DNA from: a virus
Virus record (IMG/VR): IMGVR_UViG_3300047548_001270
Location: 1-30,499 of that record
Strand: one strand, 5' to 3'
Length of the DNA: 30,499 nucleotides
Part shown: positions 1 to 30,499 of the stretch, in pieces
How the letters are laid out: every line of letters begins with the position of its first letter
Position numbering within the stretch: the first letter of the stretch is position 1
Notes under the pieces: model-generated
What the model was told of the DNA's origin: nothing
Database searches by the model: none
What the model saw: only the letters and a program-made list of their open reading frames with translations
Position numbers and translations under genes: made by a program

Positions 1-21
1 ATATAAGATGGAGGCAGTGTC

Positions 22-477
22 ATGTCTAAAACTTGTTCAAAATGTAAATTACAAAAAAAAGTAATAGAATTCTCTAAAGATAAAGGCCAAAAAGATGGCT
101 TATATCCTAGTTGCAAGAATTGTAAAATATTATATGCTAAAACCAATAGAGTTCAAGAATTAAGAAGAAATTGGAGAATTGAAAATAAACAAAGAATGCG
201 TGAAAATAATTACAAAAAGAGTTACGGAACAACGATTAAAGATTATGATGAAATGCTTAAAAAACAAAAGGGTAAATGCAGTATATGTTTATCCACTGAA
301 ACTAAAAATAAAAATTACAGTTATTTTGCAGTAGATCATTGTCATAAAACTGGAAAAGTTAGAGGTTTACTTTGTGATAAGTGTAACACAGCCTTAGGTT
401 CTTTCCAAGATAGTCCTGAAATTTTACTTAGAGCAATAGAATATTTAAAAGAAAACATGGAAATACAAGATGAGTAG
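22..477 (+). CDS. HNH endonuclease, endonuclease VII-like, free-standing
   Basis: A 151-residue protein. An N-terminal zinc site (C5-x2-C8 and C31-x2-C34) is followed by a basic linker. The C-terminal half has the endonuclease VII/HNH signature: C86-x2-C89, then D105-H106-x-H108 and RGLLC118-x2-C121-N. Such proteins nick or cut DNA and often behave as mobile, intron-less homing endonucleases in phages. The ATG follows GGAGGCAG. The gene is visibly more AT-rich than its neighbours, as is usual for mobile nucleases. Its last 8 bases overlap the start of clpP, which suggests insertion just upstream of that gene. The same N-terminal zinc module recurs in the endonuclease at 30043. The family is clear; the target site is unknown. 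Confidence 0.88.
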   Translation: MSKTCSKCKLQKKVIEFSKDKGQKDGLYPSCKNCKILYAKTNRVQELRRNWRIENKQRMRENNYKKSYGTTIKDYDEMLKKQKGKCSICLSTETKNKNYSYFAVDHCHKTGKVRGLLCDKCNTALGSFQDSPEILLRAIEYLKENMEIQDE

Positions 478-1042
478 CTCTTCAAAAGATACTGTTTTTG
501 ACTTACTAATAGATCATGGAATTGATATTAGAGGTAGAATTTTATACTTACAAGGAGAAGTTGATGAAGATATGTATAATAAGTTTGTTAAGCTTCTTAA
601 GTATTTAGATAAAACAACTGGCGATATTGAAATAGTTTTAAATAGTTGTGGTGGATGTGTTACAAGTGGTTTTGCAATGTATGATGCTATAAAAGCATGT
701 AATAATCCAGTTACAATAAAATGTTATGGAGCAGTTATGTCTATAGCTTCTTTAATATTGCAAGCTGCTGATAAAAGAATAATTAGCGAAAACTGTCGTA
801 TGATGATTCATAGAGGTGAAACTGCTCTCGCTGGTGATTTCAATATTGTTAAGAAAGCTATGCAAGAAGAGATGGAACTTGATAGAATGCTTTGTGATGT
901 CTACTTTGATAGAATGACCGATAAGAACCCTGAATATAAAAGAGCTGCATTAGAAAAACTTATGGATACTGATTCATACTTTTCTGCCGAGAAAGCTCTA
1001 GAGCTTGGGCTGATAGATGAGATTGAAGGTGACGAAGCCTAA
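470..1042 (+). CDS. clpP: ClpP-like serine peptidase (copy 1)
   Basis: A 190-residue ClpP-fold protein, close to the mature length of bacterial ClpP. The catalytic triad is visible: S91 in GAVMSIAS, H114 in RMMIH, and D168 in the D-x3-SA context near the C-terminus. The oligomeric core strand RILYLQGEVDEDM is present. ClpP assembles as stacked heptamers and degrades polypeptides fed in by a Clp ATPase. The window also encodes ClpA, ClpS and a second ClpP. This copy is on the plus strand and translationally coupled to the HNH gene. Its 3' end overlaps a convergent micro-protein gene by 83 bases. It could be a host-like ClpP or a procapsid protease relative. The ClpA gene and the typical ClpP N-terminus favour the Clp role. 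Confidence 0.9.
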   Translation: MSSSSKDTVFDLLIDHGIDIRGRILYLQGEVDEDMYNKFVKLLKYLDKTTGDIEIVLNSCGGCVTSGFAMYDAIKACNNPVTIKCYGAVMSIASLILQAADKRIISENCRMMIHRGETALAGDFNIVKKAMQEEMELDRMLCDVYFDRMTDKNPEYKRAALEKLMDTDSYFSAEKALELGLIDEIEGDEA

Positions 1043-1220
1043 TTATAGTATTTGCTATATGTTCCATCGCTTTATTTCTCCACTCGCGAGCTGGATCTTT
1101 GCTATCAGGAAGCCAATCTGAATACTTACTTCCTACTATATTAAATCTACTTAGAGTGTTTGCAAATTTTATTAAATAATTATAATGCTGAGAACCCATA
1201 TTATTCATAAACTGTTCCAT
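960..1220 (-). CDS. TLxRF-family micro-protein
   Basis: Up to 86 residues with core FANTLSRFNIV and a following DW (SDW), as in its two upstream neighbours. ATG codons at 1220, 1208 and 1199 are all possible; 1208 overlaps the upstream stop as TATGAATAA. The family-like part ends near residue 55. The rest of the frame runs antisense into the 3' end of clpP copy 1, so the original stop may have been lost. It is the last of three tandem paralogues. Function is unknown. Confidence 0.6.
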   Translation of the reverse strand: MEQFMNNMGSQHYNYLIKFANTLSRFNIVGSKYSDWLPDSKDPAREWRNKAMEHIANTIIRLRHLQSHLSAQALELSRQKSMNQYP

Positions 1221-1386
1221 ACTTAGCTACAAAATTTCTTACAGCATTATCATATACAGAACCGTGTCTAAATCCCCAATCATTAATATGAGAACTTACA
1301 ATATTAAATTTATATAGTGTATATACAAAACTCGCATATACTGATCGACTACTTACTATGATCAACAATAACCTCATATTTAGCAT
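1201..1386 (-). CDS. TLxRF-family micro-protein
   Basis: A 61-residue protein (58 if the ATG at 1377 is used) with core FVYTLYKFNIV. A DW dipeptide follows at the same distance as in the proteins on either side. It starts inside the upstream paralogue (38-base overlap) and ends inside the downstream one. No strong ribosome binding site is seen, so translational coupling is likely. Function is unknown. It belongs to a repeated family in this window and is the middle copy of a tandem array. Confidence 0.65.
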   Translation of the reverse strand: MLNMRLLLIIVSSRSVYASFVYTLYKFNIVSSHINDWGFRHGSVYDNAVRNFVAKYGTVYE

Positions 1387-1525
1387 AATTATCTACAAAA
1401 TCACATATTCTTTCATCAAAATAAGAACCAAGTTTCCAGTCAGAATCTTTAGTATTAGTTATATGTAGTCTAATTAATGTTTCCATAAAATTATAGACAC
1501 ATATTCTAGCTGAGGTTGCTCTCAT
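1349..1525 (-). CDS. TLxRF-family micro-protein
   Basis: A 58-residue protein read by hand from the sequence between the transglycosylase and the next micro-protein. Its ATG overlaps the transglycosylase stop codon (ATGA). The core is FMETLIRLHIT, and a DW dipeptide sits eight residues after it. The second half (SYFDERICDFVDNYAKYE) aligns with the next copy (SVYDNAVRNFVAKYG). It is the first of three tandem paralogues. No known domain is recognised. Confidence 0.65.
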   Translation of the reverse strand: MRATSARICVYNFMETLIRLHITNTKDSDWKLGSYFDERICDFVDNYAKYEVIVDHSK

Positions 1526-2070
1526 TTACTTGCCAATGTTTGCATAACTTTATTGATCTTTAATTGATAAATAGCATTGAATTCTGGAGTATTAGAATGA
1601 TATCTTGCATACCACTTAGGATCTCTAGGGCTTCTAGACTTAATGATGTTTAAGATTTTACACATTTTACCAATAGCATATTCATCTGATGATACAAGTT
1701 TAGCCTTATCAATCTTGCTTAAACCAAGTCTAACAAACTCTTTATTCCAAATTTTTAAGTTAATTTGTACAATAGAATAATCACCAGTTGGAGAAACTGC
1801 GTTAGATTTAAAGTTACTCTCAATCTTTATAATTGAGAGTAAAACTTTCTTTGGTATGTTGTATCTTATTGACATAGTATCTATTGCTGCAGCCACTTTC
1901 ATTTGTCTCTCTTCTGAAAGATGTGGGGCGAGCTTCGACACTTTCTTTTTAACTTCTATGATTCTTTCGTTAACTACTTTCTTCTCGGCATCAAAACTAT
2001 AATCTGTCTGAGTAACAATTGGAAGAACTAATAAAGCTGCGACTAGCGCTATCTTTAGCTTGTTCACCAT
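1522..2070 (-). CDS. Secreted lytic transglycosylase (SLT domain)
   Basis: A 182-residue protein. A signal peptide (residues 1-20, K-rich start then AALLVLPIV) precedes a soluble lysozyme-like transglycosylase domain. The catalytic glutamate is E84 in KIESNFKSNAVSP, and GDYSIVQIN matches the GLMQ-type substrate-cleft motif. It would cleave peptidoglycan glycan strands in the periplasm, for lysis or entry. The ATG is preceded by GGGAGG. It follows the AAA ATPase gene by 15 bases and overlaps the micro-protein downstream (ATGA). No holin is recognised beside it. An export signal instead of a holin would resemble signal-endolysins, but that is inference. Confidence 0.82.
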   Translation of the reverse strand: MVNKLKIALVAALLVLPIVTQTDYSFDAEKKVVNERIIEVKKKVSKLAPHLSEERQMKVAAAIDTMSIRYNIPKKVLLSIIKIESNFKSNAVSPTGDYSIVQINLKIWNKEFVRLGLSKIDKAKLVSSDEYAIGKMCKILNIIKSRSPRDPKWYARYHSNTPEFNAIYQLKINKVMQTLASK

Positions 2071-2085
2071 GTAAACCTCCCGGTT

Positions 2086-3093
2086 CTATTTCGCTCCTAG
2101 ACCAAGACCCATTTTATTAGTCTTGTTCTTTTCAAAGCGTTTACTAACTAAGGTCTTATGGTTGACCATTTTGTCAACTACATCTGCATAAGTTTGACCT
2201 TTCAAAATACTTCTTTTAACAACTTCAGCTAAGTGAGCAGGTGAAAAGTCTTTCGCCAACTTCAAAGCTTCTTTTTCTTCTACTGTACATGGTCTTTTAG
2301 AAATAAACTCAACTAGCTCAATTCTTTGTGCCTCTGTTGGTGGGTCTAATTCTATGTATTCATCGAATCGGCCAGGGCGATCAGCTAGAGCATCTAAGAG
2401 TGATCCTGGGTGATTTGTAGTAGCGATGATGAATGTTGGGATGGAAAAGGTATTATCAACACCATCTAGCAGGTTTAATAAGCTAGAATCGATACCTCTT
2501 TCTCTACCATTGTAATCTTCCTGTTCTCCGCCACCGATATCTTCGATAACTAGAACAAGGCGAGTACAGCCTTCTTTCTTGTAGTCAATACTTGCAAGGA
2601 ATCTGTTCGCATCTGAGCTTCTTATCTCAGAAGTTGGCCAGTTGATTGCAATAGTATTCTTATCTTCTTTAATTAAGTTCTCAATAGTTCTTGTAATAGC
2701 CGAAGTCTTCCCATATCCTGGAGGAGAATAGAGTAGGATTGCTCTCTTTTCTTCAACTTCAAGCTCTCTGTATTTCTCTAAGTGCTTAAAAAAGTTATCG
2801 GCTTCATTTAAGATCTTACTTGTATTGTCGTAAGATGTAAGGAGATTCTTATTCCTAAGCTCTAGATCACCAAGAATAATCTTAGAACCTTTTGTAGTGA
2901 TATTGTAAACACCAGGTTTAGCAATCACTTTGTCTTCATTTTTCTTTTCAGGTTCAACATATTTAAACTGAACGATCTTTGTGTCGTTCTTAACTAAGAG
3001 ATCAGACTCTTGAATTTCAGAGTCAACAGCAAGGTCTTCAATGTTAGTAACTTTAGTAACTACGAATTTACCTTCTTTAACTTCTTTACTCAT
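2086..3093 (-). CDS. AAA ATPase, classical clade (Vps4/Bcs1/SpoVK-like)
   Basis: A 335-residue protein. An unrecognised N-terminal region (about 1-110) precedes a single AAA module. Walker A is SPPGYGKT (about 123-130), Walker B VIED (182-185), sensor ATTN and arginine-finger region DRPGRF (238-243). The C-terminal helical lid ends in a small tail, MGLGLGAK. Classical AAA proteins remodel or unfold protein complexes as hexamers. The ATG at 3093 has GAGGG at the right distance and overlaps the upstream stop by 8 bases, so it is preferred over 3120. It is the third gene of a tightly overlapping operon with two unknown charged proteins, which may be substrates or adaptors. The exact family is uncertain. 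Confidence 0.82.
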   Translation of the reverse strand: MSKEVKEGKFVVTKVTNIEDLAVDSEIQESDLLVKNDTKIVQFKYVEPEKKNEDKVIAKPGVYNITTKGSKIILGDLELRNKNLLTSYDNTSKILNEADNFFKHLEKYRELEVEEKRAILLYSPPGYGKTSAITRTIENLIKEDKNTIAINWPTSEIRSSDANRFLASIDYKKEGCTRLVLVIEDIGGGEQEDYNGRERGIDSSLLNLLDGVDNTFSIPTFIIATTNHPGSLLDALADRPGRFDEYIELDPPTEAQRIELVEFISKRPCTVEEKEALKLAKDFSPAHLAEVVKRSILKGQTYADVVDKMVNHKTLVSKRFEKNKTNKMGLGLGAK

Positions 3094-3430
3094 TATCACC
3101 CTCGTCGTATGCGTGTCCAAATATTTCTTGAAAACTTTTCATTATTTGTCTGCTACTTTTACTTCTTCGTCTACCCTTGTTCACTAGGTCTTCTTCCATG
3201 GAAACAAGAGATACTTCTTCGTTAGCTTCATATTGCCTCTTACAAGTTCCGAAGTTAATACTAAGGTCATCATGTAGGTGGTGATCTGCCATAACATCTA
3301 CAGAAGTCACTCTACTTATGCTTTTATTAACACCATCTTTCCAACCTAGATCCTCAGATTCATCTATATCAACTACATCTGAATTGTAGACATGAAAATC
3401 AGGGTCTTGTCTAAGTTTAGTTCTTGGCAT
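3086..3430 (-). CDS. Hypothetical charged protein of the AAA operon
   Basis: About 114 residues and mixed charge: a basic start (MPRTKLRQ), an acidic early part (DVVDIDESED), a central His/Asp patch, and a basic stretch KGRRRSKSSR before the end. No domain is recognised and low structure is expected. The ATG at 3430 is preceded by GGGG nine bases upstream, which fits better than the TTG at 3442. It overlaps both neighbours and so is probably co-translated with the AAA ATPase. A role as an ATPase partner is inferred only from context. Confidence 0.65.
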   Translation of the reverse strand: MPRTKLRQDPDFHVYNSDVVDIDESEDLGWKDGVNKSISRVTSVDVMADHHLHDDLSINFGTCKRQYEANEEVSLVSMEEDLVNKGRRRSKSSRQIMKSFQEIFGHAYDEGDNE

Positions 3431-3752
3431 CTTTTTCCCCAACCCTTCTTAGATATTCAGGTACATACCATGTTCCGGCGTTTTCGTTATTTACTTTTCC
3501 ACTTTTAGTAGTGGCTTCATCAAATTCTTTATTTACTTTTTCATGATACTTACTAGTTCCAAAGTATTGTCTCTTATCGTACTTGAAAACACTAGCACCA
3601 TGTAATCTACTTGCTTTCTCTGATGCGTGTTCACCATATTGAACTTCTTCATCTAGGTCATAATTATCCATCACAACATTATCGATACTCATAGAGCTTT
3701 CTCTATTCTTAAATCTTATCGTAGTTGATGTTGAAAAATTTGATTTACTCAT
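3417..3752 (-). CDS. Hypothetical protein, first gene of the AAA operon
   Basis: A 111-residue, polar, Ser/Asn/Lys-rich protein. A short KRQYFGTSKY segment resembles KRQYEAN in the next protein, in a similar charged setting, but homology is not established. No domain is recognised. It heads the operon: a 12-base AACCGAATCGAA element lies 13 bases before its ATG, and a terminator lies just upstream of that. No clear ribosome binding site is seen, only AAAAAGATT before the ATG. Confidence 0.65.
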   Translation of the reverse strand: MSKSNFSTSTTIRFKNRESSMSIDNVVMDNYDLDEEVQYGEHASEKASRLHGASVFKYDKRQYFGTSKYHEKVNKEFDEATTKSGKVNNENAGTWYVPEYLRRVGEKDAKN

Positions 3753-3765
3753 AATCTTTTTATAT

Positions 3766-3777
3766 TTCGATTCGGTT
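3766..3777 (-). promoter_or_regulatory. Repeated element AACCGAATCGAA (copy a)
   Basis: On the minus strand this reads AACCGAATCGAA followed by ATATAAAAAG. It ends 13 bases before the ATG at 3752. It is one of seven near-identical copies in the window, all in this orientation and each before a minus-strand start. It lies just downstream of a rho-independent terminator, which fits a promoter starting a new transcript. The promoter function is inferred. Confidence 0.6.
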
Positions 3778-3780
3778 TAA

Positions 3781-3808
3781 AATAAAAAGCCCACAGTTTA
3801 TGTGGGCT
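3781..3808 (-). terminator. Rho-independent terminator
   Basis: On the minus strand, AGCCCACA and TGTGGGCT form a perfect 8-bp stem with a 5-base loop (TAAAC), followed directly by TTTTATT. It sits 28 bases after the stop of the gene at 3836-4363. It would end that transcript before the AAA operon. Confidence 0.85.
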
Positions 3809-3835
3809 CGGCTAAATAAGTTGGGGAAAACTTAT

Positions 3836-4363
3836 TTATTTAGAGTTTTGATTCGTAAAGCTGCTTGCTAGACTTTTTAGGCTTTCTGGCAAAACATCCA
3901 TATTAATTGATTCAAACTCTTTAACTTTCTTCTTTTCTTTTACAACTACAGTTCTTTCAGAAGCAAGCTCATTCTTTCTTGCTTCAATGGCAAAAATGAT
4001 TTGAGAATACTCATCTGAGCCTTCAGTATAGGTTTTCAATAGCTTATTAAGCTCAGAAACCTGAGGATCACGTGATCCACGTCCAGTACTTTGAGGAGCG
4101 TAGTCTGATCCTCCGTTTAGTTCTTTTGATTTACGAAGATAATTAGATACCATACCTGATACATATCTTGATAATTCTTTTTCATCAGTAATTTCTTTAC
4201 CGAAGTCAATAGTTCCATTAAGAATACCATTGAAGATATTTGTCTTGATAGTTTCAAGTTGATCATCTGTAAGTAGGTTTCTAGCTGCAATAGATGCATT
4301 AAAAGATGAACCTAATGCCAACTTTACTTGTGAAATAACAGATTCTTTTTGAGAAATACTCAT
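3836..4363 (-). CDS. Hypothetical phage protein
   Basis: A 175-residue soluble protein. An N-terminal helical region is followed by a segment of the form YVSGMVSNYLRKSKELNGG, a linker GRGSRDPQVSELNKLLK, and a charged C-terminus (VVVKEKKKVKEF). I have a vague memory of similar segments in unannotated phage proteins, but know no function. The ATG follows AAAGGAG. It has its own promoter (-10 at 4421-4426) and its own terminator, so it is a single-gene transcript, unusual here and suggesting strong or separate expression. Confidence 0.75.
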   Translation of the reverse strand: MSISQKESVISQVKLALGSSFNASIAARNLLTDDQLETIKTNIFNGILNGTIDFGKEITDEKELSRYVSGMVSNYLRKSKELNGGSDYAPQSTGRGSRDPQVSELNKLLKTYTEGSDEYSQIIFAIEARKNELASERTVVVKEKKKVKEFESINMDVLPESLKSLASSFTNQNSK

Positions 4364-4420
4364 GTGTTTACTCCTTTAAACGTTTTTAATAATGATTGAA
4401 TTGAACAATCTTATATTAAT

Positions 4421-4426
4421 ATTATA
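4421..4426 (-). promoter_or_regulatory. Extended -10 promoter, minus strand
   Basis: On the minus strand this reads CGGTATAAT, a perfect -10 hexamer with a GG upstream extension. No convincing -35 is seen. It would start transcription near 4414 and give a leader of about 50 bases to the gene beginning at 4363. The same (C/T)GGTATAAW form occurs at several other gene starts in the window. Confidence 0.6.
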
Positions 4427-4451
4427 CCGATTGAAAATTTGAGTATGTTTA

Positions 4452-4739
4452 TTAATGCCCGTAAGTGAATTCCTTTTTCTCACGCTCAGTAACACAAGTG
4501 ATTTTAATTTGCTCTAATGGCAATATAGACCACTCATAATCTAATAGAATTAGAGTTTCCATGTCTACTCCCTTCTTAAAGGAAAAGTATAGGAATTCTG
4601 ATTTCTCTTGATCTCTAGTTGGACCTTCAGCTTCAGTTCGTGTAATGATCTTTTGCTCAATCAACCACATACAAATATCTGAATAAACATCGTTTATTTT
4701 AAGAAGTCTAGCAATGCAATCAATTCTTCTATTGTTCAT
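4452..4739 (-). CDS. Hypothetical protein
   Basis: A 95-residue protein with no recognised domain. The N-terminal half looks helical (RIDCIARLLKINDVYSDICMWLIEQ) and the C-terminal half is more strand-like. The ATG lies inside the last codons of the upstream micro-protein (TATGAACAATAG), so translation is probably coupled. It closes the ligase/micro-protein transcript. It lacks the TLxRF core, although the N-terminal half has a similar helical size. Confidence 0.6.
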   Translation of the reverse strand: MNNRRIDCIARLLKINDVYSDICMWLIEQKIITRTEAEGPTRDQEKSEFLYFSFKKGVDMETLILLDYEWSILPLEQIKITCVTEREKKEFTYGH

Positions 4740-4887
4740 AATACCTTTCTACTTGTAGTTTTCTTGGAAGCTTAAATACATAAGTCATTTTACAAATGTT
4801 AAATCTCCATAGAGTGTCCATGAAGCAAGCTACAGCCTCGCGCTGATTTACATTATTATATTGTCGTATGTAAGTTAGATTGTTCAT
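4729..4887 (-). CDS. TLxRF-family micro-protein
   Basis: A 52-residue protein read by hand in a stretch otherwise left empty. The ATG overlaps the upstream stop (ATGA). The core is FMDTLWRFNIC. The C-terminus is basic (KLPRKLQVERYYEQ). It is the fourth of four consecutive family members behind the DNA ligase. Function is unknown. Confidence 0.62.
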   Translation of the reverse strand: MNNLTYIRQYNNVNQREAVACFMDTLWRFNICKMTYVFKLPRKLQVERYYEQ

Positions 4888-5054
4888 TCTAAATCTCTAT
4901 AGGTTACATATACGTAATCACCATGCTCATTCTGACCTCTGCCTGTTCTGCAGTCAACTATCTTAAATCTAAAAATAGTATTCATCATTTCTATGAAAGC
5001 GTCGGCTTGTCTCCAACCTCTTACTCTCATCTGAAAGCTATTAATGCGGATCAT
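4884..5054 (-). CDS. TLxRF-family micro-protein
   Basis: A 56-residue protein with core MMNTIFRFKIV and a polar C-terminus. The ATG at 5054 has AAGGA at good spacing and overlaps the end of the upstream paralogue, so it is preferred over an upstream start at 5093. It is the third copy of the tandem array behind the DNA ligase. Function is unknown. Confidence 0.65.
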   Translation of the reverse strand: MIRINSFQMRVRGWRQADAFIEMMNTIFRFKIVDCRTGRGQNEHGDYVYVTYRDLE

Positions 5055-5232
5055 GAAATTCCTTTTCCCACTTAGCTGCAGCTTCTGGACCATCTATTAA
5101 AAGAACATGAAGCCTACATGCCCACCAATATCTAACAACTCTATTTACTAAACCAAACCTACAAAGAGTATATGCAAAATCATCACATATCTCAAAGCCT
5201 TTTTCTGTTCTTAGATAAGGATCAACTCTCAT
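5041..5232 (-). CDS. TLxRF-family micro-protein
   Basis: A 63-residue protein with core FAYTLCRFGLV. An aromatic pair (YWW) follows the core and the C-terminus is mixed-charge. The ATG overlaps the stop region of the preceding paralogue by 11 bases. It is the second copy in the tandem array. No domain is recognised. Confidence 0.65.
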   Translation of the reverse strand: MRVDPYLRTEKGFEICDDFAYTLCRFGLVNRVVRYWWACRLHVLLIDGPEAAAKWEKEFHDPH

Positions 5233-5392
5233 GTTTGTGATACTCCCTCATTTTGCAAGCAAGTGAAACATAAAAAGTACCATAATCTTGTTTAATAAGA
5301 CTAAATCTTATTAAAGTTCTATATAGATCAGCACAAACTTGATCTGAAAGTTGAACTCCATGATAGCATTGTTTCATTACACTAAGCTTCAT
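5222..5392 (-). CDS. TLxRF-family micro-protein
   Basis: A 56-residue protein found by reading the sequence after the DNA ligase. Its ATG overlaps the ligase stop codon (ATGA). The core is LYRTLIRFSLI. It is the first of four tandem paralogues, each overlapping the next. The arrangement predicts coupled translation from the ligase mRNA. Function is unknown. Confidence 0.65.
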   Translation of the reverse strand: MKLSVMKQCYHGVQLSDQVCADLYRTLIRFSLIKQDYGTFYVSLACKMREYHKHES

Positions 5393-6621
5393 TTGTCATC
5401 TCTAAACCGCATAAAGATAGGAAATCTCATGATTCCATCTGGTGTTAACTCTTGATACTTAGTTTCAATCTTTCTGCCTAAGAACTCAGCTTGATTATTC
5501 CACATGTAATCTCTATCTGCATCACTAAATCCAGAACCACAATCACATGCATTACCATTCTCTTGCTTCAAAACGAGGCCGCCCATCCTTCCCTCATGCT
5601 TCGTTCCAGCCTTACCCTCATAAAATCCAACAATCTCACAATCTTGTGAAACCATAGTTTTGAATTTCATAAGCGAATTCGCATTCCTACCTTTATAGTA
5701 AGGAATATCTGGAAGAACCATTACACCCTCGAATCCCAACCCAATGTAAGCAACTTCAAGGTCTTTTATCTCTTGTAAAGTTGTTACAAACTTCTGATCA
5801 ACAGGAACAATTACGTCTTTCTCGAAAAATATCTTAAGACCTGCCATCAGATTCATTCTTTCGCTTTTCTTCATTATAAACTTACCAGACTTCCACTCAC
5901 TTAGAGTTAGACAGTCAAATACGTTATATCTAACATCTCCAACTGTAGTGCCTCGCTTACTAGCGAATGCACTCTTCTGCATAGATTGAAAGTCATCTGA
6001 CATGATTTCACCATCTAGCACGCAACTCTTACCTACAAACGTATTTGCAAGTGACGCTGCTATGCTTGGGAAATTGGTAAATATAGAACCGTTTCTAGAA
6101 TAGAGAGTAACTTCTCCCTGATCAATTACAGCTAAACATCTATATCCATCAAACTTAGGTGAAGTATAAACGCCTGCTTTAATGATACTATCTAGTTTCT
6201 TACACTTCTTTCCATCAGTTGCAAGCATAACATCGAACGTAGGAATATTAAAGAACTTGGCTGCAGTTTCATCTGAAACTCCAATCTTCAAATCTTTCCT
6301 TAAGACCTTTGCATACCAATCCTGTTGATTATCAGAACATCTATTAAAGAAGTCTTCAACAAGAGCTTTAGCTGCGTGGCCTGTAATTTCTCTATTTTCT
6401 AATCTTTGGAGTAGAGACATGAACTCATCATGTAAGTCAACTTCTGTTGAGGCTTGTGATGATATGTCAAACTTATGAATATGGAATTTTCTAAAGAAGT
6501 TAAGTGAAGCATCTAATAGCTCACCTAATCTTTTATTTCCACTTGACTCCTCTAAAATGCTTCTTTTCTCGTTTTTCCCAGAGGCTCTTGAAACTCTCTG
6601 GAGTACGTCTAGTTCTATCAT
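5389..6621 (-). CDS. ATP-dependent DNA ligase
   Basis: A 410-residue ligase. An N-terminal helical region (1-150) is followed by the nucleotidyltransferase core. Motif I is KFDGYR (lysine adenylation site, about residue 154), then YSRNG, LDGE, FDCL, EGVMV and LMKFK. A C-terminal OB fold begins near DCEIVGFYEG. It seals nicks using ATP in phage replication and recombination. Length and order match viral ATP ligases of the T4/T7 type. It overlaps a micro-protein gene upstream and another downstream. Family assignment is firm; it is too diverged for a symbol. Confidence 0.93.
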   Translation of the reverse strand: MIELDVLQRVSRASGKNEKRSILEESSGNKRLGELLDASLNFFRKFHIHKFDISSQASTEVDLHDEFMSLLQRLENREITGHAAKALVEDFFNRCSDNQQDWYAKVLRKDLKIGVSDETAAKFFNIPTFDVMLATDGKKCKKLDSIIKAGVYTSPKFDGYRCLAVIDQGEVTLYSRNGSIFTNFPSIAASLANTFVGKSCVLDGEIMSDDFQSMQKSAFASKRGTTVGDVRYNVFDCLTLSEWKSGKFIMKKSERMNLMAGLKIFFEKDVIVPVDQKFVTTLQEIKDLEVAYIGLGFEGVMVLPDIPYYKGRNANSLMKFKTMVSQDCEIVGFYEGKAGTKHEGRMGGLVLKQENGNACDCGSGFSDADRDYMWNNQAEFLGRKIETKYQELTPDGIMRFPIFMRFRDDK

Positions 6622-6736
6622 TCCAATACTTCTCCAATTCTATACTAAAATCTACATAATTGTCTTCGTTTAATATACCCATGAATAAAAGAGTAACCAC
6701 AAAATGATCAACAACATCGCCCACGTTTCTGTGCAT
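6533..6736 (-). CDS. TLxRF-family micro-protein (diverged)
   Basis: About 67 residues from the ATG at 6736; a TTG at 6787 is an alternative. The core FVVTLLFMGIL keeps the T-L pair and hydrophobic spacing but lacks the arginine. The C-terminal 26 residues are very basic and overlap the ligase start in another frame by 89 bases. Family membership rests on core and context and is weaker than for most copies. Confidence 0.5.
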   Translation of the reverse strand: MHRNVGDVVDHFVVTLLFMGILNEDNYVDFSIELEKYWNDRTRRTPESFKSLWEKREKKHFRGVKWK

Positions 6737-6764
6737 TCTTAATATTTGAGGTAATGACTGAACA

Positions 6765-7547
6765 TTATTTAACACTAAACAGTCCAAGTGTTGGTGCCAT
6801 CATAGATAGTTCACCTTGAATTCTAGAGTTAATTCCAACTACTTCACCATCGCTATTGATAACTGGTCCACCGGACATACCAGGAACAATCATAGATTCT
6901 CCTGTGTAATAAACTCCATATTGACCTATTGCTCTAAAGTCAATACATGTCGCTGGAGACATTCCATTTGCAAAGCCACAGCTTCTTAACATATCGCCAG
7001 ATTTAACTGTAAAATCAGTTCTAACTATCAACTTATTAAACTTCCTAAAATCACCATAAATAAATCCAAAATCTCTACTCGAGTCAGCATCTGCTGCCAT
7101 AGCTACAACTGCAGTATCATTACCATATACATCAAAAACTCTATACATAGTAGGTCTTTCTGTTTTTTGAAGTAATTCTAAGTATTTATTTTTAGCTATA
7201 ACTAATTTAGTTAATTCACCAATTTCTTCATCGCACGTATCTTTATAACATTGAATTTTTAAATTCTCAATATCTGCCTTAATATCTTCAATTTCTTTTG
7301 GAAGTTTTTCAATTGCTTTTGCCATATCTTCTTTAAGAAACTTAGCTGAGAACTGCATACAATGTGCTGCTGTTACTGCAATTTGATCTGATATTACAAA
7401 TGCTGAACAAGAACTTGTGGGTGTTCTTTTAATATTGATTATAGCATTATATTGACCATTGGTAGCTGGCTTGATATCATAATTATTAGTTGAAGAGCAG
7501 CTTGCCATCATCATCAGGAGAAGTAGGGATAAAAGAACTCGTTTCAT
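6765..7547 (-). CDS. Trypsin-like serine protease lipoprotein
   Basis: A 260-residue protein. The start is a lipoprotein signal peptide (MKRVLLSLLLLMMMAS-C17), then a trypsin/HtrA-like domain. Visible triad: H62 in TAAHC, D159 in SSRDFGF and S225 in GMSGGP, followed by VVGIN. A charged, probably coiled-coil insertion (about 66-128) separates His and Asp. The mature enzyme would be anchored in the inner or outer membrane facing the periplasm or outside. The ATG at 7547 has GGAG at the right distance and puts the signal at the N-terminus, so it is preferred over 7619. An exported protease is rare in a phage; it could act on envelope proteins or in superinfection exclusion (inference). Confidence 0.85.
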   Translation of the reverse strand: MKRVLLSLLLLMMMASCSSTNNYDIKPATNGQYNAIINIKRTPTSSCSAFVISDQIAVTAAHCMQFSAKFLKEDMAKAIEKLPKEIEDIKADIENLKIQCYKDTCDEEIGELTKLVIAKNKYLELLQKTERPTMYRVFDVYGNDTAVVAMAADADSSRDFGFIYGDFRKFNKLIVRTDFTVKSGDMLRSCGFANGMSPATCIDFRAIGQYGVYYTGESMIVPGMSGGPVINSDGEVVGINSRIQGELSMMAPTLGLFSVK

Positions 7548-7767
7548 ATTTGAACTCCATTTCAGCTTCACGCAAGACAATGTTTTTAGCTCTAATGAGC
7601 ACTTCCTGCTGCGTTTCATTATTATCTGGACTAGAATACATTATCTCTAAGCAAGACAATATATCTCTAGTTTTAAGATCTTTCTTCTTAAGACTGTTAA
7701 TAACATCATAAGCCCTTGAATTCTCATATCTTACTTGCTTATCAATATATTTCTGTAATCCTAACAT
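7486..7767 (-). CDS. Hypothetical protein upstream of the protease
   Basis: A 93-residue helical, charged protein with no recognised domain. The ATG follows AAGGAT. A -10-like TTATAAAT lies just upstream in a divergent promoter region shared with the sigma-like gene. Its last 62 bases overlap the protease start in another frame, and its C-terminus there (TSPDDDGKLLFN) is probably unconstrained. It is the first gene of the protease/ligase transcript. Confidence 0.6.
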   Translation of the reverse strand: MLGLQKYIDKQVRYENSRAYDVINSLKKKDLKTRDILSCLEIMYSSPDNNETQQEVLIRAKNIVLREAEMEFKYETSSFIPTSPDDDGKLLFN

Positions 7768-7783
7768 ATAATCCTTATACTAA

Positions 7784-7807
7784 TTTATAACCACAACGTG
7801 GTATAAT
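7784..7807. promoter_or_regulatory. Divergent promoters with an operator-like palindrome
   Basis: On the plus strand TATAAT lies at 7802-7807, preceded by TGG (extended -10), ten bases before the ATG at 7817. On the minus strand TATAAA lies at 7784-7789, 17 bases before the gene starting at 7767. Between them ACCAC (7790-7794) and GTGGT (7798-7802) form an inverted repeat with a 3-base centre. A protein bound there would cover both -10 elements. Regulation is inferred from position only. Confidence 0.55.
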
Positions 7808-7816
7808 AGAGCTATT

Positions 7817-8188
7817 ATGGCAAACGAAAAGAAGACAGAAAGAGATCACCTAAACGACATGCTCATCGAGTATGCTCCACTTATTAACATGCATGTAAAT
7901 AAGCTTAGAGACAACTTACCCCCACATATTGATCACGAAGATCTTTATGCGGCTGGAATGCATGGTCTAATTGATGCTCTTCATAAATATGACCCTAAAA
8001 AGGGTGCTGCTTTTAATACGTATGCTTCTAAGCGTATCAACGGTAAAATGCTAGATCATATCACTGCACCAACCGCTAGTTCTGTAGATAACTTTCATTA
8101 CAAACAAGCTAAAGAGTTTATGTCTAAACAACCTAAACCTGAAATGGCTCCAGTTACAACTACAACATTTCCAAAGAAAGAAGAGTAA
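7817..8188 (+). CDS. Sigma-28-like protein, region 2 only
   Basis: A 123-residue protein. Residues about 15-80 match sigma-70 family region 2 of the FliA/sigma-28 type: LINMHVNKLRD, then DLYAAGMHGLIDALHKYDPKKGAAFNTYASKRINGKMLDHI, where the last part is the core-binding/-10 helix pair. Regions 3 and 4 are absent; the tail is Thr/Pro/Lys-rich. It may be a minimal phage sigma that directs host polymerase to phage promoters, or a decoy occupying the core enzyme. It is on the plus strand in a minus-strand block, with an extended -10 placed so that the leader is only about 3 bases. Its 3' end abuts a convergent gene. Confidence 0.8.
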   Translation: MANEKKTERDHLNDMLIEYAPLINMHVNKLRDNLPPHIDHEDLYAAGMHGLIDALHKYDPKKGAAFNTYASKRINGKMLDHITAPTASSVDNFHYKQAKEFMSKQPKPEMAPVTTTTFPKKEE

Positions 8189-8584
8189 TTATTCTTCTTT
8201 GTCAATATGTTTTTTAACACTTTCAATCATTGATCTATTAGCTAAATCAATTAGTTGTTCATCTGATTTTTCAGATAAGATTTCATTTACATCTTTATCA
8301 AACTGAAGTTCATATAGAACGTCTGCTGCTGCTTGAGTAGGGTGTTCCCATAGACTATCTTGAAAACTTTCATGGCCACAAGTTGCTAACCAATTACAAA
8401 GTTCTCTTTTGAAGTCAATCATCTTTTCGTATGATGTTGTATCATTTTCAAACAACTCCATAGCTTTTTGAAGAGATTCTGTAACTGCCACACCGAAGTG
8501 TAAGCTGTAATTTCTTACATTATCACAATCCTCTGTAGATACAGGAATACTTCTATCGACTTCACCGCTTACATTTTGAGTCAT
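8189..8584 (-). CDS. Hypothetical acidic protein
   Basis: A 131-residue acidic, helical protein with no recognised domain. The ATG follows GGAGGACAA. The element AACCGAATCGAA (copy b) lies 33 bases before the start, inside the clpP copy 2 coding region, so it may be transcribed separately. Its stop abuts the stop of the convergent sigma-like gene; the shared tail forms an AT-rich hairpin at 8177-8200. Confidence 0.65.
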   Translation of the reverse strand: MTQNVSGEVDRSIPVSTEDCDNVRNYSLHFGVAVTESLQKAMELFENDTTSYEKMIDFKRELCNWLATCGHESFQDSLWEHPTQAAADVLYELQFDKDVNEILSEKSDEQLIDLANRSMIESVKKHIDKEE

Positions 8585-8595
8585 TTGTCCTCCAA

Positions 8596-9294
8596 TTATT
8601 TCTTCTTTGATTTCTTCTTCGATTCGGTTTTCTTTTTAACTGGCTTCTTTGTAGCTTTAACTAAGTCATTTAATAGACCTTTAGCAATCGCCATTGATCC
8701 AGTTTTATCTTCAATCACAATAGGCTTCTTTGAAGGAAGAACTTCTACTGAATAAGATACGGATGGTCTAACCAATGGGAGACCAATAAAATCAATCAAG
8801 CCAATATTCTTAGCTTGTTGAGCGGTAAGATATAAATCTCTACCTTCGTTTTCTTTAATAATTGCTTTTAATTGTTCATACGACATACCACATCTTGCTG
8901 CGATAAGGTCCATGATCTGACGATTAATACGCTCATGTTCTTTAGCGTCTGTCTTAATATCATCTGCATGTCCTACAGCTCCACCAGAAGCCTCATGAAT
9001 CATAATACGAGCATCTGAGTCACAGAATCTAATATCACCTAAGGAAAGAAGTGCTGCACCTGCAGACATAGCTTTACCTTGACATACAGTGATAAATGTA
9101 TTAGGAACGCTTTTCATAATTGAAAGCATTGTGTTAAAGCTATCTACATATCCACCGTATGAATCAATAGTAACTACTATTGGCATACTAGGATCAACAG
9201 ATGCGAGTCTATTTACTTTCTTTCTAAAATCTTTGACAGATTCTTCTGTAAACTTATTAACGACTATCTCATGGTCTTCGAGTTCTTCTCTCAT
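8596..9294 (-). CDS. clpP: ClpP-like serine peptidase (copy 2)
   Basis: A 232-residue ClpP-fold protein. Triad: S77 in GKAMSAGAA, H100 in RIMIH and D153 in GRDLYLTA. The substrate-cleft segment DSYGGYV is conserved. After the fold (about residue 172) comes a 60-residue extension ending in a very basic tail (TESKKKSKKK). The N-terminus is short, with no obvious axial-loop region, unlike copy 1. It may form a mixed ring with copy 1 or be an independent peptidase; both carry full triads. The ATG follows AGGAG. A structured leader precedes it, and copy b of the repeated element lies within its 3' end. Confidence 0.88.
   Translation of the reverse strand: MREELEDHEIVVNKFTEESVKDFRKKVNRLASVDPSMPIVVTIDSYGGYVDSFNTMLSIMKSVPNTFITVCQGKAMSAGAALLSLGDIRFCDSDARIMIHEASGGAVGHADDIKTDAKEHERINRQIMDLIAARCGMSYEQLKAIIKENEGRDLYLTAQQAKNIGLIDFIGLPLVRPSVSYSVEVLPSKKPIVIEDKTGSMAIAKGLLNDLVKATKKPVKKKTESKKKSKKK
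8618..8629 (-). promoter_or_regulatory. Repeated element AACCGAATCGAA (copy b)
   Basis: This copy lies inside the C-terminal Lys-rich codons of clpP copy 2 (reading K-T-E-S-K) and ends 33 bases before the next minus-strand start at 8584. Its presence within coding sequence suggests selection for the DNA element and not only for the protein. The promoter role is inferred. Confidence 0.5.
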
Positions 9295-9314
9295 TAATAC
9301 TCCTTTAAAAGAAA

Positions 9315-9354
9315 ATCCACGCTTTCATATCAGAACGAGCCTACTCGCGTGGAT
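9315..9354 (-). promoter_or_regulatory. Structured leader before clpP copy 2
   Basis: On the minus strand ATCCACGC and GCGTGGAT form a perfect 8-bp stem, 20 bases before the clpP ATG. Inside it CGAG-TAGG-CTCG makes a smaller hairpin. Loop bases TCAGA could also pair with TCTGA just outside, giving a possible pseudoknot. There is no U-run, so it is not a simple terminator. It could be a protein- or ligand-binding leader, or an RNA-processing site. Only the pairing is seen directly. Confidence 0.5.
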
Positions 9355-9388
9355 ATATCTGAATCATCGTGTTTAATTATCGAATCTG

Positions 9389-9631
9389 TTACTTTTTTAC
9401 GTATTTATTAATTCTTTTTCTTGCATCTCGTGCCATCCAGTAATTTGTGCATGGAACCCAAACACATGGTGATATATTTTCCATTTTAAGCGGTTCAGTC
9501 CATATTTTAAGTAACTTTAATGTAACTAAAAATCTACCTAATATTTGAGCAGATTCATTGTGTCTATTGGGGTCACTACGGTTTTGTGTATCTATTTTAG
9601 TTAATAATGAAGATTGTACCCACTCTTTCAT
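9389..9631 (-). CDS. TLxRF-family micro-protein (paired paralogue)
   Basis: An 80-residue protein with core FLVTLKLLKIW. Similarity to the upstream protein is not limited to the core: both begin M-[KR]-x-W-x2-SSL and share L-x-[MV]-[ED]-x-[IL]-x-P-x-[VL]-W after it. The ATG at 9631 follows AGGA and overlaps the upstream stop. The C-terminus is basic (ARDARKRINKYVKK). Function is unknown; this is a clear local duplication. Confidence 0.68.
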   Translation of the reverse strand: MKEWVQSSLLTKIDTQNRSDPNRHNESAQILGRFLVTLKLLKIWTEPLKMENISPCVWVPCTNYWMARDARKRINKYVKK

Positions 9632-9861
9632 AACCAATTTCCTATATCAATAGGTCTATTATAGAGTCTGCTATTATAAGCATTGTATGTATATTCCCAT
9701 AATCTAGGTCCAAGTTCATCAACTTCTAAAGTTTTAAAACCTATTTCAAATAAACGTAAAGTAACTATAAAATTAGCTAAAGCTAAAGTCTTATGACTAG
9801 ACGTATCTTCATGCCATTTTGGGAGATTCATTATCAAGGAGGATTCCGTCCACTTTCTCAT
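9628..9861 (-). CDS. TLxRF-family micro-protein (paired paralogue)
   Basis: A 77-residue protein with core FIVTLRLFEIG, the duplicate of the protein at 9389-9631. The ATG follows AAGGAGG (reading on the minus strand before 9861), a strong ribosome binding site, and lies 53 bases inside the upstream gene. No domain is recognised. Confidence 0.65.
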   Translation of the reverse strand: MRKWTESSLIMNLPKWHEDTSSHKTLALANFIVTLRLFEIGFKTLEVDELGPRLWEYTYNAYNSRLYNRPIDIGNWL

Positions 9862-10138
9862 TTAACTCTTCCTCTGTGTAGATACTGTCTACTATTGCCA
9901 TTGCTGTAGCAACAGCTACTCTTTTAATGTACTCTTGTAATTCTGGCGGCCAACCTTGTGCATGGGGTGGACAAGCAATTTCTCCATTATAGCCCTGCAT
10001 ATCATATTGATGGCCATTAGTTGGAACGTAAAATGAACCATCATTAAGCATTAAGTTATTTAACCCATATTGAAGTCTGTTCATTACACTCTGCATTGCA
10101 GCATTTCTATCTCCTTTTAGCACGATAATCCTTTGCAT
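9809..10138 (-). CDS. Hypothetical protein
   Basis: Up to 109 residues. An N-terminal helix (about 10-30), a Gly/Asn/Pro-rich middle (NDGSFYVPTNGHQYDMQGYNG, CPPHAQGWPP) and a helical C-terminus (AVATAMAIVDSIY). No family is recognised. ATG codons at 10138 and 10096 are possible; AAGGAG lies between them and is slightly far (14 bases) from the second. It overlaps both neighbours. Confidence 0.55.
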   Translation of the reverse strand: MQRIIVLKGDRNAAMQSVMNRLQYGLNNLMLNDGSFYVPTNGHQYDMQGYNGEIACPPHAQGWPPELQEYIKRVAVATAMAIVDSIYTEEELNEKVDGILLDNESPKMA

Positions 10139-10496
10139 TTAATAATGCTTCGTAAAGTTTGCTTCCACCTTCAAGAAATCTTAAATTAATACTTTCAATT
10201 ACACCTAATATAATTTCATCAGCAAATTCTTCTCCCTCAAATTGAGCAGAGTTGAACACTCTATCTAAAAAACCAGGTTTCTTTTTATTTATTTCAAGTA
10301 CACGTGGAGCCCATTCTCTAAATACATTATAAGAAGCTATATTATTAGGTTCGACTTCTTTAATAAAACGGTCAATTTTCTGTACAAATCCTTTTTTAAA
10401 GCCATCATCTTTAGTTTTACTTACAACATACTTACGTTGAGCTTTAAGCATCAACTCCGCAAGAGCTAAATAATCCTGTGACACTGCTAGCTTCAT
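10107..10496 (-). CDS. Hypothetical helical protein
   Basis: A 129-residue, Lys/Glu-rich, mainly helical protein, with no membrane segment and no recognised domain. The ATG follows TAGGAGAAGTC, a strong ribosome binding site that also spans the stop of the 17-residue membrane peptide upstream. It belongs to the long minus-strand operon running from thyX towards the paired micro-proteins. Confidence 0.65.
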   Translation of the reverse strand: MKLAVSQDYLALAELMLKAQRKYVVSKTKDDGFKKGFVQKIDRFIKEVEPNNIASYNVFREWAPRVLEINKKKPGFLDRVFNSAQFEGEEFADEIILGVIESINLRFLEGGSKLYEALLNAKDYRAKRR

Positions 10497-10504
10497 GACT
10501 TCTC

Positions 10505-10558
10505 CTAATCTTTAAAAATATATAGAAAAATTAACACTATAAATAATAATCCAATCAT
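10505..10558 (-). CDS. 17-residue membrane micro-peptide
   Basis: The whole product would be MIGLLFIVLIFLYIFKD: a single hydrophobic helix with a C-terminal KD. The ATG overlaps the stop of the upstream gene (ATGA) with AGGTG before it, and the stop is followed at once by the ribosome binding site of the next gene. Tight fitting between neighbours and a pure membrane-helix composition support coding. It may be an inner-membrane regulator or a holin-like accessory (inference). Confidence 0.5.
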   Translation of the reverse strand: MIGLLFIVLIFLYIFKD

Positions 10559-10869
10559 CTTGCACCTAATTCTTGTAATACTTTTCTAATTTCTTTTACT
10601 TCTTCTTTGTTATTAAAGAAGTAAAGAACAGTCTTGTCTTGTTTAATAGCTACAGTTTCGTCATCATGATCAAACATAACATTGAAACTATTAAATGTTT
10701 GGCTTGCTTTATGTGGAACCAAACTACCGACAACAAAGAATTGATCACTATTAAAGTCTGTTCTATCACCATTGTTGAATGCATGAGTTTGAGAAAGAAT
10801 CTTTTCCTTCGCTAGATCAAGCATTGTTTTAGGTGTAGGAAAGAAGTAATTAAGTATTCTTTGAATCAT
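10555..10869 (-). CDS. Hypothetical protein
   Basis: A 104-residue soluble protein with an aromatic start (MIQRILNYFFPTPKT) and a mixed alpha/beta pattern (QFFVVGSL, FNSFNVMFDHDDETVAIKQDKTVLYFF). No family is recognised. The ATG at 10869 has AGAGGA at good spacing and overlaps the upstream stop (ATGA), so longer starts are rejected. Confidence 0.65.
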   Translation of the reverse strand: MIQRILNYFFPTPKTMLDLAKEKILSQTHAFNNGDRTDFNSDQFFVVGSLVPHKASQTFNSFNVMFDHDDETVAIKQDKTVLYFFNNKEEVKEIRKVLQELGAR

Positions 10870-11168
10870 CTGGTCCTCTCTTTTAAAATACCTTTCATTT
10901 TTGCGTAATCCATCATATAAACACATAGTGTTTCATCTGTAATATAACCAGATTGTCCATTATAAACATAGTTACATGCCATTGAGAATCCACCACCAGC
11001 AGAAGTTACTTCTGTAAGTGCATCCATTCTAGAGTAAGCATTGGGAACTGTTCCATGCTTCAACTCTAAATGATGACCTAAGTTAGCGTGAGCTGCATAT
11101 CTAAGGAACTTTAAGTCTTCTTTGACTTCCTCGATACTCTCATTGTTTGCTATAGTTATTGTTTCCAA
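10866..11168 (-). CDS. Hypothetical protein, TTG start
   Basis: A 100-residue protein: an acidic helical N-terminus, then a Gly-rich middle (TSAGGGFSMACNYVYNGQSGY) and a helical end. No domain is recognised. No ATG fits; a TTG at 11168 has GGAGG seven bases upstream, inside the last codons of thyX. Coupled translation with thyX is likely. A link to thymidylate metabolism is not shown. Confidence 0.6.
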   Translation of the reverse strand: METITIANNESIEEVKEDLKFLRYAAHANLGHHLELKHGTVPNAYSRMDALTEVTSAGGGFSMACNYVYNGQSGYITDETLCVYMMDYAKMKGILKERTR

Positions 11169-11860
11169 CCTGCTGCCTCCGCAATTACTGGGAATTTCTT
11201 AATCATTAGCTCTTTAACTGCCTCAGCGATCTCTCTGTGTTCTTTTTGAGTTGCTGGATCAGTTCTTAAATTCACATAATGAACCCAGCTTCTTAAGCTA
11301 CCGTTCATAAATAGTTTAGTCTTAGCTTGCAACGGAAGTACAGCGCGTGCTGTTTCTTTTGCAATATTGTTATCTAGAGCCCAATTATAATCATCTACTG
11401 CTCTATTCCAATTTTCTTTCTGCTTCTGATCCCATTCATCTTTAATCTCATCTGTTAGATCATCTACAGAGTTCTGTCTGTTCTTCTTATCTTGCCTTCT
11501 AGCTTTAAACAACTCCATTCCATCGTCATCTACTTTCGCATATCTCTGAGAGAACTCTTGAAAGGAAAAACTTCTATGTCTTAAGATTTGAGGAGCGATA
11601 GCTCTTGTTGTCTCAATCTCAAATACTGCATTCGCTGTTTCTAAGATAGACCAATGTCCATGACTCATGCAATACTTAATAAGTCCTGCAAAGGAAGGAT
11701 TCTTTTGGTCTGAGGAAGAGACTCTTGCAATATAAGCTATTAAACCTTCAGTGTTCTGAACGTTCTTTACGAACTCCAGATTATCTTCTGTTGCTTCTTT
11801 CATTAGCTCTTGAAGATATTCTTCATCAATCTCAGTCTTAGAGACGAGGCGCACTTTCAT
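11156..11860 (-). CDS. thyX: Flavin-dependent thymidylate synthase
   Basis: A 234-residue ThyX. It methylates dUMP to dTMP using methylene-tetrahydrofolate, FAD and NADPH. The signature RHR-x7-S-x-R is visible as RHRSFSFQEFSQR, near residues 90-102. The C-terminal part with NGSLRSWVHYVNLRTDPATQKEHR, read in two halves, matches the dUMP/FAD-binding region. The ATG at 11860 follows GGAG and overlaps the upstream gene by 23 bases, so it is preferred over 11872. With nrdAB in the same window, this gives the phage its own dNTP supply. Confidence 0.95.
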   Translation of the reverse strand: MKVRLVSKTEIDEEYLQELMKEATEDNLEFVKNVQNTEGLIAYIARVSSSDQKNPSFAGLIKYCMSHGHWSILETANAVFEIETTRAIAPQILRHRSFSFQEFSQRYAKVDDDGMELFKARRQDKKNRQNSVDDLTDEIKDEWDQKQKENWNRAVDDYNWALDNNIAKETARAVLPLQAKTKLFMNGSLRSWVHYVNLRTDPATQKEHREIAEAVKELMIKKFPVIAEAAGWKQ

Positions 11861-12104
11861 CAAACACTCCATATTCGTTAGGTTTAATCACTGTCACTTC
11901 ATGTGATGGTGAATCTTGTAGGGTTGCAATTGTAACTACTCTATGAAACATAGCTTCAGATACAAGAAAGATTCTTAGGACACAGAATCCAAGTCTAAGC
12001 TCCAGTGACTTTTTACCTAGGCTTATATTGAATCCACAATATTCAGCATCAGCTGAAAATAACACTGTGAGTCCTTTTTTATTCTTTACTTCAGGAAGCT
12101 CCAA
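11838..12104 (-). CDS. Hypothetical protein, TTG start
   Basis: An 88-residue protein, mostly beta-like (LTVLFSADAEYCGFNISLG, LELRLGFCVLRIFLV). No domain is recognised. The best start is TTG at 12104 with GAGGTG five bases upstream, overlapping the stop region of the preceding gene. It ends 23 bases inside thyX. It is probably a small alpha/beta protein of the thyX operon. Confidence 0.55.
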   Translation of the reverse strand: MELPEVKNKKGLTVLFSADAEYCGFNISLGKKSLELRLGFCVLRIFLVSEAMFHRVVTIATLQDSPSHEVTVIKPNEYGVFDESAPRL

Positions 12105-12105
12105 A

Positions 12106-12477
12106 TTACACCTCTACAGTTGATTTAATATAAGCTTCAAGAGTTCTTTCAACGTTAAGAGATTCAATTTTATAACTTAACTTCTCTCTTTGTTTAGAAG
12201 CATTTACTCTTTCTGTTGTTTTACCAGATGCAACTTCAGCAGCAAGTTCTGCACGACCTTGAGCAATAAGTCTACCGTGAGTTCTAGAGTATGAATCGCC
12301 TCTATTAGAAAACTTTGCAACACCTACAAAAACAGTAGTTCCCTTAACTAAAAGAACAGTAGTTCTACCAGAACCATCAGTGTTTTTATCATGCTTAATA
12401 ACTACTTTATCGTATGAACCTTTTAATTCATTTAGAGAACTTCTTCCATTGTCTGTTGGTCTTGTCTTGTTAGCCAT
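12106..12477 (-). CDS. Hypothetical conserved-type phage protein
   Basis: A 123-residue basic protein. The central part VFVGVAKFSNRGDSYSRTHGRLIAQGRAELA recalls a short pattern (G-x-A, then a Gly-Arg-x-x-Ala-x-Gly-Arg-Ala turn) that I associate with unannotated phage proteins; this is from memory and weak. The ATG follows AGGAG. It is the first gene after a likely promoter (-10 at 12557-12562), with a leader of about 70 bases. Confidence 0.65.
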   Translation of the reverse strand: MANKTRPTDNGRSSLNELKGSYDKVVIKHDKNTDGSGRTTVLLVKGTTVFVGVAKFSNRGDSYSRTHGRLIAQGRAELAAEVASGKTTERVNASKQREKLSYKIESLNVERTLEAYIKSTVEV

Positions 12478-12556
12478 TCGTAACTCCTATCGAAACTCGT
12501 TTGTATTGTAATTTGTATAAGTAGTTAAGATTAGAATCAGATTCTATTCTATACTA

Positions 12557-12562
12557 TTTATA
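12557..12562 (-). promoter_or_regulatory. Extended -10 promoter, minus strand
   Basis: On the minus strand this reads CGGTATAAAT, the same form as the elements at 4421 and 22189. Transcription would begin near 12550, just after the stop of the exported protein gene, and give a leader of about 70 bases to 12106-12477 and thyX. No clear -35 is seen. Confidence 0.5.
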
Positions 12563-12569
12563 CCGTTCG

Positions 12570-12974
12570 TTATTTTTGAAACAATATCCACTTAATCCCA
12601 ACACCATTCTCATTGGGGAATCTATTGATGTTAGTATAGACACAATCTAAGCAATGACCACTTCGGTGCTTTGCATAGAGAATAAAGCTCTTATTAAGAT
12701 GAATATTAAGAATAGGTTCAAGCTCTACATACCTGAATTGTTTTTCATCTATCTTAGAATTAACTGTAGTATCTAAATCTACAAATTTTAAGATTTGATA
12801 GTTAAAGTGTAGTCCTAGTTCACCCTTCTTCTTTTCTTGATATTCAAAGCTTCTATTTGTGCCTACTGCTTCTTCATATCTAAGGTCTAACTGTTTAAGT
12901 TCAGCGGTATGAGCTGAAGTTAGAAGCATCGACACCATTAATGGTAGTAACAACAAACTCTTTATCCTCTGCAT
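12570..12974 (-). CDS. Exported hypothetical protein, possibly outer-membrane
   Basis: A 134-residue protein. Residues 1-23 form a signal peptide ending at SAHTA. The mature part is rich in alternating strands (LDLRYEEAVG, GELGLHFNYQI, RYVELEPILNIHL, SFILYAKH), as in a small beta-barrel or cell-envelope protein, and ends with an aromatic residue two before the end (FQK). Two cysteines are close together (HCLDC). It starts inside the preceding micro-protein. It may alter the host surface (inference). Confidence 0.6.
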   Translation of the reverse strand: MQRIKSLLLLPLMVSMLLTSAHTAELKQLDLRYEEAVGTNRSFEYQEKKKGELGLHFNYQILKFVDLDTTVNSKIDEKQFRYVELEPILNIHLNKSFILYAKHRSGHCLDCVYTNINRFPNENGVGIKWILFQK

Positions 12975-13137
12975 CTCTTATCTCCCTAACTGCTACTTTA
13001 AATAAGTAATTCTCTTCTTTAAAAGCTCCAGCCCATTTTTCTTTAATAATCTTAAATCTCTTTAAGGTTTGACAGAGTCTACCTGAAACCCTTACAGCTT
13101 TAGTATTATTGATCTGTGACGCTTTGTAACCTATCAT
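12901..13137 (-). CDS. TLxRF-family micro-protein
   Basis: A 78-residue protein with core LCQTLKRFKII, then an aromatic KWAGAF and a charged end. The ATG follows AGAGGTAG. Its last 74 bases overlap the signal-peptide codons of the next gene in another frame, so the C-terminal 24 residues are probably unconstrained. Function is unknown. Confidence 0.65.
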   Translation of the reverse strand: MIGYKASQINNTKAVRVSGRLCQTLKRFKIIKEKWAGAFKEENYLFKVAVREIRDAEDKEFVVTTINGVDASNFSSYR

Positions 13138-13300
13138 CTACCTCTTTCTCCATAACTTGGCCAATGTATTCACCAGCAGATATTGAAAACTTAAACTTTT
13201 CACCTAATATTTTTTCTATTGTGCGAAATAATTTCACTGTAGTCTTATAAGTATCTGTTACTGTATAAGTTCGTATATTATCTTGCTTAAATTTGATCAC
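13106..13300 (-). CDS. Hypothetical small protein, GTG start
   Basis: A 64-residue basic protein following clpA. The likely start is GTG at 13300, overlapping the clpA stop region by 14 bases, with AGAGG about 12 bases upstream. A T-V-K-L-F segment faintly resembles the TLxRF core but the spacing does not fit, so I do not count it in that family. Function is unknown. Confidence 0.5.
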   Translation of the reverse strand: MIKFKQDNIRTYTVTDTYKTTVKLFRTIEKILGEKFKFSISAGEYIGQVMEKEVDDRLQSVTDQ

Positions 13301-15584
13301 TTCCAGTTGTTACCTCTTCTGGTTTAACTTCTGCTTTAGGTGGCTTTGTAACTTCATACTTAGGAACACCATCAACGATCTTAAATGTAATAGTATCTAA
13401 CTCTTTAATTTCACCTTTAAGAATAGGTTTAACTAATGGCATATCAATATACTTCTTAACTGTTCTAGCAATTGGTCTAGCGCCCATAAGTGGATCATAA
13501 CCTTCTGCACTAATAAAGTCCTTAACTTCTTGTGTAACTACTAAGTTAAAATTCTTCTTCATAAACAACTTATTAATGCTTTGAAGGATGAATTTATCGG
13601 TAATCTTATCGATTACAGACTTATCTAACGAGTTAAAATGAACAATACCAGATAGCTTATTTCTAAATTCTGGTGCAAAAGTGGAATTAATGATCTCAGA
13701 TTTAACCTCGTGTTTAATATGTGCTACTTGTTCTTCTTTAGAATTAAGACCTAAAGGCTTCTTAACTCTTGCCGCTACTGCAGCTCCAGCATTAGAAGTC
13801 ATAAGGACTAATACATTTCTAAAATCTACTTTATTTCCTTCGCCGTCTGTCATAGAACCACCATCGATGATTCCCAGTAAAGCTTCACGAACTTTCTCAT
13901 GTGCTTTCTCAATCTCATCTAAAAGCAAGACTGTATGCGGATACTTGGTAATCTCATTTGTTAAGATACCACCTTCTTTGTGCCCTTCATAACCTGGAGG
14001 AGCACCAAATAGCTTCGCAGCTGAATGCTTTTCACCATATTCACCCATGTTAATTACCATGAAGTGAGACTCTGTGTGCTTAGCTAATTGCTTAGCAAGC
14101 TCTGTCTTACCTGTACCTGTAGGTCCAAGTAATAGAAAGCTACCAATAGGTTGACCATCGTCACCTAAACCGGCTTTATTCAATTCGTAAGCTTCAACAA
14201 CCTTCTCGATTGCTTCTTCTTGGCCGAATAATTCCCCTTTAATGATCTTTTCTAAATCTACATAGGAATTCTTGCCTGTCTTCTTTTTAAACGCAGAAAC
14301 AGGTGTTCCTGTGATTTTAGATACAATCTCTTCGACATCCGACACTGCCGCCGTGCGTCGCGTAGATGAATCATCTGTTCTTAATCTTGCCCCAACAGAG
14401 TCGATCAAGCTTATCGCTTTATCTGGAAAGTATTGAGTGGTAATATATTTACCAGACAATTCAACTGCAGCTTCTAATACTGCTTTAGGATATTTAACTT
14501 TATGGTACTTTTCAAGAACAGGCTTAACACCTTGCTCTAAGATACGTAAAGTTTCTGCTGCACTTGGTTCTTCAATCTTTACTTGCTGAAGACGTCTAGC
14601 AAAAGCTTTATCTTTAGAGATGTGCTTTTTATATTCGTCATCAGTTGTAGCACCGATTAAGCTCAACTCTCCACTTGCAAGCATTGGCTTAATAATGTTA
14701 CTCATATCCGGAGCACCAGGACCTTGTCCAGCAGCTCCAGCTCCCATAACCTGATGAAGTTCATCTACGAACAACACTGGTTGAATGAGACCTTCTTTTG
14801 TCATCATCTTAATGTCTTCTAGTAAGTCTTGAAGTCTTTGTTCAAAATCACCACGGAATTTAGTTCCACCGATCAATCTACTTACTTCTAATGAGAAAAT
14901 CTTAACATTCTTAATTGCTTCAGGTACTTGACCTGATTCAATAAGGGAAGCTAAACCTTCAACAACCTGAGTCTTACCAACTCCTGGAGGACCAACTAAT
15001 ACTGGATTTTTCTTTTTATGGTGAGCTAAGATTTCAACCATACGTTGAACTTCATCTCGTCTACCAATAAGAGGATCAATCTTTCTATTCTTTGCTTTCT
15101 CATTTAAATCATCGCAAAGCTTATATAATTCCTTATATTTACCTTTAGATTTAATGCCAGCATTTGGATTATGTTTGTATCCACTTGATTCTAAATGAAA
15201 GATTGTTTGACTATCTTTAACATTTGTTACAACATATAAACTATTGATAAAGTCTTCAAAGAACATATCTCTTTGCTCTTTACCTGCTGTCTTCTTAACA
15301 TCTTCAATTGTCTTCTTGAAGCTTGGAGTTAAAGCTGCTCCATTGTTTCCGAGCATTCTAGAGAACTGCTCATGAGCTAAAAGATCTGGTTCTTCTTTAA
15401 GAACTTGAGCTTCTAATAGAAGTTCTAATTTATCAATATCACAACCTCTAGAAGCTAGAAACTGTTGATTCTCTAGGTGATCATCATTGATACAAAAAAG
15501 AACGAACTTAGAAACGGAAAGAGTCAAAGACTTCTGCGAAGTAATTGCGCCCATAATAGTATCATCAGTAATTCGATTACTCAT
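13287..15584 (-). CDS. clpA: ClpA-type AAA+ unfoldase
   Basis: 765 residues against about 758 in E. coli. N-domain (1-140, the ClpS docking region), then two AAA+ modules. D1: Walker A GPPGVGKT (198-205), Walker B LFVDE (271-275), pore loop KFRGD (242-246), arginine finger R330/R331. D2: Walker A GPTGTGKT (487-494), Walker B LLLDE (553-557), sensor-2 GAR (701-703). There is no ClpB/ClpC-type middle domain. LGL at 611-613 aligns with the IGL/IGF loop that docks on ClpP. The D2 pore loop reads GYEG instead of the usual GYVG. It unfolds proteins and feeds them to ClpP. It overlaps nothing upstream; its AGGAG spans the clpS stop, so the two are co-translated. Confidence 0.95.
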   Translation of the reverse strand: MSNRITDDTIMGAITSQKSLTLSVSKFVLFCINDDHLENQQFLASRGCDIDKLELLLEAQVLKEEPDLLAHEQFSRMLGNNGAALTPSFKKTIEDVKKTAGKEQRDMFFEDFINSLYVVTNVKDSQTIFHLESSGYKHNPNAGIKSKGKYKELYKLCDDLNEKAKNRKIDPLIGRRDEVQRMVEILAHHKKKNPVLVGPPGVGKTQVVEGLASLIESGQVPEAIKNVKIFSLEVSRLIGGTKFRGDFEQRLQDLLEDIKMMTKEGLIQPVLFVDELHQVMGAGAAGQGPGAPDMSNIIKPMLASGELSLIGATTDDEYKKHISKDKAFARRLQQVKIEEPSAAETLRILEQGVKPVLEKYHKVKYPKAVLEAAVELSGKYITTQYFPDKAISLIDSVGARLRTDDSSTRRTAAVSDVEEIVSKITGTPVSAFKKKTGKNSYVDLEKIIKGELFGQEEAIEKVVEAYELNKAGLGDDGQPIGSFLLLGPTGTGKTELAKQLAKHTESHFMVINMGEYGEKHSAAKLFGAPPGYEGHKEGGILTNEITKYPHTVLLLDEIEKAHEKVREALLGIIDGGSMTDGEGNKVDFRNVLVLMTSNAGAAVAARVKKPLGLNSKEEQVAHIKHEVKSEIINSTFAPEFRNKLSGIVHFNSLDKSVIDKITDKFILQSINKLFMKKNFNLVVTQEVKDFISAEGYDPLMGARPIARTVKKYIDMPLVKPILKGEIKELDTITFKIVDGVPKYEVTKPPKAEVKPEEVTTGSDQI

Positions 15585-15592
15585 TCGTTCTC

Positions 15593-15928
15593 CTATGCTT
15601 CTTCTAATGTGAACTTTAAAACTGTAATTGCTTGAACTCTATTTGGAAAACATGATATTAAATATTGTTTTGCAAGGTCAACTGTAGCTAATTTACTTTC
15701 TGCTATCTCTCTAGAGTATGTACCACATACACCACGCTTCTCAGTGTTTACAATATGAGCCAGCTTTTCTGCTTCTAATTCTGTCTTTTCAAAACATCTA
15801 GAAACAATAAAGATAACTTCTTCAAACGATGTATGAGGATTGTCATGTATAATTACATTATAATTGACAGGTTCTTTCAATTTAACCTTTTCAATTACCG
15901 CAATGTCTTCTTGAATTTTCGTTGACAT
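15593..15928 (-). CDS. clpS: ClpS N-degron adaptor
   Basis: A 111-residue protein. After a short flexible N-terminus (1-20), residues 23-71 align without gaps with E. coli ClpS 28-76 (YxVI..., VCG, then AE-x-K). ClpS binds N-terminal degron residues and delivers the substrate to the ClpA N-domain. The E. coli degron contacts N34, D35, H66 and M40 correspond here to D29, N30, N61 and F35, so specificity is probably altered. It lies directly upstream of clpA. Copy c of the repeated element lies 28 bases before its ATG, and GAGGGATGG serves as ribosome binding site. A phage ClpS is unusual. Confidence 0.88.
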   Translation of the reverse strand: MSTKIQEDIAVIEKVKLKEPVNYNVIIHDNPHTSFEEVIFIVSRCFEKTELEAEKLAHIVNTEKRGVCGTYSREIAESKLATVDLAKQYLISCFPNRVQAITVLKFTLEEA

Positions 15929-15956
15929 AAACCATCCCTCGTTATTCTTTATGTAT

Positions 15957-15968
15957 TTCGATTCGGTT
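15957..15968 (-). promoter_or_regulatory. Repeated element AACCGAATCGAA (copy c)
   Basis: On the minus strand this reads AACCGAATCGAAATA and ends 28 bases before the clpS ATG. It overlaps the last codon of the micro-protein upstream. It probably drives clpS-clpA (inference from its recurrence before gene starts). Confidence 0.6.
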
Positions 15969-16116
15969 ATTCGTCTAGAGCGTCTTTGAGTAGAAAAGCT
16001 AGATCGTTTGATTTGTTTACGAAGTCGTTACCTGAAATGATATGAAATCTTCTTAGTGTAAGAAGTAGGCTTAATGTGTATAAATAACTATTTAATGCTT
16101 TATCTTTTTTATTCAT
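15967..16116 (-). CDS. TLxRF-family micro-protein
   Basis: A 49-residue protein found by hand between the structured RNA and clpS. The core is LLLTLRRFHII, preceded by a second Leu-rich turn (YLYTLSL) and followed by an acidic end. There is no obvious ribosome binding site: AGGC lies eight bases before the ATG. It begins 18 bases after the U-run of the RNA. Function is unknown. Confidence 0.6.
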   Translation of the reverse strand: MNKKDKALNSYLYTLSLLLTLRRFHIISGNDFVNKSNDLAFLLKDALDE

Positions 16117-16124
16117 GTATGCCT

Positions 16125-16345
16125 AAATAAAAAAGCGGTTAGATAAGTAGGGAGGAACAACGAACAAAGCCAATAGGCTTTTATACAACTAACAAGGAAC
16201 ATAAAGTGCAATTAGACGGCGACAAATAACAACGAACGTTAGCTCTAATTTTTAGCCGTTGACAAGCACATACACCAATTGTAGTTTATTAATTCGACTC
16301 CGAAGAGTGTGAATTAATGGTTTTCCCTCTATTCTTCTAACCGCC
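16125..16345 (-). ncRNA. Candidate structured RNA, about 210 nt
   Basis: No gene is seen in this stretch. On the minus strand it starts with GCGGTTAGA (16344-16336), which pairs with TCTAACCGC (16143-16135); the stem continues with AGGGA/TCCCT, and TTTTTTATTT follows. Inside are a hairpin ATTAATTC/GAATTAAT capped by ACTC-TTCG-GAGT (16288-16318), a hairpin AAAGCC/GGCTTT (16166-16181), two crossing pairings that could form a pseudoknot (16210-16220 with 16245-16259), and a direct repeat GTTCGTTGTT at 16156-16165 and 16228-16237. The UUCG cap and the U-run fix the strand. It could be a free RNA or an attenuator before clpS. It does not look like tmRNA or a group I intron. Confidence 0.65.
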
Positions 16346-16353
16346 AAAGTCCG

Positions 16354-16932
16354 TTAAATCAGGCCGTTATCCTGAAGTAACTTCGTTGTAGTACTATTCA
16401 ATCTAACTTTAGATGAATAGTTAAGCTCAGCGAGCTTATCTTCTAATGCTTCAATTTCTTTCTGAGTGTTCTGTCTGTCTGTTCTGAACTTATCTTTATC
16501 TACTTGGTTCAAGAAGTAATAGCTAGCATTTGTTCTAGCATAATGAGCTGAACCACCTTCTAATTGCTTCTTATATAGAGAAAGAGTGTCTTCTAGGTCT
16601 TCTTGCTTAAAAATCTCTACATTTGTAAAGCTGTTAAGCAATTGCAGTTTAGTTTCTAATAGGACTTTATTAGAAATAAGATCGTCAATACCAACATTGA
16701 AATTGGCCTTTGCAATCAGGTCTCTAATCTCTTGTCTAACAAGAGTAAGATCATTAACTAACTTATAGTTCTCAAAGAACTCAAGACGACTAGCATCTAC
16801 TAAAGAGTTAATGCTTGATGGATCAGTATTTACTCTGATCGAGGCAGTTGTAGAGAGCTCTGATTTCTTTTGGTTGATAGCAACCTGAATCTTTGCTTCT
16901 AATTTTCTAGCTTTACGTAAGTTTAAATCCAT
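16354..16932 (-). CDS. Hypothetical coiled-coil protein
   Basis: A 192-residue, almost wholly helical protein with heptad-like stretches at about 1-25 (LRKARKLEAKIQVAINQKK), 60-75 and 150-172 (NTQKEIEALEDKLAEL). No membrane segment and no cysteine cluster. No family is recognised with confidence; a structural or scaffolding role is possible. The ATG follows CAGGAG. It precedes the structured RNA on the same strand. Confidence 0.68.
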   Translation of the reverse strand: MDLNLRKARKLEAKIQVAINQKKSELSTTASIRVNTDPSSINSLVDASRLEFFENYKLVNDLTLVRQEIRDLIAKANFNVGIDDLISNKVLLETKLQLLNSFTNVEIFKQEDLEDTLSLYKKQLEGGSAHYARTNASYYFLNQVDKDKFRTDRQNTQKEIEALEDKLAELNYSSKVRLNSTTTKLLQDNGLI

Positions 16933-16950
16933 ATTTACTCCTGTTATATA

Positions 16951-17196
16951 TTATAAAACCCCTAAATCTGTAAACAAGTCTAATCCCTTCATATAGAAGG
17001 AAAACTCTTGACTTGGATGATACATTAGGTATCCAAACTTCTCATATATTCCAACACTACCATTTAGGTTGAATATTTGTTTCATCTGTTCTTCATCAAA
17101 GATTGCACCATTTTGATTAGCATAAATAGGAAGAGCTATTAGAAGTTCTCCACTAGGTGCTAAGACAACTCGTGCTTCTGAATAAGTATCTAACAT
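16951..17196 (-). CDS. Hypothetical protein
   Basis: An 81-residue protein of alternating strands (ARVVLAPSGELLIALPIY, VGIYEKFGYLMYH), probably a small beta-rich fold. No family is recognised. The ATG follows AAGGAACGG and overlaps the stop of the upstream zinc protein by one base. Confidence 0.62.
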   Translation of the reverse strand: MLDTYSEARVVLAPSGELLIALPIYANQNGAIFDEEQMKQIFNLNGSVGIYEKFGYLMYHPSQEFSFYMKGLDLFTDLGVL

Positions 17197-17498
17197 TATC
17201 CGTTCCTTTTTACTACTTCGTCACTATAAACCAAACCATTTGATTTAGCTTTACTGCTGTTAACCTTTAAATTATTACTTAAATTAGAACCTTTATTCTG
17301 AAGTTTTGTAGCATTCAGAATATACTTAGTAAGCTCAGGATCAGAGTTCACTTGAAGCACAGCTCCACCTTTATGGCCGTATAGCATAACTCCAGTGTAC
17401 TTTTCAGTATTCTCGCCTTCTTCATCACAGATAGAACATAGGTTTGCTTTACCCCATTTCTTACCTACAATGGTATCATCACAGTCTTTACATTGCAT
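17196..17498 (-). CDS. Small zinc-ribbon protein
   Basis: A 100-residue protein. The start MQCKDCDDTIVGKKWGK is followed by LCSICDEE, giving two C-x2-C pairs about 15 residues apart, a zinc-ribbon. The remainder has a short beta part and a Lys/Asn/Ser-rich tail. The ATG at 17498 has AGGA upstream and begins exactly at the zinc site; the longer frame from 17540 is rejected. Function is unknown. Confidence 0.65.
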   Translation of the reverse strand: MQCKDCDDTIVGKKWGKANLCSICDEEGENTEKYTGVMLYGHKGGAVLQVNSDPELTKYILNATKLQNKGSNLSNNLKVNSSKAKSNGLVYSDEVVKRNG

Positions 17499-17505
17499 AA
17501 ATATC

Positions 17506-17724
17506 CTATTTGTGCCTTGGCATAAACATTTGAATTTCATCGAGATAATACTTAATTCTTTGTTGCATAGTTATTATTTCTTCAAGAATATCTACTTCTT
17601 TTACTTTTAATTTATCTCTATTCATAAACTCTTCTAAACTATTAAATACAAGTTCATCTTCAAATCTTTCATCCGAACAATTTGGAACTATATGTAATTT
17701 ATTTTTAAAAGTTAATACATTCAT
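17506..17724 (-). CDS. Hypothetical protein
   Basis: A 72-residue acidic protein with a beta-like start (MNVLTFKNKLHIV) and a long helical end (VKEVDILEEIITMQQRIKYYL). The ATG at 17724 follows GGAG. It lies 12 bases downstream of the tRNA on the same strand, so it may share the tRNA transcript. No family is recognised. Confidence 0.6.
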   Translation of the reverse strand: MNVLTFKNKLHIVPNCSDERFEDELVFNSLEEFMNRDKLKVKEVDILEEIITMQQRIKYYLDEIQMFMPRHK

Positions 17725-17736
17725 ATTACTCCAAAA

Positions 17737-17812
17737 TGGTAGCGGGAGATGGATTCGAACCAACGACCTCAAGATTATGAGTCTTGCAAGCTACCAACTG
17801 CTCTATCCCGCT
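17737..17812 (-). tRNA. tRNA with CAT anticodon (Met or lysidine-type Ile)
   Basis: Read on the minus strand: acceptor stem AGCGGGA/TCCCGCT, D-arm GAGC-AGTTGGTA-GCTT, anticodon stem CAAGA/TCTTG with loop CTCATAA, a 5-base variable loop, and T-loop TTCGAAT. The 3' end ACCA is encoded. The T-stem has one U-U mismatch (position 50-64). There is no initiator-type C1-A72 pair, so it is elongator tRNA-Met or the tRNA-Ile that needs lysidine at C34. I see no tilS gene. No introns. Confidence 0.9.
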
Positions 17813-17815
17813 GTA

Positions 17816-17968
17816 TTAAATGTCATTATAGTTATATCCGTCACTTTGTCTAGAAATATCAACGTAGATATCGCTTCCATATTTAGTCTTGAATTTCCAG
17901 CGTTCCCACTGATCAAGTCTATTTGTACAATACCATTTAAGTAATAGAATAAAAAGTTTATCCAACAT
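17816..17968 (-). CDS. Hypothetical small protein
   Basis: A 50-residue protein read by hand. The start is hydrophobic (MLDKLFILLLKWYC), then WERWKFKTKYG and an acidic end. The ATG overlaps the upstream stop (TAATG), so it is coupled to the membrane protein before it. It ends four bases before the tRNA. Function is unknown. Confidence 0.5.
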   Translation of the reverse strand: MLDKLFILLLKWYCTNRLDQWERWKFKTKYGSDIYVDISRQSDGYNYNDI

Positions 17969-18117
17969 TACTCGTCCTTAATCTTCTTATCTAACTTATC
18001 AAAATGATCTTTAACTATTAGAAGAATAGGTACAATAAGAGCCAATATGGCAAATGGAGTCAATACTGTAAGTACACATATTGCAACAGTTGTCCAACAG
18101 ATAGCTTCAACATCCAT
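17968..18117 (-). CDS. Small membrane protein
   Basis: A 49-residue protein read by hand. A long hydrophobic stretch (about residues 6-36, one or two membrane helices) ends in a charged tail (DHFDKLDKKIKDE). TTGGAG precedes the ATG at good spacing, and copy d of the repeated element ends 30 bases before it. It could be a membrane regulator or holin-like protein; this is inferred only from composition. Confidence 0.55.
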   Translation of the reverse strand: MDVEAICWTTVAICVLTVLTPFAILALIVPILLIVKDHFDKLDKKIKDE

Positions 18118-18147
18118 AATTTTCTCCAAAAATAATCTCAAAATATT

Positions 18148-18159
18148 ATCGATTCGGTT
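18148..18159 (-). promoter_or_regulatory. Repeated element AACCGAATCGAT (copy d)
   Basis: On the minus strand this reads AACCGAATCGATAA, ending 30 bases before the ATG at 18117. The tail CGATAA equals the end of the sigma-28 -10 consensus GCCGATAA. It lies back to back with the nrdB promoter; TCGATT and AATCGA also form an inverted repeat across 18149-18173. Confidence 0.6.
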
Positions 18160-18182
18160 GCTATTTTAATCGAACGTTCTGG

Positions 18183-18188
18183 TATAAT
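18183..18188 (+). promoter_or_regulatory. nrdB-nrdA promoter (-10)
   Basis: TATAAT preceded by CTGG gives an extended -10. A weak -35 (TTGCTA, 18158-18163) has a 19-base spacer. The predicted start near 18195 gives nrdB a leader of about 165 bases, much longer than for the other plus-strand genes. Confidence 0.6.
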
Positions 18189-18223
18189 TGATAGTACCTT
18201 AAGAAACATACAAGGATACAAAC

Positions 18224-18304
18224 GTGATCTCAAAATATAACAAAAACAATGGCTTACAAACAGATCGCACAATTAAACTTATCTACTATTCTCCCAAACA
18301 TTAA
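18224..18304 (+). CDS. Possible 26-residue leader peptide before nrdB
   Basis: GTG at 18224 with AAGGA eight bases upstream opens a frame for a 26-residue basic peptide ending TIKLIYYSPKH. It lies within the long nrdB leader and ends 56 bases before the nrdB start. It could be a regulatory upstream frame or chance. Nothing else is seen in the 243 bases between 18118 and 18360 apart from the promoters. Confidence 0.25.
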   Translation: MISKYNKNNGLQTDRTIKLIYYSPKH

Positions 18305-18360
18305 TCAGTAAAACAGACCCAAAAACATTTAAAATAAATCGCTATCCAAGCAGGAGAGAT

Positions 18361-19341
18361 ATGTCCCTTTTAACTAAAAGATTGGTATTTGCACCATTCG
18401 AATATGAGCAAGCTTACAATTACTGGCTACTCCAACAACAAGCTCATTGGCTCCATACTGAAGTAAGTATGGCAAAAGATATGCAAGATTGGAGTGACAA
18501 ACTTACAGATTCAGAAAAGATGGTTATTGGAAACACTCTTAAATCCTTCACACAAACTGAAGTTGTAGTTGGAAATGATTACTGGATTGGTAAAGTTCAT
18601 AAATGGTTTAAGAAACCAGAAATTCAGATGATGGCTGCAGCGTTTGCTAACATGGAAACTATCCATGCTAAAGCTTACGCTTATTTAAATGAAACATTAG
18701 GTCTAGAAGACTATGAAGCATTCCTTCAGGATCCTAGCTCAAAAGCTAAGATTGATCACTTAATGAACGTTAAAGGTAAAGAACTTAGAGATATCGCTAG
18801 AAGTTTAGCTATATTTAGTGGGTTTGCAGAGGGAGTTCAACTCTTCTCTTCATTTGCTGTCCTTATGCACTTCAGTAGATTTGATAAACTTAATGGAGTT
18901 GGTCAGATTGTAGCATTCTCAGTTAAAGATGAGTCTCTACATAGTACTGCGGGTTGTTGGCTATTCAGAACTTTAATAGAAGAACACCCTGAAATATGGG
19001 ATGATGAACTTAAAGGACAAATCTTTGAAGCAGCAAGAGCTGCAGTTAAGCTGGAAGATGAGTTTATTGATAAGGTATTTGAGCTAGGACCAATCGAAGG
19101 TCTTGATCCTCATGATCTAAAGCAATTCATTAGATATAGAGCTAATACGAAGCTGCAAGACTTAAATTTAAAATCTAACTGGAAAAATATAGATAAAGAA
19201 AGTATCGAGCGAATGGCTTGGTTCGACTATATGACATCAGGCACAGAGAAGCAAGATTTCTTTGCTGGCCGCGTTACTTCATATAGTAAAGGTGTTTCTA
19301 ATTGGGATAATATGTTTGACGAGGATGATAATGCTAAATAA
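18361..19341 (+). CDS. nrdB: Ribonucleotide reductase class I, small subunit
   Basis: A 326-residue di-metal subunit that makes the radical for ribonucleotide reduction. Metal ligands are visible: E34 (in HTEVSMAKD), E99-x2-H102 (METIH), a glutamate in FAEGVQLF, and E-x2-H in KDESLH. The radical tyrosine is present as Y106 (E-T-I-H-x3-Y, as E. coli Y122). The first ligand is Glu, not Asp as in E. coli D84, which several subclasses share. The ATG follows AGGAGAG. It forms an operon with nrdA (11-base overlap) in a plus-strand island. Confidence 0.95.
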   Translation: MSLLTKRLVFAPFEYEQAYNYWLLQQQAHWLHTEVSMAKDMQDWSDKLTDSEKMVIGNTLKSFTQTEVVVGNDYWIGKVHKWFKKPEIQMMAAAFANMETIHAKAYAYLNETLGLEDYEAFLQDPSSKAKIDHLMNVKGKELRDIARSLAIFSGFAEGVQLFSSFAVLMHFSRFDKLNGVGQIVAFSVKDESLHSTAGCWLFRTLIEEHPEIWDDELKGQIFEAARAAVKLEDEFIDKVFELGPIEGLDPHDLKQFIRYRANTKLQDLNLKSNWKNIDKESIERMAWFDYMTSGTEKQDFFAGRVTSYSKGVSNWDNMFDEDDNAK

Positions 19342-21028
19342 ATTAAAAGCTGAAGGTAATGCCCCACAATGGATGAACGATCCTTCATTCAAGACTCTCT
19401 CTAAAGGATATATGCTTGATGGTGAAACTCCAAAGGATATGTATAGAAGAGTTGCTAAGACAGTGGCGAATAAACTAAACAAACCAGAGATGGAAGATAA
19501 GTTCTTTGATTATATGTGGAAGAACTGGCTTTGTCCTGCTACACCTGTACTTTCTAATTCGGGTACAGATCGTGGACTTGTAATCTCTTGCTTTGGCGAA
19601 ACAGTTCCAGATAGTGTAGATGGTATTTATAAGTCTGTACATGAGATGGCTATGCTATCTAAGTTCGGTGGTGGAGTAGGTGTTGACCTATCTAATATTC
19701 GTGGTCGTGGAGTATTAATTAAAGGTGGAGCAAATGGAGCATCTGAAGGTGTAACTCCATGGGCTAAAGTATTTGACTCTGCAACAATCGCAACCTCACA
19801 AGGTAACGTACGTAGAGGTGCAACGAGTTTGAACTTACGTGTTGACCATGTTGATATAGAAGAATTCTTAAGAATCCGTAGACCATTAGGTGACGTCAAT
19901 AGACAGTGCCTTAATATTCATCAATGTGTTCAAGTTACAGATGCCTTCATGAAAGAAGTAGCAGATGGCAATATGCGCTCTAGAAACATCTGGAAAGAAA
20001 TACTTAAGACTCGCTTAGAAACAGGTGAGCCATATATACAGTTCATTGATAATGTCAATAAAGCTAATCCTCAAATGTATAAGGATAAAGGTCTTGAAGT
20101 TAATATGACTAATATCTGCTCAGAGATTATGTTATTCTCTGATGTTGATCATAGCTTTGTATGCTGTCTTTCTTCTCTCAACCTAACAAGATGGGAAGAA
20201 TGGAAGGACACAGACTTAGTAGAAACTTCTATCTGGTTCTTAGATGGTGTCATGTCTGAATTCATTGATAAAGCTAGAGGTTTGCCTGGATTTGAACGTG
20301 CAGTAAGATTTGCAGAGAAATCTCGTGCATTAGGTTTAGGTGTTCTTGGATGGCATACCCTATTGCAACAGAAACAGCTCCCTTTTGAATCGTTTGCATC
20401 GATGCAACTGAATGCTCTCATCTTTAAGAAGATCAGAGAAAAGGCCGATATTGCAACGAGGGAATTAGCATTAGAATACGGAGAACCTGAATGGTGTGTA
20501 GGATATGGAGTTCGTAACTCTCATCTTCTTGCTGTAGCACCAACTGCATCTAACTCTATCATTAGTGGTGGAGTATCTGCTGGTATTGAACCTATTATGG
20601 CTAATGCTTTTGCACAAAGAACAGCTAAAGGTGTATTCTTAATTAAGAACATTACATTAGAAGAATTATTAGAAACTAAAGGCAAGAACGATGTCGAGAC
20701 ATGGAAGAACATTGTAGCCAACGAAGGAAGTGTTCAACAATTGAATTTCTTATCTGCAGAAGAGAAAGAGATATTCCTTACGGCTTATGAGATCAATCAG
20801 TCTGCAATTATTAGACAAGCATCTCAGAGACAGAAGTATATTGACCAAGGTCAGAGTTTAAATCTATTCTTTCCAGCTGATGCTGATCCAGCGTGGTTTC
20901 ATAAGGTACATAAGGAAGCTCATGAGGGTGGAATTAAAGCTTTATATTATCTTCGTAGTAGTTCAGTTCTTAAAGCTGATAATGCAAGTAGACAAAAAGA
21001 TGAAAGTTGTAAGAGTTGTGAAGGATGA
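19331..21028 (+). CDS. nrdA: Ribonucleotide reductase class I, large subunit (no ATP cone)
   Basis: A 565-residue catalytic subunit, short because the N-terminal ATP-cone is missing. It would lack ATP/dATP activity control. Active-site residues: C87 (ISCFG), N261-x-C263-x-E265 (NICSE), C278/C279, Y539-Y540 for radical transfer, and a C-terminal redox pair C560-x2-C563 (CKSC). The ATG at 19331 has GAGG six bases before it and overlaps nrdB; a longer frame from 19262 is rejected. It reduces ribonucleoside diphosphates with NrdB. Its stop overlaps the GIY-YIG gene (ATGA). Confidence 0.95.
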   Translation: MLNKLKAEGNAPQWMNDPSFKTLSKGYMLDGETPKDMYRRVAKTVANKLNKPEMEDKFFDYMWKNWLCPATPVLSNSGTDRGLVISCFGETVPDSVDGIYKSVHEMAMLSKFGGGVGVDLSNIRGRGVLIKGGANGASEGVTPWAKVFDSATIATSQGNVRRGATSLNLRVDHVDIEEFLRIRRPLGDVNRQCLNIHQCVQVTDAFMKEVADGNMRSRNIWKEILKTRLETGEPYIQFIDNVNKANPQMYKDKGLEVNMTNICSEIMLFSDVDHSFVCCLSSLNLTRWEEWKDTDLVETSIWFLDGVMSEFIDKARGLPGFERAVRFAEKSRALGLGVLGWHTLLQQKQLPFESFASMQLNALIFKKIREKADIATRELALEYGEPEWCVGYGVRNSHLLAVAPTASNSIISGGVSAGIEPIMANAFAQRTAKGVFLIKNITLEELLETKGKNDVETWKNIVANEGSVQQLNFLSAEEKEIFLTAYEINQSAIIRQASQRQKYIDQGQSLNLFFPADADPAWFHKVHKEAHEGGIKALYYLRSSSVLKADNASRQKDESCKSCEG

Positions 21029-21684
21029 TAGTTTACAAAGTTATTAATAAAATTAATAATAAAGTTTATATAGGTCAAACATCTAAAACTTTAGAAAATA
21101 GAATTAAAAGTCATATTAAAGAAGCAAACAATAATTCAAACTTATTATTACATAAAGCGATAAGAAAATATGGCATTGATAATTTTAGTTGGGAGATTAT
21201 TAAACACTGTTCCACAGTGCAAGAATTAAATGATACAGAAATTGCAACAATAAAACTTTATAAATCTATTGAAAATGGTTATAACATAACCAAAGGTGGG
21301 GTTGGAATATTAGGATATAAGCACACGGATAAGACCAAATCTAAAATTAGTAAATTAGGTAAAGGTAGGAAAATATCGGATATTGGCATTAAAAATATGT
21401 CAAATGCTAAAAAGAAACAATGGACAGATATAGAATATAAGGAAAAGCAGGTTAAAGCTGCTAAAAATAGATGGTCTAACAAACAAGAAATAGAAAAACA
21501 ATCAGTTAGAAAAGGTGGTAAGTATTTTATGGTTATTAATGAAAGTAATCAAATAATATGGAAAGGCTTATCTCAAAGACTCTGCTCTAGAGAGCTAAAT
21601 CTAGATTGTGTAGCAATTGGAAGATGTTTAAAGAATATTCAACAAACTCATCGTGGCTTTAGATTTACTTATTGCGAAGCTTAA
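21025..21684 (+). CDS. GIY-YIG endonuclease, free-standing homing type
   Basis: A 219-residue protein. N-terminal GIY-YIG domain (MIVYKVINKINNKVYIGQT, then NRIKSH with the catalytic Arg, and NGYNITKGG). The middle has a NUMOD3-like DNA-binding motif (GYKHTDKTKSKISKLGKGR), and the C-terminus is a basic region of the kind that reads DNA. Such SegA-like nucleases spread copies of themselves into related phages, and nrd genes are classic neighbours. It overlaps the nrdA stop and is clearly more AT-rich than nrdA. Its last 20 bases overlap a convergent micro-protein gene. Confidence 0.9.
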   Translation: MIVYKVINKINNKVYIGQTSKTLENRIKSHIKEANNNSNLLLHKAIRKYGIDNFSWEIIKHCSTVQELNDTEIATIKLYKSIENGYNITKGGVGILGYKHTDKTKSKISKLGKGRKISDIGIKNMSNAKKKQWTDIEYKEKQVKAAKNRWSNKQEIEKQSVRKGGKYFMVINESNQIIWKGLSQRLCSRELNLDCVAIGRCLKNIQQTHRGFRFTYCEA

Positions 21685-21835
21685 TAGCATATTGAAGACA
21701 AAATCTATGAGTGAATAACCTCACGGGTGGACCATCGTTCCATTCATAGATTTTAAGTTTAATTATAGTAGCTCTAAGCTCTCTAAAGACAGCACGAGAT
21801 TCTTCTGTTTCTGAAAAGAAAATTGCATGTTTCAT
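21665..21835 (-). CDS. TLxRF-family micro-protein (diverged)
   Basis: A 56-residue protein with core LRATIIKLKIY, keeping the T-I pair and spacing but with Lys for Arg. The ATG at 21835 overlaps the upstream stop (TAATG) and has AAGGTG before it. Its end overlaps the 3' end of the convergent GIY-YIG gene. Family membership is likely but less certain than for the tandem copies. Confidence 0.55.
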   Translation of the reverse strand: MKHAIFFSETEESRAVFRELRATIIKLKIYEWNDGPPVRLFTHRFCLQYAIKLRNK

Positions 21836-22152
21836 TATTTCACCTTTACTTCTTTCTTTCTTTTGAGAGAACTTCTGTGTCCACATGAATTACATAAATT
21901 TAATGTAAATGTGCCATCTGCTCTTGGAATATCCATTGATGTAAGGTTATCGTTTCCACAAACTTCGCAGATAGGTTTACGAGGTTCGAGACCATCATCT
22001 TTTCTATCTTGCTTTGCTTGTAACCCATCAATCAAGGTTTCTTTCGCTAGTTTTCTAAGCTTCGTTACTTCTTTCTTTAATCTAGAATTCTCATCTTGAA
22101 ACTTCTTAAATCTAACCCAGTCATCTTTCTTCTCTTTCTTGCCTCTAGCCAT
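21835..22152 (-). CDS. Coiled-coil zinc-ribbon protein
   Basis: A 105-residue basic protein. Residues about 1-45 form a coiled coil (RFKKFQDENSRLKKEVTKLRK). Then ICEVCGN and LCNSCGHR give two C-x2-C pairs 22 residues apart, a zinc ribbon with an intervening strand, and a very basic tail follows. Nucleic-acid binding is likely from charge and ribbon (inference). It has its own promoter (-10 at 22189-22194), divergent from the zinc protein at 22271. Confidence 0.68.
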   Translation of the reverse strand: MARGKKEKKDDWVRFKKFQDENSRLKKEVTKLRKLAKETLIDGLQAKQDRKDDGLEPRKPICEVCGNDNLTSMDIPRADGTFTLNLCNSCGHRSSLKRKKEVKVK

Positions 22153-22188
22153 ACGATCCTCGCACTTTTAAGCTCTTAGGATACCTAC

Positions 22189-22194
22189 ATTATA
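22189..22194 (-). promoter_or_regulatory. Extended -10 promoter, minus strand
   Basis: On the minus strand this reads ACGGTATAATG. It would start near 22182 and give a leader of about 30 bases to the gene beginning at 22152. It diverges from the promoter at 22259. Confidence 0.6.
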
Positions 22195-22258
22195 CCGTAT
22201 TCTGCTCTAGAAGGACTCTACTTTTGACTATATAATATTTCATTGCTTATTTCCCTGG

Positions 22259-22264
22259 TATAAT
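22259..22264 (+). promoter_or_regulatory. Extended -10 promoter giving a leaderless start
   Basis: TATAAT preceded by CTGG. The standard distance of six bases from the -10 to the transcription start places the first base on the A of the ATG at 22271. There is no ribosome binding site in between, so a leaderless mRNA is predicted. Confidence 0.6.
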
Positions 22265-22270
22265 ACCTTA

Positions 22271-22501
22271 ATGGAACCTAATTATCTCAATGACTTAACA
22301 TGGAACGCTTACTTCTGCCCGAAGTGCTTCTGTGGAACGTTTATGCAACATAGGCTTCCAGACTATAGAGACTGGCATCACTGCTCCCACTGTGGCTTCA
22401 TGCAATTAAGTAAGGACCATCTTGCACGCATTAAGAAAGTGATAGACGAGCACTACAATATTCCTTCAGATGACATAATCCAGCAAAAAGAAACAAAATA
22501 A
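22271..22501 (+). CDS. Small zinc-binding protein
   Basis: A 76-residue protein. FCPKCFC and HHCSHCGF give a zinc-ribbon-like site with the two C-x2-C pairs about 21 residues apart and extra His residues. The C-terminal half is helical and charged. It is a plus-strand single gene in a minus-strand block with a predicted leaderless transcript. Function is unknown. Its 3' end overlaps a possible minus-strand membrane protein. Confidence 0.7.
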   Translation: MEPNYLNDLTWNAYFCPKCFCGTFMQHRLPDYRDWHHCSHCGFMQLSKDHLARIKKVIDEHYNIPSDDIIQQKETK

Positions 22502-22592
22502 GAACTCCAGTAACCACTCCAACACTAGCTCCACAAATCGTTAACATTATCAGAATCCATTGCCAAATGTCACTCATCGTTAAGTTTTCCAT
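22431..22592 (-). CDS. Small membrane protein (possible)
   Basis: A 53-residue frame read by hand. Residues about 9-42 are hydrophobic (WQWILIMLTICGASVGVV, then VLILFLFAGLC), enough for one long or two short membrane helices. The second half overlaps the plus-strand zinc gene. An ATG at 22592 or 22577 is possible and the ribosome binding site is weak. It follows the ferritin-like gene by 8 bases. Confidence 0.42.
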   Translation of the reverse strand: MENLTMSDIWQWILIMLTICGASVGVVTGVLILFLFAGLCHLKEYCSARLSLS

Positions 22593-22600
22593 TTATTTTA

Positions 22601-23104
22601 TTAAATAATAAGTCCAAGTTCTAGCATGCCTTGCTCGTGTCCAATTTTAGCGACAGCTAGTTTTTCTTCTGTAGTTAACTTAGTAAATGCTTTAACATGA
22701 AATTCTTCATCTGTTTGAATTTTATTAAAGATAGATGCTAGTTCTGTAAATTCCGTATCTTTTGCAATAATTCTAATTCTTTCTAAGCGCATTTCTTCAG
22801 CGTGAGCACCAATTGCAGAAGCTTCTTCTAATGTATCGAAATTCATATTAACTTCTTTCCAATATCTTTCTTCATGTTCTGTAATAGGTTCAATATTATT
22901 CTTTACTAAATAATCTTTAATCCATTCATAGTGTTTAAGTTCTTGATCTGCAACTATTCTTAAGATTGAATTGTTATATTTGGTTGCTAATTTTCCAATT
23001 CTAAGATACGCTTGATATTCACCATAACATTGTTTTTGTAACCATGAGTTCATTTTTAAATTATCGTTCTTTACTTCATTCCACCATTCTAAACCAGTTT
23101 TCAT
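22601..23104 (-). CDS. Ferritin-like di-iron protein (rubrerythrin-like)
   Basis: A 167-residue all-helical protein. Likely metal ligands are E29 (CYGEYQAY), E55-x2-H58 (ADQELKHYEW), E103 or E104 (GAHAEEMRLERI) and E133-x2-H136 (TDEEFHVKAF). This is the four-helix E, E-x2-H, E, E-x2-H pattern of ferritin-like di-iron proteins. It lacks the rubredoxin domain of rubrerythrin. Possible roles are peroxide or oxygen handling, or hydroxylation as in MiaE; neither is shown. The ATG follows AGGGAG. Unusual in a phage. Confidence 0.75.
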   Translation of the reverse strand: MKTGLEWWNEVKNDNLKMNSWLQKQCYGEYQAYLRIGKLATKYNNSILRIVADQELKHYEWIKDYLVKNNIEPITEHEERYWKEVNMNFDTLEEASAIGAHAEEMRLERIRIIAKDTEFTELASIFNKIQTDEEFHVKAFTKLTTEEKLAVAKIGHEQGMLELGLII

Positions 23105-23113
23105 AAAACTCCC

Positions 23114-23746
23114 TTAGTTTAATTTCTCTTCATTTTTAGTTCTATCTATCCACGCTTCTATTTCACTTATAGGTACGGGGCGAAATTTATTAGCCGGAAC
23201 ACCGCAGTCAAATTGTCTCCCCAAAATCTTTGTGCTTTTACCTCCATTCGGAGAATGAATGTGACCATGTAAATGAAACTGGCCCTCGTTCTCAATGGAC
23301 CATGCTTGGTTCTTATGTTCTCCATGCCAATTATCTCCTTCTACTCCACCTTTCATATCACTTACATCTTCACGAAAAACTCCACGCAAAGGGCAATGAG
23401 ACATCGTGACTCGCTCGCCCTGAACGTAGATCGTCGCACTATTCAGCACAACATCAAAGCCCATAAGATAAAGGGCATTTGAATTCTTATCATGGTTTCC
23501 TACGATAATAACTTTAGTACCATTAAGCTTAGAAATTACTTCTTTAGTAAGATCAGATGAATGAGTTGCTATGTCCCCTAGAAAATAGCAAATACCGTTT
23601 TCAGGAACTTGTGCATTGTAGTTCTTAATAAGAGCTGCATGCATTTGATTTGTGTCTTGATATGGTCGATTGTCAAACTTAATAGAGTTTGCATGGCCAA
23701 TATGCCAGTCGCTTGTAAAAAATGTGGGCTTTCGTCCGTTACTCAT
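23114..23746 (-). CDS. Calcineurin-like metallophosphoesterase
   Basis: A 210-residue protein with all metal-binding motifs of the family: TSDWHIGH (D-x-H), FLGDIATH (GD), VGNHDK (GNHD), MSHCPL (H) and HGHIHS (GHxH). The substrate may be a nucleotide, a DNA end or a phosphoprotein and cannot be told from sequence. The length suits the small bacterial and phage members of the fold. The ATG follows AAGGG. It is preceded by a 54-base gap and followed by the ferritin-like gene. Confidence 0.92.
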   Translation of the reverse strand: MSNGRKPTFFTSDWHIGHANSIKFDNRPYQDTNQMHAALIKNYNAQVPENGICYFLGDIATHSSDLTKEVISKLNGTKVIIVGNHDKNSNALYLMGFDVVLNSATIYVQGERVTMSHCPLRGVFREDVSDMKGGVEGDNWHGEHKNQAWSIENEGQFHLHGHIHSPNGGKSTKILGRQFDCGVPANKFRPVPISEIEAWIDRTKNEEKLN

Positions 23747-23800
23747 ATATCATCCCTTTAAAGTATAACTGCTTCTGAAAATAGTTCTAAGAAAAACAAA

Positions 23801-24439
23801 TTATTTACTTTTCTTTAAAAGAGGTATACTCTTAGGGCGCATACATTTAAATGTTTTCCTAGCATAGGGTATTTGTTCTAATGCTTTAATGTCTTTATCT
23901 AGAAGAATAGCTTCAGCAACCTCTTCTTGATAAGTATTGAGTTGTTGCTCAGTAAATCTAGTAGCTTTTGTTTTATCACCTAATACCACCTTACAAAAAT
24001 ATTCTTTACTTTCAAAGTCTCTATTTAAAACAATCGAAAGCTTAAAAGGCACTTTACTTTCAGGATAGAATCCTCTTACAACCCACACGTGATTATGCAA
24101 TGGCTCTTTTGGAGTACCCATAAGTCCACCAACACCCCATGGAAATACTGGCAACTGAGTGTTAAGATTAACCGGCGCAACAGCAACTACAGGTGCCACT
24201 GGAGTTGGATCAATCGTTACCGTCTTCCAAATCGCCTTCCCTCTTTTATTAAACATAAACTTAGGAAACTTCTTATCGTTAGCAATATTTCCTTCAGCTT
24301 TAATACTTTGCTCAATTAACCCATGATAGTATGAAACAATCTCACTATGAGTAAGATTATGATAGTCACACAGTAAGTCCATAACGATATTATCTACCGC
24401 TAGGTGGATGTTGCGGCCTTCTACCTTTTTGATCATCAT
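23801..24439 (-). CDS. Hypothetical protein
   Basis: A 212-residue protein. A helical N-terminal third (about 1-72), then a Pro/Val/Ala-rich linker (DPTPVAPVVAVAPVN), then an alpha/beta region (VWVVRGFYP, FKLSIVLNRDF) and a basic C-terminus. The linker suggests two separate domains. No family is recognised. The ATG at 24439 follows AAGGAG. Confidence 0.68.
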   Translation of the reverse strand: MMIKKVEGRNIHLAVDNIVMDLLCDYHNLTHSEIVSYYHGLIEQSIKAEGNIANDKKFPKFMFNKRGKAIWKTVTIDPTPVAPVVAVAPVNLNTQLPVFPWGVGGLMGTPKEPLHNHVWVVRGFYPESKVPFKLSIVLNRDFESKEYFCKVVLGDKTKATRFTEQQLNTYQEEVAEAILLDKDIKALEQIPYARKTFKCMRPKSIPLLKKSK

Positions 24440-24542
24440 CTCGCTCCTTGATGGGAATGGGCACAGGTTTAGGACAACCTGCTAATATCCATTCTATTGT
24501 TACTTTGATATCATCCAAGATATCTTGTAGTTTATTTAACAC
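24390..24542 (-). CDS. Possible small Pro-rich protein with a lipobox-like motif
   Basis: A 50-residue frame from GTG at 24542, overlapping both neighbours. It contains ILAGC followed by PKPVPIPI and a polar Pro-rich end, which recalls the outer-membrane spanin lipoproteins (Rz1-like). However the segment before the Cys is short and contains Glu, so it is a poor signal peptide, and no ribosome binding site is seen. Low confidence. Confidence 0.35.
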   Translation of the reverse strand: MLNKLQDILDDIKVTIEWILAGCPKPVPIPIKERDDDQKGRRPQHPPSGR

Positions 24543-24777
24543 CGAATTTCGTTGGTTTATCTAATTTTAATGGATACTTTTTCATTAATGGTACAGTGAC
24601 CAATAAAAGAGGTGGAATACAAATACTCACTGCAAACAATATAAGTCTACCTACTTGCATAGTATTTGGGTATATCTTTCTAACTCTTGCTTCTAAGGCA
24701 GAATATTCATGCAATACCTCACATGACTTATGGTCTGTAACCTTAAGAACGTAAGTTTTTCCTACTTCTAGTTTCAT
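24532..24777 (-). CDS. Small membrane-anchored protein
   Basis: An 81-residue protein. A soluble, strand-rich N-terminal part (KTYVLKVTDHKSCEVLHEY) is followed by a hydrophobic segment at about 43-63 (LILFAVSICIPPLLLVTVPL) and a basic end. The ATG overlaps the stop of the preceding micro-protein and follows GGTGG. No family is recognised. Confidence 0.62.
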   Translation of the reverse strand: MKLEVGKTYVLKVTDHKSCEVLHEYSALEARVRKIYPNTMQVGRLILFAVSICIPPLLLVTVPLMKKYPLKLDKPTKFGVK

Positions 24778-24965
24778 TTAATCCACCCATTTTCTATACA
24801 TCTTTCGACATATTCTTTGCACTCAAATAATCCAAAGTATCTTTTTGTATCTAAATTAAAGTTATCTATTTGATCTCTACACTTTATAATGCCAAATCTC
24901 ATTAAAGTATGTCCAAAATTTTTAACGTATAGAACTCTTTTAACTAAACTAAGTGGCTTACTCAA
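24774..24965 (-). CDS. TLxRF-family micro-protein, TTG start
   Basis: A 63-residue protein with core FGHTLMRFGII. A TTG at 24965 (AGAAGG about nine bases upstream) is the only sensible start and lies within the last codons of the upstream gene. Its N-terminus is basic (KPLSLVKRVLYVKN). Function is unknown; a single dispersed copy of the family. Confidence 0.62.
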   Translation of the reverse strand: MSKPLSLVKRVLYVKNFGHTLMRFGIIKCRDQIDNFNLDTKRYFGLFECKEYVERCIENGWIK

Positions 24966-25173
24966 GGAACATGCCTTCTGTTATTTTGTTCTCTAAGATG
25001 TTCTTTTGAGCTATAAGCTTTAGCATCTCTTTCTTCTTCATCTCTTTATATTTGTAATCTCTGATATTTACATCATTAATTAAAATATTACAATGGTTGA
25101 TCTTCTTCACCACTTCCAACAATTCCTGCTCCAGATGACTCATCTGAATTGCTTTTATCGTGTCCATCGCCAC
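24958..25173 (-). CDS. Hypothetical coiled-coil protein, GTG start
   Basis: A 71-residue helical protein (LEQELLEVVKKINHCNIL, then EMKKKEMLKLIAQKNILENKI) with coiled-coil character. The GTG at 25173 has a perfect AGGAGG six bases upstream, better placed than for the ATG at 25167. It begins 86 bases inside the upstream gene in another frame. Confidence 0.6.
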   Translation of the reverse strand: MAMDTIKAIQMSHLEQELLEVVKKINHCNILINDVNIRDYKYKEMKKKEMLKLIAQKNILENKITEGMFLE

Positions 25174-25372
25174 AGAAATCCTCCTTGATCTTTTGTAGTT
25201 TATCTACAAATACAACACTATCTAAGCCATAATTCCATACTACAGCTAGTTGATTCTTTTTTAATTCTTCTATGAAGTCATCAATAAGTTGTCTGCCAAA
25301 GCGTTCCATATCGTGCTCAGCTGCCGGCATTGTATAGAGACTTGCATAGAATTCTTTTACTTTGTTTTTCAT
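25088..25372 (-). CDS. Hypothetical protein with acidic tail
   Basis: A 94-residue protein. A helical body (about 1-60) precedes a Gly/Ser/Asp/Glu-rich tail that overlaps the next gene. No ribosome binding site is seen; the repeated element (copy e) ends only 8 bases before the ATG. If the element is a promoter, the mRNA would be leaderless. No family is recognised. Confidence 0.6.
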   Translation of the reverse strand: MKNKVKEFYASLYTMPAAEHDMERFGRQLIDDFIEELKKNQLAVVWNYGLDSVVFVDKLQKIKEDFCGDGHDKSNSDESSGAGIVGSGEEDQPL

Positions 25373-25380
25373 ATTTATAT

Positions 25381-25392
25381 TTCGATTCGGTT
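25381..25392 (-). promoter_or_regulatory. Repeated element AACCGAATCGAA (copy e)
   Basis: On the minus strand this reads AACCGAATCGAAATATAAAT directly before the ATG at 25372, leaving no room for a ribosome binding site. It includes the last base of the upstream stop codon. It is the closest spacing among the seven copies. Confidence 0.6.
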
Positions 25393-25703
25393 TACTTCTT
25401 ATTTAGTAAATGTTTTTCTAACTGATATGTAACATCTTCATCTTGTGCTCTATGCTTCTTTGCTAAATCTGTAGCTTTAGGAATTTTGAGCTTTAATTTT
25501 CCAATAACCCATGCACCACCTAAAACAACTATAAAAACCATTCCAAATATGTACGGTACAGCGATAGGTGCGTCATCATAGAAATCTGGATCAGATTTTA
25601 AGTACCTAACATCATAGTAGGCAGTTGCATAAAATGCAAGATAGTTTAATGTAACAAATGAGATTATTGCCAATAAAACTTTAAGTGTTATCACTACAGT
25701 CAT
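25392..25703 (-). CDS. Two-helix membrane protein (tandem paralogue)
   Basis: A 103-residue protein with membrane helices at about 5-28 and 48-68. The C-terminal cytoplasmic-type tail (KKHRAQDEDVTYQLEK) closely matches the next protein (EKHGKQDKDPTYQLEK). The ATG follows GGGGAAAAG and overlaps the upstream stop. Function is unknown; a local duplication. Confidence 0.65.
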   Translation of the reverse strand: MTVVITLKVLLAIISFVTLNYLAFYATAYYDVRYLKSDPDFYDDAPIAVPYIFGMVFIVVLGGAWVIGKLKLKIPKATDLAKKHRAQDEDVTYQLEKHLLNKK

Positions 25704-25999
25704 CGCTTTTCCCCAAATACTGCTTTTTCTAATTGATAAGTAGGGTCTTTATCTTGCTTGCCATGCTTCTCACCTAACTCTATAATTTTATTATGAAAGT
25801 CAAATTTAAAGTTTAATTTCTTTATAGAATAAAAAGCTACAACAGCTACAACAAATAGTCCCATAATCGATGCAAATAATAAATCTACTTTCTTGTCACC
25901 CACATCTGTTATGTCATATCTAGCATCAAGATATAAAGCAATAGTACAAGATATATAGCTGAATATTAAGAATCCCAATATAGCACTAATAATCATCAT
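25700..25999 (-). CDS. Two-helix membrane protein (tandem paralogue)
   Basis: A 99-residue protein, the upstream twin of 25392-25703: helices at about 3-23 and 42-62, a Tyr-Asp-rich loop between them (LDARYDITD against YDVRYLKSD), and the shared QDxDxTYQLEK tail. The ATG at 25999 has AAGG upstream and overlaps the preceding small protein by 14 bases. The orientation of the tail is not determined. Confidence 0.65.
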   Translation of the reverse strand: MMIISAILGFLIFSYISCTIALYLDARYDITDVGDKKVDLLFASIMGLFVVAVVAFYSIKKLNFKFDFHNKIIELGEKHGKQDKDPTYQLEKAVFGEKR

Positions 26000-26165
26000 T
26001 CTTTACCTTCTTTCTGTCATACTTCGTTTTATCTTTAATAACTTTTGTCGGTCTCGGAAGCATTCTTGGAACTCTTAATGCTAAATACATCGATAGACAA
26101 GTTGTGCACTCATGTTTAGGTTTCCCCTTGCCCTTGTATTTTGGATGCTTCATACATTTTTTCAT
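25986..26165 (-). CDS. Small Cys/His/Lys protein, probable zinc site
   Basis: A 59-residue protein read by hand. CMKHPKYKGKGKPKHECTTCL has the order C-x2-H...C-x2-C of a zinc knuckle, and the rest is very basic. I recall small phage proteins with a similar C-x-H-P-K-Y and C-x2-C arrangement, without known function. The ATG lies inside the upstream micro-protein gene. Confidence 0.6.
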   Translation of the reverse strand: MKKCMKHPKYKGKGKPKHECTTCLSMYLALRVPRMLPRPTKVIKDKTKYDRKKVKNDDY

Positions 26166-26355
26166 GATACTTCCTACTTACATCATCTAATCTTTCAACT
26201 GCGGCTGACCAACCTGAATAAGCTTCTAAAGGTAATTTCCAAACTCTAAATCTACCCAAAGTTCTAAGTAGTTCATCTACTACATAATAGGTTTCCACAT
26301 GAGATTTATTATTATCTAAAATTTCTTTAACTCTTAGGTCTGTCTTTCTCGTCAT
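26116..26355 (-). CDS. TLxRF-family micro-protein
   Basis: About 79 residues with core LLRTLGRFRVW, then a Trp-containing middle (YSGWSAAVERL). AGAAGG is six bases before the ATG at 26355; an ATG at 26361 is less well spaced. The last 50 bases overlap the following small zinc gene, so the C-terminus is probably unconstrained. Function is unknown. Confidence 0.65.
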   Translation of the reverse strand: MTRKTDLRVKEILDNNKSHVETYYVVDELLRTLGRFRVWKLPLEAYSGWSAAVERLDDVSRKYHEKMYEASKIQGQGET

Positions 26356-26482
26356 TGACATCCTTCTTTTTCAACTTTGAAAGCTCATATAATCCCCATA
26401 TTATGAAACCACCAGGAACTATTGCCGCAATAACTAACTTAGCTATTGGCGATTGTCCCAGTTTTTCCAGAGTCTTCTTCAT
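26327..26482 (-). CDS. Small single-helix membrane protein
   Basis: A 51-residue protein read by hand: a basic start (MKKTLEKLGQ), a hydrophobic helix (LVIAAIVPGGFIIWGLY), then a charged tail (LKKKDVNDEKDRPKS). It overlaps the genes on both sides in other frames. AAAGAG lies before the ATG. The topology suggests an inner-membrane protein. Confidence 0.55.
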   Translation of the reverse strand: MKKTLEKLGQSPIAKLVIAAIVPGGFIIWGLYELSKLKKKDVNDEKDRPKS

Positions 26483-26786
26483 ATAATGCTCTTTCAAAGA
26501 GTTCAGTTTTTATAGCTTCTAGTGTCTTGTTTGTTCTTCTACATATTTTAACTTCATGTGCATCTAAAATAGCCTTCAATGTCTTATTAGAAGATTTGGT
26601 CATGATCTCTAAGTACTTACGACTAAGTTTAGTTTGAGCTTGTTCTGCTTCTTTCTCTGTTATAAAACCACCAATTAAGTCGTCTTTTATATCATCAGCA
26701 TCATAGCCAAGTTGTCTTGTTGCTGTGTGATACATATAATTTGCAAGTCTAACAGATGCAACTAGTGTATGTTCGTAAGTAAACAT
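26439..26786 (-). CDS. Hypothetical helical protein
   Basis: A 115-residue, mostly helical protein (VRLANYMYHTATRQLG, KEAEQAQTKLSRKYLEIM) with no recognised domain or membrane segment. Its start lies 12 bases downstream of the preceding gene's stop; the ribosome binding site is weak. Function is unknown. Confidence 0.62.
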   Translation of the reverse strand: MFTYEHTLVASVRLANYMYHTATRQLGYDADDIKDDLIGGFITEKEAEQAQTKLSRKYLEIMTKSSNKTLKAILDAHEVKICRRTNKTLEAIKTELFERALYEEDSGKTGTIANS

Positions 26787-26798
26787 TGGTGCAGATTC

Positions 26799-26984
26799 TC
26801 AAAGATTTTCAGACTCTTCTGATGTTTTCTTTGCATTAGATTCTACGAACTTCTTAATTTCTTCATAAGAAGCTAGGATTGCTTTAGCCTTTGTAAGACC
26901 AAATGTAACTACATGCTTATCATCTTGAGTTGAAATCTTTAAAGTCTTACTTCCTTTAAATTCACCTTCTTCAGTCTTGAACAT
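26799..26984 (-). CDS. Hypothetical small protein
   Basis: A 61-residue protein: a short beta part (MFKTEEGEFKGSKTLKIS) then an FGLTKAKAIL-x2-YEEIKKFVE helix. I recall small unannotated phage proteins with a similar F-G-x-x-K-A-K-x-I-L pattern; no function is known. The ATG follows AAAGGAG and lies inside the end of the coiled-coil gene upstream. Confidence 0.62.
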   Translation of the reverse strand: MFKTEEGEFKGSKTLKISTQDDKHVVTFGLTKAKAILASYEEIKKFVESNAKKTSEESENL

Positions 26985-27114
26985 TCTCTAACTCCTTTAA
27001 ACGTGTTTGTAACTTTTCTAAATGTTTTCTCATCAGATCATTTTGGTATGCTTTCTTTTCCAAGAGTTCATTAACCATTCTAATCTGAAGTTTAATACTT
27101 TCTAATTCTTCCAT
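26971..27114 (-). CDS. Short coiled-coil protein
   Basis: A 47-residue frame read by hand, wholly helical with Leu/Ile heptads (LESIKLQIRMVNELLEKK, HLEKLQTRLKELENV). The ATG overlaps the upstream stop (TAATG) and its own end carries the ribosome binding site of the next gene. Probably a dimer; function unknown. Confidence 0.55.
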   Translation of the reverse strand: MEELESIKLQIRMVNELLEKKAYQNDLMRKHLEKLQTRLKELENVQD

Positions 27115-27386
27115 TAGAGCACATTTGACTTCTTAAAGAAGTAATATGCAAATAAGCTATCAATAGCAATCATAAACAATGCTCCACCAGCTAATGATAA
27201 GGATGCTGACCCTAATAAGGCTAGAGTAACTACTTCACCGATTTTAATAATAGCTTTGATCGAGAAATACCCTGCATAAAGTAAGTTAAACTCTTCATTA
27301 TTAATGCGACCATACTTTTGAAGTAGGTGTGTACCTAAGAAAAGAAGTCCAATTGTAATAGCTAAACCTAATAATACACTTATCAT
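27114..27386 (-). CDS. Membrane protein, about three helices
   Basis: A 90-residue hydrophobic protein with likely helices at 1-22, 50-70 and 68-86, separated by a polar stretch (QKYGRINNEEF). The C-terminus is basic (KKSNVL). The ATG overlaps the stop of the upstream gene. The size fits a holin or envelope regulator, but this is only inferred. Confidence 0.6.
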   Translation of the reverse strand: MISVLLGLAITIGLLFLGTHLLQKYGRINNEEFNLLYAGYFSIKAIIKIGEVVTLALLGSASLSLAGGALFMIAIDSLFAYYFFKKSNVL

Positions 27387-27580
27387 AAATCCTCCAAAAG
27401 TATCCTTTGTGCCATATAATCTACGGCATTATTGTATTCCCAATCGTCATCCCAACCTAATATGACATACATGTGAAACAGTTCATCATCATTAAGTCCA
27501 CAATTACGAAAGACCCAAAATGGATCCTTCTTCAGCATTTGTCGCCTTTGTTCCAATGTCGTCGTTTGATATTCCACCAT
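27383..27580 (-). CDS. Hypothetical protein
   Basis: A 65-residue acidic protein (ending QRILLEDL) with several Trp and Asp residues (GWDDDWEYNN). The ATG follows AGAGGAC. It begins 77 bases inside the metalloprotease gene in another frame; the repeated element (copy f) lies 14 bases before the ATG, within that gene. No family is recognised. Confidence 0.6.
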   Translation of the reverse strand: MVEYQTTTLEQRRQMLKKDPFWVFRNCGLNDDELFHMYVILGWDDDWEYNNAVDYMAQRILLEDL

Positions 27581-28082
27581 CGTCCTCTATCTTTTTCGAT
27601 TCGGTTTCATCTTTGATGTATAAACCTGCACAAAATTTAGTTACAAGATCATAAGAAAGTGTGTGCGCTTCAATCTCACAGAGTCTTTCATAATAAGGAG
27701 TCACAGATAGTCTCTGTCCTTTGTGAAACCTCTCATTAACATCTATTTCAAATAGTCCAAAGAATATTGGGTGTTTAACTTTTTCAAAATGGAATTCACC
27801 TCTTACATGTTGTCTAGCATGCACAAGTTCATGAGCTAGAACATCGATCATACCTATTACAGAGGCATATCCAAGCACTCTAATCTCAACTTTTGTTAGT
27901 GAACCATCAACTCCGTTGTATGAGCCAGTGCATGTTCCACTAGTTCCAGTCTCGAGTCTGTTAACCTCTTGAACAGTAATTATCTCCATTTCTTCATTAG
28001 TTAAACCTAATTCCTTAGAGAAGAACACTGAAGCTAAATTAAATAATGTCTGATTCTTCTTTGCAATATACTCTTGAAACAT
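27504..28082 (-). CDS. Zinc metalloprotease (HExxH)
   Basis: A 192-residue protein. Zinc-binding helix LAHELVHARQH (H84-E85-x2-H88), and a downstream Glu in RLCEIEAH (about 136-138) as a probable third ligand, as in gluzincins. The N-terminal half carries a strand-rich part. The C-terminal 40 residues are acidic and low-complexity, and overlap the next gene. Substrate unknown. This is a further protease in addition to Clp and the trypsin-like lipoprotein. The ATG follows AGGAAT. No export signal, so it is probably cytoplasmic. Confidence 0.8.
   Translation of the reverse strand: MFQEYIAKKNQTLFNLASVFFSKELGLTNEEMEIITVQEVNRLETGTSGTCTGSYNGVDGSLTKVEIRVLGYASVIGMIDVLAHELVHARQHVRGEFHFEKVKHPIFFGLFEIDVNERFHKGQRLSVTPYYERLCEIEAHTLSYDLVTKFCAGLYIKDETESKKIEDDGGISNDDIGTKATNAEEGSILGLS
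27595..27606 (-). promoter_or_regulatory. Repeated element AACCGAATCGAA (copy f)
   Basis: This copy lies within the 3' part of the metalloprotease gene and ends 14 bases before the start at 27580. The coding frame around it reads E-T-E-S-K, close to the K-T-E-S-K that carries copy b, although the two proteins are unrelated. That points to a conserved DNA element. Confidence 0.55.
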
Positions 28083-28089
28083 ATTATTC

Positions 28090-28392
28090 CTAGTGTAATA
28101 GTATCTTTTCTATTTGTTTCTCTTGAATATACTTATCTAAGAGAGGTGCAAAAACTAATTCAACCGATTGTTCTCTAGCAAACTTTTGATTATATCTATA
28201 TTTAGAGTACTGATCTGTATAGTGATTCTTAAAGAAGCTATCCCAATCAATTGTGTCTTTCTTAACTCTAAAAATCCACTTATTCTTAATTTTTCTAAAA
28301 TTAAATTGAGCAGATTTTTCTTGATAAGGTAGTTTCATAACCACGTTATTCTTGCCAATCACTTTAATCTCGCATTCAATAGCTCCTAACAT
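28090..28392 (-). CDS. Hypothetical basic protein
   Basis: A 100-residue basic protein. The N-terminal half looks beta-rich (ECEIKVIGKNNVVMKLPY, KWIFRVKKDTI) and the second half helical. No family is recognised. The ATG follows AAGGAC. It sits between the metalloprotease and the next unknown with 1-7 base gaps. Confidence 0.62.
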   Translation of the reverse strand: MLGAIECEIKVIGKNNVVMKLPYQEKSAQFNFRKIKNKWIFRVKKDTIDWDSFFKNHYTDQYSKYRYNQKFAREQSVELVFAPLLDKYIQEKQIEKILLH

Positions 28393-28393
28393 A

Positions 28394-28918
28394 TTAGTCC
28401 TTTAGTAGTTGTTCTTCTGCTAGAAAACTCTTATAAGCAAGTCCAACTGGACCTTCTTCACCATAATGAGTCCAATCCATTTCATCTAAATCTGAGTAAA
28501 CAATAACATTTGACTTAGGATCAATAATTAATCTGTTAATATAGAATCTACTTCCAGAGAAGTTAATCTCTACTCTTTCATCTATATAAAACCAAGAACA
28601 AGCTTCACCATCTTCTACTTTAAAATCACAATCTCTAAGAGGAATGTCGTCCTCTGTAAATCCTGCTCCAAAATTCTGAATAGCACTCTTAAATACATCT
28701 CTATAATTAGCATCATCTTTTAAGAATTTCTCTACATCTTGCATATATTCATCATTAGTAAAGAATAGCTTAACTGCTGCGTTAAGATTTAAGTTCTTTT
28801 CTTTTTGAATTGTATATAGTGTCTTATAGTGCTTAGCTACAGCAATGCCTTCAAAAATGGTTCTTATAACCCTAGAGCTTAAGTTGTGTACACTATCTAC
28901 TGTAATTGTTGGTCTCAA
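28394..28918 (-). CDS. Hypothetical protein, probable TTG start
   Basis: About 174 residues, alpha/beta, acidic in the C-terminal half (SDLDEMDWTHYGEEG). No family is recognised. A TTG at 28918 has GGAG five bases upstream and overlaps the upstream stop (TTGA). The ATG at 28963 has no ribosome binding site and would overlap by 49 bases, so it is the less likely start (189 residues). Confidence 0.6.
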   Translation of the reverse strand: MRPTITVDSVHNLSSRVIRTIFEGIAVAKHYKTLYTIQKEKNLNLNAAVKLFFTNDEYMQDVEKFLKDDANYRDVFKSAIQNFGAGFTEDDIPLRDCDFKVEDGEACSWFYIDERVEINFSGSRFYINRLIIDPKSNVIVYSDLDEMDWTHYGEEGPVGLAYKSFLAEEQLLKD

Positions 28919-29226
28919 ATCATCTCCAATTCTAAAGCTTTTTCTAATTGTTCTAATGCCCATTTATCATAGTATCTTTTATAGTGATCAGGTAATGTTC
29001 CGCCCATCTTATCTCTATCTGGCATACCCATATCAATCCACATCTTAAATACTGTCTCTGGAATAGGTTGGGTCATGTATGGGCTAACTGGCATCATACA
29101 ACTTACACCAAACTTTTCATCTATTGCTAAATGATAATGCTTAGTATTGTCTTCTAAATATTCTGCTTCAACCTCATAGTACCAACCTTTATATTTGTAC
29201 ATGTGGCTATATCTGTCATACTTCAT
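28915..29226 (-). CDS. Hypothetical protein
   Basis: A 103-residue protein rich in Tyr, His and Met (MKYDRYSHMYKYKGWYYEV, DHYKRYYDKW), with a helical acidic end. No metal motif is certain. The ATG follows AGGAG and overlaps the stop of the small membrane protein upstream (ATGA). No family is recognised. Confidence 0.62.
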   Translation of the reverse strand: MKYDRYSHMYKYKGWYYEVEAEYLEDNTKHYHLAIDEKFGVSCMMPVSPYMTQPIPETVFKMWIDMGMPDRDKMGGTLPDHYKRYYDKWALEQLEKALELEMI

Positions 29227-29357
29227 AAAACTCCTAAGATTAACCCCGCACTATATACTAATGCAATCTTCTCTAGGATCCAATTGTATAGAGCAACGAA
29301 CTTATACTTATATATGTACCAACATACGAAGAATAGTATTACAATACTACTCAACAT
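29223..29357 (-). CDS. Small membrane protein
   Basis: A 44-residue frame read by hand: a first hydrophobic helix (SSIVILFFVCWYIY), a short K-containing loop, and a second hydrophobic stretch (IALVYSAGLILGVL). The ATG lies 11 bases inside the upstream gene and the stop overlaps the next ATG. GGAT precedes the start. Function is unknown. Confidence 0.52.
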   Translation of the reverse strand: MLSSIVILFFVCWYIYKYKFVALYNWILEKIALVYSAGLILGVL

Positions 29358-29835
29358 AATATAAATCCACAATTCTAAACACCTCTAAGATGTCAGATTC
29401 TTCCATTAGACCAGCGAAATGATCGAATGCAAGTTCTTTATTCTGTAAGATGATTTTCTCTTTAACTTCTCTATCTGTTATATCTACTTCTTTTCCACTT
29501 GTTGTGCGAAGCTTATATCCTTCTTTTGTCTTAGTGATTGTGTCGATTCTGTCCATTAGGAATTCTTGCTCAATTGTTTCAGCAACAGCATCTTGTAATG
29601 AGAGTTCCATGCTCATAATAGTTTCATTATAAACATCTGGTCCAGTGTTAGTGGCATAACCTTCAGAACCTGAATAAGCTTCATTTTCTAGAGTTGAGTG
29701 GATTTCATCCCAAACACCTTGAGCTCCACCATACATCTTTAATAAAACTCTAATGATAAGTTCATCATCACCAGCCATTTGCTTAGTGACTTCTTCATAT
29801 CTATCTAGAATTTCTTTGTAATGGTCTTTACTCAT
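29347..29835 (-). CDS. Hypothetical acidic protein
   Basis: A 162-residue acidic helical protein (KEILDRYEEVTKQMAGDDELIIRV, ELSLQDAVAETIEQEF) with a short beta hairpin near the C-terminus (GYKLRTTSGKEVDI). No family is recognised. The ATG follows AAGAGG, and copy g of the repeated element ends 31 bases upstream. Confidence 0.65.
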   Translation of the reverse strand: MSKDHYKEILDRYEEVTKQMAGDDELIIRVLLKMYGGAQGVWDEIHSTLENEAYSGSEGYATNTGPDVYNETIMSMELSLQDAVAETIEQEFLMDRIDTITKTKEGYKLRTTSGKEVDITDREVKEKIILQNKELAFDHFAGLMEESDILEVFRIVDLYYVE

Positions 29836-29866
29836 ATAACCTCTTGATATTATTTCTCAAGCAGTT

Positions 29867-29878
29867 ATCGATTCGGTT
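29867..29878 (-). promoter_or_regulatory. Repeated element AACCGAATCGAT (copy g)
   Basis: On the minus strand this reads AACCGAATCGATAACT, ending 31 bases before the ATG at 29835. As in copy d it runs into CGATAA, which matches the end of the sigma-28 -10 consensus, and a TTGAGA stretch follows both at a similar distance. Confidence 0.6.
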
Positions 29879-30012
29879 TAATCTTCTTGGCGTTGGCGGT
29901 GGAACATGTCTACGGTGAGTCTATCTATGAGTGTATCTAGTGTGTGAAAGTCTATTATCTTGAAGCGATATAGAGTTCTTAATAAGTGAGCTCTGATTTG
30001 TTCTGGTTCCAT
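29878..30012 (-). CDS. TLxRF-family micro-protein
   Basis: A 44-residue protein, the shortest copy, with core LLRTLYRFKII. The N-terminus is acidic (MEPEQ) and the C-terminus mixed (MFHRQRQED). A -10-like TATAAC lies 7 bases before the ATG at 30012 with no ribosome binding site, so a leaderless mRNA is possible. A much longer upstream frame is rejected. Because it is so short, it is probably close to the minimal family unit. Confidence 0.62.
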   Translation of the reverse strand: MEPEQIRAHLLRTLYRFKIIDFHTLDTLIDRLTVDMFHRQRQED

Positions 30013-30030
30013 TATATAGGTTATACTAAG

Positions 30031-30036
30031 TATAAT
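30031..30036 (+). promoter_or_regulatory. -10 element giving a leaderless start
   Basis: TATAAT (preceded by AAG) with six bases between it and the ATG at 30043, so the predicted first base is the A of the ATG. The region 30020-30036 also contains TTATAC and GTATAA as an inverted repeat shared with the divergent micro-protein promoter. Confidence 0.5.
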
Positions 30037-30042
30037 ATACTT

Positions 30043-30499
30043 ATGAAAAAATGTACTAAATGCAATATCTATAAGCAATTTAATTTCTTTAATGTTAGAA
30101 AAAGAAGCAAAGATGGCTATAAAACTTGGTGCAAAAGCTGCGACAAGGAGTATCATGATAAAAATAGAGATGAAATTCTTTCTTTAAAGAAAGAACATTA
30201 TAAAAATAACAAAGATACTTACAAAGCAAGAAGTAAACTTTGGAACAATAAAAATCAACATAAAATAAAACTCAAAGATAAAATTTGGTATAAGTTTAAT
30301 TCTGCATTAAGTGTAGCAGCTAGTGCTAAATATAGAGCAACAAAATTACAAGCTACACCAAATTGGTTAACTACTAATCATCTAAAACAAATGCAATCTC
30401 TATATAAATTAGCACAAACTCTTAAAAGACTTAATAATGTAATTTATCATGTCGACCATATTATCCCCTTAACAGGGGAAAATGTATCTGGATTACATG
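30043..30499 (+). CDS. HNH endonuclease (partial, runs off the window)
   Basis: 152 codons are visible with no stop. N-terminal zinc module C4-x2-C7 and, after about 22 residues, C-x2-C (WCKSCDKEY), like that of the HNH protein at 22. A long basic linker follows, and then HVDHIIPL, the first half of an HNH active site, just before the window ends. AT-rich like the other mobile nucleases. No ribosome binding site; a leaderless start is predicted. The 3' end is not seen. Confidence 0.82.
   Translation, partial: MKKCTKCNIYKQFNFFNVRKRSKDGYKTWCKSCDKEYHDKNRDEILSLKKEHYKNNKDTYKARSKLWNNKNQHKIKLKDKIWYKFNSALSVAASAKYRATKLQATPNWLTTNHLKQMQSLYKLAQTLKRLNNVIYHVDHIIPLTGENVSGLH

Follow-up and report, generated by a model that had tools for sequence, protein, structure and literature searches.

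A family of TLxRF micro-proteins expanded through tandem and dispersed duplication within one lineage of large uncultured phages

Organization of the locus and of its small genes

The stretch of DNA analysed here (hereafter the window) is the entire 30,499-base virus record IMGVR_UViG_3300047548_001270. Based on its gene content and on the existence of relatives of up to 166 kb, we infer that this 30.5-kb record is part of a larger phage genome. Its genes include those for an ATP-dependent ligase, ThyX and ribonucleotide reductase (the latter two named from reading of the sequence), an AAA protein (2086-3120), a conserved 95-aa protein (4452-4739, minus strand), ClpA (13287-15584), ClpS (15593-15928) and two ClpP-like proteins (470-1042 and 8596-9294). 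Together, the Clp genes apparently provide the phage with a full ClpAPS protease of its own, which is also present in the related contigs G005, G006, G001 and G002. A trypsin-like protease with a lipoprotein-like N-terminus (6765-7619) is kept upstream of the ligase in relatives, and a rubrerythrin-like protein (Pfam PF02915, E 3e-5) is encoded at 22601-23104. Read by eye, 22-477 at the left end of the window resembles an HNH-type homing endonuclease and 21025-21684, beside the reductase genes, one of the GIY-YIG type.

Relatives were located in IMG/VR by means of the core genes. The first 20 kb of the window had no close DNA relative in the phage collection, and the best tblastn matches of the AAA protein were to metagenomic phages of 462-595 kb at ~28% identity. 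The best genes of L032 and L036/L037 show ~80-88% protein identity to the window, ThyX of L048 shows 85%, and the genes of L038 and G005 ~45-65%; G006, G001, G002 and L053 show ~40-70% identity to the window core genes. A near-identical contig (L033) showed no variation in the small genes described below, the sole difference being a 35-bp deletion outside them (17629-17663), near a tRNA-Met gene.

Among the core genes lie sixteen small ORFs that a previous sequence-only reading had grouped by a shared TLxRF core, and all of them are present at the coordinates given there, on the minus strand; they are named here by their lowest coordinate. At the left, 960-1220 (86 aa, ...IKFANTLSRFNIVGSKYSDW) overlaps with its 3' end the convergent ClpP-like gene at 470-1042, and its counterpart in L036 (3565-3924) overlaps a convergent ClpP gene too. 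Next come 1201-1386 (at most 61 aa, start uncertain; ASFVYTLYKFNIVSSHINDW) and its tandem relative 1349-1525 (58 aa, YNFMETLIRLHITNTKDSDW; z 8.6), which at its start shares 4 nt with the stop of gene 1522-2070. A micro-protein slot common to relatives adjoins the 95-aa gene and holds 4729-4887 (52 aa, ACFMDTLWRFNICK), followed by 4884-5093 (56-69 aa, the start probably being at 5054; IEMMNTIFRFKIVD), 5041-5232 (63 aa, DDFAYTLCRFGLVNRVVRYWWA) and 5222-5392 (56 aa, ADLYRTLIRFSLIK), the last overlapping the ligase stop by 4 nt with its start. The best conserved member is 5041, with orthologues in L036 (47%), L032 (44%), L048 and, in a form lacking the T, L005. On the other side of the ligase, 6533-6787 (67 aa from the ATG at 6736; DHFVVTLLFMGILNEDNYVDF) overlaps the ligase start with its 3' end, and the same overlap is found in its orthologue in L032 (16160-16402, 48% identity).

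Further along the window, 9389-9637 (80 aa from the ATG at 9631; GRFLVTLKLLKIW) is a tandem duplicate of 9628-9861 (77 aa, ANFIVTLRLFEIG; z 14.2), and is followed by 12901-13137 (78 aa, GRLCQTLKRFKIIK), 15967-16116 (49 aa, LSLLLTLRRFHIIS; 38 aa in its L032 counterpart) and 21665-21886 (56 aa from the ATG at 21835; RELRATIIKLKIYEW), which has an orthologue of 44% identity in L032 (3682-3858). The remaining copies are 24774-24965 (63 aa with a TTG start; KNFGHTLMRFGIIKC), 26116-26361 (at most 81 aa, DELLRTLGRFRVWK), with no counterpart at the matching L032 site, and 29878-30012 (44 aa, AHLLRTLYRFKIID), related to 1201 with z 7.8. For 1201, 4884, 6533, 21665 and 26116 the start is uncertain and could be further downstream than that of the longest ORF. 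The size range of 44-86 aa given earlier holds provided that 29878 starts at 30012, as the longest ORF there has 92 aa. For most copies there is an overlap of 4 to ~50 nt with the stop of the gene before, an arrangement that suggests translational coupling.

Evidence for a single family and its expansion

The pair T-[LI] occurs in 16/16 copies, partly because the copies were selected for it, and Arg/Lys follows three positions after T in 13 of them, the exceptions being 6533, 9389 and 9628 with a hydrophobic residue; both statements of the sequence-only reading were thus borne out. A six-frame search of the window with T[LI]x[RK][FL]x[IVL] gave 13 occurrences, all on the minus strand and all in small ORFs, and none on the plus strand; when the residues of these reading frames were shuffled 300 times, the motif appeared 1.5 times on average and never more than 5 times. 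The codons used differ across copies (ACT/ACA/ACC, CTA/TTA/CTT/TTG and AGA/AGG/CGC/AAA among those at the T, L, R and F positions); therefore conservation lies in the protein, and a DNA-level element was ruled out as the source of the motif.

Profiles built from half of the copies, whose failure had been named beforehand as refuting the family, recovered most of the other half: on average over 30 runs, 4.8 of the 8 held-out copies scored above each of 403 frames of the window and 8,060 shuffled ones, and 6.4 of the 8 outscored all other frames of the window. Mean pairwise similarity was z 6.5 between neighbouring copies and 1.76 between non-neighbouring ones (24% above 3), compared with -0.01 (1% above 3) among 22 control small ORFs, which substantiates the proposal that the sixteen copies form one family. 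In eight aligned pairs third codon positions differed more than second ones (57.7% vs 37.7%) and identical residues shared the same codon in 98 of 176 cases, as expected for coding sequence.

The most telling evidence comes from outside the window, where the search was extended to 44 further loci with a profile of 49 seeds taken from the window and the relatives found first. Matches were confined to the clade, in L038 (6), L048 (7) and L056 (1), with 0.6 decoy matches expected; the profile also re-found L037, a contig carrying seeds, and gave no match in the other 40 loci. That the ORFs are short and AT-rich would agree with chance reading frames sharing a motif through composition, an explanation we regard as extremely improbable in view of the strand bias, the shuffles, the recovery of held-out copies, the prediction in unseen loci and the existence of positional orthologues. 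A chance origin of the motif is excluded by the half-profile recovery, the shuffles and the scan of unseen loci, and these small related ORFs are a real family.

The TLxRF set extends well past the window into related contigs, with proteins of 36-142 aa. A wider profile, seeds included, detected 16 members in the window, 11 in L032, 7 in L037, 10 in L048, 8 in L038 and 16 in G005, and 4 in G006, 2 in G001, 4 in G002 and 1 in L056, with at most 0.4 shuffle matches per contig; as all contigs are fragments these are counts per contig and not per genome, and profiles built on T may miss relatives that lack it. In contigs with more than one match all matches lie on one strand, except in G002 (3 and 1). 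The density is 3-10 per 10 kb in six contigs vs 0-0.7 per 10 kb in other relatives, apart from L056 with one match in 7.4 kb. Family members were absent from the slot loci L110 and L111 and from L096, L097 and L098, contigs that encode relatives of a 175-aa protein of the window and are binned with a Lokiarchaeota, a Cytophagales and a Paceibacterota MAG; the latter three are probably misbinned phage.

The repeated duplication proposed earlier could be specified further, in that local tandem duplication is part of the origin of the set (z 6.5 for neighbours, 1.8 for non-neighbours and 0.0 for controls). A single gene of L032 (L032:13418) matches the pair 9389 and 9628, of which L048 has two; 960, 1201 and 1349 together correspond to a single L036 gene, and 21665 to about three genes in L032. 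Altogether, the comparison shows that tandem and dispersed duplication multiplied the TLxRF family within one lineage of large uncultured phages, where the copies sit among core genes as small, often overlapping genes. Window copies retain only 18-48% identity with their positional counterparts in L032 and L036, several pairs being barely alignable, and the motif is kept, while neighbouring core genes show 34-88% in the same comparison. The family diverges much faster than most neighbouring genes, which may reflect relaxed constraint rather than selection for variety.

The shared helix and its possible role

The copies have in common ~20 residues with the consensus F..TL.[RK][FL][GN]I and differ greatly outside them, in agreement with the variable flanks noticed at first. 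In an alignment of 49 members on T, hydrophobic residues occupy -7, -6, -3, +1, +4 and +6 (100% at -3, +1 and +4), T is present at 0 in 42/49 and R/K at +3 in 37/49. Position +5 is frequently G or N, with I/L next to it at +6. As G/N followed by I/L is a classical helix C-cap pattern, the shared element has the pattern of an amphipathic helix with a C-cap. Single copies were modelled with AlphaFold2, as had been proposed, and both models place the motif in a helix with moderate confidence, in different settings: window 5041 was predicted as a three-helix protein (pLDDT 85, pTM 0.47) and L036:493-672 as a beta-alpha-beta-beta fold (pLDDT 77, pTM 0.58).

A tentative explanation, which we consider possible and which is the best available, is that the family combines a shared docking helix with a variable remainder and is used against the host. 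The common helix would dock each copy onto one shared partner, which may be a phage protein, a host protein or a common complex, and the variable remainder would engage different targets; the phage could in this way deploy a changing set of small adaptors for host takeover or counter-defence. The docking helix is supported by fast divergence with position and motif kept, by conservation at the protein level, by the portability of the motif, by the two different modelled surroundings of the helix and by a contrast in the T residue described below.

The helix would be the best-conserved part of such proteins even if it only formed the hydrophobic core of a small fold, and the nearest rival, scarcely less probable, accepts the same family and the same duplications with the motif as nothing but the core around which a small beta-alpha-beta-beta fold is built; the copies would then be independent fast-evolving effectors or near-neutral accessory genes having no partner in common. 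The mostly hydrophobic core positions, the beta-alpha-beta-beta model of one copy and the hydrophobic pattern kept by T-less positional homologues in relatives are in line with this explanation, whereas the conservation of polar T0 and R/K+3 in paralogues of ~20% overall identity is not. Two ORFs of L048 (876-1196 and 1157-1369) argue in the same direction as these polar residues: they have long hydrophobic stretches, by which they are probably membrane-anchored, and carry the motif at their extreme C-terminus (...NLYWTLRRLGIMKGK and ...MRITLHRLNI), leaving no room for the strands. The L032 counterpart of 1157-1369 ends in a diverged form of the motif, and members of 36-38 aa occur in L038 and L032. 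Based on these C-terminal tails and very short members, an interaction helix is favoured over a fold core.

The slot between the ligase and the 95-aa gene provides a further comparison. In the expanded phages (window, L032, L036, L048, L038 and G005) T is present at 0 in 21/21 small genes of the slot, vs 0/9 in G001, G002, G006 and L053, where the hydrophobic pattern is similar (both by eye); some of the latter genes show a weak pairwise relation to members of the family (z 3.6-5.0). This suggests that the slot held an old gene and that the expanded form is derived, T having become fixed. The difference argues that T serves something beyond the fold, although common descent may explain it equally, with T inherited from one founder copy. 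The 95-aa gene is always beside the slot in the expanded phages and is kept in relatives without the family; its product, with no PHROG match, is only by this adjacency a candidate partner.

The Clp genes of the window point to another conceivable role, in which the copies would act as substrate adaptors of the phage ClpA-ClpS-ClpP protease and feed host proteins to degradation. In favour of this, genes for ClpA, ClpS and two ClpP-like proteins are present, and the ClpS of phages is believed to redirect host ClpAP (PMC7824862). Nevertheless, G001, G002, G006 and L053 have ClpA, ClpS and ClpP-like proteins at similar identity without the expansion; the protease genes, being equally present where the family is unexpanded, do not explain it. 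In addition, the ClpS domain PF02617 was listed for 0/49 members, the real ClpS being the separate gene at 15593-15928, and we hold this role to be very improbable.

Comparison with known families and significance

The assertion that no described family resembles this one stood up to searches of Pfam, PHROG, NCBIfam, PADLOC and PDB. The 49 members gave only scattered weak matches in the first four, each family matching a single member; Foldseek found no significant match in PDB for the models of 5041 and L036:493-672, a PDB sequence search gave nothing convincing, and tblastn with 5041 and L036:493 retrieved no cultured relatives. Weak profile matches to a viral caspase regulator and to lysozyme span only a helix and were taken as chance. 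One slot protein of G006 aligns over 41 residues with the Obg C-terminal domain (TIGR03595, E 0.0012), probably also by chance, as the score is 18.6 bits against a cut-off of 37.65 and concerns one of 49 members.

In its fold, the beta-alpha-beta-beta model bears a weak likeness to adenovirus E4-ORF3 (Foldseek E 0.36-0.78, probability 0.47-0.80), a small viral polymerising adaptor with many targets. This likeness is a lead only, based on fold and not on sequence. It would suit an arrangement in which the helix drives mixed homo- or hetero-oligomers with a patchwork surface, as would the amphipathic heptad-like spacing and the many copies encoded together; the E4-ORF3 match falls short of significance, and such self-assembly seems improbable and, like the Clp adaptors, less likely than independent effectors built on a small fold.

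Small domains are known to have multiplied in single lineages of jumbo phages; the one useful precedent in the literature searched is Bacillus phage G with its zinc ribbon of uncertain function in ~35 copies (PMC7824862). The TLxRF set is similar in that a large phage has many copies of one small domain restricted to one lineage, and differs from those zinc ribbons in its other sequence, shorter proteins and variable flanks; two CxxC pairs were seen by eye in none of the window members. It is a further lineage-specific expansion, unrelated to the zinc ribbon, unnamed and previously undescribed.

Here, a sizeable share of the orphan genes of one lineage, about one per 1-3 kb, turns out to be a single family recognisable by a short helix. 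The small genes of large phages mostly lack an assigned function and are handled as orphans with no relation to one another. Should the helix prove to bind one partner, many orphan genes could be explained at once and it could become apparent how a phage maintains a changing set of host-directed proteins. The docking helix could even be part of a modular arsenal, with dozens of tiny proteins per genome, membrane-anchored ones included, inserting one fixed TLxRF helix into a common hub while their unrelated remainders recruit different host proteins, although we consider this extended form rather unlikely. Even without a shared partner, the family yields a profile for annotation and is a clear-cut example of micro-proteins that expand and diverge very fast.

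L036:493 found no match in the phage collection. Foldseek gave one convincing viral match for its model, the BFVD entry A0A6J5KVY0. This uncharacterised protein of 60 aa, from a Caudovirales phage that is itself uncultured, has a predicted structure only and no description of its function; it shows 54% identity and TM 0.75 to L036:493-672 and is apparently a member of the TLxRF family.

Follow-up and report, generated by a model that had tools for sequence, protein, structure and literature searches.

What does a sigma-like protein of only 123 residues do in a phage genome, and does it read a short DNA element repeated in the same genome? The question is raised by an open reading frame at positions 7817-8188 (+ strand) of a 30.5-kb virus record, whose 30,499 nucleotides were analysed as a whole and are called the window here. 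The frame is a lone + strand gene within a long run of - strand genes, and the window also carries genes for a phage-type DNA ligase, ClpP, ClpA, ClpS, ThyX and ribonucleotide reductase.

Fold and extent of the protein

The protein matches the Pfam family Sigma70_r2 (PF04542) with an E-value of 6.2e-11 and 42.4 bits, against a curated cut-off of 24, and most of its relatives also score above the cut-off. Regions 2.1-2.4 occupy about residues 8-83. Both by sequence and by model, this part is closest to FliA/sigma-28 and WhiG: FliA and WhiG are its nearest solved relatives, and sigma-28 is the top structural match of the predicted model (Z 13.3 over 78 residues, 1.7 Å, 41% identity). An earlier sequence-only reading, which had assigned the frame to a FliA-type sigma region 2, is thereby confirmed on this point. 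Region 2 is well defined in the AlphaFold model (pLDDT 73), and its DNA-reading helix (RIxGxMLDH) is strongly conserved through the family. The position of FliA Gln46 in region 2.2 is not conserved, so binding of the core polymerase is not guaranteed.

Region 2 is followed by a helix (residues 89-104), read as region 3.0, and then by a disordered tail. This helix is modelled with low confidence (pLDDT about 60). When a profile of nine members was compared with solved structures, the C-terminal helix aligned to region 3.0 of WhiG and of E. coli FliA. Several members of the family keep region 3.0, which is plain in the conservative homologues, for example VPKHIRQQAKQFK in contig G019 and VPKAWRTRVKNLEAL in contig L065, compared with IPRTIRQRQKKID in FliA; in the clade of the window, the helix is kept yet diverged (VDNFHYKQAKEF; VDNFHYKQAK in this member). 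The initial description of the protein as region 2 alone, without regions 3 and 4, must hence be amended. Region 4 and regions 3.1/3.2 are indeed absent in all 11 distinct homologues, but the family alignment indicates that region 3.0 is apparently retained. The mini-sigma, as the protein is called below, is best read as a FliA/WhiG-type region 2 joined to a region 3.0, the extended -10 reader, minus regions 3.1/3.2 and 4.

The homologues were collected, in several uncultured phage contigs, by scanning viral contigs with the protein and then with successive alignments, and by a scan with the neighbouring ClpA; two more came from a contig of a Bacilli metagenome-assembled genome (MAG) and from a DNA scan with the element only. 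Near-identical contigs being counted once, 11 distinct homologues were obtained, with 31-79% identity to the window protein over the aligned part. Members of the family are 100-159 residues long and all stop at the same point, after region 3.0. That the protein is short through a frameshift or an assembly artefact was ruled out by the similar end point in 11 distinct contigs. No region 4 match was found within the window, and none of the contigs examined contains a region 4 family (PF04545/PF08281) above cut-off. The C-termini are variable, with no shared hydrophobic motif of the clamp-binding type.

Among cultured phages, the phage collection yielded no mini-sigma but only full-length sigma factors, the best matches being unannotated 'Bacteriophage sp.' records with full-length FliA-like proteins. 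The sole match in the cellular collection is L065 (SKFZ01000017.1), the contig binned in the Bacilli MAG. Besides a mini-sigma and elements, this contig holds a partial second sigma; it may belong to a phage and have been mis-binned, or it may point to the host.

The repeated element and its initiator register

The sequence-only reading had also noted a seven-copy element without an associated -35. The count stands: AACCGAATCGA has seven matches in the window, every one on the - strand, compared with a chance expectation of 0.12, and none of 100 shuffles reaches seven. An eighth, variant copy can be added. The element is present in 11/11 distinct homologue-bearing contigs. In these contigs, 82 exact matches to AACMGAWTCGA lie on the strand opposite to that of the sigma gene, and the strand of the gene itself has none. 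Variants with one mismatch are in excess over background chiefly at -20 (G), -14 (C) and -13 (C), in the numbering introduced below.

A pyrimidine-purine (YR) step is found exactly 19/20 bases past the first A of the element in 25 of the 31 sites of the first aligned set. No other position has more than 14, the best position expected by chance has about 13, and none of 5000 jittered controls reaches 25. The same position carries the step in 26/33 sites of held-out contigs and, with G019 and the MAG contig included, in 65 of 85 overall. If the step represents -1/+1, CGAWAW falls at -12 to -7, the canonical register of a -10. The majority bases at -9 to -7 are T-A-A, giving a core CGATAA, and positions -9 to -2 are 74-95% A/T versus 65% overall. 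Conservation of the seed bases, which were set by the search, does not count as evidence; positions -9 to -7, the YR step and the strand bias do not depend on the seed. As the first description had it, there is no conserved -35 over the aligned element sites, in the first set and in the held-out one. The distance from the predicted +1 to the ATG has a median of 19 nt, and in six sites the ATG coincides with the predicted +1. At -24 to -21, additional C/T bases are found in some clades.

In the window, the YR step is present at the predicted +1 of four of the eight copies, all of which are on the - strand. The copy at 29868-29878 (predicted +1 29858, TG step) precedes the gene at 29347-29835, and the one at 27596-27606, with no YR step at its predicted +1, stands before the gene at 27383-27580. 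The predicted +1 of the copy at 25382-25392 coincides with the first base (25372) of the ATG of the gene at 25088-25372, and a leaderless mRNA is predicted. The copy at 18149-18159 is located upstream of a tRNA-Met (17737-17812) and the 17.5-kb gene group, and that at 15958-15968 precedes clpS (15593-15928) and clpA (13287-15584). The variant copy, AACAGATTCGA (also given as AACAGATTCGATAATTAAACA), lies at 9380-9390, upstream of clpP (8596-9294), a position that likewise bears an element in relatives. A further copy (8619-8629), with TC rather than YR at the predicted start, is embedded in the 3' end of clpP before the gene at 8189-8584. The last, at 3767-3777, directly follows an intrinsic terminator (3809-3787) and precedes the gene at 3417-3752. 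Terminators upstream of elements (3/85 sites against a mean of 0.72 at random positions) were considered as general support and are not used as evidence.

Beyond the known family, two DNA scans with the element only returned a single many-copy contig, G019, whose 18 copies are all on one strand. This contig, found by its element, encodes a mini-sigma (E 8e-35). Contigs with a single copy, which are mostly short or chance matches, are without a mini-sigma. G016, a 63-kb fragment, carries two copies but lacks a mini-sigma; the read part of this fragment matches the 166-kb relative G009 outside its sigma region.

Downstream of the clpP element in G001 (42705, -), G002 (21299, +), G003 (13638, +) and L022 (5813, -), a common leader resembles acgattcttctca...tccacatgag; it is possibly a structured 5' leader.

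Which factor reads the element

The consensus of sigma-28 promoters is TAAAGTTT-N11-GCCGATAA (PMC2859248), and a composite -10 with an extended and a core part is reported in work that this paper cites. The element and GCCGATAA have the core CGATAA in common. In sigma-28 promoters, this core stands in the same register relative to +1 as the CGAWAW of the element. That the element only "partly resembles" the sigma-28 -10 was therefore too weakly put: the resemblance holds, but the core is CGATAA, and the element as a whole is longer and more structured. It differs from the sigma-28 promoter in having no -35, in WT instead of GC at -14/-13 and in the extra conserved AACMGA upstream.

Because the element and the gene co-occur in 11/11 contigs, the strand bias is 82:0, the initiator step is fixed and replicated in held-out contigs, a scan with the element recovered G019, and the core -10 is sigma-28-like, the mini-sigma is probably a minimal promoter-specificity factor. 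Derived from FliA/WhiG and consisting of region 2 and region 3.0, it would drive a class of promoters without a -35. The minimal transcription switch suggested at the outset, a FliA-type sigma with a -35-less promoter, is supported by these same five lines.

The mini-sigma would be made early from its own promoter, an extended -10 (TGGTATAAT, 7799-7807, + strand) that the host sigma-70 holoenzyme could use without a -35. Transcription from this promoter is predicted to begin at about 7814, 3 nt upstream of the ATG. The motif (T/G/A)GTATAAT precedes the mini-sigma gene in 11/11 homologues, and in nine of them the ATG is at the expected +1, for which a leaderless mRNA is predicted; in the window, the predicted leader is 3 nt long. 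Around this promoter (7780-7820), in the window and in relatives, TTTATACC...GGTATAAT form an inverted repeat, through which the promoter could be divergent and also serve the adjacent - strand gene.

Once made, the mini-sigma would bind the host core RNA polymerase, and we infer that it, and not another factor, then directs the enzyme to promoters of the form A-A-C-M-G-A-W-T (-20 to -13) plus C-G-A-W-A-W (-12 to -7), with a start at Y(-1)R(+1) and no contact at -35. Region 2 would hold the core and open the -10, while region 3.0, perhaps with another contact, would read the upstream half. In this manner, an arm of the phage genome with clpS/clpA, clpP, a tRNA and many small genes would be switched on.

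The upstream half is also where the strongest alternative starts. The AAC at -20 to -18 is further upstream than the expected reach of region 3.0, so another contact may be needed, and it is these unexplained bases that speak most strongly for a partner. The element could be a phage promoter for which a different factor is essential at the upstream half (AACMGAW), the mini-sigma being one component of a split factor; a DNA-binding activator, a gp33-like partner or a detached region-4-like partner are the candidates. The conserved block extends past the usual extended -10 contacts, the extra C/T of some clades reaches still further upstream, and T4 gp55 itself acts with gp33 and the clamp gp45 (PMC7892883, PMC2988020). 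Moreover, a small protein of two 166-kb relatives, G009 and G019, has a C-terminal helix-turn-helix that is weakly similar to sigma region 4.2, with E-values of 5e-4 and 0.06 that do not pass the cut-off. On the other side, the -35 shows no sequence conservation, no contig has a region 4 family match above cut-off, and the C at -12 and the G at -11, unlike the TATAAT of host sigma-70, do not suit that factor. A split factor is a rather unlikely, though substantial, alternative to the mini-sigma acting as the specificity factor by itself.

The second proposal of the sequence-only reading, that the protein occupies the sigma-binding face of the host core polymerase as a decoy or inhibitor and does not read DNA, is very improbable. 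The lack of regions 3.1-4, a size like that of some phage polymerase inhibitors and the early-looking promoter would fit such a role. A decoy, however, accounts for none of the five lines given above; the RIxGxMLDH helix is strongly conserved, several members retain region 3.0, and each homologue-bearing contig has a matching promoter-like element.

It is very improbable that the element is an operator, an RNA-processing site or another cis signal rather than a promoter. Its closeness to start codons makes a role at the RNA level conceivable, but it does not form a conserved palindrome (-17 is A in 55/85 sites), and the fixed YR spacing, the A/T-rich stretch at -9 to -2, several leaderless starts and a core -10 identical to that of sigma-28 suit a promoter. 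An account by GANTC methylation or restriction was ruled out as unlikely, the frequency of GANTC being ordinary. Least probable of all is the host's own FliA holoenzyme as the reader: it shares the core CGATAA, but no sigma-28 -35 (TAAAGTTT) is found at the proper spacing, WT replaces its GC at -14/-13, and the element co-occurs with a phage gene across divergent phages.

Known sigma factors and the genome setting

In phage T4, the late factor gp55 is likewise based on region 2 of a sigma, and the late promoters consist of a -10-like element with no -35 conservation (PMC7892883, PMC2988020). The promoters of the mini-sigma are also -10-like only, without a -35. In contrast to gp55, the mini-sigma family is FliA-derived, retains region 3.0, lacks a conserved C-terminal motif for binding the sliding clamp and has the promoter AACMGAWTCGAWAW, not the T4 late box. 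No gp55 chain is present among the best 60 of 74 solved-structure matches, and PHROGs returned general sigma families only. By analogy, the best reading is that the mini-sigma works like T4 gp55 yet derives from FliA. The mini-sigma differs from FliA/sigma-28 in lacking regions 3.1/3.2 and 4 of that factor. The SigO-RsoA pair of Bacillus subtilis is a split sigma, in which one protein has region 2 only and SigO supplies region 4, so that a -35 is read. The mini-sigma resembles it in that sigma functions are placed on a region-2-only protein, but here there is no region 4 partner above the family cut-off (only a weak, distant candidate) and no conserved -35. The phage sigma factors of phiEco32 and 7-11, distant relatives of sigma-70/sigma-A, have their own promoter class and make the early-to-middle switch (PMC4331800). 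Both cases would share a phage-encoded sigma, a promoter class read by it and an early-to-middle switch, whereas the mini-sigma phages use a FliA-type fragment of regions 2 and 3.0.

T4 gp55 is the textbook sigma reduced to a -10 reader, and it depends on the clamp and gp33. If the mini-sigma acts as proposed, it would be a second such reduction, from the FliA branch to region 2 and region 3.0 with a long extended -10, and would make this a repeatable solution. It would also provide an orthogonal sigma of very small size whose promoter is sharply defined, and recognition of a sigma-28-type core -10 would become testable apart from -35 binding. The promoter rule, an element followed by YR 9-10 nt after TCGA, gives precise, testable start sites in several phage genomes.

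G009 (166 kb) places the element in a larger genome. Its elements are confined to the + strand arm (104.9-138 kb). The - strand arm contains structural and replication genes (tail sheath, DNA polymerase), and the regions upstream of its genes have TATAAT in 23/91 and the element in none. Hence, the element class appears to serve an accessory or middle-type arm, not the virion genes. The TATAAT promoters of the - arm (structural) favour a preceding G (GTATAAT) and have no conserved -35.

A second, RpoD-type sigma with regions 1.2-3 is encoded in G009 (98315-99004, -) and G019 (74428-75123, +). It ends right before the helix-turn-helix of region 4.2, with LSPREEK...FGISD and ...FGLLP, respectively, at the stop. 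The small protein mentioned above (G009 12568-12918, -; G019 about 46066-46578, -) is conserved between the two, with 66% identity and Cys motifs, and is possibly a detached region 4 or a flap partner. It may tentatively be proposed that this lineage does without -35 recognition, with a FliA-type mini-sigma and an RpoD-type sigma truncated before region 4.2 between them splitting the genome into two -35-less promoter classes (AACMGAWTCGAWAW and GTATAAT) and, possibly, a detached region-4.2-like protein acting as their partner.

The window also has homologues of ClpP, ClpA and ClpS, with clpS/clpA and clpP behind elements, which suggests a putative Clp protease run by the phage.

Follow-up and report, generated by a model that had tools for sequence, protein, structure and literature searches.

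Jumbo phages, taken here as those with genomes >200 kb, often carry ClpA, ClpS and ClpP. A 2018 report on phage Atu_ph07 describes ClpX, ClpA, ClpB, ClpP and ClpS (PMC6102473), and a 2021 jumbo-phage survey lists phage ClpS, ClpP, ClpA and ClpX (PMC7824862). The survey proposes translocase or virion-assembly roles for phage ClpA, and an action of stand-alone phage ClpS on the host ClpAP. As parts, phage ClpA, ClpS and ClpP are thus already in print, contrary to the first-pass annotation, which had taken an adaptor-plus-unfoldase set in a phage to be undescribed. We found no experimental test of the function of jumbo-phage ClpA, ClpS or ClpP. Among the 25 records chosen here, all three proteins were present in 18, including eight isolated jumbo phages, and canonical ClpPs were found in other jumbo phages alongside ClpA and ClpS. 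The clustering of the genes is rarer: clpS-clpA together with clpP2 recur in one relative (L172), but clpS and clpA usually lie far apart, with at least ~17 kb between them in 18 of the 19 records that hold both. The exception is L172, which belongs to the lineage described below.

The window, that is, the whole stretch of DNA analyzed here, is a 30.5-kb IMG/VR virus fragment (the second fragment is 19.6 kb). Its source is a presumably large bacterial virus, known here from this fragment, that has its own divergent copy of the unfoldase and its adaptor. All four genes, clpS, clpA, clpP1 and clpP2, were found at their annotated places and span no more than 15.5 kb (Table 1). With bacterial ClpAPS, the E. 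coli N-degron protease, the locus shares the clpS-clpA order, the ClpS fold and a two-ring ClpA with a docking loop. With the jumbo-phage Clp set (Atu_ph07 ClpX/A/B/P/S; RaK2-like; PHROG 4871, 27368 and 15940) it shares phage-encoded ClpA, ClpS and ClpP-fold proteins, whereas clpS and clpA, far apart in that set, form a single operon in the window.

Table 1. Coordinates of the Clp-related features in the window.
Feature	Position	Strand	Description
clpS	15593..15928	-	111-aa ClpS adaptor; Pfam PF02617 4e-15
clpA	13287..15584	-	765-aa two-ring AAA+ unfoldase; PHROG 4871 8.8e-202
ClpA N-terminal domain, residues 1-146	15147..15584	-	Clp_N fold by prediction
clpS stop / clpA ribosome-binding site overlap (TAGGAG, then clpA ATG)	15585..15595	-
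clpP2	8596..9294	-	ClpP-fold serine peptidase; PF00574 1.2e-30
clpP1	470..1042	+	ClpP-fold serine peptidase; PF00574 7.6e-33

The overlap between clpS and clpA is as first annotated. The motif TAGGAG incorporates the clpS stop codon TAG, the clpA ATG follows 8 nt downstream, and the same arrangement is present in L172. Judged from this layout, the two genes form one operon whose products are probably made in a coupled way. The pair is surrounded by nucleotide-metabolism genes, no structural gene was recognized in the window, and profiles for the terminase (PF03237) and the S77 prohead protease had no match within the 30-kb fragment. L172 is collinear with the window and retains clpS-clpA and clpP2, with identities of 70% for ClpS and 82% for ClpA. 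The dN/dS against L172 is ~0.14 for clpA and ~0.16 for clpP2; for clpS, pN is 0.19 and pS, at 0.79, is saturated. In this lineage clpS-clpA and clpP2 are under strong constraint, and the observation is not due to chance.

ClpS satisfies the core family profile (PF02617, 55.8 bits against a cut-off of 23) and matches Caulobacter ClpS 3dnj in phmmer (5.5e-9); a bacterial-genome scan with the window ClpS found no relative. Three ClpS residues, D35, D36 and H66, are reported as N-degron binders (PMC9810338). The window has N, P and N at these sites, by which the protein would not qualify as an N-recognin. More specifically, the aligned pocket, comprising E. coli positions 34-36 and 66, reads D,N,P,N in the window and D,N,P,H in L172, whereas all 80 bacterial ClpS sampled have N,D,D,H, although one of two patterns used in the scan favored NDD; N34 we take to be a further N-degron residue. 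The pocket lies in the best-kept part of ClpS, segment 19-50, where 29 of 32 residues are identical between the window and L172. A segment that is best kept yet off the norm is more consistent with a new preference in binding than with decay, and we regard the apparent rewriting of the N-degron pocket as new. The equivalents of E79 and K84 are retained. Our literature search found no paper on the presumed ClpS-ClpA contacts E23/E28 and E79/K84. Such an adaptor might chiefly reprogram or occupy the ClpA of the host, with the phage ClpA secondary, in line with the action on host ClpAP proposed for stand-alone phage ClpS; at 78 of 80 IMG/VR ClpS loci, among the matches listed, the stretch retrieved contained no clpA. 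However, translation of the window ClpS appears coupled to that of its own diverged ClpA, which makes this reading distinctly improbable.

The N-terminal domain of the window ClpA has lost the conserved HE...EH motif, and the Pfam Clp_N model did not match it. A structural model of residues 1-146 (pLDDT 79.5, pTM 0.72) nevertheless points to a ClpA-type fold, as in bacterial ClpAPS. Its best folds in VIA were the ClpA N-domains 1k6k and 1ksf (Z 13.1-13.2, rmsd 3.0 over 131). A Foldseek search with the model had no hit at E <= 0.001. Since a ClpB N-domain scored almost level (12.1 vs 13.2 for ClpA; ClpC N-domains Z ~9), the choice between a ClpA-type and a ClpB-type domain is a narrow one, and the identity of the domain rests on a model whose alignment included other ClpA N-domains. 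Due to the loss of HE...EH, the mode of ClpS docking is not transferable from E. coli.

The Pfam architecture of ClpA comprises both AAA modules, ClpB_D2-small and AAA_lid_9, and the full model reached a pLDDT of 80.4; in the VIA list for this model, most rows span residues 150-749 only. At 647 bits, the protein falls below the cut-off of 993 for the NCBIfam equivalog TIGR02639. We aligned 37 of 79 full-length ClpA ORFs with the window and L172 proteins. The LGL annotated at the ClpP-docking position was recovered as residues 611-613, in a column that reads IGF, IGL, LGF, VGF or LGM in the 37 other ClpAs and whose glycine is invariant in all 39, which suggests an IGL-type loop able to dock a ClpP. 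The annotated retention of both ATPase sites applies solely to the nucleotide-binding motifs: Walker A and B are intact in both modules (alignment including E. coli ClpA), but the window and L172 share a Lys in the column that we take to hold the D2 arginine finger. All 37 other ClpAs in the alignment have Arg there, as do 62 of 62 from bacteria. In addition, GYEG replaces GYVG as the D2 pore loop. With both changes, D2, the ring adjoining ClpP, may be a weak motor. This alteration would suit a non-degrading unfoldase or virion assembly chaperone that involves no ClpP, as would the roles proposed in the jumbo-phage survey (PMC7824862) and the location of clpA in three phages (PA5oct, Atu_ph07 and Phosso), next to or close to dnaJ-like genes and, in PA5oct, also next to structural genes. 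Such a chaperone seems doubtful here, given the invariant docking-loop glycine and a clpA that sits among nucleotide-metabolism genes.

In the phylogenetic tree, the ClpAs of the window and L172 share a long branch outside a clade (support 0.999) that contains every bacterial and jumbo-phage ClpA sampled. The tree included every second of 62 full bacterial ClpAs; its bacterial side consists of clpS-adjacent ClpAs and its outgroups are ClpB/C-like, rather than a broad ClpC/ClpE sample. The window/L172 ClpA thus appears to form a deep branch of its own, which is new, with long-branch attraction as a possible contribution. The clpS-clpA order is the bacterial norm (clpA lies within 600 bp of clpS at 69 of 80 bacterial ClpS loci) and could mean that a host operon was captured recently and just supplements the proteolysis of the host. 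The tree placement led us to reject a recent host origin, and both ClpS and ClpA are remodelled; such an event is very unlikely, whereas an old capture of a host operon is possible. Four other candidate phage clpSA operons were rejected: L004 ('Acinetobacter phage MD-2021a') is surrounded by bacterial chromosome genes, L013 and L014 have enterobacterial ClpAs, with L014 adjoining a prophage, and L093 has bacterial genes, with a Mu-like prophage cutting clpA.

The two ClpP-fold proteins have complete Ser-His-Asp triads, as annotated, and with the LGL loop and four genes within 15.5 kb they had been read as an independent N-degron protease, in which ClpS delivers N-degron proteins to ClpA, docked in turn on a ring made from either ClpP or from the two together. 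However, at ten positions that we take to form the ClpP docking cleft, ClpP1 is hydrophobic at 4 and ClpP2 at 3, compared with 9 of 10 in the reference, which is an Acinetobacter rather than an E. coli ClpP. Canonical-type phage ClpPs bearing the N-terminal segment score 7-10 of 10, and two portal-linked head proteases 1 and 3 of 10. Ahead of strand 1, ClpP1 has 22 residues and ClpP2 has 6, against 34 in the reference; the N-terminal segment is short in ClpP1 and missing in ClpP2, and the axial segment is absent in both. The N-terminal counts are approximate, since fetched phage ClpPs were started at their first Met, a rule that shortened G005_L197 and Phosso_L200; HMP_ERICV was trimmed to its first 230 residues, and a third RaK2 ClpP match (3.8e-5) was left out. 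The lack of a docking cleft in both proteins, which the first-pass annotation had named as evidence against its own proposal, was thus encountered at the level of sequence. With clefts of 3-4 of 10, no axial segment and changed N-degron residues in ClpS, a self-contained ClpAPS built from the four genes is unlikely, even though L172 has clpP2 as well as clpSA and a diverged ClpA could pair with a diverged partner. Furthermore, the records of the ClpP2 homologues L296, L297 (10-kb fragment) and LR756511 yielded neither a ClpS nor a comparable ClpA. The annotation 'ClpP' in phages would appear to span at least two classes, with and without a cleft for Clp unfoldases.

Whether both ClpPs are virion proteases has a different answer for each. 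ClpP1 groups (0.92) with two ClpP-like head maturation proteases (PHROG 94, NF045542) that have lost the cleft likewise, and a virion role is possible on this resemblance. Its best NCBIfam model is NF045542, but it scores 103.9, under the cut-off of 120, and no portal or capsid gene was recognized in the 30-kb fragment, where ClpP1 lies close to one end; a scan of viral_contigs found no ClpP1 relative. ClpP2 forms a clade (0.90) with the homologues from L172, L296, L297 and LR756511, all with the same cleft loss and an intact triad, and the window and L172 proteins differ from the huge-phage members in a long basic C-terminal tail. A virion role for ClpP2 is unlikely because its homologues adjoin RNR genes and those of their records that are long also encode an S77 prohead protease.

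The reading that we favor, to which we give about an even chance, is a dedicated ClpS-ClpA pair working with another ClpP, of the host or of a canonical phage type, on altered substrates. ClpS would bind a set of proteins through a pocket that has departed from the standard N-degron form, and the phage's own ClpA, with an N-domain divergent from those of other ClpAs, would receive them. Docked by its LGL loop, ClpA would thread them into a ClpP barrel other than ClpP1 or ClpP2. This barrel would be that of the host, or a canonical phage ClpP of the type that several jumbo phages have, encoded in a part of the genome outside this fragment. Unlike bacterial ClpAPS, the window has no canonical ClpP within its 30 kb, which counts against this proposal. 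ClpP1 may act on its own as a head-maturation-type protease, and ClpP2 as a peptidase of the replication and nucleotide gene region. In a narrower version, tentative and clearly less probable, ClpS and ClpA changed together into a private channel: ClpS would read a non-standard signal and work only with its own ClpA, which would seize the host ClpP and direct it at proteins otherwise left intact by the host.

Under the favored reading, the outcome would be a ClpP peptidase redirected to host or phage proteins of the phage's choosing. What is new in this lineage is the rewritten ClpS pocket, a ClpA without the HE...EH motif and, apparently, without the D2 arginine finger, and its deep branch. 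With adaptor and unfoldase in a single coupled operon, and the residues for substrate choice and motor coupling altered, the locus may be a compact and experimentally tractable example of how a virus redirects an ATP-dependent protease.

The four clp genes of this 30,499-base IMG/VR virus record are present as the first-pass annotation had described them, and the clpA ribosome binding site does span the clpS stop: clpS ends in TAGGAG, 8 nt 5' of the clpA start. The same overlap occurs in L172, a related 19.6-kb contig that is collinear with the window and shares clpS, clpA and clpP2 with identities of 70%, 82% and 75%, respectively; L172 ends short of the clpP1 position, and the conservation comparison covers these three genes. 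Values of dN/dS between the two are ~0.14 for clpA and ~0.16 for clpP2, while synonymous sites of clpS are saturated (pN 0.19, pS 0.79). Proteins compared with a second contig (L002/L173) are identical to those of the window and thus provide no independent evidence; ClpP2 of a third contig (L294) is likewise identical.

ClpA carries the expected LGL loop at the ClpP-docking position (residues 611-613). The claim that both ATPase sites are kept holds for the Walker motifs, which are intact, but not for the D2 NR column, which we take to be the column of ClpB R756 and which carries Lys in the window and L172; bacterial ClpA has Arg in 62/62 cases. Arginine fingers are essential in ClpB, R756 being the AAA-2 finger (excerpt of PMC5319980). 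Together with this column, two further features separate the window and L172 from 37 other aligned ClpAs: a D2 pore loop reading GYEG vs GYVG, and an N-domain motif with S, S and K at the H22, E28 and H29 columns, where the others have H (36/37), E or D (37/37) and H (37/37). FastTree places both proteins outside a group made up of every sampled bacterial and jumbo-phage ClpA (0.999), and the branch leading to them is long; this position is possibly due to long-branch attraction. The Pfam Clp_N model gave no match to the window ClpA N-domain. A fold search with its predicted structure (pLDDT 79.5, pTM 0.72) returned 1k6k (TM 0.65, probability 1.00, E 0.008); the ClpA N-domains 1k6k and 1ksf gave Z 13.1-13.2 (rmsd 3.0, 131 residues) and a ClpB N-domain Z 12.1. 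The predicted domain is closest to ClpA N-domains, with ClpB close behind, although the alignment behind the model included N-domains of other ClpAs and so tips the outcome towards a ClpA-type fold.

The ClpS positions E79 and K84, which we take to be ClpA-contact residues, are kept in the window, and its pocket is altered. In E. coli, D35, D36 and H66 are reported to serve N-degron binding, which is lowered by Ala changes (PMC9810338, partial text). These residues are replaced by N, P and N in the window, with D at N34, which speaks against the N-degron recognition originally proposed; L172 has N, P and H. Among 89 aligned ClpS rows, including three of the window and its twin and four bacterial ones, N34 is found in 82, D35 in 84 and H66 in 84, and a bacterial sample keeps the pocket residues in 80/80, one of the two search patterns favouring NDD. 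Pocket changes are recurrent in jumbo phages, since D-N-P is seen in XbC2 too, while G010 carries Y-N-P and Atu_ph07 combines D-D-Q with E at 66. Decay of the pocket is disfavoured because its segment 19-50 is better kept (29/32 identical to L172) than the 70% average of ClpS.

The Ser-His-Asp triad is complete in ClpP1 as well as in ClpP2. Ten cleft positions, taken from E. coli ClpP, were scored in 38 ClpP-fold proteins mapped via Acinetobacter ClpP. ClpA IGL loops dock in ClpP clefts (excerpted text of PMC9663308). The Acinetobacter reference is hydrophobic at 9/10 positions, phage ClpPs with stronger Pfam scores and a ClpP N-terminal segment at 7-10, and a second, weaker-scoring phage group at 6-7. 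Counts are 4 for ClpP1, 3 for ClpP2, 4 for L172 ClpP2, 4 for the homologue in record LR756511, 3 each for those of L296 and L297, and 4 for Mx1; two head maturation proteases beside portal genes have 1 and 3. Read from stop to stop, the frames of ClpP1 and ClpP2 have room for no more than 7 and 10 extra codons, so that neither has the full N-terminal segment. Such proteins, with clefts hydrophobic at 3-4 of 10 positions, argue against the self-contained protease with local ClpPs that the first-pass annotation envisaged. ClpP1 clusters with both of these head proteases (0.92), and the NCBIfam model that fits it best is that of the ClpP-related head maturation protease (103.9 bits vs a cut-off of 120); its surroundings in the window showed no recognisable capsid or portal gene. 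ClpP2 groups with LR756511, L296 and L297 (0.90). It is unlikely to be a head protease, because its homologues in L296 and L297 lie directly 3' of a ribonucleotide reductase gene (named by eye) and an S77 prohead protease is encoded as well in the L296 and LR756511 records; such a protease occurs in 15 of 20 records checked and is absent from the window and L172 fragments.

Clp parts are already known in jumbo phages. PHROGs includes families of phage ClpA (4871) and phage ClpS (27368, 15940). As far as the excerpted texts go, Atu_ph07 was described in 2018 with seven Clp proteins including ClpA, ClpP, ClpS, ClpX and ClpB (PMC6102473), a 2021 survey of jumbo phages listed ClpP, ClpS, ClpA and ClpX, suggesting that host ClpAP receives targets from phage ClpS (PMC7824862), and a 2025 paper counts ClpA among the genes that are common in 'moraphages' and names a prohead protease separately (PMC12619734). 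ClpA, ClpS and ClpP were found together in 18 of 25 records, picked from matches to any of the three and hence biased to positives; ClpS exceeds the Pfam cut-off in 17 of these, which include 8/8 isolated jumbo phages (XaC1 ClpS being weak).

The clpS-clpA distance is at least ~17 kb in 18 of 19 records with both, L172 being the exception. Among the matches listed in IMG/VR scans, the fetched stretch held clpA at 2/80 ClpS loci, the window's twin (L002) and bacterial DNA cut by a prophage (L093), and clpS at 2/80 ClpA loci (L013, L014), which were judged enterobacterial DNA and rejected as phage cases. In bacteria, clpA lies <=600 bp from ClpS in 69/80 sampled loci; the order in the window therefore follows the bacterial pattern and is seldom met in phages. 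What sets this lineage apart is an operon whose ClpS and ClpA are both altered. Among the matches listed from open-licence PMC full texts, none described a phage clpS-clpA operon or a phage ClpAPS test, which is weak evidence of absence.

Several side observations were made. A ClpP gene lies ~6 kb upstream of clpS in 20/80 IMG/VR ClpS loci among the matches listed, some being near copies; many of their ClpS proteins have Gln at the M40 gatekeeper (33/89 aligned rows overall). In L014, a prophage with integrase directly adjoins clpA (by eye). L004 and L212 (Acinetobacter phage MD-2021a) carry the bacterial housekeeping genes clpS, clpA, argC, tig, clpP and clpX and appear to be host chromosomal sequence deposited under a phage name. 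An expanded family of 15 ORFs encodes small proteins that share a TLxRFxII core (E < 0.01; profile seeded by 6 of these ORFs; best match in 5 shuffled-ORF sets 0.078). Sigma-70 region 4 was not recognised in the sigma-like protein, no subtilisin partner for the AAA ATPase was noticed in the window, and the trypsin-like protease is fast evolving (40% identity vs L172).

Locations of the clp genes and other features in the window and further loci
Feature	Location	Strand	Remarks
clpP1	window 470-1042	+	
clpP2	window 8596-9294	-	
clpA	window 13287-15584	-	
clpS	window 15593-15928	-	
HNH-type endonuclease-like ORF	window 22-477	+	by eye; overlaps clpP1 start by 8 nt
TLxRFxII family (12)	window 963-1226, 1204-1392, 1352-1525, 4732-4896, 4887-5093, 5044-5247, 5225-5395, 12904-13137, 15970-16122, 24777-24980, 26119-26370, 29881-30183	-	
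TLxRFxII family (3)	L172 1495-1707, 10774-11004, 17941-18174		
Sigma-70 region 2-only protein	window 7817-8188	+	123 aa; PF04542 6.2e-11
Sigma-like fragment	L172 14732-15112	-	79% identity to window's
AAA ATPase	window 2086-3120	-	best PADLOC match IetA models, 7.5e-14
Trypsin-like protease	window 6765-7619	-	lipoprotein-like signal sequence by eye
Mu-like prophage end inside bacterial clpA	L093 6396-7517 and onward		by eye
ClpP ~6 kb upstream of clpS	L098, L103, L104, L108, L117, L118, L120, L122, L126, L129, L130, L133, L142, L144, L149, L150, L153, L154, L157, L162	same strand	

Taken together, these data agree with an adaptor-unfoldase pair that keeps its loop for a ClpP next to ClpPs that lack the cleft to receive it. 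The simplest account, judged from sequence, is that the pair would use another ClpP, either that of the host or a canonical one encoded beyond the fragment. Because the altered ClpS pocket is under constraint, it suggests that this ClpS may deliver other substrates.

Follow-up and report, generated by a model that had tools for sequence, protein, structure and literature searches.

The minus strand of the viral DNA analysed here (the window: 30,499 nt, positions 1 to 30,499 of IMG/VR record IMGVR_UViG_3300047548_001270) carries at about 16345-16125 an element that is, by comparative sequence evidence, a genuine structured RNA. Its constant neighbour is the upstream gene for a 192-aa protein and not clpS-clpA. 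In very distant large phages a conserved, covarying RNA accompanies this protein gene, encoded on its strand, and it displays UUG every 7 nt in regions that are kept unpaired. On these comparisons we consider it rather probable that the RNA serves the helical protein encoded next to it as a dedicated partner in a phage ribonucleoprotein module, and does not regulate clpS-clpA. The features concerned are the following.

16125 to 16345, minus strand: structured non-coding RNA of about 220 nt, 5' end near 16345, with compensatory changes in its homologue (L007/L052)
16336 to 16345, minus strand: 5' arm of the closing stem P1, GGCGGUUAGA
16288 to 16318, minus strand: hairpin with a C(UUCG)G cap, AUUAAUUC-ACACUCUUCGGAGUC-GAAUUAAU
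16275 to 16284, minus strand: conserved core element CUACAAUUGG, identical in L007/L052
16256 to 16269, minus strand: conserved core element GUGCUUGUCAACGG, identical in L007/L052
16219 to 16232, minus strand: heptad pair 1, UUGUUAU UUGUCGC
16182 to 16195, minus strand: heptad pair 2, UUGUUAG UUGUAUA
16166 to 16181, minus strand: AAAGCC-UAUU-GGCUUU hairpin, between heptad pairs 2 and 3
16154 to 16167, minus strand: heptad pair 3, UUGUUCG UUGUUCC
16134 to 16143, minus strand: 3' arm of P1, UCUAACCGCU, then a U-rich, terminator-like tail to about 16125
16354 to 16932, minus strand: partner gene for an uncharacterised all-helical protein of 192 aa with the start motif M-x-(I/L)-N-L-R-K-A, probably a distant fold relative of DIP1984/DUF6847
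17737 to 17812, minus strand: tRNA-Met, with a promoter-like site ahead of it at 17852-17825
15593 to 15928, minus strand: clpS, a downstream neighbour in this phage lineage only
13287 to 15584, minus strand: clpA, likewise a downstream neighbour in this lineage only

A preliminary description of the sequence had placed a structured RNA at 16125-16345, and both its position and its parts were confirmed, on the minus strand. The stem joining the two ends with U-rich sequence after it, the UUCG-capped hairpin (16318-16288), the GGCUUU hairpin (16181-16166) and the 10-base repeat could all be located. The repeat, GTTCGTTGTT, is present twice and belongs to a wider pattern of three UUG pairs spaced by 7 nt (16232, 16195, 16167). 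The region had been described as free of reading frames, and no ORF of at least 60 aa covers it. A tmRNA had been dismissed and the RNA left without a family; in agreement with both, ARAGORN and Rfam identified only the nearby tRNA-Met, and the Rfam 15 covariance models gave no match on 16050-16420 even at E<=1. The RNA begins 8 nt past the stop codon of the 192-aa gene, and the tRNA-Met, two small ORFs, the partner gene and the RNA follow one another in line on the minus strand. Elsewhere in the window a GIY-YIG-type homing endonuclease gene (21025-21684, plus strand) lies directly 3' of the gene for the large subunit of ribonucleotide reductase. Folding energy was rejected as proof of an RNA because the complementary strand folds no worse: the z score is -2.8 for the minus strand and -5.5 for the unused plus strand, and the means over 40 relatives are -2.4 for the RNA strand and -3.0 for its complement, with CDS segments reaching -1.5.

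Among known phage-related RNAs, the msr-msd RNA of retrons likewise has a stem that joins both of its ends, as is present in the window RNA. The absence of a reverse transcriptase had been taken to speak against a retron, and indeed searches of the window and of 13 larger relative records returned none. Large phage RNAs such as GOLLD and ROOL are also structured, phage-encoded and frequently located close to tRNA genes (cf. PMC12286853), whereas the window RNA has about 220 nt and no Rfam match. We found no paper describing such a phage RNA.

The case for a conserved structure starts from a single close homologue. A search with ClpA gave one identical contig and one diverged contig, IMGVR_UViG_3300047277_000495, in which gene order is preserved and identity to the window is 81% for ClpA (best segment), 70% for ClpS and 52% for the 192-aa gene. 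The homologous RNA retains the core CUACAAUUGG-N6-GUGCUUGUCAACGG (the spacer is N5/6 across the pair), and its P1 is GCAGUUAGUG/CACUAACUGC against GCGGUUAGA/UCUAACCGC, with compensatory changes that preserve the stem. In L052, this same homologue, the compensatory P1 reads GGGCAGUUAGUG/CACUAACUGCUU, and L016 has an analogous stem, GGGUAGUUGUA/UACAACUACCC. The cUUCGg hairpin lies on the 5' side in the window RNA and on the 3' side in L052. A scan of IMG/VR with the core pattern gave two real matches; a third, L010, lies inside an ORF and was discarded as a chance hit. Direct DNA searches of phage records with the RNA sequence returned nothing relevant. A MAFFT alignment of the window's whole divergent group was too diverged for a reliable consensus, and a simple stem search gave no clear P1 stem in L054-L057.

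Strong covariation was seen in the best-sampled of the distant subfamilies (subfamily D, 16 sequences), where 50 pairs in 7 helices could be defined, with compensatory double changes in 31 of them and 94% of cells paired. None of 500 shuffles, which preserved column make-up and not relatedness, matched the alignment in percentage of paired cells, in double changes or in covariation score. When partners were displaced by 1-3 columns, pairing fell to 36-45%, a control that is favourable to the structure because the structure was derived from that same alignment. G-U cells outnumber A-C cells by 49 to 16, and the RNA strand is therefore the strand of the gene. Subfamily C shows double changes in 20 of its 33 pairs. 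Compensatory changes in homologues had been named beforehand as a test of the RNA, and they are present both in the relative with the 81%-identical ClpA and as covariation within the subfamily.

Successive searches of IMG/VR with the 192-aa protein raised the number of loci from 35 to 36 and finally to 74, and one further contig was found in a GTDB genome. Cultured phages with relatives are Vibrio phages Vp_R1 and 2.275.O, Brevundimonas phages, and Caulobacter phages CcrColossus and CcrPW. Among 71 distinct relatives of the partner protein, from large phages, a non-coding stretch of 200-330 nt lies on the same strand and usually right after the stop codon of the gene, the RNA often starting 5-12 nt past it. 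In the Dolichocephalovirinae, whose genomes are otherwise tightly packed, a gap of 284-314 nt follows the gene in every genome looked at. The placement of the RNA varies, being ahead of the gene in one group and one gene further on in another, and what stays constant is strand and proximity. The group with the RNA upstream of the gene has its own promoter-like site, TTGATT-17-TATAAT. The genes beyond the RNA vary among phages and include tRNA genes, an HNH gene on the opposite strand and unrelated ORFs; clpS-clpA stand there in the window's lineage only, among the loci looked at. A short form of the protein (133 aa; L044-L048, L080-L086) is followed by a different stretch, which contains GGTTAG...CTAACC and a strong terminator, and no clear heptad array or run was found behind it.

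UUG heptads are a further feature of these RNAs. In the first 18 loci 45 UUG pairs occur at a spacing of 7, against 4.5 expected (sd 2.1; 200 dinucleotide shuffles, maximum 10), with a second peak at 14. Over the 71 distinct loci such pairs number 247 close to the gene on the gene's own strand, compared with 54 on the other strand and about 40 in as much flanking sequence. At least three 7-nt UUG pairs within 90 nt are found near the gene on its strand in 43 of the 71 loci, and in none of the 71 on the opposite strand or further away. The copy number of heptads varies from 2 to 6; CcrColossus has six consecutive ones (UUGUGGG UUGCGCG UUGUCCG UUGUAGC UUGCCCU UUGUCCA) in the 284-nt gap after gp272. 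In the subfamily D structure all 91 UUGs that belong to heptads are unpaired, compared with 17 of the 58 others.

The AlphaFold model of the partner protein is all-helical apart from a small pair of strands at the termini (pLDDT 92, pTM 0.66), and the near-invariant residues of the family are M1, N4, L5, R6, K7, A8, L62, R70, N77, G81, N171 and L186. Among phages, Foldseek found homologues in those of Caulobacter, Erwinia and Vibrio. Its best match in the PDB is 3kdq (Foldseek prob 1.00, Z 11.0, rmsd 7.9 over 144; helical folds match easily), which the bacterial DIP1984 profile identifies as DIP1984 (E 6.6e-45). Helical BAR-type matches of the model were set aside as generic. The same predicted fold occurs in Klosneuvirus-type giant viruses (BFVD A0A1V0SA40, Catovirus, and A0A5K0UAD2, Yasminevirus; Foldseek prob 1.00). 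NF038048 matches the partner protein weakly and in register over residues 100-173, at 12.5 bits and thus below its curated score of 70 bits, and hhalign of the phage proteins against bacterial DIP1984 is weak as well (P 0.03, probability 1.5%). Because of these weak matches we call the relation to DIP1984 likely and short of proof. The two families may have a fold in common, and in both a structured RNA follows the gene (DIP1984 family/DUF6847: NF038048, PF20935, PDB 3kdq), whereas the phage proteins are about 40 aa longer and the phage RNAs carry UUG heptads where the DIP1984 RNAs carry YAC heptads. Searches of Myxococcota with PF20935 and NF038048 found nothing. In the literature we found no paper on DUF6847, and mentions of DIP1984 or septicolysin were incidental as judged by title and abstract, mostly in plasmid surveys.

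Non-coding sequence with common motifs lies behind DIP1984 genes carried by plasmids of cyanobacteria, alphaproteobacteria, actinobacteria and Moraxellaceae. Here 20 YAC pairs occur at a spacing of 7 against 4.6 expected and 13 at a spacing of 14 against 3.8, a pattern noticed only on inspection and in a small set of eight sequences, of which four are from related actinobacteria. Identity of any trinucleotide at lag 7 has a z of 4.7, and lag 5 is also somewhat enriched; there are no UUG heptads in these bacterial RNAs. Compensatory changes preserve the closing stem of the Moraxellaceae RNAs, which is GAACAUACUG/CAGUAUGUUC in one form and GAACCGAUUG/CAGUCGGUUU in another. Actinobacterial DIP1984-associated RNAs (L146, L148, L149, L150) contain a T-arm-like hairpin, GGUUCGACUCCC, possibly a tRNA-like part.

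On an Acinetobacter chromosome the order is rtcR (opposite strand), rbn, rtcB, a gene for a protein of 166 aa that has no Pfam match (L160, 381-881), DIP1984, a 260-nt gap with the RNA, and rtcA. The sequence, CAKLQH020000004.1 (L160, L168), is filed as 'Acinetobacter phage MD-2021a' and is a bacterial chromosome, carrying aroA, pheA and the rtc operon. Cut tRNAs activate RtcR, and the Salmonella repair operon contains rsr and Y RNAs (PMC7790460). The Acinetobacter arrangement resembles that of Ro60 (Rsr) and Y RNA, in which a small RNA-binding protein and its dedicated non-coding RNA stand beside rtcB/rtcA under RtcR (cf. PMC7790460). The phage pair differs from Ro60-Y RNA in that the protein belongs to an unrelated helical family, while its RNA carries arrays of heptads and matches no Rfam family. 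No TROVE protein is encoded in the window, and in 2 of the 13 other records one is present as a separate, distant gene. Surveys of RNA-repair systems may already mention DIP1984 in such operons.

The phage protein-RNA pairs lie outside rtc operons, and one bacterial DIP1984-RNA pair, that of Acinetobacter, was found inside one. tRNA genes are found near many phage copies of the pair. RNA ligases occur in 10 of the 13 large records, a count taken from these records alone, but large phages often have them in any case. In contig 3300027985_000872 (L022) RtcB lies about 3.4 kb downstream of the pair on the same strand, and in contig 3300050034_000187 (L120) an RNA ligase lies about 3 kb upstream of it, also on the same strand.

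These data bear on what the RNA could be if it were not a partner of the protein. The terminator-like end (16134-16125) stands before clpS and would suit an attenuator or regulator of clpS-clpA, which the preliminary description had offered as one option beside a protease-directed RNA. Yet other phages have the RNA with no clpS-clpA after it; what lies on the clpS side differs among phages, and the RNA moves across or away from its partner gene. Synteny therefore largely refutes the attenuator, to which we give next to no credence, and the same shifting neighbours and positions lend no support to a protease-directed RNA. What stands of that description is a structured phage RNA outside known families; the 192-aa partner gene upstream was absent from it. 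The window does encode, besides ClpA and ClpS (13287-15928, minus strand), two ClpP-like/head-maturation-protease proteins (470-1042, plus strand; 8596-9294, minus strand), which possibly form a phage-encoded ClpAPS machine, and a trypsin-like protease (6765-7619). Short tandem motifs might also belong to a feature of the DNA that mimics an RNA, such as a replication origin or protein-binding iterons at 7-bp spacing. This is very improbable in view of the compensatory changes, the threefold excess of G-U over A-C on the gene strand, the confinement of the motifs to predicted unpaired regions, always on the gene's strand, and a spacing of 7 bp that is not a helical repeat.

Two further readings accept the RNA and its link to the protein. 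The encoded protein could bind a structured 3' UTR or leader and so control its own mRNA, and the RNA, often beginning 5-12 nt past the stop codon, is probably co-transcribed with the gene. An element acting in cis would not be expected to lie downstream of the gene in some phages and upstream of it or one gene apart in others, nor to have a promoter-like site of its own as in one group, and we think such autoregulation decidedly unlikely. Alternatively the RNA could be a decoy or sponge whose many UUG heptads titrate the adjacent or a host protein off cellular RNAs. CsrB is such an RNA: a short motif, GGA, recurs many times in its open loops and titrates CsrA. CsrA-CsrB and RsmA-RsmZ are thus similar in having a non-coding RNA with a short motif repeated in open loops, and the variable copy number of 2 to 6 and the direct linkage to a protein gene would fit as well. 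The phage RNA, in contrast, has UUG every 7 nt instead of GGA in hairpin loops, it adjoins the protein gene, and the protein fold differs. Moreover, the large conserved covarying frame exceeds what a sponge needs, and the sole bacterial case with context has repair enzymes around it and not regulators. We regard a sponge as unlikely, if the most serious of these alternatives.

For the favoured reading, a dedicated protein-RNA partnership, the following mechanism can be proposed. The protein would bind the RNA, probably in several copies, one to each heptad along the open loops, and the covarying helices would form the frame of one protein-RNA complex. With less confidence, we suggest that in tRNA/RNA repair or surveillance this complex may play the part that belongs to Ro60 and Y RNA in other bacteria, and that it may help the phage to withstand tRNA-cutting defences. 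A role of the pair in repair is plausible by analogy because of the operon, the fold, the tRNA genes near phage copies and the RNA ligases in 10/13 large records. This leads us to speculate, more tentatively, that there is an undescribed RNP class of large phages and bacteria in which helical DIP1984-type proteins sit on unpaired 7-nt-periodic motifs (UUG in the phages, YAC in the bacteria) of the neighbouring structured RNA, serve in tRNA/RNA repair as a replacement of Ro60-Y RNA and are used by phages against tRNA cutting.

If these proposals were correct, many large phages, and probably many bacteria, would possess a class of RNA paired with a dedicated protein and recognized by an unusual grammar, in which an open strand presents a motif every 7 nt. 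DIP1984/DUF6847, sometimes labelled septicolysin, whose structure is solved and whose function is unassigned, would gain a testable role, and RNA-repair operons would contain a second type of RNA-protein pair beside Ro60-Y RNA.
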